A DNA stretch of 64,000 nucleotides from Streptomyces sp. 840.1 (GTDB lineage: Bacteria > Actinomycetota > Actinomycetes > Streptomycetales > Streptomycetaceae), in NCBI RefSeq assembly GCF_003751445.1, contig NZ_RJUU01000001.1, positions 4,345,001 through 4,409,000 of the forward strand. Reading direction: 5' to 3'. This document shows, piece after piece, positions 1 through 64,000 of this stretch (position 1 is the stretch's first letter; the number at the start of each line of letters is the position of its first letter). The notes beneath the pieces are model-generated. The model saw only the letters and a list, made by a program, of their open reading frames with translations, had not been told where the DNA came from and searched no databases. Both the position numbers and the translations under genes were made by a program.

Positions 1-111
1 CGGATCGCCCGGTACCCAGTGCAGGGGCGTCCGGTCCCAGGCGAAGGAGACCCGGCGGGCCTTGAGTGCGATCCGCTCGGACGCGACCGCCGCTGGCTGC
101 GTGTTAGACAT
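1..111 (-). CDS. Metal-dependent hydrolase family protein, N-terminal fragment
   Basis: Only the first 37 codons lie in the window; the gene continues past the left edge. The start is ATG at 111. The visible residues include ALKARRVSFAW followed by TPLHWVPGDP, which resembles the N-terminus of the predicted metal-dependent hydrolases of Pfam PF10118 as I remember it. No metal ligands are visible in this part, so activity cannot be judged. The identification rests on a short stretch and is tentative. Confidence 0.5.
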   Translation of the reverse strand, partial: MSNTQPAAVASERIALKARRVSFAWDRTPLHWVPGDP

Positions 112-187
112 GTTGTCAATGTACTGAGGGGTAGGCCCGGGGAACAGGGGCCTGCGGCGAATTCCTGAGCACGCTCCCGGCCGGGTG

Positions 188-2137
188 TCACCGCAGGGCC
201 CCGACCCGACTGCCGTCTCTCAGCCGCCCGTTCAGCCGCGCCCGGTCGCCCGCGCCGGCGGGTACCGCGAGCAGCCGCCCCCGCGAGCTCCCCGTCACCC
301 CGCCCGACGTGGTGAGTGAGGCGAACTGCTCGCTGCCCGCCGCGAGCACGTACCAATGGCCGTCGCGCGACTTCCACAGCACGCCCGCCAGTACCTGCGG
401 GTCGCTCGCCCCGCAGGCGGGCGAGTCCTCGGAGCGCGCCGCGACGGCCCCCGGCGGACGGCTCCCCGGCGGCCGCGCGGACGGTGCCTGGAACTGGGCG
501 AGCACCCGGCTCCCGGCGCCCCGCCAGGTCTCCGCCCTGGTGCACAGCCACCGGGCCGAGCCGCCGCCCTCGGGCAGCGGCTGCGTCGCGTACGCCCAGG
601 AGTTCACCGAGCGCACCCCGTGCGAACGCACCGCAGGCAGCAGACACGCCGTCCGCGCCCAGCTCTCCAGCTCCGTGCGCCCCGCCACGTCGTGCGGCTC
701 CGCGGGCGGGCCCGAGGTCAGCCGGGCCGGGGCGAGTTCACCGAGATCCGTCACCAGCCGGTCGGCCGTGCCGTCGGACAGCCCGACCGCGTCCCAGGTC
801 CGGCAGCCACCCTCGGACCCGGTACCGCTCAGCGCGTCGGTCACCCCGTCCGGGGCGCGGTGCAGCGGGCGCGGCGCCCGGTCCGGGGCGAGCAGGTCCC
901 GCACCGACGCGCTCCGCACCCAGGGCGCCGTCAGATAGCGGACCCGGCCCCCGGCCCGCTCCACCACCAGGGCGCCCGCCGAGGCCGCGTCCGCCCCGTC
1001 GACCCGGGCGAAGTCGAGCGCGGCGCCCTCGGACGGGTCGGCGTTACGGGGCTCCGCGTACCGCACGACGCGCAGTCCGTCGTAGAACAGCACCACCGCC
1101 GACGCGCCCACCTCGCCCGCGTACAGCAGCTGCGGGGCTCCCATCGGGGGGCCCATGGGCGTGCGGGGCGTCGCCGACGTCCGTACCCCGCCGCCCGGCC
1201 GCGCCCACACCGTCAGCGCCCGCCGCAGCAGCCGGGTGTCCTCGGTGCGGTCGCCCCGGGTGGGCCACGCGGTGAAGTCGGTACGCGGCGAGCGGCGCCA
1301 GAACGTGGCCGGCACCATCCGCAGCGCTCCCGGGTCCAGGGCCTCCTCGGCGGCCGGGTTGCGCGCGTACGGGGGCGCGGCCGGCCCTTCGCGCCCCCAG
1401 CCGCCGCCCGGCAGCCCCAGCAGCGTCCCGCACACCGCGGCCGCCGCGGCGGCGGCCAGCGCGGCGCGCGCGTATCTGCGGCGGCGCGGCAGGTCCGGCG
1501 GCCTGGCCTGCAGGGAGCACGGATCGAACTCCGGCGAGGCCAGCAGCGCGTGGGGCGCCGCCACCCCGTCCGCCTCCCGCAGGGCCGCGTGCGGATCGGC
1601 CACCCCCGCGGCGGCCAGCTCGCGGCGGACCTCGCAGTCCGTGAGCGACTCCAGGCCGCGCAGGACGAACGCGGCGCGCGCCGGTCCGCCGGCCGCCGAG
1701 AGCCGCTGCTCCAGGGCGAGTTCGTCCGCGCCGCCGGAGTGCGGGAACAGCCGCAGCCCCCAGACCAGCGGCAGGGCGGACGGCAGCCGCACCCGGCCCG
1801 GCCACCACCGCCGCCGCAGCGGCAGCCCCGCCGTCAGGGCGCCGCGCAGCACCTGGCGCCTGACGTACGCGTATCCGGGGCCTCCCGCCGCCGCACGGCC
1901 GGGGCGGCGCGGCAGCGGGAGGCCCGGACCGTCCGCCGGACAGGCCCGGCGCGCGGCCTGCAGCGAGCGCTGGGCCAGGGCGTGCGAGGCCAGCACGCGC
2001 CGGGAGCGGCTCAGTGTGGGCGGCAGGACGAGATAGCCGAGCCGGACCAGTCGCGGGTAGTGCTCGACGAGCGAGGCCTCGGCCTGCTCCGCGTCGACCG
2101 GGGCGGCGGCTGGCGGTACCTCTGGCAGTGGGCGCAC
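188..2137 (-). CDS. Large one-pass membrane protein with sigma-factor-like N-terminal region
   Basis: A 649-residue protein read from a GTG start. The cytoplasmic N-terminal part (about 1-215) has a stretch starting SLVEHYPRLVRLGYLVLPP and a later RAAFVLRGLESLTDCEV segment. The latter recalls the region of sigma-70 factors that precedes the helix-turn-helix. A single hydrophobic segment at about 222-245, directly after an RRRRY motif, should be a membrane anchor with the C-terminal 400 residues outside. That outer part is rich in Pro, Gly and Ala and shows no recognised catalytic motif. The layout suggests a membrane-tethered regulator or surface protein, but I do not recognise a characterised family. 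A weak ribosome site leaves the exact start uncertain. Confidence 0.6.
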   Translation of the reverse strand: MRPLPEVPPAAAPVDAEQAEASLVEHYPRLVRLGYLVLPPTLSRSRRVLASHALAQRSLQAARRACPADGPGLPLPRRPGRAAAGGPGYAYVRRQVLRGALTAGLPLRRRWWPGRVRLPSALPLVWGLRLFPHSGGADELALEQRLSAAGGPARAAFVLRGLESLTDCEVRRELAAAGVADPHAALREADGVAAPHALLASPEFDPCSLQARPPDLPRRRRYARAALAAAAAAAVCGTLLGLPGGGWGREGPAAPPYARNPAAEEALDPGALRMVPATFWRRSPRTDFTAWPTRGDRTEDTRLLRRALTVWARPGGGVRTSATPRTPMGPPMGAPQLLYAGEVGASAVVLFYDGLRVVRYAEPRNADPSEGAALDFARVDGADAASAGALVVERAGGRVRYLTAPWVRSASVRDLLAPDRAPRPLHRAPDGVTDALSGTGSEGGCRTWDAVGLSDGTADRLVTDLGELAPARLTSGPPAEPHDVAGRTELESWARTACLLPAVRSHGVRSVNSWAYATQPLPEGGGSARWLCTRAETWRGAGSRVLAQFQAPSARPPGSRPPGAVAARSEDSPACGASDPQVLAGVLWKSRDGHWYVLAAGSEQFASLTTSGGVTGSSRGRLLAVPAGAGDRARLNGRLRDGSRVGALR

Positions 2138-2213
2138 ATTCAGCTGAACGAGCGAATCGTGCGATGGTCACCCCGGGCCGTGTGTCCCCGGGATGCCGTG
2201 CCGGGCCCAAGGC

Positions 2214-2795
2214 TCAGGCGAAACGGGCCAGTTGGGGATCGATCGGGGCCGCCGTCATCCGGTTGGCCAGAGTCGACATCGTGTAGGCGCCGATCCCCAG
2301 GACCACTTCCAGCGCGTTGCGCGCGGTGTAGCCGCGGTCCAGGAACGACTGGAGCGTGGCGTCGTCCACCGCGCCGCTCGCCTCGATCACGGCGATGGTG
2401 AACCGCCTCATGGCCTCCAGTCGTTCGTCGGGGAGCGGCAGGGGGCTCTCGCCGCGCAGGGCGGCGATGAGTCCGCCGTCCGCCGCGAGGGCGGTGAGCT
2501 TCGCGGTGTGCATCGCCACGCAGAGGTGACAGCCGTTGCGGGAGGCCATGGTCATGATCAGGACCTCCCGGGAGAGCTGGTCCAGGGTGGTGGACTCGAA
2601 GAGCGCGCTCGTCCTCAGGAAGCCGTTGAGCAGCTCGGGCGACGAGGCGAGCCGGGCGACGGCGGCGGGCAGGTGGCCCTGCTTCGCCGTCACCGCCGCC
2701 ATCGCGGCGCGGGAGGCGGCGGGAGCGGATTCGGGCGAGTGGTCGGGGAAGTGGCAGGCGATGTGCCCGGGGGACGGGGACAGGGGTGTGGACAT
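2214..2795 (-). CDS. Carboxymuconolactone decarboxylase / AhpD-like protein
   Basis: This 193-residue protein has the AhpD core: a helical segment followed by NGCHLCVAMH at about residues 92-101. The CxxC pair and downstream His form the thiol redox centre of alkylhydroperoxidase-like proteins. A likely role is reduction of peroxides or a related electrophile in the cytoplasm. The ATG start has an AGAGG ribosome site six bases upstream. The gene is divergent from a MarR regulator, with a perfect inverted repeat between them, so oxidant- or ligand-responsive repression by that regulator is plausible. The family also contains true decarboxylases and proteins of unknown substrate, so only the fold and redox motif are firm. 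Confidence 0.85.
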   Translation of the reverse strand: MSTPLSPSPGHIACHFPDHSPESAPAASRAAMAAVTAKQGHLPAAVARLASSPELLNGFLRTSALFESTTLDQLSREVLIMTMASRNGCHLCVAMHTAKLTALAADGGLIAALRGESPLPLPDERLEAMRRFTIAVIEASGAVDDATLQSFLDRGYTARNALEVVLGIGAYTMSTLANRMTAAPIDPQLARFA

Positions 2796-2831
2796 GGCGG
2801 ACCTCTCGTCTCAGCGTGAACGCGACGACGT

Positions 2832-2879
2832 AAACTCGACAACGTGATTGACGAAAAGGTAAATCAGGTTGTCGAGTTT
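2832..2879. promoter_or_regulatory. Perfect 12-bp inverted repeat, probable MarR operator
   Basis: AAACTCGACAAC (2832-2843) is repeated exactly as GTTGTCGAGTTT (2868-2879), 24 bp apart, in the short space between the divergent AhpD-like and MarR genes. The right arm covers the start of the MarR gene, so binding would block both genes. MarR proteins commonly bind such dyads between themselves and a divergent target. The assignment is inferred from symmetry and position. Confidence 0.65.
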
Positions 2880-3378
2880 CGCAATGGCTGAGCGGGCGGG
2901 GGATGCCGCTTCGAGCGGTGGTGGCGCGGGATTCGAGCTGCCGCTGCTGCTGTTCGCCGGCTTCCGGTCGATCATCGACGAGATGCACCGCGAGCTCGCC
3001 GTGCAGGGCCACCCCGAGGTGCGGCCCGCGTACGGGTACGCGCTCCAGGCGGTGGGCCTCGACGGGGCGACCGCGAGTGAGCTCGGCCGGCGGCTCGGGG
3101 TCTCCAAGCAGGCCGCGGGCAAGACCGTCGAGCGGCTCGAAGGGCTCGGCTACGTCGAGCGCGCCGACGATCCGCAGGACGGCCGCCGCAAACTGGTCCG
3201 GCTCTCCCCGCGCGGGATCGACGTACTGGCACGCTCGGCGGCGGGCTTCGACCGGGTGCGCGCGCAGTGGGTCCGGGTGCTCGGCGCCGAACGGGTCGCG
3301 GCCCTGGAGTCCGACCTGCGCACCATGGCCGCGGCGGACGCCTTCCGGCTCGACGCGTCGAGCTGGTTCAACGGCTGA
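2869..3378 (+). CDS. MarR-family transcriptional regulator
   Basis: A 169-residue protein with the MarR winged-helix core at about residues 50-125. A recognition helix SELGRRLGVSKQAAGKTVE is followed by a wing containing ADDPQDGRRKLVRLSPRG. It probably acts as a dimeric repressor of itself and of the divergent AhpD-like gene through the flanking inverted repeat. Two starts are possible: TTG at 2869, with GAAAAGG nine bases upstream, and ATG at 2884, with no obvious ribosome site. I chose the TTG. The right arm of the putative operator overlaps it. Confidence 0.88.
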   Translation: MSSFAMAERAGDAASSGGGAGFELPLLLFAGFRSIIDEMHRELAVQGHPEVRPAYGYALQAVGLDGATASELGRRLGVSKQAAGKTVERLEGLGYVERADDPQDGRRKLVRLSPRGIDVLARSAAGFDRVRAQWVRVLGAERVAALESDLRTMAAADAFRLDASSWFNG

Positions 3379-3511
3379 CGGGGCCGAGGGCGGCGGCGTG
3401 GAGGTGGGTCCGGACTTGGACTTTGCACACGAGAGATAGGACGTATCTGGTGGGCACCCTTCCCGCAGGCCACTCCGTGCGGCAGCATGCACGCGTCGGT
3501 ACCCAAGAGAT

Positions 3512-3529
3512 CCGACCACTCGTGGTCGG
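3512..3529. promoter_or_regulatory. Dyad CCGACCAC-TC-GTGGTCGG upstream of the fucosidase
   Basis: An exact 8-bp inverted repeat with a 2-bp centre sits just before the GGGAGGG ribosome site of the fucosidase gene. Position and symmetry suggest an operator for a sugar-responsive repressor or a 5' UTR hairpin. No cognate regulator lies beside it. Confidence 0.4.
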
Positions 3530-3544
3530 GAATGGGAGGGAACC

Positions 3545-5194
3545 ATGGCACGACGCACCCATGTGCTCAGCGCGCTCGCACTGGCGGCCGCCGCCGCGCT
3601 CATCCCCGTGACTGCCACGGCGCAGCAGCCCGCGCACCCCGCCAAGCCCTGCGGCGCACCCGTTCGGCCCGCGTCGCAGATGACGGTCGAGGCATGCGAC
3701 AGCCCCGCCCGGATCATCGAGAAGGCGGCGAACACCGTCCCCACTCCGGGCCAGCTGGCCTGGCAGCAGCGAGAGGTCACCGCCTTCACGCACTTCGGGA
3801 TGAACACCTTCACCGGCCGTGAATGGGGCTCCGGCACCGAGGACGAGAAGCTGTTCGCGCCCAGGAGCATCGACGCCGACCAGTGGATGCGGGCCTACAA
3901 GGCCGCCGGCGCCGAACAGGTCATGCTCACCGTCAAGCACCACGACGGCTTCGTCCTCTACCCGAGCCGCTACACCGACCACTCGGTCGCCCTCAGCCCC
4001 GGCAGCCCCGACGTCGTCGCCCGCTACGTGAAGGCCGCCCGCAAGGCCGGCCTGAAGGTCGGCCTCTACCTCTCGCCCTCCGACGGCGCGGAACTCCCGC
4101 ACGCCTGGCACGCCGAGTGGGTCGAGAAGATCCGGGCCAAGCAGGCCGACGGCGAAGCGCTCAGCCTGCCCGAGAAGATGGCCCTGGAGGACGGCGACCG
4201 CGCCCCCGCCGGACAGGGCCGCTTCGGCAACGGCAGCGCCGTCACCGAGCGCACCATCCCCACCCTCGTCCCCGGCGACGACCGGGCGGCCCGGGTGAAG
4301 AGCGGCAAGCTGCCCACCTTCAGGGTGAAGGCCGACGACTACGACGCGTACTACCTCAACCAGCTCTACGAGATCTTCACCCAGTACGGCCCGGTCGAGG
4401 AACTCTGGCTGGACGGCGCCAACCCCTGGTCCGGCTCCGGGATCACCCAGAAGTACGACGTCAGGCAGTGGTTCGACATGGTCAGGGCACTGTCGCCGAA
4501 CACCGTCGTCTTCCAGGGCCCGCAGGGCGTCCGCTGGGTCGGCAACGAGTCCGGCGTCGCCCGCGAGACCGAGTGGAGCGTCACCCCGCACACCACCGAC
4601 CCGTGGACGGGTCTCGGTAGCCTCCCCAACGACTCCACCGACCCCGACATCGGTTCCAGGGACCGCCTCCTGGCGCCCGGGGTCAACTACCTCCAGTGGT
4701 ACCCGGCCGAGGCCGACGTCTCCAACCGCCCCGGCTGGTTCTACCACCCCGACGAAAAGCCCAAGAGCCCGGCGCAGTTGATGGACCTGTACGAGAAGAG
4801 CGTCGGCCGCAACGCCTCGCTGCTGCTCAACGTCCCGCCCGCGCCGGACGGCCGGATCGCCGACGCGGACGTCGCGTCCCTGACCGCCTACGGCGCCGAC
4901 GTGCGCCGGATCTACGGCACCGACGTACGCGAGCAGGGACCCGGCCCGTACACCTTCGACCGGGTTGCCGTCCGGGAGGACATCCGGCACGGGCAGCGGG
5001 TGGAGAAGTTCGCCGTGGAGGCCCGGATCGACGGCGCGTGGCAGCGGATCGCGCAGGGCACCACCATCGGCCACGAGCGGATCCTGCCGCTGCCCTCGGC
5101 CGTCACCGCGTCCGCCGTCCGGGTCGAGGTGCTGGAGTCCAGGGCGAAGCCGCACCTGGGCGCCACGACCCTGCACCTCGCAGCCGCGCGCTAG
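3545..5194 (+). CDS. Secreted alpha-L-fucosidase, glycoside hydrolase family 29
   Basis: A 549-residue exported enzyme that should release alpha-linked L-fucose from glycans. A Sec signal peptide (RR, hydrophobic core, ATAQQ cleavage region) covers about residues 1-28. The GH29 barrel follows, with FTHFGMNTFTGREW, VMLTVKHHDGFVLYPS and the nucleophile region EELWLDGANPW near residue 285, whose Asp is the expected catalytic nucleophile. A smaller beta-rich C-terminal domain follows, which is usual for the family. The start has a GGGAGGG ribosome site. The gene stands alone between a MarR gene and a convergent two-component system, behind a possible operator dyad. Confidence 0.9.
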   Translation: MARRTHVLSALALAAAAALIPVTATAQQPAHPAKPCGAPVRPASQMTVEACDSPARIIEKAANTVPTPGQLAWQQREVTAFTHFGMNTFTGREWGSGTEDEKLFAPRSIDADQWMRAYKAAGAEQVMLTVKHHDGFVLYPSRYTDHSVALSPGSPDVVARYVKAARKAGLKVGLYLSPSDGAELPHAWHAEWVEKIRAKQADGEALSLPEKMALEDGDRAPAGQGRFGNGSAVTERTIPTLVPGDDRAARVKSGKLPTFRVKADDYDAYYLNQLYEIFTQYGPVEELWLDGANPWSGSGITQKYDVRQWFDMVRALSPNTVVFQGPQGVRWVGNESGVARETEWSVTPHTTDPWTGLGSLPNDSTDPDIGSRDRLLAPGVNYLQWYPAEADVSNRPGWFYHPDEKPKSPAQLMDLYEKSVGRNASLLLNVPPAPDGRIADADVASLTAYGADVRRIYGTDVREQGPGPYTFDRVAVREDIRHGQRVEKFAVEARIDGAWQRIAQGTTIGHERILPLPSAVTASAVRVEVLESRAKPHLGATTLHLAAAR

Positions 5195-5258
5195 GGTCTT
5201 TCGTTTTGGATCAGGCCGGACACCGCGAGTCCGGCATGATCCGAACGAGAGGCCCTAA
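5192..5258. terminator. Long imperfect inverted repeat between convergent genes
   Basis: A stem of roughly 28 bp with a few mismatches runs from GGGTCTTTCGTTTTGGATC to its partner GATCCGAACGAGAGGCCC, with a short CACCGCGAG centre. It contains the stop codons of both the fucosidase and the convergent response regulator, so it can terminate both. The near-symmetrical, relatively AT-rich sequence differs from the GC-only hairpins elsewhere in the window and may belong to a dispersed intergenic repeat. Confidence 0.75.
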
Positions 5259-5902
5259 CCGCGGTCCAGATAGGCCAGTACCGCCAGAACGCGGCGGTTG
5301 TCGTCGTCGGAGGGCGGCAGGCCGAGCTTCCCGAAGATGTTCGAGGTGTGCTTGGCCACCGCCCGCTCCGTGATCACCATGTGCGCGGCGATCGCCGCGT
5401 TCGAACGGCCCTGCGCCATCTGCTCCATGACCTCCTTCTCGCGCGGTGTCAGCCCGCCCATCGGCTTGTCCTGCGAGCGCCGCGACAGCAGCTGCGAGAT
5501 CACCTGCGGGTCCATCGCGGTGCCGCCCGAGGCGACCCGGCGGACCGCGTCGATGAACTGTTCGGCGTCGAAGACCCGGTCCTTGAGCAGATAGCCGATG
5601 GCGCCGTTGCCGTCCGCCAGCAGTTCACGCGCGTACAACTGCTCGACGTGCTGGGAGAGTACGAGCACCGGCAGCCCGGGTCTGGCCCGCCGGGCGGCAA
5701 GCGCGCACTGCAGCCCCTCGTCCGTGTGGGACGGCGGAAGCCGGACGTCGACCACGGCGACGTCCGGCTTCAACTCGGCAAGGGCTCTGGTCAGTTCGGG
5801 CCCCGTCTCGACGGCGGCCGCGATCTCGAAGTCGTACGCCTCCAGCATGCGCACCAGGCCGTCGCGCAGCAGGAAGAGATCTTCGGCTAGGACAACTCGC
5901 AA
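5255..5902 (-). CDS. NarL/LuxR-family response regulator
   Basis: A 215-residue regulator. The receiver domain (about 1-120) has the acidic pair AED near residue 7, the phospho-acceptor Asp in VAVVDVRLPP near residue 52 and the Lys in YLLKDR near residue 106. The C-terminal LuxR-type helix-turn-helix begins LTPREKEVMEQMAQGRSNAA. The start appears to be TTG at 5902, with GGAG eight bases upstream, inside the 3' end of the kinase gene; a 16-bp overlap couples the two. Together they form a DesKR/NarXL-like system that probably controls the divergent MMPL transporter. Confidence 0.92.
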   Translation of the reverse strand: MRVVLAEDLFLLRDGLVRMLEAYDFEIAAAVETGPELTRALAELKPDVAVVDVRLPPSHTDEGLQCALAARRARPGLPVLVLSQHVEQLYARELLADGNGAIGYLLKDRVFDAEQFIDAVRRVASGGTAMDPQVISQLLSRRSQDKPMGGLTPREKEVMEQMAQGRSNAAIAAHMVITERAVAKHTSNIFGKLGLPPSDDDNRRVLAVLAYLDRG

Positions 5903-7155
5903 GGGATCTCCATGGTCACCATGGTGGGACCGCCCGCGGGGCTGCTGACGGCCATGATGCCGTCGAATGTACCGAGTCGGCGTTCGACTCCGCTCAGGCC
6001 CGAGCCCGAACCGGCGCTCGCACCGCCCTTGCCGTTGTCCGTCACGGAGATCCGCAGCATGTGGTCGCCATGGTGCAGGTCCACCCAGATCCGGTCCGCG
6101 CCCGAGTGCTTCGCCGCGTTCGTCAGGATCTCGCTGACCGCGAAGTACGCGGCCGACTCGACCGGCGCCTCGGCCCGGCCGCTCAGCTCCACCTCGACCT
6201 CGGTCCCGATCGGCATCCGCAGGGCCAGTGCCTTGACCGCGTCCCCCAGCCCGCGCTCGGCCAGCACCGGCGGGTGGATGCCACGCACCAGGTCGCGCAG
6301 CTCCGTGAGCGCCTCCGCGGACGACGCGCGGGCCATCGCCAGGAGCTTCTTCGCCTGCGCCGGGTCCTTCTCGACGAGCGCCTCGATGGTGCCCAGGTTC
6401 ATGCCCATGGCGACCAGCCGGGCCTGCGCACCGTCGTGCAGATCCCGCTCGATGCGCCGCAGCTCCGTGGCGGCGGTGTCGACCGCCTCGTGCCGGGTCT
6501 CGGTCAGCCGGTCGATGCGCAGCGCCAGCTCCTGCTCATGGGTGGGGGCCAGCACCGAGCGCGCGATCACGAAGTGCGCGTGCAGGAGCCGCTCGCTCAG
6601 CAGCACCCCGGCCGCGAAGAGGACCACCCCGAGCGCGGCGGCGGCCAGCGCCGTGGCCTGGCTGTCGACCGGGACGAACCCGTACCAGTACCGGTCGTCC
6701 GTGAAGACCCGCCACAGCCCCGCCGCCAGGACGAACCCCTCCAGCGGGTAGATCATCAGCGCCGCCGCCATGATCGACACCACGTAGCCGGCCGTCATGT
6801 CGACCAGCATCCACTGCATGTCCCGCCAGGTGGCCGGGTCCTTCAGCATCAGCGTGGTCCGCTCCACCTGCCCGGTGAACCCGCTGCGGACGTCCTTCGG
6901 GAGCGGCCGGTAGGGGACCGGGATCCGGACGTCGGACCAGGTGATCGCCAGCAGCCGTCGCTGGTTGGCGTGCTTGCGGACCGCCGTCAGTACGTAGGGG
7001 GTGGTCACCAGGCCGATGCCCAGCGGGATGAGAGCGATCGAGACCACCGCCAGCACGAACAGCGTGACCGACCCCACGATTGACGCGAACGAGAGCACCA
7101 GCCCGCGCCCAGCGGCCAGCAGTGCGGCTCTCGTCCGTCCGTGCGGCGTGTTCAT
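5887..7155 (-). CDS. Membrane sensor histidine kinase, HisKA_3 type
   Basis: A 422-residue kinase with four to five hydrophobic segments in the first 210 residues. A coiled region and the dimerisation/phospho-acceptor motif RRIERDLHDGAQARLVAMG follow, whose His is the phosphorylation site. An HATPase domain has LTNAAKHSGA (N box) and VTDNGKGGASAGSGSGLSG (G1/G2 boxes). The ATG at 7155 has GAGGGA six to seven bases upstream; a longer in-frame start at 7248 has no comparable site. It should phosphorylate the overlapping NarL-type regulator. The signal is unknown, though divergence from an MMPL exporter suggests membrane or lipid stress. Confidence 0.92.
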   Translation of the reverse strand: MNTPHGRTRAALLAAGRGLVLSFASIVGSVTLFVLAVVSIALIPLGIGLVTTPYVLTAVRKHANQRRLLAITWSDVRIPVPYRPLPKDVRSGFTGQVERTTLMLKDPATWRDMQWMLVDMTAGYVVSIMAAALMIYPLEGFVLAAGLWRVFTDDRYWYGFVPVDSQATALAAAALGVVLFAAGVLLSERLLHAHFVIARSVLAPTHEQELALRIDRLTETRHEAVDTAATELRRIERDLHDGAQARLVAMGMNLGTIEALVEKDPAQAKKLLAMARASSAEALTELRDLVRGIHPPVLAERGLGDAVKALALRMPIGTEVEVELSGRAEAPVESAAYFAVSEILTNAAKHSGADRIWVDLHHGDHMLRISVTDNGKGGASAGSGSGLSGVERRLGTFDGIMAVSSPAGGPTMVTMEIPCELS

Positions 7156-7402
7156 ATCGGTCCCTCTTCCCTCGCCGGCACCCGTGGCAGCCCCGGTCCG
7201 CACACAGTCTGACGCCTCGGCCGGCCGCGACGTCAGCCGTCTCGACACCCGGCGGGGGTGTACCCAGCATCACCCCCGCGACCTCGCCCTACGTCACGGG
7301 GAGTGGGTGTTCCAGCGGCTGGGGCGGCGGGCGGCGGATTCGTAGATTCGAGGTGTCTTGACCGAGGTTCTACCAACGAAGATTTCAGGGGGCGAAGACG
7401 CC

Positions 7403-9544
7403 ATGAGGCGCAATCTCGCGGCACGTATCGGTGTGTGGAGCGCACACCACCGAAAGACGGCCATTCTCGGCTGGCTGCTCTTCGTCGTGCTCGCCGCGGG
7501 CATCGGCGGTGCGTCGGGCATGGTCGAGATGACCAACGCGGAGAACGGTGCGGGCGACTCGGCACGGGCCGAGCAGATCCTCTCGGACGCCGGTCTCAGC
7601 CACCGGGCGGGCGAGATGGTCATGGTGTCGTCGGCCGAACCCGACGGCTGGCGGACCGCGGCGCGGGAGCTGGCCACCGCCCTCGGGAAGACCGGTGAGG
7701 TGACGGGCCTCCAGGCTCCGGTCGCCGCCGGGAACGGCAAGGACGCGCTGGTCACCTTCGAGATGAAGGGGGACGCCGCCACCGCGTCCGACCGGGTGCA
7801 GCCCGTCCTGGACGCCGTCGAGGAGGTCCAGAAGGGGCAGCCGGGCGTCACGGTCCACCAGTTCGGCGACGCCAGCGCCGGGAAGTGGCTCGGTGACCTG
7901 CTCTCCGACGACTTCAAGAAGGCCGAGTTCACCGCCGTACCGCTGGCCCTCGGCATCCTGCTGGTCGCCTTCGGCGCCGTCGTCGCGGCCCTGCTGCCCG
8001 TCGGCCTCGCCCTGACCGCCTGCCTGGCCGCCTTCGGTCTGCTGTCGCTCGCCAGCCACCAGCTGCACCTCTTCCAGACCACGTACTCCGTGATGTTCCT
8101 GATGGGCTTCGCCGTCGGCGTCGACTACTGCCTCTTCTACCTGCGGCGCGAGCGGGACGAGCGGGCGGCGGGGCGTGACGCCGAGACGGCGCTGCGGATC
8201 GCGGCGGCGACCAGCGGCCGGTCCGTCCTGGTCTCCGGGCTGACCGTCATGGTCGCCATGGCCGGCATGTTCCTGTCCGGACTGCTCCTCTTCAAGGGCT
8301 TCGCCGTCGCCACGATCATCGTGGTCTTCATCGCCATGATGGGCTCCGTGACGGTGCTGCCGGCCCTGCTGTCCTGGCTGGGTGACCGGATCGACGCCGG
8401 ACGCGTGCCGCTGCTCAACCGGCGCGGCAAGCGGGGCGCGAAGAAGCAGAGCGGCCGGTTCGCCGGAAAGCTGCTGCGGCCCGTGCTGGCCAGGCCGAAG
8501 TTCTTCGCCGCCCTCTCGGTCGTCGTACTGCTCGTGCTCGCCGCGCCCGCCCTCGGCATGAAGACCGAGGAGCTCGGTCTGGAGAAACAGTTCGGCTCCC
8601 AGTCCGAACTGGCCATCGCCTACCGCGACATCAGCGCGTCCTTCCCCGGCGGCCCCGCCCCGGCCCAGGTGGTCGTCGAGGCCGACGACATCGAGGCCCC
8701 CGCCGTACGCAAGGCGCTCGGCGACTTCGACAAGGTGACCGTCCACCGGGCGCAGAACGTCGCGGAGATCGAGATCCCGATGCCGCACGGGAAGGCCGAT
8801 CTGAGCGAACTGCGCGAGCACCGGCTGCCGGCCGCGTTCGACGGGACGGGCGCCCGCGCCTATGTGACGGGCGAGACGGCCGGGTCCGTGGACTTCACCG
8901 CCCAGCTGAAGAGCGGCATCGTGCCCGTCTTCCTCTTCATCGCCGCGGTGACCTTCCTGGTGATGCTGTTCTGCTTCCGCAGCTATGTCATCGCCGTGAC
9001 CGCGATCCTGCTCAACCTGCTCTCGGTGGCCGCCGCCTACGGAGTGATGGTCGCCGTCTTCCAGCACGGCTGGGGCGCCTCGCTGATCGGATCGGAGGGC
9101 GTGGGCGCCATCGAGTCCTGGATGCCGCTCTTCGTGCTGGTCGTCCTGTTCGGGCTCTCGATGGACTACCACGTCTTCGTGGTCTCCCGGATCCGTGAGG
9201 CCCACGGCCGAGGCCTGTCCACCCCGGCCGCGATCGACGAGGGCATCCGCCGGACGGCGGGCGCGGTGACCGGCGCGGCCGTGATCATGGTGGCGGTGTT
9301 CGCGGTCTTCGGGACGCTGTCCATGCAGGACATGCAGCAGATGGGCGTCGGCCTGGCCGTCGCGGTCCTGCTGGACGCGACGATCGTCCGGATGGTGCTG
9401 CTGCCCTCCGTGATGGCGCTGCTCGGTGAACGCAACTGGCGGACCCCGCGCGGACTGTCCCGGCTGCCCGCCCTGGACCACAGCGAGCCGGAGCCGGAGC
9501 ACGGCCCGGCGGTCGGCCCGGTGGCGACGGGACAGCGCGGCTGA
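7403..9544 (+). CDS. MMPL-family (RND-type) membrane transporter
   Basis: A 713-residue inner-membrane exporter of the MMPL/RND superfamily. It shows two repeats, each a transmembrane helix, an extracytoplasmic loop of about 150 residues and a bundle of five to six helices. The family signatures GFAVGVDYCLF and FGLSMDYHVFV lie in the two helical bundles and mark the proton-relay segments. Such proteins move lipids, lipid-linked metabolites or drugs. I use ATG at 7403, behind a GGGGG ribosome site; a TTG at 7358 would add 15 residues. The gene is divergent from the histidine kinase, separated by about 250 bp of promoter DNA, and ends in a strong terminator. Confidence 0.92.
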   Translation: MRRNLAARIGVWSAHHRKTAILGWLLFVVLAAGIGGASGMVEMTNAENGAGDSARAEQILSDAGLSHRAGEMVMVSSAEPDGWRTAARELATALGKTGEVTGLQAPVAAGNGKDALVTFEMKGDAATASDRVQPVLDAVEEVQKGQPGVTVHQFGDASAGKWLGDLLSDDFKKAEFTAVPLALGILLVAFGAVVAALLPVGLALTACLAAFGLLSLASHQLHLFQTTYSVMFLMGFAVGVDYCLFYLRRERDERAAGRDAETALRIAAATSGRSVLVSGLTVMVAMAGMFLSGLLLFKGFAVATIIVVFIAMMGSVTVLPALLSWLGDRIDAGRVPLLNRRGKRGAKKQSGRFAGKLLRPVLARPKFFAALSVVVLLVLAAPALGMKTEELGLEKQFGSQSELAIAYRDISASFPGGPAPAQVVVEADDIEAPAVRKALGDFDKVTVHRAQNVAEIEIPMPHGKADLSELREHRLPAAFDGTGARAYVTGETAGSVDFTAQLKSGIVPVFLFIAAVTFLVMLFCFRSYVIAVTAILLNLLSVAAAYGVMVAVFQHGWGASLIGSEGVGAIESWMPLFVLVVLFGLSMDYHVFVVSRIREAHGRGLSTPAAIDEGIRRTAGAVTGAAVIMVAVFAVFGTLSMQDMQQMGVGLAVAVLLDATIVRMVLLPSVMALLGERNWRTPRGLSRLPALDHSEPEPEHGPAVGPVATGQRG

Positions 9545-9566
9545 CCCCCGGCACATGCCGCGGCAC

Positions 9567-9612
9567 GCGGCGGGCCCCGGCTCCGGTACGTACCGGAGCC
9601 GGGGCCCGCCGC
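9567..9612. terminator. Perfect 23-bp palindromic terminator
   Basis: The sequence 9567-9589 is repeated exactly as its reverse complement at 9590-9612, with GTAC at the centre. It lies between the convergent MMPL and GH99-like genes and can stop transcription from either side. No poly-U tract follows, as is usual in Streptomyces. Confidence 0.85.
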
Positions 9613-9617
9613 GTCGT

Positions 9618-10877
9618 TCAGGGACGCACCGGGGTGGGGCGGTCGGCGGTCAGGGCCAGCTGCCCCTTGAGCATCCGCCCGCCGTCACCGGTCAGCCGCA
9701 GGTAGTAGTCCGCGGAACAGGAGGTTCCGTCCTCGTCGAGAGCGAGGATCCCGGACCCGGCGGGCACGTCGGCGGCCGTCTCCGCCGTCTTGGCGATCTG
9801 GTGCGCCTCGTTGTACTCGTCGAACATCGATATGTAGATGCCCTGGGCGCCCAGGCGGACCATGTTGTAGAACTGCCGCCACATGAAGTCGCCGTGCGCG
9901 CGCTGCCCGGCCTGGAGATCACCCGGCAGGACACACGGCTGGTAGTCGATGCCGTGCGCGGCGCAGTCCGCCAGGTCGGGGGTGTTGACGTTGGTGTAGA
10001 AGGAGTCCGACTCACCGGAGCTGCCGATCCGGCCCACCATCCAGGGCGAGAGCATGTCGAAGGCGTGGTAGACGTCCCGGAAGCCGGGACGGGAGTCCTC
10101 GTTCCCCGTCCGCCAGTGCGTGGGCACGCCTCCGATGACGTAACAGCCCTGCTGCTTGAACCAGTTGACGACGTCCAGGCACTCGGGCGCGTCGAAGGGC
10201 CGGGCGTCGTCGCTGAAGCCGAAGCCCCAGACACACACCACCGGCTTGCCGTTCTGGCGGGCGTAGGCGGCGGACGAGGTGTGCGCGGACATCTTCTGCG
10301 ACCAGTCCTGCTTGATCTCGGTCGCCATCGACGTCCAGTTGGTCACGTCGTACATGACGTAGAACTTGCGGCCGTTGCTCTCGGCGGCGCCGCGCACCTT
10401 CTGGGCCATGCCGTCACGGGTGGGGCCCTCGGAGCCGAAGGGGTTGAAGCGCTGCAGGGCGGCGGTGTCGATGCCGTTCTCCCGCATCCAGCGGAAGTGG
10501 GTGTCGACGGTCTGCTGGTCCCAGGAGGAGAACAGCGCCGCGGCCCCTCCGCCGTTCAGGTCGGGCATGGCCGTCGGGTACGTACGGTCGTAATCGCTCA
10601 CGTCGGGCCAGGACTTGGCACTGGACGCACCGGGGCGGGGGGCCTGCGACATGTCCGGGCTCCAGTGCCACCAGCCGTTGATCGGGGCGCCGTCGCCCGG
10701 CGCCGCGAACCAGCCCTGATAGCCGACGGTGACCTTGCCGACCACGTCTCCGGCGGGGCTCGCCGCGCCGGAGACCGAGGCGCTCGGTGCGTGGGCCCCG
10801 GCGGGCGTGGAGGACAGAGCGGTGGCCGTGACACCGGCCGTCGCCGCCAGCAGGAACGTGCGTCGCGATGTGGTCAT
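9618..10877 (-). CDS. Secreted GH99/GH71-like glycoside hydrolase
   Basis: A 419-residue exported protein. The N-terminus TSRRTFLLAATAGVTATAL is a twin-arginine signal, with cleavage after GAHA at about residue 29. The mature part matches the uncharacterised GH99/GH71-like proteins often labelled xylosidase/arabinosidase: VGYQGWFAAPGDGAPINGWW near the start, YVMYDVTNW mid-protein, and YISMFDEYNEAHQI late, whose acidic residues are candidates for catalysis. The substrate is unknown, probably a plant polysaccharide. It is the last gene of a leftward operon with a sugar ABC importer, suggesting that it releases the sugar the importer takes up. Confidence 0.8.
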   Translation of the reverse strand: MTTSRRTFLLAATAGVTATALSSTPAGAHAPSASVSGAASPAGDVVGKVTVGYQGWFAAPGDGAPINGWWHWSPDMSQAPRPGASSAKSWPDVSDYDRTYPTAMPDLNGGGAAALFSSWDQQTVDTHFRWMRENGIDTAALQRFNPFGSEGPTRDGMAQKVRGAAESNGRKFYVMYDVTNWTSMATEIKQDWSQKMSAHTSSAAYARQNGKPVVCVWGFGFSDDARPFDAPECLDVVNWFKQQGCYVIGGVPTHWRTGNEDSRPGFRDVYHAFDMLSPWMVGRIGSSGESDSFYTNVNTPDLADCAAHGIDYQPCVLPGDLQAGQRAHGDFMWRQFYNMVRLGAQGIYISMFDEYNEAHQIAKTAETAADVPAGSGILALDEDGTSCSADYYLRLTGDGGRMLKGQLALTADRPTPVRP

Positions 10878-10959
10878 GTGGGGGGCCTCTCATGGTGAGG
10901 ACGGGGAACGGGGGCGGTGCGTGATCCACGGACGGGTTCCGGAGTCGTGCGGTCCGCGA

Positions 10960-11892
10960 TCAGTCCGGGGGAGCGGCGGTGGCGCCGCTGGTCCGCCAGC
11001 CGTGGCGGGCGGTGAAGCCGAGCAGTGCGCGGGAGCGGCCGGTGGCGAACAGGGAGCCGTGTTCGGCGATGTCGTCCACGACCGTCGCGGTGGGGTGGTG
11101 GGCGGCCAGCAGCTCACGGGTCGGTACCCGGCAGGAGCTGTCGGGAGCGGCGATGTTGATGACGTGGTGGCCGGTGAGCGGGGCGGTGAGCGCGGCGCGT
11201 ACCGCCCCGGCGGCGTCCTGTGTGTGCACCCACCCCCACAGCTCGCGGCGGTTGGCGGCGGGATCGGCCGCCACCTCGGCCAGCCGGCCGGCCAGGCGTT
11301 CGCCCTCACCGATGAAGGGGAAGCGCAGCATGACGGTGGTGGTGTGCCATCGCCGGGTGGTGAAGGCGGCCGCGCTCTCGCTCATCACCTTCGACAGCCC
11401 GTAGGAGTCGACCGTCAGATCCGGGTGCTCCTCGTCGACCGGAACGTACTGGGGAGACTGGTCCCGGTCCGCCCAGGCCAGTCCGACGGCGGCGGCGCTG
11501 GAGGCGCCGACCACGCGGGCGACTCCCCGGCGGCCGGCTTCCTGGAAGACGGTGTAGGCGGTCATGACGTTGGAGCGCAGCGTCTCGTACTCGTCCACGA
11601 TGCCGGGTGCGGGGATCGCGGCGAGGTGGACCACGGCCGCCGGAGCCTCCCCGTCCTGCCCGGCCGCCGCGTCGAAGGCGGCGCGTACGACGGCCGGGTC
11701 GTTCAGGTCGCCGGTGACGAAGGCGGCGAGGCGGGCGGAGGCGTCCGGGCCGGCGGGGGCGGTCCGGTCGGCGCCGACGACCCGGTAGCCCGCGCGGGCC
11801 AGGTCCGCGGTCACCGCGGTGCCCAGGCCGCCGCAGGCGCCGGTGACCAGCACCGTGCCGGAGTGGCGGCGTGCGTTCTCGTGCGGGGTCAT
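10960..11892 (-). CDS. NAD-dependent epimerase/dehydratase (extended SDR)
   Basis: A 310-residue cytoplasmic oxidoreductase with the Rossmann motif TGACGGLGTA near residue 17 and the catalytic YxxxK in SYGLSKVMSE, preceded by the Ser of VGASSAAA. The overall pattern is that of sugar epimerases and is close to uronate dehydrogenases, which also carry YGLSK. The start overlaps the stop of the upstream permease (ATGA), so it is co-translated with the importer. Oxidation of an imported sugar or uronate before it reaches the mannonate-dehydratase-like enzyme is a reasonable guess. Confidence 0.82.
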   Translation of the reverse strand: MTPHENARRHSGTVLVTGACGGLGTAVTADLARAGYRVVGADRTAPAGPDASARLAAFVTGDLNDPAVVRAAFDAAAGQDGEAPAAVVHLAAIPAPGIVDEYETLRSNVMTAYTVFQEAGRRGVARVVGASSAAAVGLAWADRDQSPQYVPVDEEHPDLTVDSYGLSKVMSESAAAFTTRRWHTTTVMLRFPFIGEGERLAGRLAEVAADPAANRRELWGWVHTQDAAGAVRAALTAPLTGHHVINIAAPDSSCRVPTRELLAAHHPTATVVDDIAEHGSLFATGRSRALLGFTARHGWRTSGATAAPPD

Positions 11893-12770
11893 CCCTTGAC
11901 CGCTCCCATCAGACCGTTGACGAAGTAGCGCTGGGCGCAGAGGAACAGGATGATCACGGGGACCACCATGATCAGCGCGGCGGCCATCAGCGAGTTGTAC
12001 TGGACGACGCTCTCCGACTGCATCGCCTGGAGGGCGATCGGCAGGGTGTAGGTGTGCGGGTCGTTGAGCGAGATCCGGGTGAGCTGGTACTCGTTCCAGG
12101 TCGGGATCGCCGTGAGCAGCGCGATGGTGACCAGCGCCGGACGGGCCAGCGGAAGGTAGATACGGGCGAAGATGCGCAGCTCGCCCGCCCCGTCCATCCG
12201 GGCCGCCTCGCGCAGTTCGACGGGGACGGTGTTGAAGGCGTTGGTGAGCATCAGCACGGCCAGCGGGGCGCTGCCGTTGACGAAGGGGAGGATGAGTCCC
12301 CAGTGGGTGCCCAGGATGTCGAGCCGGCTCTCCAGCAGCACGATCGGCAGCAGGGTCACCACCCCCGGCACGAACAGCAGGGCCAGGAAGAGGCGGTAGA
12401 AGAGGCGCCGGCCGGGGAAGCGGAGAACCGCGAAGGCGTAGGAGGCCGCCGCGTACACGACGACCACCAGGACGGTGGTCAGCACCGTCACCTTCAGGCT
12501 GTTGGTGAAGTACTCGAAGAAGTCGAGCTTGTTCCACGTGTCGGACAGCGTCTGCAGGGTGGGGTGGTGCGGGATGAGATGGCCGCCGGAGACGACCTCG
12601 CTGTTGGTCTTGAAGGCGGCCGAGACCATCCACAGGAAGGGGTAGAGGCTGACCACGGCGTAGGCGGCCAGCGCCACCGTCACCGCGGTCCGGGCGCTGA
12701 TCCCGCCGAGCGACCGCGGGGTGCGGCGGGGCGGAAGCGCCCGGGGAGTGAGCTGGGCGGTCGTGGTCAT
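11889..12770 (-). CDS. Sugar ABC transporter permease (MalG-like)
   Basis: A 293-residue inner-membrane permease with six predicted helices after an N-terminal Arg/Pro-rich tail. The EAA loop that contacts the ATPase is ELREAARMDGAGELRIFARI, about 90 residues from the C-terminus, and the protein ends FVNGLMGAVKG as CUT1-family MalG proteins do. Its ATG overlaps the stop of the preceding permease gene. No ATPase is encoded in this operon; Streptomyces CUT1 importers usually share the distant MsiK ATPase. Confidence 0.93.
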   Translation of the reverse strand: MTTTAQLTPRALPPRRTPRSLGGISARTAVTVALAAYAVVSLYPFLWMVSAAFKTNSEVVSGGHLIPHHPTLQTLSDTWNKLDFFEYFTNSLKVTVLTTVLVVVVYAAASYAFAVLRFPGRRLFYRLFLALLFVPGVVTLLPIVLLESRLDILGTHWGLILPFVNGSAPLAVLMLTNAFNTVPVELREAARMDGAGELRIFARIYLPLARPALVTIALLTAIPTWNEYQLTRISLNDPHTYTLPIALQAMQSESVVQYNSLMAAALIMVVPVIILFLCAQRYFVNGLMGAVKG

Positions 12771-13780
12771 TGCGTCCTCCGCGTGGCGCGCTGGTTGAGG
12801 AACGCGACCACCAGGGCCGCGACGAACAGCAGCCAGCCCAGTGCGCTGGCCAGGCCCAGGGTGGGCGACAGCTCGGAGAGGAAGGCCAGCCGGTAGGTCT
12901 CCAGTCCGAGGACCGAGGTCGAGTCGCCCGGACCGCCGTTGGTCATGATCAGGAACATCTGGAAGCCCTGGAGCGCGTCGCGCAGGTTGAGCAGCGTGAT
13001 GACGAGGGTCATGGGGCGCATCAGCGGCCAGATGATGTGGAGCGCGGTGCGCACCCGGCCGGCGCCGTCGAGCTGGGCGGCCTCCAGGAGCGATCCGTCC
13101 AGCGACTGCAGGCCGGTGAGGTAGAGCAGCATCGAGACCGGAACGGCCGACCAGACCATCACCATGATCAGGGTGGGCAGCGCGGTGTCCGGATTGCCCA
13201 GCCAGCCCTGGGGCTGGGAGAGGGACCCCAGGCCGACCGACTGCAGCAGCAGGTTGATCGCGCCCTCGGGCTCCAGGATGTACTGCCAGGCGAAGTAGAC
13301 CGCGATGCCGGTGGTGACGTAGGGCAGGAAGTACACCGAGCGCAGGACGCCCTGGAAGCGCCGGATCGAGTTGAGCACCAGCGCCAGCGGGAAGCTGATC
13401 AGCACGGTGAGCACGGGGACGGCGATCATGACGTAGAGCGTGTTGAGCGCCGCGGTCCTGACGATCGGGGCGTAGGTGGGGCTGCCGCCGAGCAGGTCGG
13501 TGTAGTTGCGCAGTCCGCGCCAGTGCCACTGCGGCCAGAAGCCGTTCCACTGGGCGAAGCTCAGCGAGAAGCCGTACACGATGGTGTAGACGCCCATGAC
13601 GGCGAACAGGGCGAGCGCGGGGGCCATGAAGGTGTAGCCCCAGAGCGCTTCCCGTAGCCGGGCGGTACGGCGGGGCCTGCCCGCGGGCGATGTACGGCCC
13701 TTTCCGGTGGCGCGGGCCGTACCCGCGCTGCCGGGGCCGGGGGTGCCGGCGTCGGTGCCGGCGGTGAGATTGGCTGCCAT
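12767..13780 (-). CDS. Sugar ABC transporter permease (MalF-like)
   Basis: A 337-residue inner-membrane permease. A Gly/Thr/Arg-rich cytoplasmic tail of about 45 residues precedes six predicted helices. The EAA loop is SLLEAAQLDGAGRVRTALHI. It pairs with the overlapping downstream permease to form the membrane channel of a CUT1-type carbohydrate importer. The start is ATG at 13780, two bases after the stop of the binding-protein gene, indicating tight translational coupling. Confidence 0.93.
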   Translation of the reverse strand: MAANLTAGTDAGTPGPGSAGTARATGKGRTSPAGRPRRTARLREALWGYTFMAPALALFAVMGVYTIVYGFSLSFAQWNGFWPQWHWRGLRNYTDLLGGSPTYAPIVRTAALNTLYVMIAVPVLTVLISFPLALVLNSIRRFQGVLRSVYFLPYVTTGIAVYFAWQYILEPEGAINLLLQSVGLGSLSQPQGWLGNPDTALPTLIMVMVWSAVPVSMLLYLTGLQSLDGSLLEAAQLDGAGRVRTALHIIWPLMRPMTLVITLLNLRDALQGFQMFLIMTNGGPGDSTSVLGLETYRLAFLSELSPTLGLASALGWLLFVAALVVAFLNQRATRRTQ

Positions 13781-13782
13781 GG

Positions 13783-15156
13783 CTACTGCTCCGCCCAGTA
13801 AGACTTGATCATGGAGCTGATGTGATTGCCGGTCTGCCGCGCGCCCGTCGACTTCAGCGGGGTGTAGCCGGCCAGTACCGCGCCGACCTTGCCCGGGTCG
13901 TAGAGGCTGGGGCGGTAGGTGGTGTCGCCCGCGTTGTAGGCGTTCTCGCCGGTGCCGAACGAGTCGAGCATGGTGGTGAGCAGCGGGCCGACCGCCTTGC
14001 GGTCCGCGCCGGTGAGCAGGTTGGGCGGCACGTCGAGCGCCGCGCGGCCGAAGTCGGCGGCCACATCGGGCTGCGAGAGGAACCGCAGCCAGGCCATCGC
14101 CTCGTCCTTCCGCCGCGATGTGCGGGTCACCGAGAGCCCGGTCAGTGCGAAGGGGGACAGCTGCATGCCGGGGATGGCGGCCCTGGCCGGGGGCGGCACC
14201 GGGAACGTCATGATGTTGGCCGGGTCGGCGCCGTTGGCCGCCAGGAAGGCCAGGGTGAAGGTCCCGCCGACCAGGAACGCCGACTTGCCCTGGGCGAAGG
14301 AGAGGTCCGCGTCGTCGATGCTCTTGGCGGCGGTGCCCGGCATCCAGTACGGCGTGACCCTGCCGTACTCCGTCAGGACCCGCTGGCCGTCGGCCGAGGC
14401 GAAGCCCTTGGAGGGGTCGGAGCCGAAGAGGGCCTGGAAGCGTTCCTTGCCGAGCATCCCGAACGCCATGGGCTGCATGAGCCACTCCAGCGCGGTGGAC
14501 GGCTGCTGGACCCCGATGGTGATGCCGCCCCGCTTGGGGTCGGTCCGGTGGACCGCGGCGAGGGCGTCGATGAACTGTTCCCACGTGGCGGGCGGTTCGG
14601 TGACACCGGCCGAGGCGAGGCGGCGGCGGTCCGCGTAGACGATGCCGAAGGTGCCGACGGTGAGGGGGACGCTGAACCGCTGCCCCTCCTTCACCCCCAT
14701 CGTCTTGGACCCCTCGGTGAGGGAGTCCCGGTACTGGGCGGCGGTGACGGCGCCGTCCTTGCGCACCTGGGGCAGGTACTTGTCCAGCCAGCTCCTGCCG
14801 ACCGTGCCGGCGAGGTCCTCCAGGAGGCCGGCGCCCCCGAAGGACAGGTCGTCGCCGTTGGCGTGGACCTCGATCACATCGGGGAGATCGTTGGTGCGAG
14901 CGGCGGCCTGCACCTTGGTCAGGAAGGCGTCGTCGGGCGTGATGGCCTGGATCGCGACCTTGGTGCCGGTCTGCGCCGTGAACGCGGCGGCGGCCGCGTC
15001 GAGGGCCTTGACGTGTGACTGCTTGAAGGTCCACATCGTCAGACGATCACGTCCGGCGCCTGCGGACCGGCCGCAGCCTGCGGCCAGCAGGGCCATGGCC
15101 GGTGCGGCGGCGAGCAGACGGCGGCGTCCTTGCCGGAACGCGGGGCTGTGTTCCAT
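13783..15156 (-). CDS. Sugar-binding lipoprotein of ABC importer
   Basis: A 457-residue extracellular solute-binding protein of family 1. The signal peptide ends in the lipobox LLAAGC at about residue 28, so the mature protein should be lipid-anchored. The fold is supported by FTAQTGTKVAIQAITPDD near the N-terminus and by the usual extended length. It is the first gene of the leftward importer operon and is divergent from the enolase-superfamily gene. The dyad at 15308 lies in that shared intergenic region. The ligand cannot be told from sequence; the neighbouring glycosidases suggest a xylan- or uronate-related oligosaccharide. Confidence 0.9.
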   Translation of the reverse strand: MEHSPAFRQGRRRLLAAAPAMALLAAGCGRSAGAGRDRLTMWTFKQSHVKALDAAAAAFTAQTGTKVAIQAITPDDAFLTKVQAAARTNDLPDVIEVHANGDDLSFGGAGLLEDLAGTVGRSWLDKYLPQVRKDGAVTAAQYRDSLTEGSKTMGVKEGQRFSVPLTVGTFGIVYADRRRLASAGVTEPPATWEQFIDALAAVHRTDPKRGGITIGVQQPSTALEWLMQPMAFGMLGKERFQALFGSDPSKGFASADGQRVLTEYGRVTPYWMPGTAAKSIDDADLSFAQGKSAFLVGGTFTLAFLAANGADPANIMTFPVPPPARAAIPGMQLSPFALTGLSVTRTSRRKDEAMAWLRFLSQPDVAADFGRAALDVPPNLLTGADRKAVGPLLTTMLDSFGTGENAYNAGDTTYRPSLYDPGKVGAVLAGYTPLKSTGARQTGNHISSMIKSYWAEQ

Positions 15157-15307
15157 GCAAGCGGCCCCCTTTCCTCTGTGGCGTCCATGGCCTGATTCCG
15201 CACGGCGTCCCGGGCCCGCGGATACAGGTGTCTCGCCTGCTGGGTGATGAAGTGGGTGCTGAGGGCCGCGTGTTGAAGCGGGTACGGGCCGGAGCCAGCA
15301 CCGGTAT

Positions 15308-15322
15308 CTAAATCGACTTGAT
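15308..15322. promoter_or_regulatory. Candidate ROK-repressor operator, copy 1
   Basis: CTAAATCGACTTGAT contains the near-dyad ATCGA-C-TTGAT and lies between the divergent importer operon and the mannonate-dehydratase-like gene. The same 15-mer with two changes occurs at 19721 upstream of the beta-xylosidase gene. A ROK regulator is encoded between the two sites, making it the likely ligand-responsive binder. Confidence 0.55.
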
Positions 15323-15386
15323 GTACGGTGTCAACGGTCGTAACACTCGAGAAACCCTGCGCGTCTTCTCCCGTACGGAGCCCACC

Positions 15387-16703
15387 ATGACTGAACAGGA
15401 CATCGCGGACCCGGCCGCTCCCGGCACCGCCCGCGCCGCCGCACCCGTACTCGCCGCCGCCCCCTGGAGCGGGTCGGGCGACGGAACCCGCATCACAGCC
15501 GTCCGGACCTTCCTGTGCGCGCCCCAGGGCTGCCCGTACGTGATCGTGCGGGTGGAGACCAACCAGCCGGGCCTCTACGGCCTCGGCTGCGCCAGCGACC
15601 CCCAGCGCACGACGGCGATCCGGGCCGTCGTCGACGACTACCTCGGACCGCTCCTGGTCGGCCGGGACCCGGCCGACGTGGAGGACCTGCACCGGCTCCT
15701 GCTGAACAGCGGCTACTGGCGCGGCGGGTCCATCGGGCACAACGCGCTGGCCGGTGTGGACGTCGCCCTGTGGGACATCAAGGGCAAGTCGGCGGGCCTG
15801 CCGCTGTTCTCCCTGCTCGGCGGGCGCGTCCGGGAGTCGGCCGAGGCGTACACCCACGTCGACGGAGCCGACGCCGCGCAGATCGCCGAAGCCGTGCTGG
15901 CCGCCGCCGATGGCGGCTACCGGCATGTGCGCGTCCAGGTCGCCGTACCCGGCACCGACGCCTACGGCACCGCACCCCGGGACGCCGAGGAGGCCGAGCG
16001 CCGCACCCGCCGCGCCGGGAGCTGGGACTCCCTGGGCTACCTGCGCCACGTGCCGCCCGTCCTGCGCGAGGTGCGCGAACGGGTCGGCCCCGGCGTGGAG
16101 CTGCTGCACGACGTGCACGAGCGCCTCACGCCCTCGCAGGCGCGCGAACTGGTGCGCGCGGTGCAGGACGCGGACCTGTTCTTCCTGGAGGACGCGCTGG
16201 CGCCCGAGGACGCCGCGCACTTCGCGCAGCTCCGCGCGGCCGGTACGGTTCCGCTCGCGGTGGGGGAGCTCTACGCCGAGCCGCAGGCGTACCTGCCGCT
16301 CCTGGAGCAGCGGGTCATCGACTTCGCGCGCATCCGCATCCCCACCCTCGGCGGGCTCACGCCCACCCGGAAACTGGTGGCCGCCTGCGAGCTGTTCGGC
16401 GTGCGCACCGCCCCGCACGGGCCGGGGGACGTCAGCCCGGTCGGCATGGCCGCCAACCTCGCGCTGGACATCAGCTCACCGGCGTTCGGCGTGCAGGAGG
16501 CGGCCTCCTTCACCGAGGCGACCCGCGAGGTCTTCCCCGGGGCCCCCGTACCGCGCTCCGGCCGTCTCTTCCCCTCCGAGGCACCGGGTCTTGGCGTCGA
16601 CTTCGACGAGGCGGCCGCCCGGCGCCACCCCGCCCCCGCACCGCTCCAGCACGACCGGTGGGCCCTGCTCCGGGCGGCGGACGGCAGCGCGCACCGGCCC
16701 TGA
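15387..16703 (+). CDS. Enolase-superfamily sugar acid dehydratase (ManD/RspA-like)
   Basis: A 438-residue cytoplasmic enzyme of the mannonate dehydratase/RspA subgroup. These enzymes dehydrate aldonic acids such as D-mannonate or D-gluconate to 2-keto-3-deoxy acids. Metal ligands are visible in order: Asp (with the nearby His) in ELLHDVHERLTP, Glu in LFFLEDALAPED and Glu in PLAVGELYAEP. The catalytic His follows in APHGPGDVSPVGMAANLAL. The start is ATG at 15387, with CGGAG six bases upstream. It is divergent from the sugar importer behind a candidate ROK operator, so it probably acts on the imported sugar after oxidation. Many RspA-like members have weak or no ManD activity, so the substrate is open. 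Confidence 0.85.
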   Translation: MTEQDIADPAAPGTARAAAPVLAAAPWSGSGDGTRITAVRTFLCAPQGCPYVIVRVETNQPGLYGLGCASDPQRTTAIRAVVDDYLGPLLVGRDPADVEDLHRLLLNSGYWRGGSIGHNALAGVDVALWDIKGKSAGLPLFSLLGGRVRESAEAYTHVDGADAAQIAEAVLAAADGGYRHVRVQVAVPGTDAYGTAPRDAEEAERRTRRAGSWDSLGYLRHVPPVLREVRERVGPGVELLHDVHERLTPSQARELVRAVQDADLFFLEDALAPEDAAHFAQLRAAGTVPLAVGELYAEPQAYLPLLEQRVIDFARIRIPTLGGLTPTRKLVAACELFGVRTAPHGPGDVSPVGMAANLALDISSPAFGVQEAASFTEATREVFPGAPVPRSGRLFPSEAPGLGVDFDEAAARRHPAPAPLQHDRWALLRAADGSAHRP

Positions 16704-16727
16704 CGCGGGGCCCCGGCGACGGAAGAG

Positions 16728-16784
16728 GCGCGGCTGTGCGGGGGCGGGGAGGGGCATCTCCCTCCGGCCCCCGCACAGCCGCGC
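16728..16784. terminator. Hairpin terminator between convergent genes
   Basis: GCGCGGCTGTGCGGGGGC (16728-16745) pairs exactly with GCCCCCGCACAGCCGCGC (16767-16784) across a 21-base loop. It separates the convergent dehydratase and ROK genes. Confidence 0.85.
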
Positions 16785-16786
16785 TC

Positions 16787-17986
16787 TCAGTGCAGCAGCA
16801 GGCTTCCCGGCTGCGCGGACAGCGTCTGGTCCAGGACCAGACAGGCGGCGCCCACAGCGGCGACGTGCTCGCCGATGCGGGTCGAGGTCACCCGGGTGGG
16901 GTGGACCGCCTTCACGTACGGGGACGCCGCGACCATCGGTTCGATCACGCTGAGGAACGGTTCGGACATCTGCGGCCAGAGCGGTCCGCCGAAGACGATG
17001 GTGTCCGAGTCGAGCAGGGTGGCCGCCGCGCACACCCCCCTGCCGATGCGGATCGCCCAGCGCTCCACGACACCCGCCGCGGGCTGCACGCCCGCTCGGG
17101 CCAGCCGGGCGAGCTCGTCCAGACTGCGCCGGGCGTCCTGGGGGCCGGTGGGCGTGAACTCGTGCCCCAGGGCCCCCATCTGGATCGCCTCGTCGACCAG
17201 CGCCCGGGTGGAGCAGGCGGCCCCCAGCCCGCCGACCTCACCGGCGTTCCCGGAGGCGCCGCGCAGGACCGTGTCGTCCACGACGAGCCCCATGCCCGAG
17301 CCGGTGCCCAGGTAGAAGAACAGGAAGTTGCGGGTCTCCGTGGCGGCCCCCATCCAGCGCTCGGCCACCGCCGCGGCGATGACGTCCTTGTCGAGCAGCG
17401 TGGGCAGCCCCGTTCCGGCGGCGAGCCTGGCACGCAGCGGAACGCTTCCCCAGCCCGGCAGTTCGGGCGGATCGACGACCATTCCGTGCCCGGCGTCCAG
17501 CGGCCCGGGGGCCGCGATGCCCAGGCCGAGAACCCGTTCGGGCTCGACGCCCGAATCATCGATCAGGGCCCGCACCGCGCTCACCATCTCGGCGGTGACC
17601 GCGTGGGTGTCGGTGCCCAGAGGGGTGGATTCGCTGCGCCGGGCGACGGTGGTGCCCAGCAGATCGAGCAGTACGTAGGTGATGACGGCCGGGTCCAGAT
17701 GCACCCCGACCGCGTACCGCGCTCCCGCCACGACGCGCAGCAGCGTACGGGGCTTGCCGCCACCGCCGGACGACTGCTTGCCCGACTCCTGGGTCAGCCC
17801 CTGGTCCAGGAGCCGGCGGCAGATGTTGGAGACCGTCTGTGCGGAGAGCCCGGTGGCATGGGCGAGTTCCACCCGGCTCAGGCCCTTGGGGTGGCGCCGG
17901 ATGGCGTCCAGGACGACCGACTCGTTGAAGTCGCCCATGCGTGGCAGGTTGGTACCCCGCCTGATCGATGTGTTGCTCATACTCAC
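16787..17986 (-). CDS. ROK-family transcriptional repressor
   Basis: A 399-residue regulator of the NagC/XylR type. An N-terminal winged helix-turn-helix (about 20-80) contains SRVELAHATGLSAQTVSNI. The ROK sugar-kinase-like domain follows, with an N-terminal ATP-site relic VGVHLDPAVITYVLLDL, the GxGxG-like FYLGTGSGMGLV and a Gly-rich GNAGEVGGLG segment. The usual zinc-site cysteines (CxCGxxGC) are replaced by GAACSTRALVDE, so zinc binding is probably lost. GTG at 17986 is chosen over ATG at 17980 because GGAG lies seven bases before it. It lies just downstream of the beta-xylosidase gene and probably controls this sugar regulon through the ATCRA-N-TTGAT sites. Confidence 0.88.
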   Translation of the reverse strand: MSMSNTSIRRGTNLPRMGDFNESVVLDAIRRHPKGLSRVELAHATGLSAQTVSNICRRLLDQGLTQESGKQSSGGGGKPRTLLRVVAGARYAVGVHLDPAVITYVLLDLLGTTVARRSESTPLGTDTHAVTAEMVSAVRALIDDSGVEPERVLGLGIAAPGPLDAGHGMVVDPPELPGWGSVPLRARLAAGTGLPTLLDKDVIAAAVAERWMGAATETRNFLFFYLGTGSGMGLVVDDTVLRGASGNAGEVGGLGAACSTRALVDEAIQMGALGHEFTPTGPQDARRSLDELARLARAGVQPAAGVVERWAIRIGRGVCAAATLLDSDTIVFGGPLWPQMSEPFLSVIEPMVAASPYVKAVHPTRVTSTRIGEHVAAVGAACLVLDQTLSAQPGSLLLH

Positions 17987-18071
17987 GATAGTTCTCCTGC
18001 TGCGGCGTCCACGGGGCGCATCACGGCGATCGGCCGGCGGGTTGACCGGCCGGATCCGAATGAAACACGCC

Positions 18072-19700
18072 CTAGGGGACTTGACGTACCAGCGTGATCG
18101 ACCACGGCTGCAGTGGTGCCTCGTGTACGAGCACACCCGCCGCGTCCGCCCGCAGGGTCTCCAGCCTGGTCGCCCGCGCCCGCCGGTCCAGGTGGGCCAG
18201 CTGCTCACGGGTCGGTGCGCCCGGTTCGCCCAGCTCCTGCCAGGCCCCGATCGCGTCCCCGTGGCCCGGCTCCAGGCTCTCCACCTCGAAACAGGCGCCC
18301 GGGGCCAGCCCCGTCAGCCGCAGCCGGAGCTCGCGCGGTTCGCCCTTGGCCTGGGTGGACCTGGCCGTCGAGCGGTCGTCGAAGGAGGCCGGTACCGACT
18401 TGGGCTCCTGCGCCGGGTAGTGGTGCACCAGGATGCCGACGCGTCCGGTGGCGGAGTCCCGCGTGGCGGTGAAGTCCTCGCCCTGTCCGATCAGCTCGTC
18501 CCCGAGCGCGTTCAGCATCCGGTAGGCGTGGTACGTCGGCTTGGGGATCCCCGGCAGGGTGAGCATGCCGAAGCCGCCGTGGAACAGCTCGTCGCCGGCG
18601 CCGCCCTCCTCGAAGACGTCGGTGAAGGTCCAGTAGGCCAGCGAGTCGACGGTCCCGAGGGAGTGCAGTACGGAGCGGACCACGTACGTCGCCGCGGGCA
18701 GGGTGTCGTGGGTGTGGTCGCGCGGCGAGGAGGACGAGGACCATTCGGTGAGGTGGATCTCCGCCTCGGGGAACGGGCTGCCGGCGACCATGTCGCGCAG
18801 CAGCGCCAGGTCCTGGGGGGTCGCGTCCTTCGACCGGGTGAGCTTCTCGCCCCGGCCGTGCTCGTCCAGCGCCCAGTCCGTGGGGTAGGGGTGCGTGGAG
18901 ACGAAGTCGACGGGGAGTGCCTCGCGCTCGCAGAACTCCAGGAACGCCTCCAGCCACACGGGCCGCCAGCGGAGGGTGTCGATGTCGTCGCGGCCTGCGG
19001 TGATCCGCAGGGCGACGTCCTCCACGTCCTTGCTGAACCGCTCGTCCGGCACGAAGTTGGAGGTGGCGGGGCCGCCCACGCGCAGCGAACCGTCCACGGC
19101 CTTCACCGCCCCGGCCGTGACCCGGTACAGCTCGAAGTACTCGGAGCGGGTCCCCTTGAAGAACCCGTCGAGGTTGGCCTCGTTCCACACCTCGAAGTAC
19201 CAGCGGCGCACCTCGTCCGCCCCGTAGCGCCCGATCCAGTGGCGCACCGTCGCCTCGATGAGCGCGGCCCACTTGTCCAGGTCGACGGGCGGCGCACCGT
19301 GCGCGCCCCACCAGAAGACGGTGCTGGTCTCCCGGGCGAGCGCGCGCGGGCTGAAGCCGAACTCGACGAACGGCCGCACGCCCGTGTCCAGCAGGAAGTC
19401 GAACAGGGCGTCCACGTACTGGAAGTTGAACACCGGGGCGCCGTCCTCGCGCTCGGTGTAGACGAACATGTCGTCGTGGAACAGCCCGTGAAAGCGGACG
19501 TACTCGAAGCCGCAGTCCCGCCGGGCCGCTACGAGCTGGCGCTGCCAGTCGGCCCGGAGCCCCTCATTGGCCCGTCCCGCACCTACCACGCGGCGCCAGA
19601 ACGGCTGGAGCGCGGTGCCCTCGGCCGACGCGGAGAGATCGATGCTCACCGCTGAGCTCGTGCCGCCCGCACGGCTGCCTGGTTCCAGGTCACGAGTCAT
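18072..19700 (-). CDS. Glycoside hydrolase family 39 beta-xylosidase
   Basis: A 542-residue enzyme without a signal peptide, so it should act on imported xylo-oligosaccharides in the cytoplasm. The GH39 acid/base Glu lies in WYFEVWNEANLDGFF and the nucleophile Glu in EIHLTEWSSSSSP. FEYVRFHGLFHDDMFVYTE near residue 65 and a C-terminal beta-sandwich region complete the family layout. Its ATG is 20 bp from the dyad at 19721. The ROK repressor gene follows 85 bp downstream on the same strand and is probably co-transcribed. Confidence 0.92.
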   Translation of the reverse strand: MTRDLEPGSRAGGTSSAVSIDLSASAEGTALQPFWRRVVGAGRANEGLRADWQRQLVAARRDCGFEYVRFHGLFHDDMFVYTEREDGAPVFNFQYVDALFDFLLDTGVRPFVEFGFSPRALARETSTVFWWGAHGAPPVDLDKWAALIEATVRHWIGRYGADEVRRWYFEVWNEANLDGFFKGTRSEYFELYRVTAGAVKAVDGSLRVGGPATSNFVPDERFSKDVEDVALRITAGRDDIDTLRWRPVWLEAFLEFCEREALPVDFVSTHPYPTDWALDEHGRGEKLTRSKDATPQDLALLRDMVAGSPFPEAEIHLTEWSSSSSPRDHTHDTLPAATYVVRSVLHSLGTVDSLAYWTFTDVFEEGGAGDELFHGGFGMLTLPGIPKPTYHAYRMLNALGDELIGQGEDFTATRDSATGRVGILVHHYPAQEPKSVPASFDDRSTARSTQAKGEPRELRLRLTGLAPGACFEVESLEPGHGDAIGAWQELGEPGAPTREQLAHLDRRARATRLETLRADAAGVLVHEAPLQPWSITLVRQVP

Positions 19701-19720
19701 GGGTGTCTCCCTGTCACAAG

Positions 19721-19735
19721 CTAAATCAATTTGAT
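19721..19735. promoter_or_regulatory. Candidate ROK-repressor operator, copy 2
   Basis: CTAAATCAATTTGAT contains the exact dyad ATCAA-T-TTGAT, 20 bp upstream of the beta-xylosidase start in an unusually AT-rich patch. It matches the site at 15308 at 13 of 15 positions. Placement next to the promoter suits a repressor site. Confidence 0.6.
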
Positions 19736-19873
19736 TGATGTTACTTTAACAGGGCACCGCAGATCGGGAAGCAGGCGTGGGTACGGCCGGTGAGCAGGTT
19801 TGCTGAGCAGCTCCGCCCTCCGGCCGTGCGGGAGTTCGCGGGTCCGGCCCGGCACCGGGCAGGACCCGCCCAC

Positions 19874-19918
19874 GACGAGGCCGGGCAGGAGCCGGTGCGG
19901 CTCCTGCCCGGCCTCGTC
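19874..19918. terminator. Strong hairpin terminator downstream of winged-helix gene
   Basis: A perfect 20-bp stem (19874-19893 with 19899-19918) and a five-base loop GGTGC directly follow the 3' end of the leftward winged-helix gene. Confidence 0.85.
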
Positions 19919-19923
19919 GCGGC

Positions 19924-20541
19924 TCAGGGCGTGTACTTGTATCCGACGCGCCGCACCGTCTGGATCGACCGGCGGTGCTCGGCGCCCAGCTTGCGGCGCA
20001 GCCGGGCGACATGGACATCGACGGTGCGCCCGTCGCCCACGTGCCCGTAGCCCCAGACCGTGGTCACCAGCTGGTCGCGGGTGTGCACCCGGTTGGGGTG
20101 CGCCACCAGATGGGCGAGGAGCTCGAACTCCAGGTAGGTGAGGTCGAGCCGGTCGCCGTTCACCGATGCGGTGCGCTGGACGGGGTCGATGCGCACCGGT
20201 CCGGCCCCCGGCGCCTCCAGGATCTCCGGCACCACGTACTGGCCGGCCCGGACCGCCGCGGCCGGCGGCTGCTGGTCGGCGGGGACGAGCACCAGGTAGC
20301 CGACCATCGGCGGCCGGCCCGGCAGCGCCGGCAGGGTGTGCTGCGGTGCGGGCAGCCAGGTGGCACCCGGCGCCAGGAACGCGGCCACATCGGCCGGCTG
20401 GAAGACCTCGTCCGGCGCGACGGCCCGCAGCCGGTGCCGGTTGGGGTTGGGGGAGAGGGGACGGGCGGTGGTGGCCGCAGCGGTCGCCGGCTGGGCTGCG
20501 GTGGCAGCGGAAGCGGCGGAGATGGTACGAGTGTTCGCCAT
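19924..20541 (-). CDS. Orphan OmpR/PhoB-type winged-helix regulator without receiver domain
   Basis: A 205-residue protein. The C-terminal 90 residues are an OmpR-type DNA-binding domain: LTYLEFELLAHLVAHPNRV, then DGRTVDVHVARLRRKLG and VGYKYTP. The N-terminal 110 residues are Ala/Thr/Pro-rich and contain no phospho-acceptor receiver fold, so control is not by classical phosphorylation. The ATG at 20541 fits the start of the low-complexity tail; in-frame codons further upstream have no support. The gene lies downstream of glnII in the same direction, separated by a terminator and about 330 bp. Its targets are unknown. Confidence 0.85.
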   Translation of the reverse strand: MANTRTISAASAATAAQPATAAATTARPLSPNPNRHRLRAVAPDEVFQPADVAAFLAPGATWLPAPQHTLPALPGRPPMVGYLVLVPADQQPPAAAVRAGQYVVPEILEAPGAGPVRIDPVQRTASVNGDRLDLTYLEFELLAHLVAHPNRVHTRDQLVTTVWGYGHVGDGRTVDVHVARLRRKLGAEHRRSIQTVRRVGYKYTP

Positions 20542-20935
20542 GAGGTCAGCTCTTTCGCGCGAGGAGTCGTCTGTGGACGGACTTGCTGCGCGCGGGCCGA
20601 AGGCCGGGGTGATCGGCTTTAGAGGGCCGGCGCGTTCAACGCGCGGCAACACACCCGGTCGAAGTCGTGATGCTGACGGGAAGGCCAGAAGGGCTCGAGG
20701 TCGCTGCGACCCGACGAGGTGTGCTGAATGCTGGCCATGCCCCCATTGAACCAGAGAAAACGGTGCCGCAGCAGGTCCCTCCCACCCGTCGATACGGACC
20801 CTTTGCGTTACCTTCCTCACTCGGGACCGTGAACCCGGAATCCGGGTCCGGCCCGTCCGCGGTGTCCGGGCACGCCGGAGGGGGCGCCCACCGGACAACC
20901 GGTGCACGCCCCCCTCGTACGGGTGTTGCGCGGGA
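20542..20935. other. Intergenic region: promoter of winged-helix gene plus glnII terminator
   Basis: No coding potential was accepted in this 394-bp stretch. The left two thirds should carry the leader and promoter of the leftward winged-helix gene; a small dyad CGCGTT-C-AACGCG lies at 20631-20643. The right third holds the glnII terminator hairpin at 20878-20916. Confidence 0.5.
20878..20916. terminator. glnII terminator hairpin
   Basis: GAGGGGGCG pairs with CGCCCCCCTC with one bulged base, and an inner ACCGG-ACAA-CCGGT stem stacks inside it, 20 bp past the glnII stop codon. Confidence 0.65.
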
Positions 20936-21970
20936 TCAGGCCTGGCCGGCCTTCTCCAGCGCGGCGCAGCAGGTGTCGACGATCAGCCGCGTGACGACGT
21001 ACGGGTCGACGTTGGCGTTCGGGCGGCGGTCCTCGATGTAGCCCTTGCGGTCCTGCTCGACCTGCCACGGGATGCGGACCGAGGCGCCGCGGTCGGAGAC
21101 GCCGTAGCTGTACTCGTTCCACGGGGCGGTCTCGTGCAGACCGGTCAGCCGCTCGTCGATGCCCGCGCCGTAGTGCTTGACGTGGTCCATCGGCTTCGAG
21201 CCCTCACCCAGCGACTCGCACGCGGTGATGATCGGGTCGTAGCCCTCGCGCATCGCCCGGGTGGAGAAGTTGGTGTGCGCGCCGGCGCCGTTCCAGTCGC
21301 CCTTGACCGGCTTCGGGTCCAGGGTCGCGGAGACACCGAAGTCCTCGGCGGTCCGGTAGAGCAGCCAGCGGGCGATCCACAGCTGGTCGGAGACCTCCAG
21401 CGGGGACAGCGGGCCGACCTGGAACTCCCACTGGCCCGGCATCACCTCGGCGTTGATGCCGGATATGCCCAGGCCCGCCTTCAGGCAGTTGTCGAGGTGC
21501 TTCTCGACGATGTCGCGGCCGAAGATCTCGTCCGCGCCGACTCCGCAGTAGTAGCCGCCCTGCGCTGCCGGGAAGCCGCCCTCGGGGAAGCCGAGCGGCC
21601 GGTGGCCGTCGAAGAAGGTGTACTCCTGCTCGATGCCGAAGATCGGCTCCTGACCCGCGAACTGCTCGGCGACCGGGCGCAGTCCGGCACGCGTGTTGGA
21701 CTCGTGCGGGGTCATGTCGATGTGGAAGACCTCGCACAGGACCAGGACGTCGTCACCGCCGCGGATCGGGTCCGGGCAGGTGAAGACCGGCTTCAGCACC
21801 CGGTCGGAGGCGTGGCCCTCGGCCTGGTTGGTGCTCGATCCGTCGAAGCCCCAGATGGGCAGCCCGGCCGCGTCGGACGACGGGGAACCGGGCATGATCT
21901 TCGTCTTGGAGCGGAGCTTGGCGGTCGGCTCGGTGCCGTCGATCCAGATGTACTCAGCCTTGAACGTCAC
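20936..21970 (-). CDS. glnII: Glutamine synthetase type II
   Basis: A 344-residue GSII that makes glutamine from glutamate, ammonia and ATP in the cytoplasm. This short eukaryote-like form occurs beside GlnA in Streptomyces. Diagnostic segments are FKAEYIWIDGTEPTAKLRSK at the N-terminus, LPIWGFDGSSTNQAEG, the metal/glutamate site FGIEQEYTFFD, and KGDWNGAGAHTNFST with the ATP and ammonia region. The start is GTG at 21970, with GAAGGA eight bases upstream; an ATG three codons earlier overlaps that ribosome site and is less likely. Unlike GSI it is not expected to be adenylylated. Control is likely by GlnR. Confidence 0.97.
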   Translation of the reverse strand: MTFKAEYIWIDGTEPTAKLRSKTKIMPGSPSSDAAGLPIWGFDGSSTNQAEGHASDRVLKPVFTCPDPIRGGDDVLVLCEVFHIDMTPHESNTRAGLRPVAEQFAGQEPIFGIEQEYTFFDGHRPLGFPEGGFPAAQGGYYCGVGADEIFGRDIVEKHLDNCLKAGLGISGINAEVMPGQWEFQVGPLSPLEVSDQLWIARWLLYRTAEDFGVSATLDPKPVKGDWNGAGAHTNFSTRAMREGYDPIITACESLGEGSKPMDHVKHYGAGIDERLTGLHETAPWNEYSYGVSDRGASVRIPWQVEQDRKGYIEDRRPNANVDPYVVTRLIVDTCCAALEKAGQA

Positions 21971-22047
21971 GGAAGCCATCCTTCGGGGGTGCTGCGGTCT
22001 ATGCAGCGCAGCTTCGCAAGACGCGATTTCCCGTCCGTTGCTCTCGT

Positions 22048-22072
22048 GTGAACCCCGTGTTACCGGGGTTTC
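22048..22072. promoter_or_regulatory. Possible nitrogen-control site upstream of glnII
   Basis: On the minus strand GAAAC, GTAAC and TTCAC follow each other with 4- and 6-bp spacing about 80-100 bp upstream of glnII. The same bases form the dyad AACCCCG-TGTTAC-CGGGGTT. GlnR boxes alternate GTnAC and GAAAC with 6-bp spacing, so this is only a partial match. Confidence 0.3.
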
Positions 22073-22213
22073 CCGCACGGGAGCGGGCCTGTGGCGCCGT
22101 ATACAGGGCTCGTACGGACCACCGGGGCACGTACGGCCGGGGCCGGTTCATCGCGGTGTCCCCGAGCGGCTCGGGGGATCCGGGTCCATGGCCGCACCGG
22201 GCACACTTGTGCC

Positions 22214-23122
22214 ATGACGACATCCGTGAACCCCCTGCGTATCGGCCTGGCCGGGACCGGTCCCTGGGCCCGCAACACCCAGGCCCCCGCCCTCGCCGCA
22301 CACCCCGGCGCCGTGCTGAGCGGGGTGTGGGGCCGCCGGGCCGAGGCCGCCCAGGAGGTGGCCGACGCCCACGGTGCCAAGGCGTACACCGGGGATGCGG
22401 GGCTCGACGAGCTGTTCGCCGTGAGCGACGCCGTCGCGTTCGCCCTGCCGCCGGACGTACAGGCGCCGCTGGCCGCCCGTGCCGCGGCGGCCGGCTGCCA
22501 TCTGCTGATGGACAAGCCGGTGGCCACGAGCGTCGCGGCGGCGCGCACGGTGGCGGAGGCGGCGGAGCGCGCCCGGGTCGCCTCGGTCGTCTTCTGCACC
22601 CTGCGGTTCGCCCCGGAGACCGCGGCCTGGATCGAGGAACAGCACGCGGCGGGCGGCTGGTTCACCGCGCACGCGCACTGGATCGGCGCCCTGTGGGCAC
22701 CCGGCGCGGACAGCGAGTACGCCGCGTCCCCCTGGCGCCACGAGAAGGGCGGCCTCTGGGACGTCGGCCCGCACGCGCTCTCCGTCCTCATTCCGGTGCT
22801 GGGCGAGGTGACCCGGCTGACCGCCGCCCGCGGCCCCGCCGACACCCACCACCTGATCCTCCGCCACGCCTCCGGAGCCTCCAGCACGGTGACGCTCACC
22901 CTGGCCGCCCCCCAGGCGGCGACCGGCGTCGAGGTGCAGCTCAGGGGCGAGCACGGCACCGTCGGGCTGCCCCGGTGGGACGGCGCGGTCGGCGCCTACA
23001 CGGCGGCGGTGGACGCGCTCATCGAATCGGTGCGCACGGGAGTGGCGCACCCCTGCGACGCACGGTTCGGGCTCCGGCTGACCGAACTCCTCGCGGAGGC
23101 CGAGGCGCAGGCGGGGGAGTAG
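22214..23122 (+). CDS. Gfo/Idh/MocA-family oxidoreductase
   Basis: A 302-residue NAD(P)-dependent oxidoreductase. The N-terminal Rossmann domain has IGLAGTGPWARN, and the family EKP-like motif appears as LLMDKPVATS, with Asp in place of Glu before KP. The C-terminal alpha/beta domain contains WRHEKGGLWDVGPHALSVL, where the catalytic His region is expected. Substrates in this family are sugars, inositols and related polyols; none can be assigned here. It stands alone, divergent from glnII, with an independent terminator. Confidence 0.88.
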   Translation: MTTSVNPLRIGLAGTGPWARNTQAPALAAHPGAVLSGVWGRRAEAAQEVADAHGAKAYTGDAGLDELFAVSDAVAFALPPDVQAPLAARAAAAGCHLLMDKPVATSVAAARTVAEAAERARVASVVFCTLRFAPETAAWIEEQHAAGGWFTAHAHWIGALWAPGADSEYAASPWRHEKGGLWDVGPHALSVLIPVLGEVTRLTAARGPADTHHLILRHASGASSTVTLTLAAPQAATGVEVQLRGEHGTVGLPRWDGAVGAYTAAVDALIESVRTGVAHPCDARFGLRLTELLAEAEAQAGE

Positions 23123-23140
23123 CGGCCCCGACGCAGAAGC

Positions 23141-23165
23141 TCCGGGCGCACTCCTGGCGCCCGGA
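23141..23165. terminator. Hairpin terminator between convergent genes
   Basis: TCCGGGCGC and GCGCCCGGA pair perfectly across a seven-base loop between the oxidoreductase and the convergent ArsC-like gene. Confidence 0.75.
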
Positions 23166-23173
23166 CCCGCTGC

Positions 23174-23533
23174 TCAGCGCCCCATCGCCTCCCGCACCGC
23201 CTCGTCCGTGCGCGCGACCACGGCCGTGCCGTCCTCGGCCGTGATGATCGGCCGCTGGATCAGCTTCGGGTGCCCGGCGAGCGCCGTGATCCACCGGTCC
23301 CGGGCGGCCGCGTCGCGCGGCCAGTCCTTGAGCCCCAGCTCCTTCGCGTCCGCCTCCTGTGTCCGCGTGATCTCCCAAGGCTCCAGCCCCAGCCGGTCGA
23401 GGACGGCCCGGATCTCCTCCGGTGACGGCACGTCCTCCAGGTAGCGGCGGACGGTGTACTCGGCGCCCTCCTCGTCGAGCAGGTGCAGCGCGCCCCGGCA
23501 CTTGGAACAGGCGGGATTGATCCAGATCTCCAT
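23174..23533 (-). CDS. ArsC/Spx-family thioredoxin-fold protein
   Basis: A 119-residue protein of the ArsC/YffB family. It starts MEIWINPACSKCRGALHLL, with the catalytic Cys in a CSKC redox motif, and ends with the conserved LIQRPIITAEDG segment whose Arg-Pro is family-typical. True ArsC reduces arsenate with glutathione or mycothiol, but no other ars gene is nearby, so the arsenate role is uncertain. Spx-like regulators share the fold but usually carry CxxC at a different place. Confidence 0.85.
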   Translation of the reverse strand: MEIWINPACSKCRGALHLLDEEGAEYTVRRYLEDVPSPEEIRAVLDRLGLEPWEITRTQEADAKELGLKDWPRDAAARDRWITALAGHPKLIQRPIITAEDGTAVVARTDEAVREAMGR

Positions 23534-23652
23534 GGGGCCAACGGTACGGGATGGGCCCGCGAAAACCCCTCTGGCCAGGGGCGATTGTCAGTGCCGGGCA
23601 GTAAAATGGAGGTAGTTCGTGAGGGTTCCACCACCCCGCCAGGAGGTTGCCA

Positions 23653-23922
23653 ATGGCCGTTGCCGCAGTCACGACCGAGCCGCTCCACACACCCCTGAAG
23701 AAGAAGCCGCTCCCCGCCGGCCGCCCCCGTCAGTGGTACGTCACGCACAACCGCCGGCTGAAGGCGATGCGGCTGGCGATCGCCCTGCTCGACACGGGAG
23801 TTCACCAGCCGTCCAGCGCGAGCAACGCCCGGATACGCACCACCGCCGGGCACCTCGGCATCCACCCGCCGTCCGACACCACCTGCCGCATGGTCCGCGC
23901 GCTCATCCGCTACGGCCGCTGA
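23653..23922 (+). CDS. Small basic protein of unknown function
   Basis: An 89-residue protein. ATG at 23653 lies six bases after a perfect AGGAGG ribosome site, which argues for a real, well-translated gene. It is basic, with KKKPLPAGRPRQWYVTHNRR followed by a short helix KAMRLAIALLDTGV. No domain, signal peptide or membrane segment is visible. The charge would fit nucleic-acid or ribosome contact, but that is inference. Confidence 0.7.
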   Translation: MAVAAVTTEPLHTPLKKKPLPAGRPRQWYVTHNRRLKAMRLAIALLDTGVHQPSSASNARIRTTAGHLGIHPPSDTTCRMVRALIRYGR

Positions 23923-23943
23923 CCGCCGGCCCCCTCCGCCCGC

Positions 23944-23971
23944 CGCGCCCCCGGGAGATCCCGGGGGCGCG
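23944..23971. terminator. Hairpin terminator between convergent genes
   Basis: A perfect 13-bp stem CGCGCCCCCGGGA/TCCCGGGGGCGCG with a two-base loop lies between the small basic protein and the convergent MmpS-like gene. Confidence 0.8.
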
Positions 23972-23979
23972 GCCCTCGC

Positions 23980-24420
23980 TCAGTACCCGTCGCAGGTGGC
24001 GGTGGCGAAGGCCCCCGAAGCCCGGTCCGTCCGCCGGGTGATGTCGTCCACCTTCACGGAGCACGCGACGTCGCCGCCGGACCTGCCGAGGCTGACGACG
24101 AACGAGCCGCTGTTCATGAACCCCCTGGTCTCCAGCTCCCCGGCCCACGGCAGGGTGCGCAGGGTCAGCCGCCCCGTCGACAGGGCCTCGCCCTGCCAGG
24201 TGCTGTAGGTGAGCGTCACGTCCTTGGCGGTGCCGGTGACCTCGTACCTGACCCGCAGCCGCTGCGAGCTCTGCTCGGACAGCCCCCGGGCCAGCACCGC
24301 GGAGACCCCGCCCGCGGCCAGGGCCAGGAGGACGACGACCATCAGCACCACCCACGGCCACAACCGCCGCCGGGAGGGCCGCGGCCCGTCCGGCCCGTCA
24401 CCGGCCTCCTGCTCGCTCAT
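23980..24420 (-). CDS. MmpS-like small membrane protein
   Basis: A 146-residue protein. A hydrophilic N-terminus is followed by one membrane helix (WPWVVLMVVVLLALAAGGV, about residues 20-40) and an outer beta-sandwich domain. The pattern RVRYEVTGTAKDVTLTYST, then TLPWAGELETRG and paired cysteines in DVACSVKVDD and ATATCDGY, matches MmpS accessory proteins. These assist MMPL transporters in mycobacteria. The start is ATG at 24420, with GGAGGG seven bases upstream. The only MMPL gene in this window is 15 kb away, so partnership with it is speculative. Confidence 0.78.
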   Translation of the reverse strand: MSEQEAGDGPDGPRPSRRRLWPWVVLMVVVLLALAAGGVSAVLARGLSEQSSQRLRVRYEVTGTAKDVTLTYSTWQGEALSTGRLTLRTLPWAGELETRGFMNSGSFVVSLGRSGGDVACSVKVDDITRRTDRASGAFATATCDGY

Positions 24421-24549
24421 GCCACCACCCTCCACGCTCCGGCCCCGCCCCGCGACCCCGCCGCCCCCTCACCCGTCCGGCCCCCACCGCATGCGCCCCC
24501 GCCGGCCGCCGCCTTGACTGGGGACGGTGGACGAGTGCTGGGAGGCGCG

Positions 24550-25035
24550 ATGACCGGGCGAGGTGTACGGGGTGCGGGTGCCGTGCTGGTGGCGGCCGTC
24601 CTGGCGGCGACGGCGACAGCCTGTTCGGACGACGGGGACAGCGCGTCCAGCACGGCGTCCAAGGCAGCGTCGGCAGCCTCCTCCCTGGCGTCCAGGGGCG
24701 CCGACGCGGTCGCCTCGGCGACGGCCGCCGCCCAGGACAAGCTGAACAGCTTCAAGGACGGCGTGAACGCGAGCGGCGACGTCAAGGCCGGTGCGACGGC
24801 CACCGACAAGGAGGGTCACGCCACCTCGAAGGTCACCGTCCACAACGGCGGCGACTCGAAACAGTCCTACGGCGTACAGATCAACTTCCGTGACGGACAC
24901 GGCAATCTGCTCGACGCGGTCGTGGTGACGGTCGATGACGTCGCCGCCGGGGCCACCAAGGACGCCACCGCCCGCAGCAACCGCAAGCTCGACGGCCACG
25001 TCAAGGCCGAGGTGGGCAAGGCACTGCGGCACTGA
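24550..25035 (+). CDS. Putative lipoprotein with FxLYD-like domain
   Basis: A 161-residue exported protein. The signal peptide ends in a lipobox LAATATAC at about residue 23, giving a lipid-anchored mature protein that starts CSDDGD. An Ala/Ser-rich helical region (about 30-75) leads into a small beta domain with ATSKVTVHNGGDSKQSYGVQ and VVVTVDDVAAGATK. That layout is common in cell-envelope FxLYD-type domains. The start has GGAGG directly upstream. Function is unknown. It is divergent from the MmpS-like gene. Confidence 0.8.
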   Translation: MTGRGVRGAGAVLVAAVLAATATACSDDGDSASSTASKAASAASSLASRGADAVASATAAAQDKLNSFKDGVNASGDVKAGATATDKEGHATSKVTVHNGGDSKQSYGVQINFRDGHGNLLDAVVVTVDDVAAGATKDATARSNRKLDGHVKAEVGKALRH

Positions 25036-25277
25036 CGGCGACGGGCGCCCGCCTGGGGTCACGGGCCTGCCCTCAGGCCGCCACCGACGCCGGATATGCG
25101 TGTATCGAGTGCCGCGCGTGCCGTCCCGGCGTCGGCCGGGTACCGGCGCCCGTGTGACCGGGTGATGAGCAACTGATCATTGCCAGCGCATAGTTGGCCG
25201 TGAGACGGTGCTTTCGAACTACTCCGCATGGTCGTCGCGGGGCCCCTCATCGGCCGTCAGAACGGGAAACCGTCTCT

Positions 25278-26210
25278 ATGAGTCCTCCGAACGACCCGGG
25301 TCCATCGGCGAGAGTGGAGCCCGGCCGGCTTCTCGCGGTCAGTGACCTGCACGTAGGCATGGCCGAGAACCGGCCGATCGTCGAGTCGCTACGCCCGTCC
25401 GGTGACCACGACTGGCTGATAGTCGCGGGTGACGTCGCCGAGCGGATGGATGACGTGCAATGGGCGCTCGAGCTGCTCTCGGAGCGGTTCGCCCACGTCA
25501 TCTGGACCCCCGGCAACCACGAGCTGTGGACGACGCAGAAGGACCCGGTCCGGCTGACCGGGCAGGCGCGCTACGAGAGCCTCGTCGAGCTGTGCGGAAA
25601 GCTCGGCGTGAGCACGCCGGAGGACCCGTTTCCGCTGTGGCGAGGCCCCGGGGGACCGGTGGCCGTCGCGCCGATGTTCCTCCTGTACGACTACACCTTC
25701 CGGGTCCCGGGCGCGGCGACCAAGGCGGAATCCCTTGCCCGCGCCCAAGAGGCCGGCGTCGTCTGCACGGACGAGTACATGCTGCACCACGACCCGTATC
25801 CGGCACGGGAGGACTGGTGCAGGGCCCGGGTGGCCCGGACCGAGCAGCGGCTCGCCGCTCATGACCCGGACATCCCACTGGTACTCGTGGGGCACTGGCC
25901 GCTGATACGGAAACCCACCTCGGTGCTGTGGCACCCGGAGTTCGCCCAGTGGTGCGGAACGGAACTCACGGCGGACTGGCACCGCCGCTTCAACGTCGCG
26001 GCAGTGGTGTACGGGCACCTCCACATACCCCGCACCACGTGGTACGACGGAGTGCGCTTCGAGGAGGTCTCGATCGGCTATCCGCGGGAGTGGCGCAAGC
26101 GGGGTCACCCCCACGGACTGCTGCGTCGGATCCTGCCGTACGAACAAGGGCCGCAGGAGCCGGCGGGCCGCGAGGATACGGCAGGGACGCGGCAGGGGAC
26201 GGCATCGTGA
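25278..26210 (+). CDS. Calcineurin-like metallophosphoesterase, PPTase-coupled
   Basis: A 310-residue phosphoesterase with the full set of metal-binding motifs in order: SDLHVG near residue 22, AGDVAE, TPGNHELW, VGHWPL and YGHLHIP. The family cleaves phosphomono- or diesters with a dinuclear metal centre. Its stop overlaps the start of a phosphopantetheinyl transferase gene (GTGA), an arrangement that recurs in Streptomyces NRPS/PKS loci. A link to carrier-protein maturation or turnover is therefore likely but unproven. I treat it as the left border of the biosynthetic cluster. Confidence 0.9.
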   Translation: MSPPNDPGPSARVEPGRLLAVSDLHVGMAENRPIVESLRPSGDHDWLIVAGDVAERMDDVQWALELLSERFAHVIWTPGNHELWTTQKDPVRLTGQARYESLVELCGKLGVSTPEDPFPLWRGPGGPVAVAPMFLLYDYTFRVPGAATKAESLARAQEAGVVCTDEYMLHHDPYPAREDWCRARVARTEQRLAAHDPDIPLVLVGHWPLIRKPTSVLWHPEFAQWCGTELTADWHRRFNVAAVVYGHLHIPRTTWYDGVRFEEVSIGYPREWRKRGHPHGLLRRILPYEQGPQEPAGREDTAGTRQGTAS

Positions 26211-26869
26211 TAGAGCGCCTTGTCCCCGCCTCGGTCTCCTGCGCCCACTCCCGCGAGGACCACCCGTCCGCCGACACGCTCTTCCCCGAGGAGACGGCCC
26301 AGGTGGCCCGGAGCACGCTTGCCCGCAGAGCCGAGTTCGCCTCCGTCCGCGGCTGCGCCCGGCGGGCCATGGCCCGCCTCGGTCTCGCGCCCGTACCCAT
26401 CCTGCGCGGCCCGCGGGGCGCCCCGCTGTGGCCCGCCGGGTTCGTCGGGAGCATGACGCACTGCCAGGGCTACCGGGGGGCGGCTCTGGCCAGCGCGCGC
26501 GAGATCCGCTCGCTGGGCATCGACGCCGAACCGCATGTGCAACTACCTTCTGACATACGCAAGTTGGTCGCGTCTGCCGAGGAGGACCGGTGGATGTCCG
26601 CCCAGCAGCCGGCCGGCGCCATCCACTGGGACCGGCTGCTCTTCAGTGCCAAGGAAAGCGTCTTCAAGGCCTGGTATCCGCTGACCCGGCTCGAACTCGA
26701 CTTCAACCAGGCGGAGATCATTTTCCGCCGCCCGGAACAGGGTGTGGCCGAAGGCACCTTCACCGCGCAACTGCTGTGCCGTGCATCCGGTATGCCCGAC
26801 TCCTTCGAAGGCCGCTGGCTGGTCATGGAGGGCATCGCGGCCACCGCGGTCGTCCTTCCGGCCGAGTGA
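26207..26869 (+). CDS. 4'-phosphopantetheinyl transferase (EntD/Sfp type)
   Basis: A 220-residue enzyme that should attach phosphopantetheine from CoA to the conserved Ser of carrier domains. The motifs of the EntD-like group are present: the CoA-binding GSMTHCQGYRG, the Mg-binding LGIDAEPHVQLP with its Asp and Glu, and FSAKESVFKAWYPL with the catalytic Glu-Lys. The GTG start lies within the stop of the metallophosphoesterase gene. It can serve the four integrated PCPs and the free carrier protein encoded nearby. Confidence 0.94.
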   Translation: MIERLVPASVSCAHSREDHPSADTLFPEETAQVARSTLARRAEFASVRGCARRAMARLGLAPVPILRGPRGAPLWPAGFVGSMTHCQGYRGAALASAREIRSLGIDAEPHVQLPSDIRKLVASAEEDRWMSAQQPAGAIHWDRLLFSAKESVFKAWYPLTRLELDFNQAEIIFRRPEQGVAEGTFTAQLLCRASGMPDSFEGRWLVMEGIAATAVVLPAE

Positions 26870-26949
26870 CGAAATCTTGGGAAAAGTAGTGCCCGACTCG
26901 ATCGAGTGAATATATGCTCGTCGGGAATTCTTCGTGAGGGGGAGAAGCG

Positions 26950-27783
26950 GTGTCAGGTGAGAATGGTGCGGTGCTCGAGGACGCGAGTGCCAATAACTCG
27001 CCGATCTTCACGTTATTCGATTCGGAAACGGTTGATGAACTCACCCGGGATCATATCCTCCGGCTGGCGGTCGGAGTGCTCGGCGCCGTTCGGATCAGAG
27101 GATTCTCCTCACTGGTGGACTGTGAAGACGTGATGAGCAGTCTCGCTACCTGCGAGTTGGGTGGATACGACGAGTCGCTGATATTCCCGCGGATCGCGAA
27201 GCTGGGTCCCGCGGCGTACGACTTCTACGGAGACTACGGTCTCGGCGAGCGCTATTGGGAGCATGCGGAGCAGTCTGTCGGGACCCGGGCCACCTTGCTC
27301 CGCGGCGGTGATCCCATGGATGTCGCGAAGCAGCGGCTCCGTGCGGCCTGGGGGGATGAGCTGATTCCCGCGACGTCGGGCGGCCGGGAGCTCTTTGCCG
27401 GCATGATTCGCGAAATAGCGAGCGGTGCGAAGATCCATTTCGATGAGATCGTCCGGGAATTCCCCGGCGTTCTCGATGAGCCGCCCGCCAGTTTCCTCAC
27501 GTTCAACTGGTATCTCTCGATGCCGAAGGCCGGCGGTGAAACCTTTGTGTACCGCCACGGGTGGCGGCCGTCGGACGAACAGTACAGGGATGGATACGGG
27601 TACACGGATGAGGCCGTACGGGGCGAACCCGTAGCCTGCGTCAAACCCGAGGCCGGTGACGCCGTCATCTTCGACTCGCGGAACCTCCACGCGGTCGAGC
27701 CGGCCCAGGGCGAGGGGCGAAGGGTGAGCCTCTCCTTCTTCCTCGGGGTGACCGGCCGGGGGCCGCTCGCCATCTGGTCCTGA
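26950..27783 (+). CDS. 2-oxoglutarate/Fe(II)-dependent oxygenase (prolyl-hydroxylase-like fold)
   Basis: A 277-residue enzyme. The likely iron ligands are His163 and Asp165 in AKIHFDEIV and His247 in NLHAVEP. Arg in RRVSLSFFLG would bind 2-oxoglutarate, and FLTFNWYLSMPKAGGETF forms the typical core strands. It could hydroxylate a free or carrier-bound amino acid, or desaturate or cyclise one. Because the HxD carboxylate is kept, it is not expected to be a halogenase. The start is GTG at 26950 behind GGGGGAG. Codon 22 is TTA, implying bldA dependence. It is the first gene of an apparent operon with PhyH-type oxygenase and dehydrogenase genes. Confidence 0.75.
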   Translation: MSGENGAVLEDASANNSPIFTLFDSETVDELTRDHILRLAVGVLGAVRIRGFSSLVDCEDVMSSLATCELGGYDESLIFPRIAKLGPAAYDFYGDYGLGERYWEHAEQSVGTRATLLRGGDPMDVAKQRLRAAWGDELIPATSGGRELFAGMIREIASGAKIHFDEIVREFPGVLDEPPASFLTFNWYLSMPKAGGETFVYRHGWRPSDEQYRDGYGYTDEAVRGEPVACVKPEAGDAVIFDSRNLHAVEPAQGEGRRVSLSFFLGVTGRGPLAIWS

Positions 27784-27836
27784 CCCGTCCCGTGTGCTGG
27801 TGCCGATTCTGCCGCATTCCACGAAATGGGGGAGAT

Positions 27837-28649
27837 ATGCGTCTCAACGAGGAGCAGGTGGGCCTGTTCCGGGATCAGGGTTTTCTGCTGATGGAGTCGG
27901 TCTTCGACGAGAAAGAGGTCGAGGCTCTCCGGGAGGCCTTTCGCCGGGACAGCCTGATACCCGGCGAGCAGCGGATCATGGAGGAGCGCGGCGACACGGC
28001 TCGCGCGGTGTACAGCTCACACCGGCGACAGCCCGAGTTCGCGGCTCTGGTGCGCTCCTCCCGGCTGCTCGGTCCCGCACATCAGCTTCTGCACGAGGAT
28101 CTCTACCTCTACCAGTTCAAGGTGAACGCGAAGCCGCCGTTCACCGGCGACCTCTGGGCGTGGCACCAGGACTACCTCGCCTGGAAGATCGCCGACAACC
28201 TCCCGGCTCCGCGCCTGCTCAACGTCGGTCTCTATCTCGACGACGTGACCGAGTTCAACGGCCCGCTGATCTTCATTCCCGGTTCGCACCGCAACGGTCT
28301 GGTGAGCGAGGGCAGAGGGCGGGAGCGGAGGTCCGAGCAGCATCTCGACCCGGACGACATCCGGCTGTCCGAGTCCGAGATGGCCGCACTCGTGCGGGAA
28401 CACGGAATGCAGAGCCCCAAGTGCCGGGCCGGCTCGGTCGTGTTCTTCGACCCGGAAGTCGTCCACGGCTCGGCCCCGAACATGTCGCCCTTCCCGCGCA
28501 AACTGCTGATCGCCACCTACAACCACGTGGCCAATCAGCCCCGCCCCCTGAAGGAACCACGGCCCGAGTACCTCATCTGCCGTGACACGAGGCCCCTGCG
28601 GATGGCCGACGAACCCCTGGATTCCCTCGCCGGAGGTGGGGCGAAGTGA
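27837..28649 (+). CDS. Phytanoyl-CoA dioxygenase (PhyH)-family oxygenase
   Basis: A 270-residue non-heme iron oxygenase resembling ectoine hydroxylase and other PhyH-family amino acid hydroxylases. His110 and Asp112 in AWHQDYLAW and His210 in VVHGSAPN are the iron ligands. LNVGLYLDDVTEFNGPLIF and IPGSHRNGLV are the family core, and Arg in FPRKLLIATYN is the co-substrate site. The ATG at 27837 follows GGGGGAG. It is translationally coupled to the following dehydrogenase gene (GTGA), suggesting hydroxylation followed by oxidation of the new alcohol. Confidence 0.88.
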   Translation: MRLNEEQVGLFRDQGFLLMESVFDEKEVEALREAFRRDSLIPGEQRIMEERGDTARAVYSSHRRQPEFAALVRSSRLLGPAHQLLHEDLYLYQFKVNAKPPFTGDLWAWHQDYLAWKIADNLPAPRLLNVGLYLDDVTEFNGPLIFIPGSHRNGLVSEGRGRERRSEQHLDPDDIRLSESEMAALVREHGMQSPKCRAGSVVFFDPEVVHGSAPNMSPFPRKLLIATYNHVANQPRPLKEPRPEYLICRDTRPLRMADEPLDSLAGGGAK

Positions 28650-29782
28650 GCGATCACGCGGAACACGGCACGTACCCGGCCACGGCGAGGGCGGTCGTGC
28701 TGGAACAGTTCGGTGAACCCCTGGTACTCCGCGAGTTCGACGTCCCGCCCGCGCCACCCGGCGGACTGGTCGTGGAAAGCCGCTTCGGCGGCATCTGCGG
28801 GACCGATCTCCACTTGCAGCAAGGCCACTTGGCCATTCCCACCCCGCTGGTGCTCGGACACGAAGGACTCGGCACCGTGCGCGAGCTGGGTCCCGGGGCC
28901 GACCGGGACGCCCACGGCTCCCCGCTCGCCGTCGGTGACGATGTCATGTGGGCCTCCTCGATCGCCTGCGGACAGTGCGTCTACTGCCAGGTCCACCGGG
29001 AGCCGACGCTGTGCGAGAACCGGCAGACCTATGGAGTGAACCGCCCGGCCTCCGCGGAGCCCGCACTCTCCGGCTCCTGGGCCGAATGCATCGTGCTCCG
29101 GGAGGGAACCACGGTCGTCAGACTCCCGGCGGGCGTGGGGCGGCCGGCCGCGATGTCGCTGGCCTGCGCGGGGCCGACGATGGTGCACGCGCTGTACGAG
29201 CGGCGCCCGGTGCGCGTCGGTGAAGTGGTGGTGGTCCAGGGCAGCGGCCCCGTCGGACTCGCCGCGGCCGCGCTGGCGCAGCTCGCCGGAGCGTCGAAGG
29301 TCATCCTCGTCGGTGGGCCGGAGCAGCGGCTCGGCCTCGCCGCGAAGGCGGGGATCGCCGACCACCACGTGAATCTCGTCGAGGCGGAGGACCGGGACCT
29401 CGCCATGGACAAGGTCCTCGGCCTGACCGGCGGGCTCGGCGCCGACCTGGTCATCGAATGTACCGGGGTGCCCGCGGCGATCAGCCAGGGAATGCGGTTC
29501 TGCCGACGCGGTGGCTCGTATCTGGTCATCGGCCAGTACACCGACAGCGGTGACACGGTGATCAATCCCCACCAGATCGTCTACCGGCAGCTCGATGTCG
29601 TCGGTTCCTGGGCGTTCAGCGGCGCGCACCTCGTCGAGTACGTACGACTGCTGCCCGCCCTTGCCCGCCGCTTCGATTTGGCCAGTATGGTGACGGCTTT
29701 TCCCTTGGAGGACCATCGCGCCGCACTGGAAGCGGTGGCGAGCGGAACGGTGATGAAGGCGGTATTCGTCAGTCGGCCGTAA
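28646..29782 (+). CDS. Zinc-dependent medium-chain dehydrogenase
   Basis: A 378-residue MDR-family alcohol dehydrogenase. Catalytic zinc ligands appear in GGICGTDLH and VLGHEGLG. The structural zinc lobe is CGQCVYCQVHREPTLCE, and the NAD(P) Rossmann motif is VVQGSGPVGLAAAALAQLAG. It probably oxidises an alcohol made by one of the two upstream oxygenases or reduces a ketone of the pathway. The GTG start overlaps the PhyH stop. A 150-bp gap with a new promoter region precedes the exporter gene. Confidence 0.92.
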   Translation: MSDHAEHGTYPATARAVVLEQFGEPLVLREFDVPPAPPGGLVVESRFGGICGTDLHLQQGHLAIPTPLVLGHEGLGTVRELGPGADRDAHGSPLAVGDDVMWASSIACGQCVYCQVHREPTLCENRQTYGVNRPASAEPALSGSWAECIVLREGTTVVRLPAGVGRPAAMSLACAGPTMVHALYERRPVRVGEVVVVQGSGPVGLAAAALAQLAGASKVILVGGPEQRLGLAAKAGIADHHVNLVEAEDRDLAMDKVLGLTGGLGADLVIECTGVPAAISQGMRFCRRGGSYLVIGQYTDSGDTVINPHQIVYRQLDVVGSWAFSGAHLVEYVRLLPALARRFDLASMVTAFPLEDHRAALEAVASGTVMKAVFVSRP

Positions 29783-29931
29783 TTTCCGGCAGAGCGGCGG
29801 GACTTGCTCCGGTGGGCCTCAACTCGTAGCCTGGCCAACCTGGTTGGCGCATCTGAAATCGCCGCCGGATTCGTCCGTAAAAGACGGTACTCCTGACGCG
29901 TATGCTCACTCGGAAAGGTCGGATATACGTT

Positions 29932-31203
29932 ATGGAAGGCAAGTCCAAGTCATTACTCTTCCGAAACCGCGACTTCGGTTTGCTGTGGTCGGGTGAGTCG
30001 GTAAGTCTGCTGGGCAGCGAGATCAGCATCATCGCGCTTCCCTCATTGGCTGTACTCGTCTTCGGAGAGGGCACGCTGGGTGTCGGTGTCCTCGTTGCGC
30101 TGCAGTGGATACCGTTCGTACTCCTCGCGCCACTGCTGGGTGTGTTCACCGACCGTTTCCGTCGCAAGCCGTTGATGCACATTGCCAACATCGGGCGTTT
30201 TGTCACGCTCGGTTCGTTGCCGCTGGCCGCGGTGCTGGGTCATCTCACCGTGACCCACCTGTATGTGGCCGCACTGGTCAAGGGCATTTTCGACGTCGTG
30301 TTCCAACTCGCGTACCAGGCGTATTTGCCGAACCTGCTGGAACGGCAGGATTTCGCGGACGGAAATGCCAAGACCCAGCTGAGCCGGTCGCTGGCGGTCG
30401 TCCTGGGCCGTTCCGCCGGTGGTGGCCTGGTCGGGCTCATCGGTGCCGCCAAGGCCATCACGGCCGATGCCGGCTCGTATCTGGTCTCGAGCATCGCCCT
30501 GATGTTCATCAAGGCGAAGGAGCCCGCCCCCGCCGTCGCGGCGCGCGGAGTCGCCGCCACTCTGGGAGAGCTCCGGGCCGGAGTGCAACTCACCTTCGGC
30601 AACCGCCTGTTGCGCTATCTGACGCTGATGGCGACCTTCGGCAACATGGCGGTCTCGATGACGCTCGCGATGATCATCGTTTACGCGTACAAGGATCTGG
30701 ACTTCGGTCCGGGACGGCTGGGTCTGGCTCTCGCGGCCGGCGGTATCGCCGTCGTGGCCGGCGCGATGCTCTCCCGGAAGATCAACGCCAAGTACGGCAT
30801 GGGGCGGACCCTGATCTTCACCCATCTCGTGCTCGGTGTGGCGTTCGTGCTACTTCCCACCGCCCAGACGGGTGGCACGACCTTCGCGTTCGTCGTGATC
30901 GTCATCTCTCAGCTCGTTTCCTCGTTCACGTCCCCGATCGCGAACGTCGGCATCATGACCCTCATCCAGAAGGCCACACCTCCGCAGGCCATGGGGCGTG
31001 TGGGCGGGGTGGCGCTGCCGTTCGTGTGGGGAGCCAATGCGATAGGTCCGCTGCTCGGCAGCGGCATCGCGGCGTTCTCCTCCAACGCGGCGACCTTCTT
31101 CGTGGCCGCGGCGCTTGCCTGGATCGCGACGATCTGGATCGTCCTGGGTTCCGTGCACACACTCTTCGACGAAGTGCCCGAGGAGTTGCGGGTCGCCGTC
31201 TGA
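29932..31203 (+). CDS. MFS-type exporter (transmembrane secretion effector-like)
   Basis: A 423-residue membrane protein with about twelve helices. It starts FRNRDFGLLWSGESVSLLGS, the signature of the MFS_3 enterobactin-exporter-like group, and has the cytoplasmic loop VFTDRFRRKPLMHIAN between helices 2 and 3. A role in product export or self-protection is likely. The start is probably ATG at 29932; an in-frame ATG at 29902 would add ten residues. Codon 8 is TTA, which would make export bldA-dependent. Confidence 0.87.
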   Translation: MEGKSKSLLFRNRDFGLLWSGESVSLLGSEISIIALPSLAVLVFGEGTLGVGVLVALQWIPFVLLAPLLGVFTDRFRRKPLMHIANIGRFVTLGSLPLAAVLGHLTVTHLYVAALVKGIFDVVFQLAYQAYLPNLLERQDFADGNAKTQLSRSLAVVLGRSAGGGLVGLIGAAKAITADAGSYLVSSIALMFIKAKEPAPAVAARGVAATLGELRAGVQLTFGNRLLRYLTLMATFGNMAVSMTLAMIIVYAYKDLDFGPGRLGLALAAGGIAVVAGAMLSRKINAKYGMGRTLIFTHLVLGVAFVLLPTAQTGGTTFAFVVIVISQLVSSFTSPIANVGIMTLIQKATPPQAMGRVGGVALPFVWGANAIGPLLGSGIAAFSSNAATFFVAAALAWIATIWIVLGSVHTLFDEVPEELRVAV

Positions 31204-31238
31204 GCCGGGTGCAGGACCGTAGGAAGGGATGAGCTGCC

Positions 31239-34200
31239 ATGCAGGACCAGGACGCGACAGACAGCCTCGCAGCCAAGCGCAGACGGCTTGCGGCGATGTT
31301 GGCCGATACCGGACGAAGCACGGCGGCCCGCACCGGCCCCGTTTCCTTCGCGCAACGGCGCTTGTGGATCCTCGACCGCCTGGTGCCGGGCAGCAGCGCC
31401 TACAACGTCCCCATCGTCCTGCGGACCCGCACCGCTCCGGACCCCGGCGCGCTGGCGAAGGCGCTGGGCGAGGTGATCCGCCGCCACGAAGTGCTGCGCA
31501 CGGTGTTCCTCGGCAATGACGGCGTCCCGGTGCAGCGGGTGTGCGACCCGTACGAGCCGGTGGTCGACGTCTGCGATGTCAGCACGGAGCAGGACCCGCA
31601 GGCCGCGGCGGACCAGCGGGTCAAGGCCTCGATCAGGCAGCCCTTCGACCTCGCGAAGGGGCCCTTGCTTCGCGCCCTGCTCCTCAGGACGGGCCCCGAG
31701 GACCATCTGATCTGTCTGACCGTGCATCACGTCGTCTGTGACGGCTGGTCGATCGTGACGCTGTTCCGGGAGCTGGACGGGCTCTACGGACAGGTCCGCG
31801 GCGGTCCCGAGGCACAACTGCCGCCCGTACAGCAGCAGTACATCGACTTCGCGCTCTGGCAGCGTGCCCGCCTGTCGGGCGAGCGGGCGAAGGAACTGAG
31901 CGCGTACTGGAGCGACTGCCTCGACGGCGCGCCGGGCTTGCTGCAACTGCCCCTCGACGCCTCCCGGCCGGTCCATCACCGTGCCAACGGCGGGATCCAC
32001 GAGTTCGCGTTTCCCGACCGGCTGCGCGAGGACATCCTCGCGTTCGCCGCGCGGGCCAGGACGACCCCGTTCTCCGTGGTCCTGTCCTGCTTCACCGCGC
32101 TGCTGCAGCGGTACAGCGCCCAGGACGACATCGTGGTGGGCGTGCCGGCCGCGGGGCAGACGCACAGCGAGCTGCAGGGAATGATCGGCTTCTTCGTCAA
32201 CACCCTCGTCATGCGCATGAATCTCGAGGGCCGGCCCAGCCTGAACGAGGCGGTCGGCCGGGCACGCGAAGTCGCCCTGGGGGCGTTCGCCCATCAGGAC
32301 ATGCCGTTCGAGAAGCTCGTGGTGGAGCTCCAGCCCGACCGCAACCCGACCGTCACGCCAATCTTCCAGGTCCTGTTCAACTTCCAGTCGGCGTCGAACG
32401 AGAGGCTGCGGCTGCCGAACCTGGACGCCGTCCTCGTGCCTTTCGATACGGGGATCGTGCGGTTCGACCTGGAGTTCAACGCCTTCGTTGGGGAAGACGG
32501 GATGGGCGGCTCCTGGCTGTACAACCGCGACCTCTTCCCGGCAGCCGCCATCGCCCGGATGTCAGGGCTCCTCGAACGCCTCCTCGCCGCGGCAGTCGCA
32601 CAGCCCGACGTCCCGCTCAGCGGCCTCGAGCTGTTCGAGCGCGCCGATCTCGACGAGTTCGGCCGGGTCGGAGGAACGGCTGAGGAACACCCTCGGCCCG
32701 TGCCGGGCGGGGCGGAGCGGGGCGAGCCGGTCGTCCGGGTCCGCCCGGCGTCGAGTCCGGACGCCGAACGCCGGGTTACCGGCGAGCTGCTCCCCGCATG
32801 GCGGGCCAGGGACTCCGATCCCGCGCTGCGGCGCGCGGTTGCCCGGCGCGCACGCGGTTTCGAGCTGCCGGCCGGCGGCGTCGTGGTGATCGCGGCGGAC
32901 ATCCGGACCGTCGCACTCGACGAGGCGCTGTGGGTGCTCGACGCGGGCGCGCAGCTGGTGCTCGTCGAGGCGGCCGAGGGACTTCTGGACGCCGTGCTGA
33001 CGGTACTGGCCGAAGAGGACGTCGACACACTGGTCCTCGCGCCCGGACTGCTGCACCAGGTGATCCGGGCCGTGGAGCGGGGCGAGGCCTCGCCGGCACC
33101 GCGCCGGGTCCTCGTCACCGGCGAGGCCCTCGGCCTCGGCCTCGAACAGCGTTGCCTGCGGGCCCTGCCGGACACCGAGTTCTGGTCGGTCTACCGGGTC
33201 GCGGGGATCGGCGATGTCGCGAGCCGAAGGTGCACCGGAGACGTCCCGGCGGGCCACGACGTGGCGGGGACCGTCTGCTCGGGGCTGGCCGTACGGATCC
33301 GGGACGGCGACGGCCTGCTCCTGCCCATCGGAGCGCCCGGGAGGGTATGCGTCAGCACCGGGCCCGGCGTGGCCGGCGAAGCCGCGACCGGCGATCTGGG
33401 CCGGTTCAGGGAGGACGGGACGCTGGAGGTGCTCGGCGCCGAGGCGGACCAGACCTACGTACGGCAGGTCCGGGTGCCGCGGGGCGAGATCGAGGAGACG
33501 CTGTCCGGCCACGGGTCCATCGGCGACGCGAGAGTGGTGTCGGCGTCCGACGGCAAGGACGGCGGGCCCGCCCGGCTCACCGCCTGCCTCACGCCCGCGG
33601 GGGCGTGGGGGGAGCCCGCACAGCTTCGCGACTCGGTACGGGCGCACGCACAGCGGCTGCTGCCCGGCGTCCTGGTGCCCGACGCCTATCTGTTCCTTGA
33701 GGAGCTGCCCCTGACGGGGCGGGGAACGGTCGACCTGGCGGCTCTGCGTGAGATCGAGGGTGCCGAGGAGGACGAGGAGAGACGCGTCGCGCCGCGTACC
33801 GCCACGGAACGGCTGCTCGTCGGGATCTGGCGTTCCGTGCTCGGTGTCGCGGACATCGGGATCCACGACAACTTCTTCCTGCTGGGCGGGCACTCGCTGC
33901 TGGCGATCCAGCTGATGAGCCGCGTGCGCCGGGCGACCCGCGTCGATCTGCCCGTGAGCGTGCTGTTCCGCTACCGCACGATCGCCGATCTGGCCGCGCG
34001 CATCGCCACCGTCTCCAGCGGAGGCGGGGCCGGCGGCAACCTGGTCCGGATGCAGTCCGGTTCCGCGCCACTGCCCCTGGTCCTGGTCCACCCCGCGGGC
34101 GGCGGGGTGTTCTGCTACGGACCGATGGCCACCGCGCTCACCAACCGGACCGTGTATGCCTTCGAGGGACGGCACCCGGGTGCTTCGCTGACCGCGCTCG

Positions 34201-34826
34201 CCGAGCACTATCTCGAACAGCTGACCGATGAGATCGCCGATGCCCCCTTCGCCCTCGCCGGCTGGTCACTGGGCGGCGTGGTGGCGTTCGAGATGGCCCG
34301 CGTGCACGCCGCGAACGGCGGTCCCGCCGTGCCCCTCGCGATGATCGACTCCGCGCTGTTCGAAGGGGACCCCGCGGCGCCCGACGCGGAGGCGCGACTG
34401 CTCGACGGCTATCTGCAAGGGGTGCGCGCGGACTTCGACCTGGCGCTCCCGGCCTCGCCCGAGACGGCTCTGCTCCCGCCGCGCAGGGTGTTCGCCGACA
34501 TCCTGGAACGCCTGGGACCCGATGTGCCCGAGGCCCTCGACCTGGAGGAGATGATGCGCCAGTACTCCGTCTACCGCTCGCACATCCGCAACCTGGCCGG
34601 CTACCGCCCCGCGGCCCCCTACCCGGGCGGAGTGCACCTCATGCAGGCATCCAAGTCGCCCTCCGCGGCTGAGGCCTGGCGCCCGTACGTGCCCGGCCTG
34701 GTCGTGTCCCGGGTCGAGGGTGACCACTACAGCATCATGCGCAATCCGGGGCTCGCCGCCGTGCTCACGGAGCTCGAAGGGGTCCTTGCGGACGCCTCCG
34801 CCGCGGAAGGGGGACCGGTCGGGTGA
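31239..34826 (+). CDS. NRPS: C domain, decayed adenylation domain, PCP and thioesterase
   Basis: A 1195-residue protein. The condensation domain (about 33-460) has the intact HHVVCDGWS motif at 163. The next 360 residues align with an A domain that lacks motifs A1-A3. The YGPTE motif is replaced by SVYRVAG, and A10 reads LTGRGTVDL instead of the Lys-containing GKxDR, so it cannot activate an amino acid. The PCP (LLGGHSLLAIQL, Ser886) and a terminal thioesterase (AGWSLGGVV, Ser1010) look functional. The downstream free-standing A enzyme, overlapping by GTGA, presumably loads this PCP in trans. The TE makes this the release module of the line. Confidence 0.93.
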   Translation: MQDQDATDSLAAKRRRLAAMLADTGRSTAARTGPVSFAQRRLWILDRLVPGSSAYNVPIVLRTRTAPDPGALAKALGEVIRRHEVLRTVFLGNDGVPVQRVCDPYEPVVDVCDVSTEQDPQAAADQRVKASIRQPFDLAKGPLLRALLLRTGPEDHLICLTVHHVVCDGWSIVTLFRELDGLYGQVRGGPEAQLPPVQQQYIDFALWQRARLSGERAKELSAYWSDCLDGAPGLLQLPLDASRPVHHRANGGIHEFAFPDRLREDILAFAARARTTPFSVVLSCFTALLQRYSAQDDIVVGVPAAGQTHSELQGMIGFFVNTLVMRMNLEGRPSLNEAVGRAREVALGAFAHQDMPFEKLVVELQPDRNPTVTPIFQVLFNFQSASNERLRLPNLDAVLVPFDTGIVRFDLEFNAFVGEDGMGGSWLYNRDLFPAAAIARMSGLLERLLAAAVAQPDVPLSGLELFERADLDEFGRVGGTAEEHPRPVPGGAERGEPVVRVRPASSPDAERRVTGELLPAWRARDSDPALRRAVARRARGFELPAGGVVVIAADIRTVALDEALWVLDAGAQLVLVEAAEGLLDAVLTVLAEEDVDTLVLAPGLLHQVIRAVERGEASPAPRRVLVTGEALGLGLEQRCLRALPDTEFWSVYRVAGIGDVASRRCTGDVPAGHDVAGTVCSGLAVRIRDGDGLLLPIGAPGRVCVSTGPGVAGEAATGDLGRFREDGTLEVLGAEADQTYVRQVRVPRGEIEETLSGHGSIGDARVVSASDGKDGGPARLTACLTPAGAWGEPAQLRDSVRAHAQRLLPGVLVPDAYLFLEELPLTGRGTVDLAALREIEGAEEDEERRVAPRTATERLLVGIWRSVLGVADIGIHDNFFLLGGHSLLAIQLMSRVRRATRVDLPVSVLFRYRTIADLAARIATVSSGGGAGGNLVRMQSGSAPLPLVLVHPAGGGVFCYGPMATALTNRTVYAFEGRHPGASLTALAEHYLEQLTDEIADAPFALAGWSLGGVVAFEMARVHAANGGPAVPLAMIDSALFEGDPAAPDAEARLLDGYLQGVRADFDLALPASPETALLPPRRVFADILERLGPDVPEALDLEEMMRQYSVYRSHIRNLAGYRPAAPYPGGVHLMQASKSPSAAEAWRPYVPGLVVSRVEGDHYSIMRNPGLAAVLTELEGVLADASAAEGGPVG

Positions 34827-36379
34827 CGCGGATACAGGATGCGACAACGATCGTCGGCGCGATCGGTACGGCGGCCGCCGAGTACGCCACCCTGCCGGCG
34901 GTCGTCGACGGGGCGGACACCCTCTCCTACGGGGAACTCTGGCGCGACGCGGGCCGGATCGCCCGAGCCCTGCGATCACGCGGTGTGCGGACCGGGGACA
35001 TCGTCGCGCTGGCCGCCGAGCGCTCGCCCGGCCTCCTGGCCGGGCTGCTCGGCATTCTCCGGTCCGGCGCCGTGGTGCTGCCCCTGGACGTCACCTATCC
35101 GGCCGCCAGGCTGCGGATGATGCTGGACGACAGCGGCGCGGCCGTGGTGGTCGGCCAGGAGAACACGCTGGGGCCCTTCACCGCCGACGGGCGGGAAGCC
35201 TTCGTGCTGGGGGAGGTGCTGAGCGGCGAGGAGACGAGATCCGGTGAGGAGCTGGAGGAACCGGATCCGGCTGACGGCTGCTATCTGCTCTACACCTCGG
35301 GGTCCACCGGTGGGCCCAAGGCCGTGATGATGCCGCACGCCGGCCTCGCGAACCTCGTCCGCTGGCAGACGGAGGCCTCGGACTGCGGCCCGGGGAGCCG
35401 GACCCTTCAGTACGGGGCGATCTCGTTCGACGTGGCCCTCCAGGAGATCTTCTCCACCTTCGCCAGTGGCGGGACCCTGGTCTGCATCGACCACGAGACC
35501 CGCCGCAATCCGGTCCGCACCTGGGAGCTGGTCATCGCGGCCCGGGTGGAGCGGATCTTCCTCCCGTACGTCGGACTGCAGTCCCTCGTGATGGTCGCCG
35601 ACGCGGTCGACGTGGAGGCGGCGTCCCTCCGGGAGATCATTCCCGGAGGCGAGCAGCTGCAGTGCACGCGAGCCCTGCGCGAGCTCATGGCGCGGCTGCC
35701 GGGGTGCCGCATGTTCAACCACTACGGCCCCGTCGAGACGCACGCCGTCACCCACCATCCCCTGGAGGCCGATCCGGCCCGGTGGCTCGCCCTCCCCCCG
35801 ATCGGCACGGCCATCCCCGGCAACCGCGTGTACGTTCTCGACGCCGACGGCCATGAGCTGGGCGTGGGCGGGATCGGCGAGCTCCATGTCGCCGGTGCGC
35901 AGGTGGCGTACGGCTACTGGAACCGTCCCGGTCTGACGGCGGAACGCTTCCTGCCGGCGCCCGACGGCCACGGTGAGCGGATGTACCGCACGGGTGACCT
36001 GGTGCGCAAGCGCGCCGACGGCGCGCTCGACTTCCTCGGGCGAGCCGACGACCAGGTGAAGGTCCGGGGCTTCCGCGTCGAGCTCGCGGAGGTCGAGGCG
36101 GCCGTCAGCGACCACCCGGGTGTGAACGCGTGCGGAGCGACAGTGGCGGGTGACGAAGGCATCGACCGGATACTTGTCGCCTTCGTCCTGGTGAAGGAGT
36201 CCCTCGACGCCGACGTCGTACGCGAGGAACTGCGGGAACGGCTGCCCGACCACATGGTTCCCGCGACGCTGACCGCGGTCGAGTCACTGCCCCAGCTGCC
36301 CAGCGGGAAGCTGGACCGCCGCGCCCTCCGGCTGATGGCGGAGACCGTCACGGCAGCAGGGCAGAACGCGGCGTACTGA
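34823..36379 (+). CDS. Free-standing NRPS adenylation enzyme
   Basis: A 518-residue adenylation protein without a carrier domain. All core motifs are present: LLYTSGSTGGPKAVMMPH (A3), FDVALQEIF (A4), FNHYGPVETH (A5), YRTGDLVRKRADGALDFLGR (A7), VKVRGFRVELAEVE (A8) and LPSGKLDRRAL (A10, Lys496). Reading the ten specificity positions by eye against GrsA gives DVQFIGHAVK, which resembles proline-type codes such as DVQLIAHVVK. A proline-like cyclic amino acid, possibly the cluster's own bicyclic unit, is therefore the best guess. Its start overlaps the C-A*-PCP-TE gene, whose dead A domain it should replace. Confidence 0.93.
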   Translation: MTRIQDATTIVGAIGTAAAEYATLPAVVDGADTLSYGELWRDAGRIARALRSRGVRTGDIVALAAERSPGLLAGLLGILRSGAVVLPLDVTYPAARLRMMLDDSGAAVVVGQENTLGPFTADGREAFVLGEVLSGEETRSGEELEEPDPADGCYLLYTSGSTGGPKAVMMPHAGLANLVRWQTEASDCGPGSRTLQYGAISFDVALQEIFSTFASGGTLVCIDHETRRNPVRTWELVIAARVERIFLPYVGLQSLVMVADAVDVEAASLREIIPGGEQLQCTRALRELMARLPGCRMFNHYGPVETHAVTHHPLEADPARWLALPPIGTAIPGNRVYVLDADGHELGVGGIGELHVAGAQVAYGYWNRPGLTAERFLPAPDGHGERMYRTGDLVRKRADGALDFLGRADDQVKVRGFRVELAEVEAAVSDHPGVNACGATVAGDEGIDRILVAFVLVKESLDADVVREELRERLPDHMVPATLTAVESLPQLPSGKLDRRALRLMAETVTAAGQNAAY

Positions 36380-36395
36380 CTCCCTCGCGGAAGCC

Positions 36396-36430
36396 GCTGT
36401 CACGGATGGAGCGTCATCCGCCGTGACAGC
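36396..36430. terminator. Hairpin spanning the ends of two convergent genes
   Basis: GCTGTCACGG (36396-36405) pairs with CCGTGACAGC (36421-36430), and GGATG/CATCC can pair inside. It covers the stop codon of the leftward sulfotransferase and lies 16 bp past the adenylation gene. Confidence 0.65.
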
Positions 36431-37137
36431 AGCTTCTCGTAGAACGGCAGGTGGAACCGCAGGTACTCCGCGAGTGTCTCGTCGTTGTCCGGGGTGGTCC
36501 CGTACGGGGAGGCCTCCTTGTGGAAGCCGTCCGTCCGGCTGGTCGACTCGTGCCACCGCTGGGTCCTGCGCCACTCCTCGCGCATCCCGGGCTGCCAGGA
36601 CAGGGCCTCTTCCCGGTAGGCGATGCCCACCCCGGCGCAGTACGCGGCGACGGTGTCGGCCGGCCGCTCCATCAGGAGGCCGGAGTCGACGACCACCGGT
36701 TCGCGGCCCGTCGCCTCGACCGCGTCGTAGATCTCGGCCAGCCGGGCGAACCCGATCTCATCGCGTCCCAGCGAGGGATTCAGCGCGAAATGCGAGGCGA
36801 TCGCCTCCCGGGGATGGCGGATGATGAAGGTGTGGGTCGCCTCGGCGAGGAACGCGGAGTCGGCGAGCAGACCGGGGTAGTGGAAGTCCGTGGTGTCCTT
36901 GAAGAAGACCGGGCGCTGCTCGGAGAGCTCCCGCAGCGCCGCGATCAGCTCCGCCTCGCTGTGGGCCCGCAGCGGACCGGCCTCGGCCACCCCGAAGTCG
37001 GCGAGGTGCGAGAAGGGTTCGTGAACCACGAGGAAGTCGCCCCGCTCGGCCATCATGCGCATGAAGGCCGTCGACCGGCAGCGCGGTGCGCTCCACAGGG
37101 CGAGGATCCGGGGGCCGTTCTGCTCCGGCAGATGCAC
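36400..37137 (-). CDS. PAPS-dependent sulfotransferase
   Basis: A 245-residue sulfotransferase. The N-terminal SAPRCRSTAFMRMM loop binds the 5'-phosphosulfate of PAPS, and IIRHPREAIASHFALNPS carries the Arg and Ser that bind the 3'-phosphate. It should sulfate a hydroxyl group. In vazabitide and azinomycin biosynthesis a sulfate ester on the diamino-dihydroxyheptanoate unit is the leaving group for aziridine closure, so this is the probable installer. The GTG start has AGGAG six bases upstream. The gene begins three bases after the NRPS C-PCP-C stop and is in one operon with it. Confidence 0.85.
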   Translation of the reverse strand: MHLPEQNGPRILALWSAPRCRSTAFMRMMAERGDFLVVHEPFSHLADFGVAEAGPLRAHSEAELIAALRELSEQRPVFFKDTTDFHYPGLLADSAFLAEATHTFIIRHPREAIASHFALNPSLGRDEIGFARLAEIYDAVEATGREPVVVDSGLLMERPADTVAAYCAGVGIAYREEALSWQPGMREEWRRTQRWHESTSRTDGFHKEASPYGTTPDNDETLAEYLRFHLPFYEKLLSRRMTLHP

Positions 37138-37140
37138 AGT

Positions 37141-40100
37141 TCACTCCTGTGAGCGAGGTCGGATGTCGAGCCGGGAGACCGGCGTGTGCGGTTCGGCCGT
37201 CACCTCGGTGAGCAGCTCCACCACGTGATCGATGTGCCGCAGACCTGTCTCCCGCTCCCACAGGCCGGTGTTGATCTCCAGCATGACCAGGAAGGCGTCC
37301 TCGCGGATGACTCCGTGGAACGACAGCTCGTACCGGGCGGTGCCGTGGGAGAGGAGCTCGTAGCGGGACGCGCAGCCGTTCAGGTCGAGCGGCATCCAGT
37401 CGGCGAGCTGCAGCTCGCAGGTGACCTGGTAGAGCGGATGACGATCGGCCTGCCGGTCCGGCCGGACCGCGTCGAGGATGTCGGCGAACGGCAGCCGCTG
37501 ATGGTCGTAGGACAGCAGCAGACTCGTGCTCACCCGGTCCAGCAGCTCACCGAATGCGGGGTCGCCCGAGCAGTCCACACGCACCGGGACGACGTTGAGG
37601 AAGCAGCCCATCAGCTGCTCGGATCCCCTCCTGGAGCGGTTCTCCGTGGGCACGCCGACCACGAAATCGCTCTGCCCGCTCAGCCGGTGCAGCAGGACGA
37701 CGACCGTGGTGAGGAAGACGGTATAGGCGGTCACCCGGTGTTCCCGGGCCAGCCTGCTCATGGCCTCCGCCAGTTCCCTGGACACACGTCGTTCCAGGAA
37801 CTCGCCCTCGTGGGTGGGCCGCGGGGGGCGTGGCCGGTCGGTGGGAAGGCAGAGCTCCGGCGCGCCGGCCAGCGTTCCCCTCCAGAACCGGCGCAGCCGG
37901 TCGCCCTCCGGGCTCGCCAGCAACTCCTGCTCACCCGCAGCCAGTTCCGCGAAGTCGAGGGCGAGCTCGTCCAGCCGTACCGCGCCCTGCCCGGTCCGCG
38001 CGTTGTAGAACGCGGAGAGCTCGCGCATGAAGACCGTCATCGAGACCTCGTCGGTGACGAGGTGGTGGAACAGCAGATGCAGTACGTGCTCCTGCTCGCC
38101 CAGGCGTACCAGGCGCGCGCGCAGCAGGGGCTCGCTCGTGATGTCGAAGCCCCCGTACGCGGTCTCCTCCTCCAGGGCGCGGCTCTGCTTGCGGAGGGTC
38201 TGCGGCGGCAGGTGGCTCAGGTCGGTCATGGGGACGTCGAATCCGAGGAACGGCGCGATGCGCTGCATGGGTTCGCCGTCGATCTCCACGAACGTGCCGC
38301 GCAGCCCGGCCTGCCGGGCGACGATGTCACCGACCGCGGCGCGCAGCGCGTCGCTGTCCAAGGGGCCGTCGAGGCGCAGCAGCAGGGGGATGGTGTGGGT
38401 GAGGAGCCCCGGGTTCACCTGCTCGGCCAGCCAGAGCTGCTGCTGCGCGGAGAGCAGCGGAACGAGCCGCTCGCCCGAGTCCTGGCGGGGCGCCGGGGCC
38501 GGTCTCCCGGCGGCCTCGCTCTCCGGAGCCGGGTCCGGGTCCGGCTCCGAGGCGACAAGGCGCAGTACGTCGTCCAGATGCGGATACCGGCGCCGCAGTT
38601 CCGTCGTGAGCATGCCGGGCGTCGGGTTCTCGAACAGGACCCGGATCCCCATCTCCGCGTCGAGGCTCTCGCTCACGTTCGCCACCAGGCGAGCGGCGAG
38701 CATCGAGTGTCCGCCGATGGCGAAGAAGTCGTCATCGGCGGACACCGCCCGCAGCTCCATGGTCTCCGCCCAGAGTTCGCACACCACGGACAGCAGGGCG
38801 TCGTCGCCGGTGCGGACGGGCGCCGGGGCGCCGTGCGTCACGAACTCGGCGCCGGAGACCAGGTGCACGGCGCCGGCCGGGCTCAGACGCGCGGTGAGGC
38901 CCGTCGGGACGATGCGGCCCTCGTGGACGACGGACAGCGGGGCGGGTGTGTAGGCGGACAGCGGATGGGCTCCGTCGCCGAGCACCAGCCGGCCGGGGCC
39001 GGGTGCGAGCACGACCGGCCATTCCCGGGGCAGCGCGGTGAGATCCACGGCCAGCACCGTGTCCGTGCCGGGCAGGGGGAGCATACGGATGACGCGCTGC
39101 CCGGGTCTCTCCCGCAGCCGTGCGAGTTCGGTGTCGGGGATCGCGCTGTCCACGACGGTCAGGGCGCCGGACCCTGGCTTTCCGCCGGTGGCGCTCAGGG
39201 CCGCCCTGAGGGGTGCCCCCGCCTCGTGGGCCGCACGGCGTACGTCGTCGCCGGGGCCGGAGGCGAACGCGAGCCCCGACAGGGGCTCCCGGGGCGCGTC
39301 GAGCAGTGCCCCGAGGAGGAGCTCGTAGTCCCTCATCAGCTCGGCGATGCCCTGCTCGGTGTAGATCGCGGTGTCGTACTCGATCCAGGCCGCGGTCACC
39401 TCCGCGGTGGCCTCGAACTCGACGATGGTGTCGAACCGGCCCCGTCCCCGGTGGACTTCGACCGGTTCGGCGGGAAGTCCGCCGAACGAGGTGGTGCCCA
39501 GTGCGTCGAGCCGGGGGAGGAAGAGGTGCTGGATGAGCGGGGTCCGGCTGGGATCGCGGGCGGGCCTCGCCAGGGCGAGGATGCGGCTCAGCGCCAGCCG
39601 TTCGTGGTCCACGGCGCTCGCCACGGTGTTCCCGCAGCGTTCGGTCAGCACCTCGAAGGAGGGATCGCCGCCCACGTCGAGGCGCAGGGGCAGCGTGTTC
39701 GCGAACTGGCCGACGAGATCTGCCGTTCCCGGGGCGGACCGGTTCGCCGCGAGGACGCCGAGGACGAAGTCGCGGGCCCCGGTGGATTTGTTGACCAGTG
39801 CGGCGAAGCCGGCCAGCGACACGGTGTAGGCCGTGGTGCGGTGTTCGCGGGCGAAGGCCAGCAGCCTGGGGCCGAGGGCCTGGGCGAACCGGAACTCGCT
39901 GCGGCGCCCCTCGGTGCCCTTCAGCGCGGGGCGGGGGCGGTCGGTCCGCAGGTCGAGCGCGCTGGGGACGCCCGCGAGGGTCTCCCGCCAGAACTCCCCG
40001 TCGGTCCGCTCCGCGACCGGGAGCAGCACCTCGCGCTCCCACCGCGCGAAGTCCGTGTACTGCAGGCCGGGTTCCGGCACGGGGGAGGCGACCCCGGCGA

Positions 40101-40584
40101 GTGCCGCCGCGTAGTCCCGGCTCAGCTCGTCCACGATGACACGGACGGCGGTGATGTCGGCGATCACGTGGTGGACGGAGAGGACGAGGACGTGGCTGTC
40201 CTCGGTGAGCTTCACCACCAGGAGACCGAACAGCGGACCCGTCGCCACGTCGACAGGGGCCGCGGCGAACGCACGCGTCGCGGCGTGCATCGCCGGCTCC
40301 CGCCCGCCGGCCGGTTCCGCGCTCAGGTCGAGCCAGGTCAGTGGGGGTGCGGCGGGGACGGGCGGCACACGAAGGACCGGTTCGCCGTCCGAGTCGGCCA
40401 CCGTGCTGCGCAGAATCTCGTGCCGGGCTATCAGCGCGGATACCGCGTGGGTGAGAGCGGACGGAGAGAGCGCGCCCCTGATCCGCATAGCGGTGCATTC
40501 ATTCTGGGCCGCGCCGGAACCACCGGCGTTGAGAAAGTGCTGTTGGATAGGAGCGAGCGGCACACCGGATATCTTCCCCTGCAT
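37141..40584 (-). CDS. NRPS: C, adenylation remnant, PCP, C
   Basis: A 1147-residue protein. The first condensation domain has HHVIADI at 138-144, with Ile in place of the final Gly. About 160 residues follow that have no A1-A6 motif. Late in this stretch ARLSPAGAVHLVSG recalls a worn A7 motif, suggesting an adenylation domain reduced to a stub. The PCP is FFAIGGHSMLAARL (Ser627). A second condensation domain has HHLVTDEVS at 840-848, with Glu in place of Gly. The PCP must therefore be loaded from another protein. I start at ATG 40584, next to LAPIQQHFLN; GTG at 40605, with GGAAGG upstream, is an alternative. It forms an operon with the sulfotransferase. Confidence 0.92.
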   Translation of the reverse strand: MQGKISGVPLAPIQQHFLNAGGSGAAQNECTAMRIRGALSPSALTHAVSALIARHEILRSTVADSDGEPVLRVPPVPAAPPLTWLDLSAEPAGGREPAMHAATRAFAAAPVDVATGPLFGLLVVKLTEDSHVLVLSVHHVIADITAVRVIVDELSRDYAAALAGVASPVPEPGLQYTDFARWEREVLLPVAERTDGEFWRETLAGVPSALDLRTDRPRPALKGTEGRRSEFRFAQALGPRLLAFAREHRTTAYTVSLAGFAALVNKSTGARDFVLGVLAANRSAPGTADLVGQFANTLPLRLDVGGDPSFEVLTERCGNTVASAVDHERLALSRILALARPARDPSRTPLIQHLFLPRLDALGTTSFGGLPAEPVEVHRGRGRFDTIVEFEATAEVTAAWIEYDTAIYTEQGIAELMRDYELLLGALLDAPREPLSGLAFASGPGDDVRRAAHEAGAPLRAALSATGGKPGSGALTVVDSAIPDTELARLRERPGQRVIRMLPLPGTDTVLAVDLTALPREWPVVLAPGPGRLVLGDGAHPLSAYTPAPLSVVHEGRIVPTGLTARLSPAGAVHLVSGAEFVTHGAPAPVRTGDDALLSVVCELWAETMELRAVSADDDFFAIGGHSMLAARLVANVSESLDAEMGIRVLFENPTPGMLTTELRRRYPHLDDVLRLVASEPDPDPAPESEAAGRPAPAPRQDSGERLVPLLSAQQQLWLAEQVNPGLLTHTIPLLLRLDGPLDSDALRAAVGDIVARQAGLRGTFVEIDGEPMQRIAPFLGFDVPMTDLSHLPPQTLRKQSRALEEETAYGGFDITSEPLLRARLVRLGEQEHVLHLLFHHLVTDEVSMTVFMRELSAFYNARTGQGAVRLDELALDFAELAAGEQELLASPEGDRLRRFWRGTLAGAPELCLPTDRPRPPRPTHEGEFLERRVSRELAEAMSRLAREHRVTAYTVFLTTVVVLLHRLSGQSDFVVGVPTENRSRRGSEQLMGCFLNVVPVRVDCSGDPAFGELLDRVSTSLLLSYDHQRLPFADILDAVRPDRQADRHPLYQVTCELQLADWMPLDLNGCASRYELLSHGTARYELSFHGVIREDAFLVMLEINTGLWERETGLRHIDHVVELLTEVTAEPHTPVSRLDIRPRSQE

Positions 40585-40732
40585 ATGTCCCCCATCAAGG
40601 CTCACTACAACGTGCCTTCCCAGTAGGTTAGTTGACGGAACGCGGCAGTGGCAGTGGGTGCCGTACTTCGCTACGATCGCATCGGTCGCGTGCATGCCGC
40701 GGATAGTTGACGGAAATGGGCGGGAAGAGCCG
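40585..40732. promoter_or_regulatory. Divergent promoter region with a repeated 12-mer
   Basis: TAGTTGACGGAA occurs at 40629-40640 and again at 40704-40715, both on the plus strand 75 bp apart. The stretch lies between the leftward C-PCP-C NRPS and the rightward thioesterase genes. Each copy contains a TTGACG -35-like hexamer, but neither has a convincing -10 at 17 bp. The repeat may be a regulator site rather than a core promoter. Confidence 0.45.
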
Positions 40733-41461
40733 GTGACGATGTCGAGATTGTTCCTCAAATTGCCTTCGGAAGAAGCGGAATTCCGTCTGTTCTGCTTCCC
40801 GTACTCGGGTTGTGGCGCTTCGATGTACGTGAAGTGGCCGGACCGGATCGGTCCGGTCGAGGTCGTGCCGCTCCAGCTTCCCGGCCGGGAGAACCGGATG
40901 CGGGAGCCGCACTACGGGACCTACGAAGAGCTCGCAGTCGACGTGGTCGACGGGCTGGCGCAGTATCTGGACCGGCCGTACGGGGTGTTCGGGCACTGCG
41001 GCGGGGCGCTCCCCGCCTTCGAGGCCGTGCTGCGCATACAGGAACTCGGGCTTCGCCCGCCGTCGCGCTGTTTCGTCTCCTCCCAGGTCGCACCGCAGGA
41101 CGGCCCGCACGGCCGGTTCCTCGGCCTGTCCGACGACGGTCTGCGGGCCGAACTGTCCGGCCTGTTCGCCGAGCTCGGATCGGCCGAGCCGCCCGCGGAG
41201 ATGATCGACATGTTCCTCGAGGTGATGACCGCCGACCTGGAGGCGAACAGGCGGTACGTGAAGCCGGCGGCGGGACGCGCTCCCTGCCCGCTCACCGTGG
41301 TGGGCTGGGACCGTGACCAGGAAGTGCCGCACGAGCTGATGGGCGGCTGGGAGCGGTGGGCCGAGGCCGACAAGATCGTCCTCCCCGGCACGCACTACAC
41401 CTTCCTCGGCGCACCGGCGGAGTTGATGGAGCGCCTGCGCTCCGACCTGGTGGGCGGCTGA
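40733..41461 (+). CDS. Type II thioesterase with cysteine nucleophile
   Basis: A 242-residue alpha/beta hydrolase of the NRPS/PKS type II thioesterase family. It opens FCFPYSGCGASMYVKWP and has VPLQLPGRENRM, as these enzymes do. The nucleophile elbow is GHCGG, with Cys89 in the Ser position; the His of PGTHYTFLG completes the triad. Type II thioesterases normally remove stalled acyl groups from carriers. A Cys nucleophile often goes with acyl transfer or difficult ring-forming release, so an editing or transfer role are both possible. GTG at 40733 has GGAAG five bases upstream; ATG at 40739 is the alternative. Confidence 0.85.
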   Translation: MTMSRLFLKLPSEEAEFRLFCFPYSGCGASMYVKWPDRIGPVEVVPLQLPGRENRMREPHYGTYEELAVDVVDGLAQYLDRPYGVFGHCGGALPAFEAVLRIQELGLRPPSRCFVSSQVAPQDGPHGRFLGLSDDGLRAELSGLFAELGSAEPPAEMIDMFLEVMTADLEANRRYVKPAAGRAPCPLTVVGWDRDQEVPHELMGGWERWAEADKIVLPGTHYTFLGAPAELMERLRSDLVGG

Positions 41462-41470
41462 TCCACCGCC

Positions 41471-42505
41471 TCATTCGGCCAGGCCGGGAGCCGGGCTCGA
41501 AGCGGCGAGATGCGCCTCTCCCGCCTCCCTCCAGAGCCGGGGGGCCGTGCCCATCCGGCTTCCCTCCACGGAGGCGATCCGGTAGGCCGTCGCCACGGTC
41601 GAATGCGCCAGCATGCCTCGTACTCCGTGCAGTTGAATCGCCAGCCGGGTGCACCGGAGGACATGCTCGGTCGCCGCCGCGAGCACCTGTGCGGCGTGGG
41701 CCGCGCAGTCCCGGCCGAGGTCGTGCCGCCAGGCCGCCTCGTGCAGCAGAAGCCGCCAGCCGTCCGCCGCCCCGACCAGCTGGGCGAGCCGGTGGGCGAC
41801 CGTCTGGAGCTCCACCAGCGGCCGCCCGAACTGAATACGGCGGTTGACGTGGCCGCGCGCGGTATCGACGGCCCGGTCGGCGACGCCCAGGAGGAGCGCC
41901 GCCTGCCTGATGCGCGCCGCGTCAAGGCTCCGCCGCAGCTGCCCGTCATCCGGGGTGGCCGGCGCCGCGGGGGCGCCGGAGAACTGCAGGCGCCGGCCCG
42001 GCAGGCCGAGCAGTGCGCTCCCGCGCGAGCTGGAGGTGCCGGGGTCCGGGCGCACGACGTACCAGCGGTGGTCCCCGCCCTGGGCCACCGCGCGGACCAC
42101 CGCGAGGCTCACCTCGCAGTCCGGCAGGTACTCGCTCTCGCCCCAGAGCCTGTTCTCGTCGTCGGCGCGCAGGGTCGGCGCGCAGTGCACACCGATCGTG
42201 ACCGCGTGAGCGGTGCCTTTGATGACCTGCTTGACCAGGGAGTCCGGCAGCCGGTCGGCTGCCGCGAGTTCAAGGGCCAGCATGGTCTCCCGGTGGGCGG
42301 CCAGCGGCACGAGGCCGCGCCCGAGCTGCACGTTGACGATGATGTCCGCGCTGAGCCCGAGTCCGAACCCGCCGAGCCGCTCCGGAAGGCTGAGTTCGGG
42401 CACCCCGATCGCCGCGAGCTCGGCCTGGACGTCGCTCGTCCTGCTGAGAGCGGCGTCCACGGCGTCGGCGAGCTGGACCTGAAAGGGGTCCATCTGAAGA
42501 TCCAC
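41471..42505 (-). CDS. Acyl-CoA dehydrogenase-like flavoprotein, short subunit
   Basis: A 344-residue protein of the acyl-CoA dehydrogenase fold, shorter than the usual 380-400. FAD-binding helices are supported by VNRRIQFGRPLVELQTVAHRL and IQLHGVRGMLAHS. The middle beta domain is short and the N-terminal domain is reduced. It starts at GTG 42505, behind AGGGGG, three bases after a second full-length dehydrogenase gene. Such adjacent long/short pairs form heteromeric enzymes in actinobacterial sterol degradation. Here the pair could desaturate a carrier-bound aminoacyl group. Confidence 0.8.
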   Translation of the reverse strand: MDLQMDPFQVQLADAVDAALSRTSDVQAELAAIGVPELSLPERLGGFGLGLSADIIVNVQLGRGLVPLAAHRETMLALELAAADRLPDSLVKQVIKGTAHAVTIGVHCAPTLRADDENRLWGESEYLPDCEVSLAVVRAVAQGGDHRWYVVRPDPGTSSSRGSALLGLPGRRLQFSGAPAAPATPDDGQLRRSLDAARIRQAALLLGVADRAVDTARGHVNRRIQFGRPLVELQTVAHRLAQLVGAADGWRLLLHEAAWRHDLGRDCAAHAAQVLAAATEHVLRCTRLAIQLHGVRGMLAHSTVATAYRIASVEGSRMGTAPRLWREAGEAHLAASSPAPGLAE

Positions 42506-42508
42506 GGT

Positions 42509-43684
42509 CTATCCCCCTGTCTCCACGTCCTCGAGCAACCGGGCACCTGTGACGATGTCGAGCAGGACTTCCGAGGCGCCGCCCGAGACCGTGAGTCCTG
42601 GAGCCTCGCGATAGGCCGCCTCGAGCGCGGACCCACCGGTCTCGAAGCCGGACTCGATGACCTGGGTACCCAGGGTGTCGAGTGCCCACCAGGAGATGGC
42701 CTGGGCGGTCTCACTGCAGTGCCACTTGGCCAGGGAGGCATCGCTGATGTCGGGCCGGTCCTCCTGCAGATGCTGCATGGCGCGGCAGGTCAGGAGCCGG
42801 CTCGCGTCGAGCCGTGCCCGGTGTTTCGCGAATTCCGCGACATCCGCGCCCCGCGTTTCACCCGGCACCCCGTCGTGAGCGGTGAGGCTCCGCGCCGCGA
42901 GGCCGAGCCAGTGCCCGGCCCTGGCGTAGTAGTCGAGTCCACTGCGTTCCGCGGCGAACATCCGGGTGATGAGTGACCATCCTTGCCCTGCGGCTCCGAA
43001 GAGTGCCTCGGGCCCGACACTCACGTCCACCAGCGCGATGTCGTGGAACTGCTCGTCGGCAAGGCTGGGAAGGGGACGTACGGAGACCCCGGCCGTGCTC
43101 ATGGGGACGAGGAACAGGCTGATCCCCTGGTACCGGCTCTCGCTCACGTCCGTCCGGACGGCGCACAGGGCGATGTCGGCGTAGGCGCTCTTCAGGTTGT
43201 AGGTCTTGCGCCCGTTGAGGACCCAGCCTTCGCCGCCCGGTCCCGGAGCGGCGCGGGTGGTGACGCTCGCCAGGTCGGAGCCGTGTTCCGGTTCGGTGAA
43301 GAGGATGCACGCCGTGAGGTCCCCGGAGGCGAGCCGCGGCAGGAGTGTGCGTTTCTGCTCCTCGGTGCCCGACTGGAGGATCAGGGAGCCGACGATCTGC
43401 ACGGAGATGTAGTAGAGGCTCTGGGGTATGCCGTGTCTGACCAGCTCTTCCAGCAGTACGACGGTCTCGGTGAAGTCTCCGTCCCTGCCTCCGTATTCCG
43501 CCGGCCACGACGGAGCGAGAATACCCTCGCGCCCGAGATGACGATAGAGCTCGCGGACGTCGCCGTCCATACCGTCGTTCCTCTGGTGTACCGCGTGCAG
43601 CAGGCGACGGGTTTCTGTGGCCGACAGGGTGGATTTGAGCTCTTGTCTGAAGTCAACGGTTCTGTTAGGGACGCCGAAATCCAT
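42509..43684 (-). CDS. Acyl-CoA dehydrogenase-like flavoprotein, full-length subunit
   Basis: A 391-residue acyl-CoA dehydrogenase. Flavin and substrate motifs include ILAPSWPAEYGGRDGD, CILFTEPEHGSDLASVTT and VLNGRKTYNLKSAYAD. The C-terminal LTVSGGASEVLLDIV covers the region near the FAD adenosine. It probably acts with the following short subunit. In this cluster the acyl group is more likely bound to a PCP than to CoA, as for the prolyl-PCP oxidases such as PltE. The ATG at 43684 has AAGGA seven bases upstream. The operon is divergent from the C-A-PCP gene. Confidence 0.88.
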   Translation of the reverse strand: MDFGVPNRTVDFRQELKSTLSATETRRLLHAVHQRNDGMDGDVRELYRHLGREGILAPSWPAEYGGRDGDFTETVVLLEELVRHGIPQSLYYISVQIVGSLILQSGTEEQKRTLLPRLASGDLTACILFTEPEHGSDLASVTTRAAPGPGGEGWVLNGRKTYNLKSAYADIALCAVRTDVSESRYQGISLFLVPMSTAGVSVRPLPSLADEQFHDIALVDVSVGPEALFGAAGQGWSLITRMFAAERSGLDYYARAGHWLGLAARSLTAHDGVPGETRGADVAEFAKHRARLDASRLLTCRAMQHLQEDRPDISDASLAKWHCSETAQAISWWALDTLGTQVIESGFETGGSALEAAYREAPGLTVSGGASEVLLDIVTGARLLEDVETGG

Positions 43685-43882
43685 GGCTTGATCCTTGTCG
43701 AGACTCGATGGCAACACTACTGTGGCACACGTTCACAACCTTCGCAGTATTTTGACTGTCTCTCAGATGCCTTGCTGTGAGGTCGAGTTGGGGTTCCCAA
43801 GACCGCACTGAGCGCGAGGCCCAAGACCCGAACACGCCATTCCGGTTTAACTGCCCGTCACTCTTGGTGGACTTGGGGAGAA

Positions 43883-46800
43883 ATGAGTCAGCAAAGCGAG
43901 TTACTCCGCAGACTGCGTGGTATGTCGGCGGACCGAAGAGAAGATCTGCTCTCCCGGCTGGACAATGTCTCGCGAGGTGCGCGCACTGCGCCATTGTCCT
44001 TCCGGCAGGAACAGCTGTGGCTGTTCGACAAGGTTTCCTCCAGCGGCGCGGCGTACGGAATCGGATTCGCGATCCGCCTTCGCGGACCGCTCGACGAGCG
44101 CCTGCTCGGACACGCGCTGAATGACGTCGTCGAGAGGCACAGCGTTCTTCGCTCCGTATTCCCGCACGAGCACGAGACCGGGGTCCAGGTCGTGCGGCCG
44201 CCCCGGCCCGTCCCGCTGGAGAGCGAGCCGTGCGGAGAGCGGGGCCCGGAGGAACACGGGGCGAGGATCGTCGGCACGGAGCTGCGCAAGGGCTTCGACC
44301 TCAACGCCGAGAGCCCCGTGCGTCTGCGTCTGCTCCGGGTGTCCGCCACCGAGCACGTGCTGGTCCTCGTCACGCACCACCTGGTCATGGACCCCCGGTC
44401 GATCGAGGTGCTGCTGCCCGATCTCGCCGAGGCCTACCGGGCGCGCCTGGCCGGACAGGAGCCGTCCTTCGCCGGGGACAGCCCGCACTTCGGCGAGTAC
44501 GCGAGCTGGCAGCGCGCCTGGGTGGACGGTGACGAGGCCAGGGAATGCGCCGAGTACTGGCAGCGGACGCTCGCCGCCTGGGAGAACACCGAACTGCCGG
44601 CGGACCGGCCGCGGTCCCGTCTTCTCGACCTGACCGCCGCCGCGGTGAGCAGTCCCCTCGAACCCGAACTGGCCGCCTCGGTCAGGGCACTCGGCGAGCG
44701 CCTCGGGGTGCCGGCCGAGGACGTACTGCTGGGAGCCTTCTACGCGACTCTGGCCCGGCACACGGCAGCCACCGATCTGACGGTCGGGATGCGGTACACC
44801 GTGCCCGGCCCGTTCGCTCCCGGACTGCTGGTCGGCGACTGCGGCAACCTCCTGCCGCTGCGCCTCGAAGGGATGGACGGACTGTCGTTCGCCGAAGTGG
44901 TCCGCAGGGCCGGTGCCGTGCGCGACGGCGCGGAGAAGCACGGAAGCCTCCCCTTCAAGCTCGTGCTCGACGGCCTTCACCTCGACCCCGACCCGGCCAG
45001 GCTTCCGCTGGTGCAGATCGGCTTCGACGCCCGGACGCACGCGCCCGTGACGGCGTCGGCGGGCGGGCTGACCATGTCCGCCGAACAGATCGACACGGGT
45101 GCCAGCCCGTACGAACTGTCCCTGGAGACCGTGCTCGACGGACCGGGGTCGTCGGTGACGGTCCGTTACGCGACAGCGCTCTACCGGGACTCCACCGCGC
45201 AGCGGCTCGTCCACCGGTATCTGCGCCTGCTCGAGGACGGCTGCGCGTCCCCGGAGGCGTCCCTCACCGAGCTCTCGATCACGGGCCCGGACGAGCGGGA
45301 GTCCGTTCTCGAGGAGTGGAACGTCCGGCTCGGGCCGTACTCCGAGGATTCGGTGCACCAGGTGTTCCAGCGCGTCGCCCGCGAGCACAAGGGCCGGGTC
45401 GCCCTCGTCGGGAGGGACGGGGAGGTGACGTACGCGGAGCTCGAGGCACGGGCCAACCGGCGCGCGCACCGGCTGCTGGAGCTCGGGGTGGAGCCGGGGA
45501 CCTGTGTGCCGGTCCTGGTCAAGCGAGGCAGCCCCGTCGTCGAGGCGATGCTCGCCGTGCTGAAGGCCGGCGCCGCCTACGTGCCGGTGGACCTCGGCCA
45601 GCCCGCGGAACGGGTCAGGTCCATCGTGGCCGACTGCGGCGCCCGGGTCGTCCTCGCCTCCGAGGGCGCCGGGGAACTGCTCGGCGCGGCCGGAGTGCGC
45701 GTGGCGTACATGGAGGACGACGTGTCGGGGCTGCCCGACACCGCACCGGACGTCGAGGTGCCACCCGAGCAACTGGCCTACGTCATCTACACGTCCGGGT
45801 CGACGGGCGTCCCCAAGGGCGTCCTCATCGAGCATCGCAACGCCACCGGATTCATCCGGACCGTGCGGGACATGTTCGGCCTCGGCCCGCAGGACCGCAT
45901 GCTGCAGTTCGCGTCCGTCGGCTTCGACGTCTCCGTGTTCGAGATCTTCGGCGCGCTGCTGTCGGGCGCCCGCCTGTACATGGTGGACGACGAGGAGCGG
46001 TCTTCCATCGACTCCATCGACGCGCTCATGGTCGACCAGCGGATCACCGTCATCGACCTCCCGCCGGCGATCATGGAGCTGCTCACGCCCGAACGCTATG
46101 CGGACCTGCGTGTCGCCTTCGTCGGCGGAGAGGCGTTCTCCGGCGAGCTGACGACCCGGTGGGCACGCCACTGCGCGTTCACCAACGGCTACGGCCCCAC
46201 CGAGACGACGGTCACCGTGCTGGCCAAGCAGTGCGAGGGACGATGGGCCGAGTCGCCTCCCATGGGCCGGGCCATGAGCAACCACCGCGCCTACGTGGTG
46301 GACGCGGACGGGGGACTGCTGCCGGCCGGCGCCGTCGGTGAACTGGCCATAGCGGGGCGGGGACTGGGGCGTGGATACCTCGGCCGCCCCGACCTCACGG
46401 CCGAGCGCTTCCGGCCCGATCCGTACGGCCCGCCCGGCTCCCGGATGTACCTGACAGGGGACCTCGCGATCTGGCGGGACACGGGTGACCTCGCCTTCCT
46501 CGGCCGGGCCGACCGGCAGGTCAAGGTCAGGGGCGTGCGCATCGAACTGGGCGAGGTCGAAGCCGCCCTGCAGGCCGTCCCCGGAGTCGCGCGGGCTGTC
46601 GCCGACATCGCGGTCGACCCGCACCGCGGCACGCTCCTCGTCGCCTATGTGGTGCCCGCTGCCGGGACGGAACTGCAGCTGGACGCCGTGCGCTCCGCAC
46701 TGGGCAACCGGCTGCCCCCGACCATGATCCCCACCGTGCTCGTGCCGCTGTCCGGCGTACCGCTGACCCGGAGCGGAAAGGTCGACCGCAGAGCACTCCC

Positions 46801-47188
46801 CGCGGTCGAGTTCGCCGGACTGGAGAGCGCGGCGGACAGCGACCTCCAGGACTGCACACCCACCGAGCGGACCGTGGCGAGCGAGGTCTTCGCCACGCTG
46901 CTGGGCACCAGGGTGGCCCGGCATGTCAACTTCTTCGCCCTCGGCGGTACGAGCCTCCAGGCGATCCGTATCGCGCCCCGGGTGAAGGCCGTGTTCGGCG
47001 TCGACGTACCGATCGCCGAGTTCTTCTCCGCGCCGACCGTCACCGGACTCGCCCGCATCATCGACGACGCACTCGCCAGGGAGAGCGTGCGGCGCGACCA
47101 CCTCGCGAGCGCGCTCGACCTGGTGGAGGGCCGGAGCGACGAGGAGATCGCGGAGCTCGTCCGCACCAGATTCGGTGACGCCTCATGA
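43883..47188 (+). CDS. NRPS module: C-A-PCP
   Basis: A complete 1101-residue elongation module. The C domain (about 35-460) has HHLVMDP at 165-171, with Pro replacing the motif's Gly. The A domain (about 490-985) has YVIYTSGSTGVPKGV (A3), FTNGYGPTETT (A5), YLTGDLAIWRDTGDLAFLGR (A7) and SGKVDRRALP (A10, Lys966). A by-eye specificity reading is DVFDFGGVTK, which I cannot match to a known substrate; the Asp at the fourth position could hold a basic side chain. The PCP is FALGGTSLQAIRI (Ser1024). No TE is present. Codon 7 is TTA. The stop overlaps the next thioesterase gene (ATGA). Confidence 0.95.
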   Translation: MSQQSELLRRLRGMSADRREDLLSRLDNVSRGARTAPLSFRQEQLWLFDKVSSSGAAYGIGFAIRLRGPLDERLLGHALNDVVERHSVLRSVFPHEHETGVQVVRPPRPVPLESEPCGERGPEEHGARIVGTELRKGFDLNAESPVRLRLLRVSATEHVLVLVTHHLVMDPRSIEVLLPDLAEAYRARLAGQEPSFAGDSPHFGEYASWQRAWVDGDEARECAEYWQRTLAAWENTELPADRPRSRLLDLTAAAVSSPLEPELAASVRALGERLGVPAEDVLLGAFYATLARHTAATDLTVGMRYTVPGPFAPGLLVGDCGNLLPLRLEGMDGLSFAEVVRRAGAVRDGAEKHGSLPFKLVLDGLHLDPDPARLPLVQIGFDARTHAPVTASAGGLTMSAEQIDTGASPYELSLETVLDGPGSSVTVRYATALYRDSTAQRLVHRYLRLLEDGCASPEASLTELSITGPDERESVLEEWNVRLGPYSEDSVHQVFQRVAREHKGRVALVGRDGEVTYAELEARANRRAHRLLELGVEPGTCVPVLVKRGSPVVEAMLAVLKAGAAYVPVDLGQPAERVRSIVADCGARVVLASEGAGELLGAAGVRVAYMEDDVSGLPDTAPDVEVPPEQLAYVIYTSGSTGVPKGVLIEHRNATGFIRTVRDMFGLGPQDRMLQFASVGFDVSVFEIFGALLSGARLYMVDDEERSSIDSIDALMVDQRITVIDLPPAIMELLTPERYADLRVAFVGGEAFSGELTTRWARHCAFTNGYGPTETTVTVLAKQCEGRWAESPPMGRAMSNHRAYVVDADGGLLPAGAVGELAIAGRGLGRGYLGRPDLTAERFRPDPYGPPGSRMYLTGDLAIWRDTGDLAFLGRADRQVKVRGVRIELGEVEAALQAVPGVARAVADIAVDPHRGTLLVAYVVPAAGTELQLDAVRSALGNRLPPTMIPTVLVPLSGVPLTRSGKVDRRALPAVEFAGLESAADSDLQDCTPTERTVASEVFATLLGTRVARHVNFFALGGTSLQAIRIAPRVKAVFGVDVPIAEFFSAPTVTGLARIIDDALARESVRRDHLASALDLVEGRSDEEIAELVRTRFGDAS

Positions 47189-47958
47189 CAGGGGCGGTGT
47201 TCACCGCCGAATCGCCGTGGATCCGCAGATCTGCCCGTGCCGCGCCCGCGGTGCGGCTGATCTGTCTGCCCTACGCGGGCGCCGGCGCGTCCGTCTACCG
47301 GGACTGGCCCGGCCTCCTGCCCGACTCGGTCGAGGTCCTCGCGCTGCAGCTGCCGGGCCGGGAGGACCGCGCGCGGGAGGACGCGCCGGCGGACCTGCCG
47401 ACGCTGGTGCGTACCTGCGCCATCGCGCTGCGGCCCTTCTGCACCACGCCGTACGTGCTGTACGGGCACTGCGCGGGGGCTCTCCTCGCCCATGACGTGG
47501 CCCAGGAGATGGCCGAGCGCTTCGGCGTACGGCCGCGGCGCCTGATCGCGGCGGCCCAGCCGGCCCCGTACGTCACCCCGGTTCAGGCCCCGCTGCACGA
47601 ACTCCCCGACGAGGAGTTCACCGAAGCGGTGCGCCTGCGGGGCGGGCTGCCCGAGGCACTCCTGGCCAACCCGGCCATGCTGGAGTTCCTGCTGCCCATG
47701 CTGCGAGCCGATTTCGCGCTGTGGGAGCGGTACGAGCACGAGCGCCGGCCCACACTGCCCTGCCCGGTGACGACCGTACGCGGCCGGGACGACACGGTCG
47801 TGAGCGGCGGCCTGGCGCAGACCTGGGGGGAGTGCACCGAGCACGGTCACGAGCACCACGAGGTCGACGGCGGCCACTACTTCGTCAGCCGGATGACGCC
47901 TGCGGCCGCCCGGACGATCGCCCACGCGGTACTGGACAGTGAGGGGCAGAACGGGTGA
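47185..47958 (+). CDS. Type II thioesterase with cysteine nucleophile, second copy
   Basis: A 257-residue type II thioesterase: LICLPYAGAGASVYRDWP near the start, ALQLPGREDRARE, nucleophile elbow YGHCAGALLAHDV with Cys96, and His in VDGGHYFVSRM. Like the enzyme at 40.7 kb it carries Cys instead of Ser. It is translationally coupled to the C-A-PCP module upstream and the A-KR-PCP protein downstream (GTGA), so it probably acts on their carrier-bound intermediates. Confidence 0.87.
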   Translation: MTGAVFTAESPWIRRSARAAPAVRLICLPYAGAGASVYRDWPGLLPDSVEVLALQLPGREDRAREDAPADLPTLVRTCAIALRPFCTTPYVLYGHCAGALLAHDVAQEMAERFGVRPRRLIAAAQPAPYVTPVQAPLHELPDEEFTEAVRLRGGLPEALLANPAMLEFLLPMLRADFALWERYEHERRPTLPCPVTTVRGRDDTVVSGGLAQTWGECTEHGHEHHEVDGGHYFVSRMTPAAARTIAHAVLDSEGQNG

Positions 47959-50900
47959 GTGACAAGGGCGGGGCGCCGCGCACGGCGCCGGCGGACGTGA
48001 CGGGGATCGGTCGTCTCGCGGGAGCTGTTCCCGGCGTGCGCGAGGCCGTCGCGATCACCCGCCACCGGGTACGGACACCGGCCGCCTCCGGCGACCGGGC
48101 CACCTCGGGGACGCCGGTGACGGGTGCGGCGAGCGGAACCCCGGTACCGGACGACCGGCCGGCCGTCAGCACCGGTCCCGTGCCGAGGGTTCCCGCCGAC
48201 GGCGTGGGAACGCTGACCGAGGCCCTGCTCCGGGCGGCGGAGCTCGCGCCGGAGCGCGGCACGACCTTCGTTCTCCGGGACGGGAGCACGGACCGGCAGA
48301 CGTACCCGGAGCTGCTGGACGAGGCGCTGCGGCTGCTGGGCGGGCTGCGGAAGGCAGGCGTCGGCCGGGGTGAGGCCGTGCTCCTCCAGTGCGCGGACAG
48401 CCGCGCCTTCCTCACCGGATTCTGGGCCTGTGTGCTCGGGGGTTTCCTGCCGACCCCGGTGGGGCCCGCGCCCGACTACACGGCGGACAACGCCGTCACC
48501 CGAAAGCTGCGGTCCGCCTGGCAACTGCTCGGCAGGCCCTTCGTGCTGAGCGATACGGAGCTGCGGGACGGCGTTGCCGGTCTGGGCCGTCTCTGGGGGG
48601 CCGGGGCACAGTTCAGGACCGGCTCTGTGGCGGAGCTGACGGCCGCCGGACCCGACCGGCCCGAGACCGCCCACCCGGATCAGCCGGTGCTCAACCTGCT
48701 GACCTCGGGCAGCACGGGAACGCCCAAGTGCGTCCGGCACGCGCACAGGTCCATCGTGGCGCGCAGCTATGCGACCGCCCAGGCCAACGGTCTCACCGAG
48801 CACGAGGTCACACTGAACTTCATGCCCCTCGACCACGTCGGGGGCATCGTCATGTCGAACGTGCGGGACGTCCTGCTGCGCTGCGAGCACGTCAACGCGC
48901 TCACGGACTCGCTCGTCCGCCGTCCGGTGAGCCTCCTGGACTGGTGCGACCGCTTCGAGATCACCAACACCTGGGCGCCCAACTTCGCGTTCGCGCTGGT
49001 CAACAAGCACGCTGCGGAGATCGAGGCGGGCAGCTGGGACCTCTCGCGGCTGCGCCACATCTGCAACGCGGGGGAAGCGGTCGTGCCGCGTACCGCGTAC
49101 CGGCTTCTCGAACTGCTGACCCCCCACGGTCTGCCGCCCTCCGCCATGGTCCCCTGCTGGGGCATGTCGGAGACCTCCTCGGGCGTCACCTACTCCGCGA
49201 TGGACGCGCGGGACCCCGCCGCGGGTACCGTCTCGCTCGACCCGGCCTCGCTGGACGGCCGGCTGGTCACCCTTCCGCACGGCACACCTCGCGCCGTAGT
49301 GCTCGCCGACGTCGGGCCCCCGATACCCGGGGTCGGCCTTCGCATCGTCGGCCGCGAAGGCGAGGTCCTCCCCGAAGGCCGCGTCGGACGCCTCCAGGTC
49401 ACCGGAGACACCCTGCTGCTCGACTACTTCGAGAACGCGGCCGCCAACGCGGCGAGCTTCACCGACGACGGCTGGTTCGAGACCGGGGATCTCGCGTTCC
49501 TGCGCCAGGGGCGCCTCACGCTCACCGGCCGTGAGAAGGACATGGTGATCGTCAACGGCGCCAACCATCCGGTGTCCGACATCGAAGCGGTGGTCGAACA
49601 GAGCGCGGGGGTGCGACCGGCCTGCGCCGCCGTGTGCGCCGTCCGTGACGAGGAGGCCGACACCGGTGAGATCCTCGTGTTCTTCGTACCGGCCGAGGAC
49701 GCGGCCGGGGACCTGGACGGCACCGTCACCGCCATCCGGGCGGAGCTCGCCCGCGACCTCGCCCTGCGCCCGAAGGCGGTCGTCCCCGTGACCGCCGCCG
49801 AGTTCCCCAGGACGGCCAGCGGCAAGATCCAGCGCAACCAGCTCGCCGAGGCCTACGCGGACGGACGGTTCGACGGACGGCAGTACGACCGGAGGTCCGC
49901 GCCGGACCCGACGGACGACGACTGGCTGCTCGAACGCGTCTGGACAGCCGTCGACGCGGCCGCCGCCACCCCGCCCGCCCGGCCGGTCCTGCTCTATGCG
50001 CCGGGCGACAGCGCCCTGGAGGCACAACTCACCGGGCTCCTGTCCGGCGAACGGGTCAGGGTGCTCTCGGCCGGACAGCGGTTGCGGGCCCCCGGACCGA
50101 GGCACGCGGAGGTGGACCCTCTCGACCCGGAACAGCACGACCTCGCGCTCGCCCACCTCACCGGGGGCCTCGGCGAGCCCCCGCGCGTGCTGTACGCGTG
50201 GGGGAGTGAGCCGACAGCGGCCGGGACGGCACCGGACGGCCTCGCGCCGGCCCGTCTGCTGGTCGCTCTCGGCGCTCTCGCGCGCGCCCACCCGGACGCC
50301 GAGGTCACCGTCCTCACCCGGCACGCACTCGGGGTGTCGGCGGACGACGAGGTCGACCCGGGCCGGGCAGCGCTGTCCGGCCTGGTGCGCAGCGCCGTCA
50401 CCGAAGGGCTGCTCGCCTCGGCCGGGCTGGTCGACGTGCCCCCGCAGGCCGACGCGGCCGAGAGCGCACGGCTCGCGCTGGCCACGTACGGAACCGACCT
50501 GGTCGCCGTCCGGGACGGCGTCGCGTACGCACCGAGGCTGCGGATGACGGCCAGAGCCGGCACGCTCGGCGTCCCGCCCGAGGCCCTGCGGCCCGGCGGC
50601 ACCTGTCTGGTCATCGGCGGTCTCGGCGGTCTCGGCCGGATCGTCGCCGAGTACCTGGTAGCCGCCCTGGGCGCCCGACTGCTGATCACCGGACGCACAC
50701 CTGAGGCCGAACTGCCCGGCACGGATGCCGGTGCCGTGCTGCGCGATCTGCGCGACCTGGGTGATGTGCGCTACGCGGCAGTGGATGTCGCCGCCGCCGG
50801 CGCACTGCGCGAAGCCGTCGCGGACGCCGAGGCGCACTGGGGGCGGCGCCTCGGCCTGGTAATCCACGCCGCGGGCGCCTCCCCGGCCCCGCAGTGGGAG

Positions 50901-51800
50901 GACCTCTCCGCTCATCAGCTCGGCAGGGAGAGCGTTCCCTGGCTGCGGACCATGCTGCACTCCAAACTCGAAGGCGGGGCGGCGGTCGAGGAACTGCTCG
51001 ACAGCCACCCGGACACCGGCGTGGTGCTGTTCTCCTCGGTCAACGGATTCCTCGGCGGCAGCGCCTACGGCGCCTACGCCGCGGCGAACGCGGCGCTCGA
51101 CGGCTTCGCACACCGCTGGGCGGCCGGTGGGCGGTACGTCCGCTGTCTGGCTTGGAGCATGTGGGCCGGCGTGGGCATGAACGACGGCAGTCCGCTGGTG
51201 GCCGCCGCACAACGTCGCGGACTGCGCCTGATCGAACCCTCCGACGGCCTGGGGCTGCTGCTCGCGGCACTGAACCAGCCCCGGCCGTATCTGCTGATCG
51301 GCCCGGACCCGGGCAACCCCCACCTGGCGGCACATCTCGCGCCGGACCAGTTCGCCGGCGGCAGCACCGTGGTGGCCGTGGTGCCCGAGGACTGTGCTGA
51401 ACCCGAGACCGTCAGGAGCGCCGTCGCGGCGGCCCTCAGCGAGCACGGCGTACTGGCCCAGGTCCTGGCTGTCCCGCGGATCGCGAGAGACGCGGGGGGC
51501 AGCCCCGACGTCGTCCGGATCCTCGCCCACCGTGACGGCGCGGCCCGGCCCTCGCGGTACGTGGCTCCGCAGGGGTCGACGGAGGCGGTGGTGGCGCGGG
51601 TCTTCCAGGAACAGCTGAAGCAGGGGCCGGTGGGCCGGGAGGACTCGGTCTTCGCGCTCGGCGGCGACTCGATCCAGGTGCTGCAGATGGCGGGCAGCCT
51701 GGGCGAGTACTTCGGGCGCGAGCTCCCGGCCAGGCTGCTGTACGTCCACCCGACCGTCCGGGAGCTCGCCACGGCCATCGACGACGCCGGGGCTGACTGA
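47955..51800 (+). CDS. Adenylation-ketoreductase-PCP protein
   Basis: A 1281-residue protein. After a Pro/Thr-rich leader of about 80 residues, an AMP-forming ligase domain (to about 640) shows NLLTSGSTGTPKCVRH and ends with FPRTASGKIQRNQL. It lacks the usual NRPS A4-A5 sequence and looks more like a fatty-acyl-AMP or keto-acid ligase. A PKS-type ketoreductase follows, with cofactor motif VIGGLGGLGRIVAEYL near 885 and the catalytic Ser/Tyr/Asn in FSSVNGFLGGSAYGAYAAAN near 1025. The PCP is FALGGDSIQVLQM (Ser1239). With no C domain it is probably a starter that activates a keto acid and reduces it to a hydroxyacyl thioester. Confidence 0.9.
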   Translation: MSDKGGAPRTAPADVTGIGRLAGAVPGVREAVAITRHRVRTPAASGDRATSGTPVTGAASGTPVPDDRPAVSTGPVPRVPADGVGTLTEALLRAAELAPERGTTFVLRDGSTDRQTYPELLDEALRLLGGLRKAGVGRGEAVLLQCADSRAFLTGFWACVLGGFLPTPVGPAPDYTADNAVTRKLRSAWQLLGRPFVLSDTELRDGVAGLGRLWGAGAQFRTGSVAELTAAGPDRPETAHPDQPVLNLLTSGSTGTPKCVRHAHRSIVARSYATAQANGLTEHEVTLNFMPLDHVGGIVMSNVRDVLLRCEHVNALTDSLVRRPVSLLDWCDRFEITNTWAPNFAFALVNKHAAEIEAGSWDLSRLRHICNAGEAVVPRTAYRLLELLTPHGLPPSAMVPCWGMSETSSGVTYSAMDARDPAAGTVSLDPASLDGRLVTLPHGTPRAVVLADVGPPIPGVGLRIVGREGEVLPEGRVGRLQVTGDTLLLDYFENAAANAASFTDDGWFETGDLAFLRQGRLTLTGREKDMVIVNGANHPVSDIEAVVEQSAGVRPACAAVCAVRDEEADTGEILVFFVPAEDAAGDLDGTVTAIRAELARDLALRPKAVVPVTAAEFPRTASGKIQRNQLAEAYADGRFDGRQYDRRSAPDPTDDDWLLERVWTAVDAAAATPPARPVLLYAPGDSALEAQLTGLLSGERVRVLSAGQRLRAPGPRHAEVDPLDPEQHDLALAHLTGGLGEPPRVLYAWGSEPTAAGTAPDGLAPARLLVALGALARAHPDAEVTVLTRHALGVSADDEVDPGRAALSGLVRSAVTEGLLASAGLVDVPPQADAAESARLALATYGTDLVAVRDGVAYAPRLRMTARAGTLGVPPEALRPGGTCLVIGGLGGLGRIVAEYLVAALGARLLITGRTPEAELPGTDAGAVLRDLRDLGDVRYAAVDVAAAGALREAVADAEAHWGRRLGLVIHAAGASPAPQWEDLSAHQLGRESVPWLRTMLHSKLEGGAAVEELLDSHPDTGVVLFSSVNGFLGGSAYGAYAAANAALDGFAHRWAAGGRYVRCLAWSMWAGVGMNDGSPLVAAAQRRGLRLIEPSDGLGLLLAALNQPRPYLLIGPDPGNPHLAAHLAPDQFAGGSTVVAVVPEDCAEPETVRSAVAAALSEHGVLAQVLAVPRIARDAGGSPDVVRILAHRDGAARPSRYVAPQGSTEAVVARVFQEQLKQGPVGREDSVFALGGDSIQVLQMAGSLGEYFGRELPARLLYVHPTVRELATAIDDAGAD

Positions 51801-51807
51801 CTGCGCG

Positions 51808-51839
51808 GTGTGCCGCGCCCCGACCGGGGCGCGGCACAC
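51808..51839. terminator. Perfect 14-bp hairpin terminator
   Basis: GTGTGCCGCGCCCC and GGGGCGCGGCACAC pair around a GACC loop between the convergent A-KR-PCP and thioesterase genes. Confidence 0.88.
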
Positions 51840-51848
51840 CCGTAACGG

Positions 51849-52613
51849 TCAGACCTTGAGGGCTTGTTGGATCGTCACCGCGACCTCGGCCCGGTGATCG
51901 GTGAGGAAGAAGTGTCCGCCCGGCCGGACGAACAGCTCGAACCGCTCCGAGGTCATCTCACCCCAGCCGCGCATCTCCTCGGCCCGCACGTCGGGGTCCG
52001 CGTCGCCGCACCAGGCGAGAACGGGGCAGCTCAGGGCCTGGCCCGGCGTGTACCCGTACCGTTCGATGAGAGCGAAGTCGGCACGCATCATCGGGATCAG
52101 CACGTCGAGCAGCTCCTCGTGGGCCAGGATCTCCTCCGAGGCGGCCCCGTAGTCGCGGAGCACCCGCACGAACTCGGCTCTCGGCAGCGTCGACACGAGG
52201 CTCTCGGGGCGGCCGATGGGCGGGGCGGGACGCCCGCTGACGAACAGGAATTCCGCCGGACTGCCCAGCCGGTCAAGACGTCTGGCCACTTCGAAGGCGA
52301 TGATCGCCCCCATGCTGTGCCCGAACAGCAGGGGCCGGGTCGGTGCACGCGCGATCACTGCCGCGATCTCGTCGGCAAGCCCCGCCATGTCGGTGGGACC
52401 GGGTTCCGCCATCCGGGGGCCCCGGCCGGGGAGCTGGACGGGAACGAGTTCGACCGCGTCGTGGAAGCGCTCGGCCCAGGGTGCGTAATAGCCTGCCGTC
52501 CCTCCCGCGAAGGGGAAGCAGTACAGGCTCGCGGATGCGCCGCGGATCCGGAACCGGTCGTCGAACCAGGACGCGGCCCTGAACGCGGCCGGGGGGCGTG
52601 GCGAGCCGGTCAT
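51849..52613 (-). CDS. Type II thioesterase with serine nucleophile
   Basis: A 254-residue type II thioesterase: SLYCFPFAGGTAGYYAPWA, VPVQLPGRGPRMAE, nucleophile elbow FGHSMGAI with Ser100, Asp in CGDADPDV and His in PGGHFFLTDH. It fits the classical editing enzyme that clears misloaded carriers, in contrast to the two Cys-type paralogues in this cluster. It is the last gene of the eight-gene leftward operon running from 58.8 kb, and its start overlaps the P450 stop (ATGA). Confidence 0.93.
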   Translation of the reverse strand: MTGSPRPPAAFRAASWFDDRFRIRGASASLYCFPFAGGTAGYYAPWAERFHDAVELVPVQLPGRGPRMAEPGPTDMAGLADEIAAVIARAPTRPLLFGHSMGAIIAFEVARRLDRLGSPAEFLFVSGRPAPPIGRPESLVSTLPRAEFVRVLRDYGAASEEILAHEELLDVLIPMMRADFALIERYGYTPGQALSCPVLAWCGDADPDVRAEEMRGWGEMTSERFELFVRPGGHFFLTDHRAEVAVTIQQALKV

Positions 52614-53896
52614 CCGGCGGCCCCCGAGAGAGTGCGTTCGGTGACGCCGGCCCTCGGGGTGAGCCGCACCGGCATGTTCTTGTAGCCCGCCACCAGGTTC
52701 GATGCCAGATGGGTCACCTCGCCGGCCGGCTCGACCCGCTCCACCAGGTTCATCAGCTCGTCCAGGAAGACGCGCAGGCCGAGCGTGGCCAGACCCGCGC
52801 CGATGCAGTAGTGCGGCCCGACCCCGAAGGCGACGTGCTTGTTCGGCTGCCGCTTCACGTCGAACTCGTACGGCCGGTCGAAGACCCGCTCGTCACGGTT
52901 GGCCGAGCCCAGCCACACGCTCACCGGCTCGCCCTCCCGCAGCGTCCTGCCGTGCAGCTGGACATCGCGCAGCGCGTAGCGCATGAAGTGGCTCGCGGGG
53001 GACGACCAGCGCAGGGCCTCCTGCACGCAGGGCCGCCGAAGGCTCTCGTCGTCACGGACCTCGCGGAACTGCCCCGGGTGCTCGGCCATCATGGCCACCA
53101 GCGTCGACGTGACGTGCGGGGTCGTGACGTTCGCACCCAGGAGGAGGGCGTAGCAGTTGAGGACGAGCTGCTGCTCGGTCAGCGGGGACCCGTCGACATC
53201 CATCGCGCGCAGGATGCTCAGCAGATCCTGGCCGTGCGCGCCGGAATGCCGCCGGCGCCGGACTTCGCTCAGGAAGAAGTCGAACAGCTCATGGTGTGCC
53301 TGGCGGAGCGTGGCCCTGGAGTCGCCGACCGAGTAGTCGGGATCGTCATAGGCGATCGTCATCGCCGTCAGCTCGGACATGCGGCGCCAGTTCTCCTGCG
53401 GCAGACCCATGAGCGTTCCGGTGAAGGCCATGGGGAACAGCAGCGCGGCCTGCGCCATGTCGAACACTCCGCCGTCGAGCGCCGGGCGCAGCAGGTCGCG
53501 GACGATCGCGCGTATCGGCTCCTCCTGTGCGGCGACGGCCCGGGGGGTCAGGGCCCGGTTCACCGGTTCCCGCAGCATCCGGTGCCGGGGCGGATCGGTG
53601 TCGGGCATCATCTCGTCGGAGGCGAAGTCGGGCATGCTCAGATCGATGATGCACAGCATGGTCCCGCGCCGGGACGTGAACGACTCGTAGTCGCGCAGGA
53701 CCATCGACACGTCCTCGTGCCGGGTCAGCACCCAGAACGCCTCGCGTCCGTCGGCCGGGTCACAGTAGTAGGCGGGGTCGTGCTCCCGCAGCTGAGCCCA
53801 GAGCGCGTGCGGATCGGCGGCCGCGTAGTAGGTGGAATCGAGCAGATCGGCGTCCTTGAACTCGGCAGGGCCGAAGGGAGGTCGGGAAAGCCGCAT
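52610..53896 (-). CDS. Cytochrome P450
   Basis: A 428-residue soluble P450. The heme-ligand loop is FGVGPHYCIGAG, the ExxR motif is EALRWSSP, and the I-helix is LLLGANVTTPHVTST, with Asn-Val in place of the usual acidic/Thr pair. ATG at 53896 has AAGGAG six bases upstream. The neighbouring gene, one base away, encodes a free carrier protein, so hydroxylation or epoxidation of a carrier-bound acyl group is plausible. Redox partners are not encoded nearby. Confidence 0.93.
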   Translation of the reverse strand: MRLSRPPFGPAEFKDADLLDSTYYAAADPHALWAQLREHDPAYYCDPADGREAFWVLTRHEDVSMVLRDYESFTSRRGTMLCIIDLSMPDFASDEMMPDTDPPRHRMLREPVNRALTPRAVAAQEEPIRAIVRDLLRPALDGGVFDMAQAALLFPMAFTGTLMGLPQENWRRMSELTAMTIAYDDPDYSVGDSRATLRQAHHELFDFFLSEVRRRRHSGAHGQDLLSILRAMDVDGSPLTEQQLVLNCYALLLGANVTTPHVTSTLVAMMAEHPGQFREVRDDESLRRPCVQEALRWSSPASHFMRYALRDVQLHGRTLREGEPVSVWLGSANRDERVFDRPYEFDVKRQPNKHVAFGVGPHYCIGAGLATLGLRVFLDELMNLVERVEPAGEVTHLASNLVAGYKNMPVRLTPRAGVTERTLSGAAG

Positions 53897-53897
53897 G

Positions 53898-54146
53898 TCA
53901 TGCTCCTTCGCCGGTGCCCGCGAGCCGGGCATTCACCTCGTGGGCGAGCTCGGAAACGACCGTGGCCCGGTAGAAGACCCCGGGCGTGAGCCGCGCGCCG
54001 AATTCCTTGTCGATGGCCTCCAGCAGCGCGATCGCCGACAGCGAGGTGCCGCCGAGCGTGAAGAAGTCGTCGCTGTCACGGACGTCCTCGATCTTCAGTA
54101 CACGTCCGTAGATCTCGGCGATCTTCGTCCTAGTGGGATCAGGCAT
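53898..54146 (-). CDS. Free-standing acyl/peptidyl carrier protein
   Basis: An 82-residue carrier protein with the phosphopantetheine site DDFFTLGGTSLSAIALLEAID and four-helix spacing typical of PCPs. ATG at 54146 lies inside the 3' end of the transketolase gene (8-bp overlap). Its position between transketolase and P450 genes suggests it carries a substrate for tailoring rather than joining the main assembly line. Which adenylation enzyme loads it is unknown. Confidence 0.88.
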   Translation of the reverse strand: MPDPTRTKIAEIYGRVLKIEDVRDSDDFFTLGGTSLSAIALLEAIDKEFGARLTPGVFYRATVVSELAHEVNARLAGTGEGA

Positions 54147-55122
54147 CAGGCGTCCACCCCTCGGCTTCAGGTTTTCCGATGACACGTAACGCGGCCGCGC
54201 CGATCGCCGCCGCACTGACGCCGGCTTCCTCCAGAGCCTCTCGGTGTCCTTGCACGACGGTCCCCACGCGGCCGCGTACGGCGACCCGCAGATGCGGCAC
54301 GGGACAGTGCTCGCCGAGCGTCTCCGCGACGGCGTCCCCCAGCCCGCCGCGGGGGCGGTGCTCCTCCACCGTCACCAGCCCGGCGGTTGCCCTCGCGGCG
54401 TGCACCACCGTCCCGGTGTCCAGCGGCGAGAGTGTGTGCACCTGCACCACGCGGCAGCGCACCCCGTCGGCCAGGAGCGCGTCCGCAGCCTGGAGGGCCA
54501 TCAGTACGGGCAGCGGCCCCATGGCCATCAGCGTGACACTGCCGCCCGGCCGCAGGGTCACCATGCGCCCGAGCTCGAAGCGGGGGACGACGTCGTGCAC
54601 CGCGGGAGTGGCCGAGCGTCCGAGGCGCAAGTAGGAGGGTCCGGGCAGGGAGTGCAGGGAACGCAGCGCCGCACCGATCTCCTCGGCGTCCGCGGGAACC
54701 ACGACGGTCAGATCCATCAGCGCCCTGGCGACGGCCAGGTCCTCGAGTCCGTAGTGGGTGGTTCCGAAGTGCGTCGCGGAGAGGCCCGCGTGCGTCGCGA
54801 CGATGCGTACGGGCAGCTCGTTGCCGACGATGTCGACCTTGAGCTGCTCGGCGGCCCGCATCGTCGCGAACGTGGCCATGGTGTGGACGTAGGGCAGGTA
54901 TCCGCGGGAGGCCAGTCCGGCGGCGATGCCGAACATGTTTGCCTCCGCGATCCCCACATTGACGTATCGCCCGGGGAACCGGGCGCCGAAGGTCTTCTCC
55001 AGGCCTCCGGTGTCCGAGTCGAGGCAGATGACGCGTTCATCGGTGCCGGCCAGCTCGATCAGCGCCCTGCGGTATGCGAGCCGGGGGGACTCCGGCTCCC
55101 TCCTGTCCGGTGCGGCCGTCAT
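54139..55122 (-). CDS. Transketolase, C-terminal subunit
   Basis: A 327-residue protein with the pyrimidine-binding and C-terminal domains of a split thiamine-diphosphate transketolase. VNVGIAEANMFGIAAGLAS carries the Glu that activates ThDP, followed by THFGTTHYGLEDLAVARAL and a regulatory-type C domain with VTVEEHRPRGGLGDAV. It works with the N-terminal subunit encoded directly upstream (ATGA overlap). By analogy with the vazabitide pair Vzb7/8 it should transfer a two-carbon ketol unit onto an AmCP-bound glutamate semialdehyde. Confidence 0.94.
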   Translation of the reverse strand: MTAAPDRREPESPRLAYRRALIELAGTDERVICLDSDTGGLEKTFGARFPGRYVNVGIAEANMFGIAAGLASRGYLPYVHTMATFATMRAAEQLKVDIVGNELPVRIVATHAGLSATHFGTTHYGLEDLAVARALMDLTVVVPADAEEIGAALRSLHSLPGPSYLRLGRSATPAVHDVVPRFELGRMVTLRPGGSVTLMAMGPLPVLMALQAADALLADGVRCRVVQVHTLSPLDTGTVVHAARATAGLVTVEEHRPRGGLGDAVAETLGEHCPVPHLRVAVRGRVGTVVQGHREALEEAGVSAAAIGAAALRVIGKPEAEGWTPDA

Positions 55123-55901
55123 GAGGGATTCCGCGCTTCCAGGCTCGCGTACGCGCGTTTGAGCAACTCCGGCCGCAGTGTCACGTAGTGGCTCGCCGTC
55201 TTCCCCTGCAGGAAGGACACCCCTCGCCCCTTCAGCGTCCGCGCGATCACCGCGACGGGACGCTCGCCGGGACGGCGCAGCGCCGTGCGCAGGGCGTCCA
55301 CATCGTGTCCGTCGACCGTCCGCGTCTCCCAGCCGAATGCCTCGAACCTCGGAGCGAGGGGCTCAAGGCCCACGCAGTCCTCGGTGGACCCGGTGATCTG
55401 GAGACGGTTGCGGTCGATGACCGCGACGAGGCCGTTCAACCGCTGGTGCCCGGCGAACATCGCCGCCTCCCAGACCGTCCCCTCCTGCAACTCGCCGTCA
55501 CCGAGCAGCAGATAGACGCGGCCGGAGCCGCCGGAGAACCGCTCGGCCAGGGCCAGTCCCGAGGCCAGGCTCAGTCCGTGTCCGAGTGAGCCGGTGGGGA
55601 ACTCGACACCGGGAAGCCCGCGGGGCGGATGCCCGAAGAGCCGGCTTCCCGGTGTCGCGTATCGGGTCAGCTCCTCCGGGTCGAGCAGTCCGGTGGCGGC
55701 GAGAGCGGCGTAGAGCGCGGGTGCGGCATGGCCCTTGCTGAGGATGAAGGCGTCCCGCTCGCCCAGGACTTCGCCGTACAGCACGGCGAGGATGTCCGCG
55801 CAGGAGAGGCTGCCGCCCAGGTGCGCGCCCTGCGGACCCGCGGCCATTCCCACGATGTCGCGACGCAGCCGGTGGGCGAGTTCCACGAGGTGGCGTGTCA
55901 T
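55119..55901 (-). CDS. Transketolase, N-terminal subunit
   Basis: A 260-residue ThDP-binding subunit. GAHLGGSLSCADILAVLYGE and ILSKGHAAPALYAALA are the N-terminal transketolase signatures. LLGDGELQEGTVWEAAMFAG is the diphosphate/Mg site (GDG...N-type motif), followed by VIDRNRLQITGSTE. It needs the downstream C-terminal subunit to form an active site. Starts and stops overlap with both neighbouring genes, so aminotransferase, N- and C-subunits are made together. Confidence 0.95.
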   Translation of the reverse strand: MTRHLVELAHRLRRDIVGMAAGPQGAHLGGSLSCADILAVLYGEVLGERDAFILSKGHAAPALYAALAATGLLDPEELTRYATPGSRLFGHPPRGLPGVEFPTGSLGHGLSLASGLALAERFSGGSGRVYLLLGDGELQEGTVWEAAMFAGHQRLNGLVAVIDRNRLQITGSTEDCVGLEPLAPRFEAFGWETRTVDGHDVDALRTALRRPGERPVAVIARTLKGRGVSFLQGKTASHYVTLRPELLKRAYASLEARNPS

Positions 55902-57199
55902 CGGGCACCGTCCGGGAAGTGCCGGCGCCAGTCGTCGCCGGTCTGCGCCCGAGCGATGTCGCGGACCAGGCCGAGGTGCTCCCAGGCCTTCTCGAAACCC
56001 CGCGCGTACAGGGGGAGTACGTCCGCGGCCGCCGGATTGAGGTGGCGCCGCTGCAGACAGAGCGAGCCGTCGATGACCCGGCAGGACGACGGGAACCGGT
56101 CGGCGATGTCCTCGTACGACAGGCCGGCGGGGCGGAAGGCCGGGTGCGCGGGCAGCGGAGCCACCTGGTACTGGGAGACAGGCACCCCTTCGGCCCTGAG
56201 TACGCGGTGCAGGGCCCGGCGGACCGAGGCGGGCGCGATGCCCGCCATGTCCATCTCCTCGGGCACGAGCAGGAGCCGGATGATGTGCCAGGCGTGCGAG
56301 CGGTCCTCGGGTACCTGGGGAACCCGGAGTCCGGGCAGCGCCGCGAGCCTGCCGAGCAGGGCGGTGACTGCCAGGTCCCGGTCCTTCGAGTAGGCCGGAA
56401 GACGAGTCAGCTGCGAACGCGTGAAGGCTGCTTGTACCGGCCCGAGCCGGGCGTTGCCGCCCGCACGGTGCGCGATGTAGGTCCGGGTGCCGGCCGGTGC
56501 GCGCTCGCCGAAGTTCCGCAGCGCGAGCGCGGCCTCGTGCAGCGGACCGGAGTCGGTGGTGATCAGTCCGCCTTCCCCGCAGGTCGGCAGGTTCTTGCTC
56601 GGGTGGAGGCTGAAGCCACCGAGCAGGCCGAGCGCTCCGGTTCTCCGGCCCCGGTAGGTGGCGCCGTGCGCCTGCGCGGCGTCCTCGACGACTGCCAGCC
56701 CGCCGGCCCCGGCCGTGGAGGCCAGCTCGTCCATGTCGGCCGGCAGACCGTGCAGATGGACGGGCAGGAGCGCCGCGGTCCGCTCTGTCAGCACCTCGGA
56801 CGCCCGCTTCGGATCCAGCGTGTAGGTGTCGGGATCGATGTCGGCGAACACCGGTGTGGCGTTGCACTGCACCACCGCGTGGGCGGTCGCGTTCATGGTC
56901 AGCGCGGGGACGACGACCTCGTCGCCGGGGCCGATGCCGAGCGCGCCGAGCGCGACCCGCAGGGCCGCGGTTCCCGAGCTGACGGCCACGCAGTGGGCCA
57001 CTCCGACGTGTTCGGCCCATTCCCGCTCCAGCGCCGGGACCTCGCTCTCCCCGGCCGCTGTCGCCGTCAGCCGGCCACCGCGCAGCACGCGGGACACGGC
57101 CTGCTCGTCCCCGGGCGTGACGACCGGCCAGAGCGTCGCGGCCGACGTGGTGCCGGAGGGGACGGCCGGTGTTCCCCCGAGCATGGCGAGCTTGCCCAT
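55898..57199 (-). CDS. DegT/DnrJ/EryC1-family PLP aminotransferase
   Basis: A 433-residue fold-type I aminotransferase. VVVPALTMNATAHAVVQCN, VVEDAAQAHGATYRGRRTG and the Schiff-base Lys in FSLHPSKNLPTCGEGGL are the family landmarks. It should aminate the ketone formed by the transketolase, as Vzb9 does in vazabitide biosynthesis, setting the 6-amino group that becomes the aziridine nitrogen. The start and the stop of the BtrH-like gene overlap by one base (TGATG). Confidence 0.94.
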   Translation of the reverse strand: MGKLAMLGGTPAVPSGTTSAATLWPVVTPGDEQAVSRVLRGGRLTATAAGESEVPALEREWAEHVGVAHCVAVSSGTAALRVALGALGIGPGDEVVVPALTMNATAHAVVQCNATPVFADIDPDTYTLDPKRASEVLTERTAALLPVHLHGLPADMDELASTAGAGGLAVVEDAAQAHGATYRGRRTGALGLLGGFSLHPSKNLPTCGEGGLITTDSGPLHEAALALRNFGERAPAGTRTYIAHRAGGNARLGPVQAAFTRSQLTRLPAYSKDRDLAVTALLGRLAALPGLRVPQVPEDRSHAWHIIRLLLVPEEMDMAGIAPASVRRALHRVLRAEGVPVSQYQVAPLPAHPAFRPAGLSYEDIADRFPSSCRVIDGSLCLQRRHLNPAAADVLPLYARGFEKAWEHLGLVRDIARAQTGDDWRRHFPDGAR

Positions 57200-58227
57200 C
57201 AGGTCTCCTCCGGCTTGTCTTCCCAGTGCGTGAGTACGTCCTCGAGGCGCTGGAGGCACTGTTCCCAGTGCACCAGCAGCCGCCGTCCCAGGGCTGCCAC
57301 CCGGTGCTCGGCGGGGAAGTCCGCGACGGCTCCGTGTGCCGCGCCGACGCGCAGCCCCGTCCAGCTGTGCGCCACCAGGTCGACCCACCGGGCGGCCTCC
57401 ACGAGGTCGGGCCGCTCGAAGTGCAGCCCCGCCCGGGTGAGAAAGGTGCTGTGCAGGCTCGCTTCGGCCTGGGCCGGCCAGCCGAGGACGTAGATCTCCT
57501 GGAGGGCCCGCACGCCCTCGCGACGGATCCGTCCGGGCAGTTCGTCGAGCAGGCGCACGAGGACGGCCGGGCCCCCGGCCGCGGCGGCGTCGCGCATCGA
57601 GGCCACGTTGTCCGTCAGTACCTCGCGCAGCCAGGGCAGCGAGGGCAGGGGCTGCGGCCCGGTGGTGCGCACCTCCAGCCAGCGCCAGGACGGTGAACTG
57701 CCCGCGAAGAACGGGTCGCTCGTGTCATCGACCGCCAGGCGGTGGCGTGCCTCGTCGAGGACGGAGCGTGGGAGGTCTCCGCGGTGGGCGGGCGGCATGG
57801 GGTCGGCGATCCGGTAGACGTCCCGCTCCGGGTCGTACGCCGTGACCACGATGAGGTGGGCCGCGTGGACGTCGTGGTAGGCGGGCCGGAAGGGCAGGTG
57901 GTAGTTGTTCACCGCGACCACGGGCGGAACGCCGCGCGCGAGGGAGGCGACCACGTCGTGGTGGGCAGCGGCGGCGTCGCGAGGACTGTGCCAGCGGAGC
58001 GATACCGGATGGTGCAGGCAAAAATACTCTTCGACGCGGTCGCCGGCCGGATGGAAGTATTCCACGGATTCGACCGGGCCCGTCGGTGCGCAAAAACGCC
58101 AGCCGGCGCCGAGCGCCTGGACAGGATCCCACCCCGCCCGCTCGAGTACGTAACCGATATCTGTCTGCAGACAACTGCTCAGATCGTCGTACCAGGAAAC
58201 AAAAGAGCCCCCTGCCGGGGCGGTCAC
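57199..58227 (-). CDS. BtrH-like protein, candidate subunit of aziridine-forming enzyme
   Basis: A 342-residue protein from GTG 58227, which overlaps the upstream stop (GTGA) and has GGAGA seven bases before it. The N-terminal half resembles the BtrH_N domain: DLSSCLQTDIGYVLERAGWD, a Gly/Arg-rich ALGAGWRFC, then AHLIVVTAYDPERDVYRIAD with a possible His/Asp pair. BtrH itself transfers an acyl group from a carrier to an amine. In the vazabitide and azinomycin clusters the gene pair beside transketolase and aminotransferase (Vzb10/11, AziU3/U2) closes the aziridine by sulfate loss. Position and co-translation with the next small protein make this the probable counterpart; sequence identity was not tested. 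Confidence 0.7.
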   Translation of the reverse strand: MTAPAGGSFVSWYDDLSSCLQTDIGYVLERAGWDPVQALGAGWRFCAPTGPVESVEYFHPAGDRVEEYFCLHHPVSLRWHSPRDAAAAHHDVVASLARGVPPVVAVNNYHLPFRPAYHDVHAAHLIVVTAYDPERDVYRIADPMPPAHRGDLPRSVLDEARHRLAVDDTSDPFFAGSSPSWRWLEVRTTGPQPLPSLPWLREVLTDNVASMRDAAAAGGPAVLVRLLDELPGRIRREGVRALQEIYVLGWPAQAEASLHSTFLTRAGLHFERPDLVEAARWVDLVAHSWTGLRVGAAHGAVADFPAEHRVAALGRRLLVHWEQCLQRLEDVLTHWEDKPEET

Positions 58228-58808
58228 CGAACGGTCTCCATGGTGAGGGCGAATATATGCAGGGCCGGGTTGTCGGGCAGCCGGAGCGCCCGTACCGGCT
58301 CTCTTCGCGTCACGGGTATCCGAACTGCCCATAATTGCCCGGAGAGGTTGCCCTGGCGATGGTGCGGATAGTGCATCGAGGGTGATGTCGCCGCGAGGGA
58401 TTCACCGAAGTGCGCCCGCGCCGGCCAGAAATCGGAGACCCTGATCCATTCAGGGTCGACGGCGCCGGAGGAATAATGGATGTGGACGGTCTCCTCGCAG
58501 CGCCGCTCTGCGGCCGTCAATAGATGGAGCCAGTCCGCTTTGCTCTCGGGAAGCTTTAGATACTGGGCGTCGCAGCGGATGTTGTCCGGCTCGGAGTCGA
58601 CTTCGTTGAAGGTTTCGAAGGGGACCCCATCCACCGAGAGACGGCCGGAAGGGATGGTTTCGAATTGCAAACTGTTCCCCCAAACGTTTAGCCGGCCGTC
58701 GCCCAGGTTCTGCATCGCGGTAAGGGCGACGTTGTTGAGATGCGGTGCCAGATCGACCGCTGCCATGGTGTGGACACGTGACGTCTCTACGGGCAGAAAG
58801 TGGCTCAC
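58224..58808 (-). CDS. Unrecognised 194-residue protein, likely partner of the BtrH-like protein
   Basis: A 194-residue soluble protein with no family I recognise. It appears beta-rich. Notable stretches are GRLNVWGNSLQFETIP, FETFNEVDSEPDNIRCDAQY and SMHYPHHRQGNLSGQLWAV. There is no signal peptide or membrane segment. It starts at GTG 58808 with GAGGG seven bases upstream, opens the leftward operon and overlaps the BtrH-like gene, implying a two-protein complex. By position it corresponds to the smaller subunit of the Vzb10/11 or AziU3/U2 aziridine-forming enzyme, described as having a new fold. Codon 159 is TTA. Confidence 0.75.
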   Translation of the reverse strand: MSHFLPVETSRVHTMAAVDLAPHLNNVALTAMQNLGDGRLNVWGNSLQFETIPSGRLSVDGVPFETFNEVDSEPDNIRCDAQYLKLPESKADWLHLLTAAERRCEETVHIHYSSGAVDPEWIRVSDFWPARAHFGESLAATSPSMHYPHHRQGNLSGQLWAVRIPVTRREPVRALRLPDNPALHIFALTMETVR

Positions 58809-58997
58809 TCCTTGACCCTCATCAATTCATGTGGGGTACCTGGGACAGCGCCTGCACTGGGGCTGGATGCTAGGCGACGCACTCAGACCGAAGCAAGCCT
58901 TAATATTCTCATGGCCTACTCTTGACTGCCCTGTGATGCCAGTGTTCTACTTCCGCTGGATGTCAGGATCCGCGCTCCTGGGGAGGGGAAAGTCTCA
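58809..58997. promoter_or_regulatory. Divergent promoter region of the AmCP cassette
   Basis: This AT-richer 189-bp spacer separates the transketolase operon from the AmCP operon. Rightward, TTGACT (58922-58927) and TCTACT (58946-58951) are 18 bp apart. Leftward, TTGCTT (complement of 58891-58896) and TAGCAT (complement of 58867-58872) are 18 bp apart. Both resemble housekeeping-type Streptomyces promoters. Shared control of the two halves of the pathway is likely. Confidence 0.5.
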
Positions 58998-59174
58998 ATG
59001 GCTGGGTCAGTCAGTGAATGCCCTGAGTGTCACGCGACTATTACTGCCGACGCGGACGTGATGATCGCGGAGATCATTGACTGCGTGGATTGTTCCGCAG
59101 GACTCGAGGTGGTGTCCGCGGACCCGCTCATCCTCGCTCTGGCTCCCGAGGCCGAAGAGGACTGGGGAGAATAA
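58998..59174 (+). CDS. lysW: LysW-like amino-group carrier protein (AmCP)
   Basis: A 58-residue acidic protein. It has the LysW zinc-ribbon pairs CPEC (8-11) and CVDC (29-32), an acidic middle and the diagnostic C-terminus EDWGE. In LysW the side-chain carboxyl of the last Glu is joined to the amino group of the substrate, which both protects it and hands it to the enzymes. ATG at 58998 is preceded by GGGAGGGG. Followed by LysX-, LysY-, LysZ- and LysK-like genes, it is the scaffold of the pathway. The separate lysine or arginine biosynthesis LysW context is absent here, since Streptomyces makes lysine by the diaminopimelate route. Confidence 0.95.
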   Translation: MAGSVSECPECHATITADADVMIAEIIDCVDCSAGLEVVSADPLILALAPEAEEDWGE

Positions 59175-59204
59175 CCGGCGGTCCGGGCGGCCTGGCAGGT
59201 TCGA

Positions 59205-60074
59205 ATGACGGGGGACGGGGGGCGAGTGCTGTCGTCGTATCCAGTAGTGCTGATTGCCACGCGTATCCGTACTGAGGAACGCATGTTGCTCGAAGCGTTC
59301 CGGCGCAGGGCGGTGCCCTGCGTACATGTGGACGACCGCTCTCTGGTCTACCGGGTGGGTGGACCGCCGCCCAAATGGCGTGCTGTTCTCAACCGTGCTA
59401 TTTCAGCGACCAGAAGGCTCGAAGTAAGCAGACTGTACGAGGCGTTGGGCATCTCGGTGTTCAACTCGCTTGCAACAATGACTTGTTGTAGCAGCAAGAT
59501 AGCCGGTTCCCTCGCGCTGCACCATGCCGGACTGCCGGCCCCCGCGACCGCGATCGCTCTCGATGCCGCCGCCGGCGGTGCGGCGGTCGCCGAAGTCGGG
59601 TTCCCCGCAGTGCTCAAGCCCGTCGTCGGTTCCTGGGGGAGAGGCCTTGCCAAGGTCAATGACACCGATGCGGCCGAGGCCGTCATCGGCCTGCGGGACC
59701 AGATGCCCTCGCCGGTGCAGAAACTCGTCTACGCCCAGGAGTTCGTGCGCGGACGCGACATCAGGGTGCTGGTCGTCGGTGGCCGGGCGGTCGCCGCGAT
59801 CGAACGGGCCGGCGAGCACTGGGTGCGCAACACCGCCCGGGGCGGGCAGCCGCGGGCCTGCGTGCTGGACCCCGGGCTCACCGAGCTCGCAGAACGCGCC
59901 GCGGAGGCGGTGGGGGGCGGCATCCTCGGCGTCGACCTCCTCGAGACGGACCAGGGGGACCGGTTCGTGATCGAAGTCAACGGCGGGGTGGAGTTCCACG
60001 GTCTCGCGGCCGCGCATCCAGGGATCCCGGTCGCCGACGTGATGATCGACTACGTATTGGGCGGGACTTCATGA
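59205..60074 (+). CDS. lysX: LysX-like ATP-grasp ligase for the AmCP
   Basis: A 289-residue RimK-type ATP-grasp enzyme. It has IRTEERMLLEAFRRR near the start, the ATP-binding FPAVLKPVVGSWGRGLAKV and the metal site VIEVNGGVEFHGL. It should form an isopeptide between the C-terminal Glu of the carrier and the amino group of an amino acid, probably glutamate. GTG at 59226 is an alternative start. TMTCCSSKIAGSLALHHAG is the central linker; the double Cys is unusual. The stop overlaps the LysY start (ATGA). Confidence 0.93.
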   Translation: MTGDGGRVLSSYPVVLIATRIRTEERMLLEAFRRRAVPCVHVDDRSLVYRVGGPPPKWRAVLNRAISATRRLEVSRLYEALGISVFNSLATMTCCSSKIAGSLALHHAGLPAPATAIALDAAAGGAAVAEVGFPAVLKPVVGSWGRGLAKVNDTDAAEAVIGLRDQMPSPVQKLVYAQEFVRGRDIRVLVVGGRAVAAIERAGEHWVRNTARGGQPRACVLDPGLTELAERAAEAVGGGILGVDLLETDQGDRFVIEVNGGVEFHGLAAAHPGIPVADVMIDYVLGGTS

Positions 60075-61051
60075 AGGTTTCGGTCATAGGCGCATCCGGC
60101 TATGTCGGTGGCGAACTCGTGCGGCTGGCTCTGGGGCACCCGGAGCTCGATCTCGTCCAGGTGACGTCACGACGCCACGCGGGCGGCGTGCTGGGAGCCG
60201 TGCACCCCAACCTCCGGCACCACACGGACATCACTTTCACGGAGCCCGGCCGCCTCGAAACGGTCGATGTCCTCTTCGCCTCCTTGCCCAAGGGTGAGTC
60301 CCTGTCCCTGCACTCCCAGTTATCGCGGGCCGCGCCCCTGCTCGTGGACCTGGGGCAGGATTTCAGGGACCCGGGAAGGAGCACGGAAGCGCCCTTCGTG
60401 CCGGGACTCCCGGAGCTGTACAGGGCCGATCTGGTCGGCGCGGACCGGATCAGTGTCCCCGGCTGCATGGCGACGGCGGCCACCCTGGCCATCAAGCCCC
60501 TGGCGGAGGCGGGGCTGGTGGCGGGAGACGTCATCGTCGACGCCCGCACGGGATCCAGCGGCGCGGGAGCGGCACCGGGGGCGGCGACCCACCACGCGGA
60601 GAGACAGCACGCCTTGCGTGTGTACGGGGCGGCCGGACACCGGCACGAACGGGAGATCAGCCGGATGTGCGGGGTCCGGGCGCGGATGACCGTGACCGCC
60701 GTGCCCCTCGTCAGGGGCGTTCAGATCATCGCGCACGTACGACCGCCCCGGCCGGTGTCGCGCGCCGAGATCTGGCAGACGTACCGCCGGTGCTACGACG
60801 GCGAACCGTTCGTCCGGCTCGTGGCCCGGCGGGCGGGACTGCACCGGCTGCCGGAGCCGCAGTTCCTGACCGGGAGCAACTTCACGGACATCGGCTTCGA
60901 CGTCGATGACGACGGTGAGCGCGTCGTCGTCGTCGCGGCGCTGGACAATCTCGTCAAGGGCGCCGCCGGGGGAGCTGTCCAGAGCATGAACGTCGCGGCG
61001 GGAATCCCCGAACGCACCGGAGTGGACTTTCCCGGATTGCACCCGGTGTAG
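60071..61051 (+). CDS. lysY: LysY/ArgC-like semialdehyde dehydrogenase on the AmCP
   Basis: A 326-residue N-acetyl-gamma-glutamyl-phosphate-reductase family enzyme. The Rossmann motif is VIGASGYVGGELVRLA, the catalytic Cys lies in VPGCMATAATLAIKPL, and TGSNFTDIGF and NLVKGAAGGAVQSMN are typical late motifs. It should reduce the carrier-bound glutamyl phosphate to the semialdehyde, the acceptor for transketolase. Codon 84 is TTA. The gene is coupled to lysX by ATGA. Confidence 0.94.
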   Translation: MKVSVIGASGYVGGELVRLALGHPELDLVQVTSRRHAGGVLGAVHPNLRHHTDITFTEPGRLETVDVLFASLPKGESLSLHSQLSRAAPLLVDLGQDFRDPGRSTEAPFVPGLPELYRADLVGADRISVPGCMATAATLAIKPLAEAGLVAGDVIVDARTGSSGAGAAPGAATHHAERQHALRVYGAAGHRHEREISRMCGVRARMTVTAVPLVRGVQIIAHVRPPRPVSRAEIWQTYRRCYDGEPFVRLVARRAGLHRLPEPQFLTGSNFTDIGFDVDDDGERVVVVAALDNLVKGAAGGAVQSMNVAAGIPERTGVDFPGLHPV

Positions 61052-61064
61052 GCCGGTGGAATCC

Positions 61065-61886
61065 ATGGACGGCGTACTGGTGGTGAAGCTCGGCGGGGGC
61101 CTGGACCCCGGCCGGGCGCTCGACAACGTCGCGGCTCTGCGCGGCGCGGGTACCGATGTGGTCCTCGTACACGGCGGCGGAGCCGAAGCCGACCTGCTCG
61201 CCGGGCAGTTGGGACATCCCGTGCAGACCATCGAGGCAGCCGACGGCACCCGCAGCAGACGAACGGACGACACGGCGCTCGACGTCCTGGCCATGGCGCT
61301 CCTCGGCCGGGTCAAACCCGCACTCGTCGGCGGCCTGCGGGCGCGAGGCGTGATCGCGGCCGGACTGTGCGGCGCGGACGGCGCGCTGCTGACGGCCGAA
61401 CGCAAGACGGCGATCAGGAGCCGGGAGAACGGCAGGGTCCGGCTGATCCGCGACGACAGGGCGGGCCGTGTCACACACGTCGCCCCGGCCATCCTGCGCG
61501 CCCTGCTCGCCGGCGGCCTCGTCCCCGTGGTGTCCCCGCCGGCGGCCGACGAAGGGGGGCGACTGCTCAACGTGGACGCCGACCAGGTCGCGGCGGCCAT
61601 CGCCACGGCACTGGGCGCCCACGCGCTCGTCCTCCTCACCGATGTCCCCGGAGTACTGAGCGACCCGCCGGACCCCGCGTCGCTCATCGCCCGGCTCGAC
61701 TGCTCCGGCCCCGGACCGGCCGCCGTGAGCGGCCGGATGCGGCACAAGGTGCGCGCCGCGGTCCGGGCCCGGCTGGCCGGCGTCCGGCACGTGGCCATCG
61801 GCCACGGCGGCATCGACGGGCCGGTGGACGCGGCACTCAACGGCGTGGGCACCGTCGTCGTGGGAACACAGCAGGTGGGCACGTGA
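61065..61886 (+). CDS. lysZ: LysZ/ArgB-like amino acid kinase on the AmCP
   Basis: A 273-residue amino acid kinase. VVKLGGGLDPG and VLVHGGGAEADLLAGQLG are the phosphate-binding glycines. LLNVDADQVAAAIA and LTDVPGVL form the nucleotide site, and SGRMRHKVRAAV contains the conserved Lys. It should phosphorylate the free carboxylate of the carrier-bound amino acid. I prefer ATG at 61065, preceded by GGTGGA, over GTG at 61056. The stop overlaps the deacylase start (GTGA). Confidence 0.93.
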   Translation: MDGVLVVKLGGGLDPGRALDNVAALRGAGTDVVLVHGGGAEADLLAGQLGHPVQTIEAADGTRSRRTDDTALDVLAMALLGRVKPALVGGLRARGVIAAGLCGADGALLTAERKTAIRSRENGRVRLIRDDRAGRVTHVAPAILRALLAGGLVPVVSPPAADEGGRLLNVDADQVAAAIATALGAHALVLLTDVPGVLSDPPDPASLIARLDCSGPGPAAVSGRMRHKVRAAVRARLAGVRHVAIGHGGIDGPVDAALNGVGTVVVGTQQVGT

Positions 61887-62983
61887 CTCCTCCGGCCGAG
61901 CACCTCACATGGCTCCTCAGATCGATGCTGTCCATCCCGTCCGTCTCCGGGCACGAGGGCCGGCTGGCCGCCTTCCTCGCCGAGCAGATGGAACACCTCG
62001 GGATGGACACCCACATCGACGCGGCCGGAAACGTGCACGGCGCCGCGGGACCCGTCGGTGCGCCGACGGTGCTGCTGCTCGGGCACATCGACACGGTCCC
62101 GGGGGCCGTCCCCGTCTGCCGTGTGGGAGACCTGCTCTACGGCCGGGGCGCGGTCGACGCGAAGGGGCCGATGGCCGCCCTGATCACGGCCGCGGCTCGG
62201 GCGACGAACGTACGCGCGGTGGTGGTCGGCGCCGTGGGGGAGGAGGTGCCGGGCTCCCGTGGCGCCCGGCACCTGCTGCGCACGCTGGCACCGCCCGACG
62301 CGGTGGTGATCGGCGAGCCGAGCGGCTGGGACGGCGTCTGCCTGGGGTACAAGGGCAGGGTCGGAGTGGAGTACGAGGTCACCAGGCCGCCCCTGCACAC
62401 CAGCAGCCCGGAGCCCACAGCCGTCGAGGCCGCCGTCGCCTTCTGCTCACTCGCGAAGGACTACCTGCGGGCCCAGTACGGGTCGGCGGACTCCATCGCG
62501 TTCGACGCCGCGTCGGGAACCGTGGTGAGCCTGCGCGGGGACCTGAGCCGTGCCGAGGCGTTACTCACCTGCCGGGTGCCCCTCGGATTCGACTTCGACG
62601 CGTTCGAGCGGCATCTGCGCCGGCACAGCGACGGCACGGTGGAGTTCGACGAGAGGGTCGCCGCGGTGCGCCGGCCGAGAAGCGATCCGGTGGCGCGGGC
62701 GATGCGCGCGGCCATCATGCTGCAGGGTGGCGACCCCGTCCTGAAACTGAAGGCCGGCACCTCGGACATGAACGTGGCCGACCGCTGGGGGGTGCCGATG
62801 GTCGCCTACGGGCCGGGCGACGCCCATCTGGACCACACGAGCGACGAGCACATCGTGCTGCCGGAGCTGCACCGGTCGGTCGCCGTTCTCGACACGGCAC
62901 TCTCCCGGCTGGCCACGCTGCTGAAGAAGCGGGCGGCGGATGCCACCCGGCCGAGAGAAGTGCTTTCCAGCGGTACGGGATGA
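61883..62983 (+). CDS. lysK: LysK-like M20 metallopeptidase releasing product from the AmCP
   Basis: A 366-residue M20-family zinc hydrolase. LLLGHIDTVPG gives the first zinc His and Asp, GRGAVDAKGPMAAL the bridging Asp, VGEEVPGSRG the catalytic Glu pair and LDHTSDEHIVLPELH the final His. It should cut the isopeptide that links the finished diamino acid to the carrier protein. Codon 227 is TTA, marking the operon as bldA-dependent. It follows lysZ with a GTGA overlap. Confidence 0.93.
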   Translation: MTPPAEHLTWLLRSMLSIPSVSGHEGRLAAFLAEQMEHLGMDTHIDAAGNVHGAAGPVGAPTVLLLGHIDTVPGAVPVCRVGDLLYGRGAVDAKGPMAALITAAARATNVRAVVVGAVGEEVPGSRGARHLLRTLAPPDAVVIGEPSGWDGVCLGYKGRVGVEYEVTRPPLHTSSPEPTAVEAAVAFCSLAKDYLRAQYGSADSIAFDAASGTVVSLRGDLSRAEALLTCRVPLGFDFDAFERHLRRHSDGTVEFDERVAAVRRPRSDPVARAMRAAIMLQGGDPVLKLKAGTSDMNVADRWGVPMVAYGPGDAHLDHTSDEHIVLPELHRSVAVLDTALSRLATLLKKRAADATRPREVLSSGTG

Positions 62984-62993
62984 GGGGAAGACG

Positions 62994-63812
62994 ATGCGCG
63001 TCGAAGGACAGATCGCGATGATCACGGGCGCGGCCCGCGCTCTGGGGCGCTCCCATGCCTTTGCCTTCGCCCGCGAGGGCGCCGATCTCCTGCTGGCCGA
63101 CCGGTGCGAGGAGGACGGACCCTACCGGCTCTCGAGCCGCAAGGAACTGGAGGAGACGGCGGCCGAATGCCGCCGTCTCGGCAGCAGGGTCCTGACGGCG
63201 GTCGCGGACGTCCGGAGCCAGGAGGCGGTGGACGCGGCGGTGGCGGCGGGGCTCGACGGGTTCGGCCGGATCGACATCCTCGTCAACAACGCCGGTCTGC
63301 TCGCCCCCGGAGGGGTTCGTTCGCACGAACTGAGCGAGCAGGACTGGAACACGGTCATCGACGTCAACCTCAACGGGACGTGGCGCTGCTGCCGTGCCGT
63401 GCTGCCGGGGATGGTCGCGCAGGGCTCCGGCGTGATCGTGAACACGGCTTCGGTCGGCGGCCTCGTCGCGTACGAGATGTACTCCAGCTACGTCGCCTCC
63501 AAGCACGCGGTCGTGGGCCTCACCAAGGCGCTGGCCCTGGAGTACGGCCGCTCCGGAATCCGGGTGAACGCGGTGTGCCCGAGCACGGTGGCCGCCGACG
63601 ACAGCCTGGGCACCACGAGTACGGCGGCGGTGGCCCAGGCCATGGGGGCCACCTTGGCCGACTACGAGCGCGGCTCCTCCTCGTATCACGCGATCGGCCG
63701 TCTGGTGACCGCGCAGGAGGTGTCGGCGGCCTGCCTCTGGCTCGCCTGCTCCGAGTCAGCAGGCACCACGGGCACCGCGATGGCCGTGGACGGCGGCTTC
63801 ACCGCGCGCTGA
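62994..63812 (+). CDS. Short-chain dehydrogenase, mycofactocin-coupled type
   Basis: A 272-residue SDR. ITGAARALGRSHAFAFAREG is the cofactor motif, NNAG is intact, and the catalytic Ser and YxxxK lie in NTASVGGLVAYEMYSSY and SYVASKHAVV. The insertion with CEEDGPYRLSSRKELEETA after the second strand is the hallmark of SDRs that hold NAD tightly and use mycofactocin. It could oxidise a hydroxyl of the diamino-dihydroxyheptanoate unit or a later intermediate. AGGGGAAG precedes the ATG, ten bases after lysK. Confidence 0.87.
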   Translation: MRVEGQIAMITGAARALGRSHAFAFAREGADLLLADRCEEDGPYRLSSRKELEETAAECRRLGSRVLTAVADVRSQEAVDAAVAAGLDGFGRIDILVNNAGLLAPGGVRSHELSEQDWNTVIDVNLNGTWRCCRAVLPGMVAQGSGVIVNTASVGGLVAYEMYSSYVASKHAVVGLTKALALEYGRSGIRVNAVCPSTVAADDSLGTTSTAAVAQAMGATLADYERGSSSYHAIGRLVTAQEVSAACLWLACSESAGTTGTAMAVDGGFTAR

Positions 63813-63847
63813 GGCACGGACCGCAATCCGGGAGAGGGAGCAGCGAA

Positions 63848-64000
63848 GTGACTGAGCAAGGAGAAGGGGCCGGCCGGCCCGACCCGCTCGAGCAGCGGCT
63901 CGCGGCGCTGGCGCCCGCACAGCGGGACCTGGTGCTGCGGATCATGGAACGGAACCCGGACGCGGCGGCCCGTGTCCGGCGACGCCCGCCGGCCCTCACC
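63848..64000 (+). CDS. Start of a further NRPS protein, cut by window edge
   Basis: Fifty-one codons from GTG 63848, behind GAGGGAG, remain open to the end of the window. The acidic start followed by LEQRLAALAPAQRDLVLRIM resembles the short helical segment that precedes NRPS condensation domains. The identification is tentative because no catalytic motif is reached, but it shows that the cluster continues to the right. Confidence 0.5.
   Translation, partial: MTEQGEGAGRPDPLEQRLAALAPAQRDLVLRIMERNPDAAARVRRRPPALT

Follow-up and report, generated by a model that had tools for sequence, protein, structure and literature searches.

What does Streptomyces sp. 840.1 make from a locus that seems equipped to build an aziridine amino acid, and is the product one that is already known? 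These questions are raised by a stretch of 64,000 nucleotides of its genome (NZ_RJUU01000001.1, positions 4,345,001 to 4,409,000), referred to here as the window, in which a first-pass annotation had recognized an amino-group carrier protein (AmCP) pathway and predicted an aziridine-fused unit within a nonribosomal peptide. The locus is an azinomycin-type cluster, yet it is not the azinomycin cluster proper. Its threonine-code module has no reductase domain, and it carries a C-A*-T-TE protein, a stand-alone adenylation (A) protein and a GriE-like gene paired with a dehydrogenase gene. Because this chain-ending gene set is a different one in an otherwise azinomycin-like cluster, the likely product is an unknown azinomycin relative. 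On balance, we favour an aziridine-bearing compound that would be extended by one predicted residue, likely 4-methylproline, and released by a thioesterase. Searches of the open-licence literature listed no paper on an azinomycin relative that contains methylproline or has a thioesterase-type tail. Azinomycin production has been reported for strains of S. griseofuscus (PMC8443760, in excerpt).

The first-pass annotation placed the AmCP cluster at 36400..62983; these coordinates are right, but the extent is too small. The cluster runs from approximately 25.3 kb of the window to contig position C1:4422125, i.e., approximately 13 kb beyond the window end. At its left edge lies a metallophosphoesterase gene (25314..26210, plus strand; PF00149) with a 61% homologue at the edge of the S. 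violens azinomycin-type cluster, and past the window end Pfam identifies an A-T didomain, an MbtH protein, an iterative polyketide synthase (PKS), a P450 and an O-methyltransferase. The S. violens cluster can be used as an azinomycin-type reference, since its AziU3 is identical to PDB Azi29/AziU3 at 238 of 296 positions (80%). Of the 37 listed proteins, 29, the products of the core genes, have counterparts there that align along most of their length; for 23 of these the identity is 51-69%. The 29 genes in common with the azinomycin-type clusters of S. violens and S. flavidovirens, which also have the same A codes, comprise the PKS, P450s, O-methyltransferase, A-T, C-T-C, C-A-T, A-KR-T, C-A-T2 and MbtH proteins, as well as the dehydrogenases, thioesterases, AmCP genes, transketolase, DegT aminotransferase, carrier, sulfotransferase, AziU2/U3, short-chain dehydrogenase and MFS exporter. 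The exporter (29902..31203, plus; PF07690) has 59-72% homologues in seven larger relative regions, and the Sfp-type 4'-phosphopantetheinyl transferase (26207..26869, plus; PF17837/PF01648) is matched at 42-45% by homologues from the regions of S. violens, S. filamentosus, S. kebangsaanensis and NRRL F-6492. Closer still are Streptomyces sp. NPDC088115, NPDC092903 and NPDC094144, which have clusters with proteins 84-91% identical to those described here.

The amino acid at the heart of the product can be traced through the AmCP genes. The LysW-type carrier (58998..59174, plus; PF21344) ends in EDWGE and scores 56.3 bits against TIGR01206 (cut-off 53.2). It is followed on the same strand by a LysX-type ligase (59205..60074; PF22626/PF08443; TIGR02144 235.8 bits, under the cut-off of 275.6), a LysY/ArgC-type reductase (60071..61051; TIGR01850 292.6, cut-off 233.6), a LysZ-type kinase (61056..61886; NF010659 226.1, cut-off 223) and a LysK-type hydrolase (61883..62983; TIGR01902 269.8, cut-off 163.1; NF003367 358.6, slightly under the cut-off of 363). 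On the minus strand are a transketolase split into a C half (54139..55122; PF02779/PF02780) and an N half (55119..55901; PF00456), a DegT-type aminotransferase (55898..57199; PF01041, 1.2e-85) and a free-standing carrier protein (53898..54185; PF00550). The AmCP features expected are thus present, with LysX and one LysK model under curated cut-offs, and Pfam, NCBIfam and PDB sequence searches confirmed the arrangement described by the first-pass annotation, in which the LysW/X/Y/Z/K homologues (58998-62983) diverge from the split transketolase, the DegT gene and a BtrH-like/unknown pair, with a sulfotransferase in addition. By homology and by the published azinomycin/vazabitide route, glutamate would be tethered to LysW and converted to the semialdehyde by LysX, LysZ and LysY, which would then gain two carbons from the split transketolase, be aminated by the DegT enzyme and be released by LysK. 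Next to lysK is a short-chain dehydrogenase (62994..63812, plus; PF13561), with 69-83% identity in seven of the eight relatives with a match and 32% in NRRL F-6492, where the contig is cut.

The BtrH-like/unknown pair is the candidate machinery for aziridine formation. The first-pass annotation had tied its reading to homology between the pair in the 58.2-58.8 kb region and AziU3/AziU2, and such homology was found in the PDB. The AziU3 homologue (57199..58227, minus; BtrH_N), also placed by a tree, is identical to 7wuw_C/8gs1_B at 131 of 307 positions (43%; E 1.5e-56 to 7wuw_C), and the AziU2 homologue (58224..58808, minus) to 7wuw_A/8gs1_A at 73 of 179 (41%; E 8.3e-43 to 7wuw_A). Among the named loci, the nearest AziU3 relatives in the tree are those of S. 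plumbidurans (65%) and Nocardiopsis alkaliphila (62%); AziU2/U3, LysX and the sulfotransferase are only 39-45% identical to those of the azinomycin-type clusters. The sulfotransferase (36400..37137, minus; PF19798) is predicted to activate the hydroxyl that is displaced in aziridine closure: it would add sulfate, which the AziU3/U2 pair would displace in closing the ring. With the AmCP route, transketolase, aminotransferase, sulfotransferase and ring-closing pair all present, the annotation's interpretation is supported at the level of its gene set, from which the chemistry is predicted.

The remaining core modules can be provisionally assigned to the product. The iterative PKS has the order KS-AT-DH-KR-ACP, and it, the P450 and the O-methyltransferase are 62, 57 and 59% identical to those of S. 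violens. The aryl code of the A-T loading protein, GIHFTGSC over eight positions, is identical in this cluster, S. violens and S. flavidovirens. Agreement of this code with two azinomycin-type clusters suggests that these four proteins would supply a naphthoate cap. An NRPS with the C-T-C architecture of AziA2 (37141..40587, minus, start approximate; Pfam) is 46% identical to that of S. violens and 52% to that of S. plumbidurans; the aziA2 domain order is given as C-PCP-C (PMC3778384, in excerpt). A C-A-T protein (43883..47188, plus; Pfam and code reading) has the code DVFDFGGVT, the same in all four relatives read, and likely activates the azabicycle amino acid. The A-KR-T module (47955..51800, plus; Pfam and code) is missing the usual Asp, as in the keto-acid type, and is predicted to form a hydroxy acid, the precursor of the epoxide. 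That unit would be completed by dehydrogenases and a P450, for which there are two acyl-CoA dehydrogenase-like genes (41471..42505, PF00441, and 42509..43684, PF02770/PF02771; both minus) and a cytochrome P450 gene (52610..53932, minus; PF00067). Three thioesterases, all PF00975, are interspersed (40823..41461, plus; 47185..47958, plus; 51849..52613, minus). A C-A-T2 protein (63848..64000 and on to L009:7256 past the window, plus; Pfam and codes) with the threonine-like code DFWSVGMVH would add a threonine residue.

It is after this module that the cluster departs from its relatives. No homologue of the terminal reductase domain follows the threonine-code module or lies in any frame of the cluster; the sole match, of 37 residues at E 0.006, lies at 11.8 kb of the window, beyond the cluster's bounds. 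A frameshift was considered as the cause and rejected, since no frame of the cluster holds the domain. The reductase domain is shown by PF07993 in S. plumbidurans and by homologues in S. violens, S. flavidovirens and N. alkaliphila, i.e., in all four better-covered naphthoate-cap relatives, and a homologue is present in three of four partial azinomycin-type loci. With no such domain after the threonine module, the chain would continue to the C-A*-T-TE protein (31239..34826, plus; Pfam), an extra terminal module with a thioesterase. The protein has the condensation motif (HHVVCDG) and the serine motifs of both the carrier and the thioesterase domain. In this protein and 14 database relatives (15/15), A* has lost motifs A3, A4 and A5 as well as the A10 lysine; the A7 motif TGDLG is kept in 11 of the 15, which counts against a dead domain. 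Judged by its sequence, A* is catalytically dead, and the adjacent stand-alone A protein (34823..36379, plus; PF00501; codes), with the code DVQFIGHA(V), would thus charge that carrier in trans. We predict that it loads the extra residue, 4-methylproline, after which the thioesterase would hydrolyse or cyclise the chain. These additions (the C-A*-T-TE protein, the stand-alone A protein and the GriE-like gene), together with the lack of a reductase domain, support the annotation's guess that the product may be unlike the known ones.

The identity of the extra residue is suggested by the GriE-like gene and its neighbour. The product of the GriE-like gene (27837..28649, plus; PhyH family) matches the L-leucine 5-hydroxylase GriE of griselimycin (PDB 5nch) at E 2e-94, with 138 of 262 residues identical (53%) and the iron ligands His110/Asp112/His210 kept, and is predicted to take the first step to 4-methylproline. 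Adjacent is a zinc-dependent alcohol dehydrogenase gene (28646..29782, plus; PF08240/PF00107), predicted to be GriF-like. Of 29 other loci with a GriE-like gene, 18 have a 66-73% homologue of the dehydrogenase directly next to it; in the other 11 the 1.5 kb flank contains no such dehydrogenase, which counts against the pairing. In published work, 4-methylproline is produced by GriE and GriF acting together with ProC or GriH (PMC5676206, in excerpt). No reductase of the GriH kind was called beside the GriE-like gene here, and one proC copy is present elsewhere in the genome, so that leucine could be converted to 4-methylproline by the two Gri-like enzymes together with housekeeping ProC. Compared with the griselimycin route, what also differs is the placing of a GriE-like gene inside an azinomycin-type cluster.

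The residue could also be another one. According to this reading, the tail is correctly assigned and ends in plain proline, glycine or a hydroxylated 4-methylproline, which we consider unlikely but deserving of some weight. In the PDB, the A protein is matched best by LgrA chains, in their glycine-activating second A domain (475 bits), followed by Tyrocidine synthase 2 (325 bits), whose first module is proline-activating. DVQFIGHA(V) is a putative proline-like code, differing at 2 or 3 of 9 positions from proline codes. A 2OG-Fe(II) oxygenase gene (26971..27783, plus; PF13759/PF13640) adjoins the GriE-like gene, and a homologue is found beside the GriE-like/dehydrogenase pair in three other genomes. 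In favour of methylproline, the three genes in G016 are directly beside an NRPS with the code DIQFAAHA, and the G303 NRPS cluster has one DGQFVSQV domain. In G089, where an SDR-like gene lies between oxygenase and hydroxylase, no DxQF-type A domain was seen among three A domains in the 40 kb read, which counts against the association. Moreover, clusters of the S. filamentosus type share this tail but have no GriE-like gene, so that the tail need not carry methylproline. Against these points, the GriE-like gene of Streptomyces sp. 840.1 lies in the same gene run as the tail with its iron ligands intact. Searched at E 1e-40, it had no counterpart in seven related genomes, whereas the query was recovered in its own genome. 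We retain the prediction of a 4-methylproline terminus with trans loading and thioesterase release.

Alternatively, this could be a plain diverged azinomycin A/B cluster in which another enzyme releases the chain, while the tail genes and the GriE-like gene are passengers or belong to the pathway of another product. The 29 core genes and common A codes are consistent with this, as are the nearest AziU3 relatives, S. plumbidurans and N. alkaliphila, which retain the reductase domain. These two have the same PKS cap (69 and 65%) and also keep AlkZ; their regions have no thioesterase tail, and their genomes no GriE-like gene. Against this reading, no frame of the present cluster gave a reductase homologue. 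Compared with the azinomycin-type clusters, this region has the tail and GriE-like genes as extras, and a reductase domain, AlkZ, a PF01757 acyltransferase, a PF10014 oxygenase, DinB_2, APS kinase, CysD and CysN were not found in it. The tail genes also lie in one plus-strand run with the exporter and the phosphopantetheinyl transferase, which speaks against passengers. Finally, the tail recurs in S. filamentosus, S. kebangsaanensis and NRRL F-6492 (A*-T-TE 51-52%, stand-alone A 53-54%), clusters in which no reductase homologue was seen. These three have no full-length PKS match, no O-methyltransferase match and no GriE-like gene, and the A-T code of S. filamentosus is GTAFIGGF, unlike GIHFTGSC here. 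Taken together, the evidence makes a plain azinomycin A/B cluster improbable. Far less probable still is the vazabitide/ficellomycin-type azabicycle peptide without naphthoate that the first-pass comparison implied: the AmCP route and aziridine pair are common to this locus, vazabitide A (vzb) and ficellomycin (PMC9570651, in excerpt), and the sulfotransferase groups in the tree with non-azinomycin AmCP loci, but as those systems are described, the naphthoate-type PKS cap and azinomycin NRPS set set this locus apart, with PKS, P450, O-methyltransferase and A-T code all common to azinomycin-type clusters.

The cluster also differs in self-resistance. A gene for AlkZ, the cross-link glycosylase of self-resistance, is present in all six well-covered relatives. 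No AlkZ-type DNA glycosylase was found in the window, 20 kb to its left and approximately 56 kb to its right, where the search gave just three chance-level matches (E 0.011-0.12). A frame at L009:15981-17309 was tried as AlkZ and rejected, having no Pfam or PDB match and the cluster's O-methyltransferase on the opposite strand. Nor was a close, relocated copy found in the genome: measured against four cluster AlkZ proteins, mutually 50-78% alike, three of the four strong AlkZ-like genes give 23-37% local matches and one gives none at E 1e-3. Lacking this glycosylase, the host may protect itself in another way, or the product may be less reactive or masked.

Azinomycins are DNA cross-linkers and DNA-damaging antitumour compounds. 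Tentatively, we suggest that azinomycin-type lines may be modular, with cap, warhead and tail exchanged between lineages. In Streptomyces sp. 840.1, a naphthoate cap and an aziridine/epoxide warhead would be joined to a thioesterase tail with trans-loaded, perhaps hydroxylated, 4-methylproline, giving an extended azinomycin of a kind not found in the open-licence literature and made without the AlkZ of the six well-covered relatives. With the same warhead genes and a different chain end, the effect of the tail on activity becomes testable, as do the functioning of a terminal module whose dead A domain relies on a trans-acting partner and the survival of a producer without the usual glycosylase.

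The genome holding the window (C1:4345001-4409000) comprises 8.84 Mb in four contigs, and the cluster runs past the window end to C1:4422125, adding a C-A-T2 NRPS, an A-T didomain, an MbtH protein, a PKS of 1786 residues (iterative-type, KS-AT-DH-KR-ACP), a P450 and an O-methyltransferase. Genes were called from codon-position GC, so start codons are approximate. Together with family searches, these calls bore out every position proposed in the first-pass annotation: for the AmCP operon, for the AziU2/U3-DegT-transketolase run read divergently from it, and for the sulfotransferase. The pair it had labelled BtrH-like/unknown, and related to AziU3/AziU2, does match the crystallised AziU3 (window 57199-58227, minus strand; 131/307 identical) and AziU2 (58224-58808, minus strand; 73/179 identical). 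Its reading of an AmCP gene set with a predicted aziridine unit is supported and can now be narrowed to an azinomycin-type cluster. Thioesterase c carries GHSMG, and a pattern search found no GxSxG in thioesterases a (40823-41461) and b (47185-47958). Left of the cluster, an ABC transporter permease, a solute-binding protein, a ROK regulator and a GH39 glycosyl hydrolase (11889-19649) form an ordinary sugar-uptake region; elsewhere in the genome, contig C4 is rich in modular PKS genes, with fifteen ketosynthase matches at 12-116 kb.

A scan of named genomes yielded 87 AziU3 relatives, the best 80 of which were used. A matching PKS lies near AziU3, within 20-kb loci, in 6 of these 80, and the six form one clade (support 100/100) that was taken as the azinomycin-type reference. 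It includes S. violens, whose AziU3 is 238/296 identical to PDB Azi29/AziU3; in contrast, the AziU3 relative of S. omiyaensis, whose locus lacks the PKS, lies much farther from the PDB protein (224 vs 539 bits). Our AziU3 falls in a separate clade with S. plumbidurans, N. alkaliphila, S. kebangsaanensis, S. filamentosus and NRRL F-6492 (100/100, though the tree program warned that long branches meet here). AziU3 relatives occur in 28/392 genomes of the genus sample, ours included, only two others exceeding 50% identity (53-54%), and in 8/61 relatives sampled across the class; AziU2 relatives occur in 31/394 family genomes. One AziU3 relative (L085) comes from a 4.9 kb contig that bears the label Candidatus Melainabacteria; amid actinobacterial relatives, this label may reflect a binning error.

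The cluster was compared with eleven others: five relatives' regions gene by gene, two further regions and four 20 kb loci. S. violens has counterparts for 29 of our 37 listed proteins, the core genes, 23 of them at 51-69%; the six lower matches are AziU2, AziU3, LysX and the sulfotransferase (41-45%), C-T-C (46%) and a small carrier protein (48%). Three edge genes (glyoxalase-like, metallophosphoesterase and PPTase) are matched too, whereas our oxygenase, GriE-like gene and dehydrogenase are unmatched, and our terminal NRPS, C-A*-T-TE, and its neighbouring A protein match generic NRPS parts only (36-41%). Ours, S. violens, S. flavidovirens, S. plumbidurans and S. filamentosus share one C-A-T code, DVFDFGGVT. 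Over eight positions, the A-T code is GIHFTGSC in the first three, GIHFTGTC in S. plumbidurans and GTAFIGGF in S. filamentosus. The C-A-T2 code in all five clusters read is threonine-like. A full-length PKS match (62-69%) was present in 8 of 11 genomes searched, the exceptions being S. kebangsaanensis, S. filamentosus and NRRL F-6492. On the basis of shared core genes, A codes and PKS, our product is predicted to have the naphthoate-type cap, the aziridine/epoxide warhead and threonine in common with azinomycin. Genes for an APS kinase and for CysD-like and CysN-like proteins (L104:1057-3817) flank the S. violens cluster and would provide PAPS for sulfation.

The chain end is different. In S. 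plumbidurans, a reductase domain (PF07993) closes the threonine module. N. alkaliphila, S. violens, S. flavidovirens and three of the four partial azinomycin-type loci have homologues of it; none was found in our cluster or in those of S. filamentosus, S. kebangsaanensis and NRRL F-6492 (whose contig ends early). In its place, these four carry C-A*-T-TE (window 31239-34826, plus strand) and a stand-alone A protein (34823-36379, plus strand), whose genes overlap by four bases in ours. Motifs A3, A4 and A5 and the A10 lysine are missing from A* in 15/15 proteins (ours and the best 14 of 5591 database matches above threshold); A8 is degenerate, and A7 TGDLG is retained in 11/15. The condensation motif and the serine motifs of the carrier and the thioesterase are preserved. 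The module therefore presumably works only if loaded in trans, for which the adjacent A protein would be the obvious partner. Azinomycin warhead genes with this tail and no naphthoate PKS are seen in S. filamentosus (L105-L108) and at L165-L168. Beside the S. filamentosus cluster lie an ornithine cyclodeaminase-type gene, an FAD oxidoreductase, a second DegT and two ketosynthase-like genes, so a different cap is likely there.

Upstream of C-A*-T-TE, in the same gene run, are a 2OG oxygenase, a PhyH-family enzyme and a zinc dehydrogenase, none matched in the eleven other regions. The PhyH enzyme is identical to GriE, the griselimycin leucine 5-hydroxylase, at 138/262 positions and retains His110, Asp112 and His210, named as iron ligands in PMC5676206, which also describes 4-methylproline formation by GriE and GriF with ProC or GriH. 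Our genome has proC at C1:2809280. GriE-like genes occur in 30/392 genus genomes (33 places, 30 taken as loci, ours among them). The dehydrogenase (66-73%) adjoins the gene in 18 of the 29 other loci and is absent within 1.5 kb in 11. The oxygenase is also present in three, all NRPS or PKS-NRPS clusters: L170 (G303), L179 (G089, with an SDR-like gene between oxygenase and hydroxylase) and L185 (G016). The trio looks like a transferable methylproline cassette. Our stand-alone A protein has the code DVQFIGHA(V), which fits a proline-type substrate. Among the five A domains seen in G016, one, in the NRPS adjoining the set, has DIQFAAHA, and one of six in G303 has DGQFVSQV; no DxQF-like domain was among the three seen in 40 kb of G089. 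The best PDB relatives of our A protein, however, are LgrA chains, so 4-methylproline is no more than the likely extra residue.

Self-resistance may also differ. The azinomycin-cluster AlkZ is described in PMC9040887 as unhooking cross-links. A homologue is present in 6/6 well-covered relatives (S. plumbidurans, N. alkaliphila, S. filamentosus, S. kebangsaanensis, S. violens and S. flavidovirens; PF06224 assigned for the S. violens protein) and two of the four 20 kb loci, with none seen in the other two or in NRRL F-6492, where the contig ends early. For ours, the window, 20 kb to its left and about 56 kb to its right gave three chance-level matches only. Genome-wide, AlkZ-like places were matched strongly in four cases and weakly in three, with about 0.77 Mb to the nearest of the strong ones. 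Compared with four cluster AlkZ proteins, themselves 50-78% alike, three of the strong genes align just locally, at 23-37%, and the fourth gives no match. Possible substitutes are the exporter of the cluster and a glyoxalase-like gene (L009:17396-17818, right of the window), the latter having homologues at 39-43% in the corresponding regions of S. violens and S. flavidovirens.

The history of the cluster appears composite. In the AziU3 tree (81 rows), ours groups with S. plumbidurans and N. alkaliphila; in the sulfotransferase tree (50 rows, each covering 70% of the query), it groups with non-azinomycin AmCP loci (97/89), away from a separate clade of S. plumbidurans, N. alkaliphila and the S. 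filamentosus group (99/98), some branches being long. The gene (window 36400-37137) is not beside thioesterase c, its place in S. plumbidurans and S. filamentosus, and both observations point to its separate replacement. As its tail resembles the S. filamentosus one and its cap the S. plumbidurans one, the cluster looks like a mosaic from several sources. Because two azinomycin-family features, the reductase domain and AlkZ, are missing, it is, with its chemistry predicted throughout, a new variant of the azinomycin type. Protein-database kin of AziU3 (90%, Streptomyces sp. NPDC088115), C-T-C (84%, NPDC092903) and C-A*-T-TE (91%, NPDC094144) suggest that this cluster type is probably not limited to our genome.
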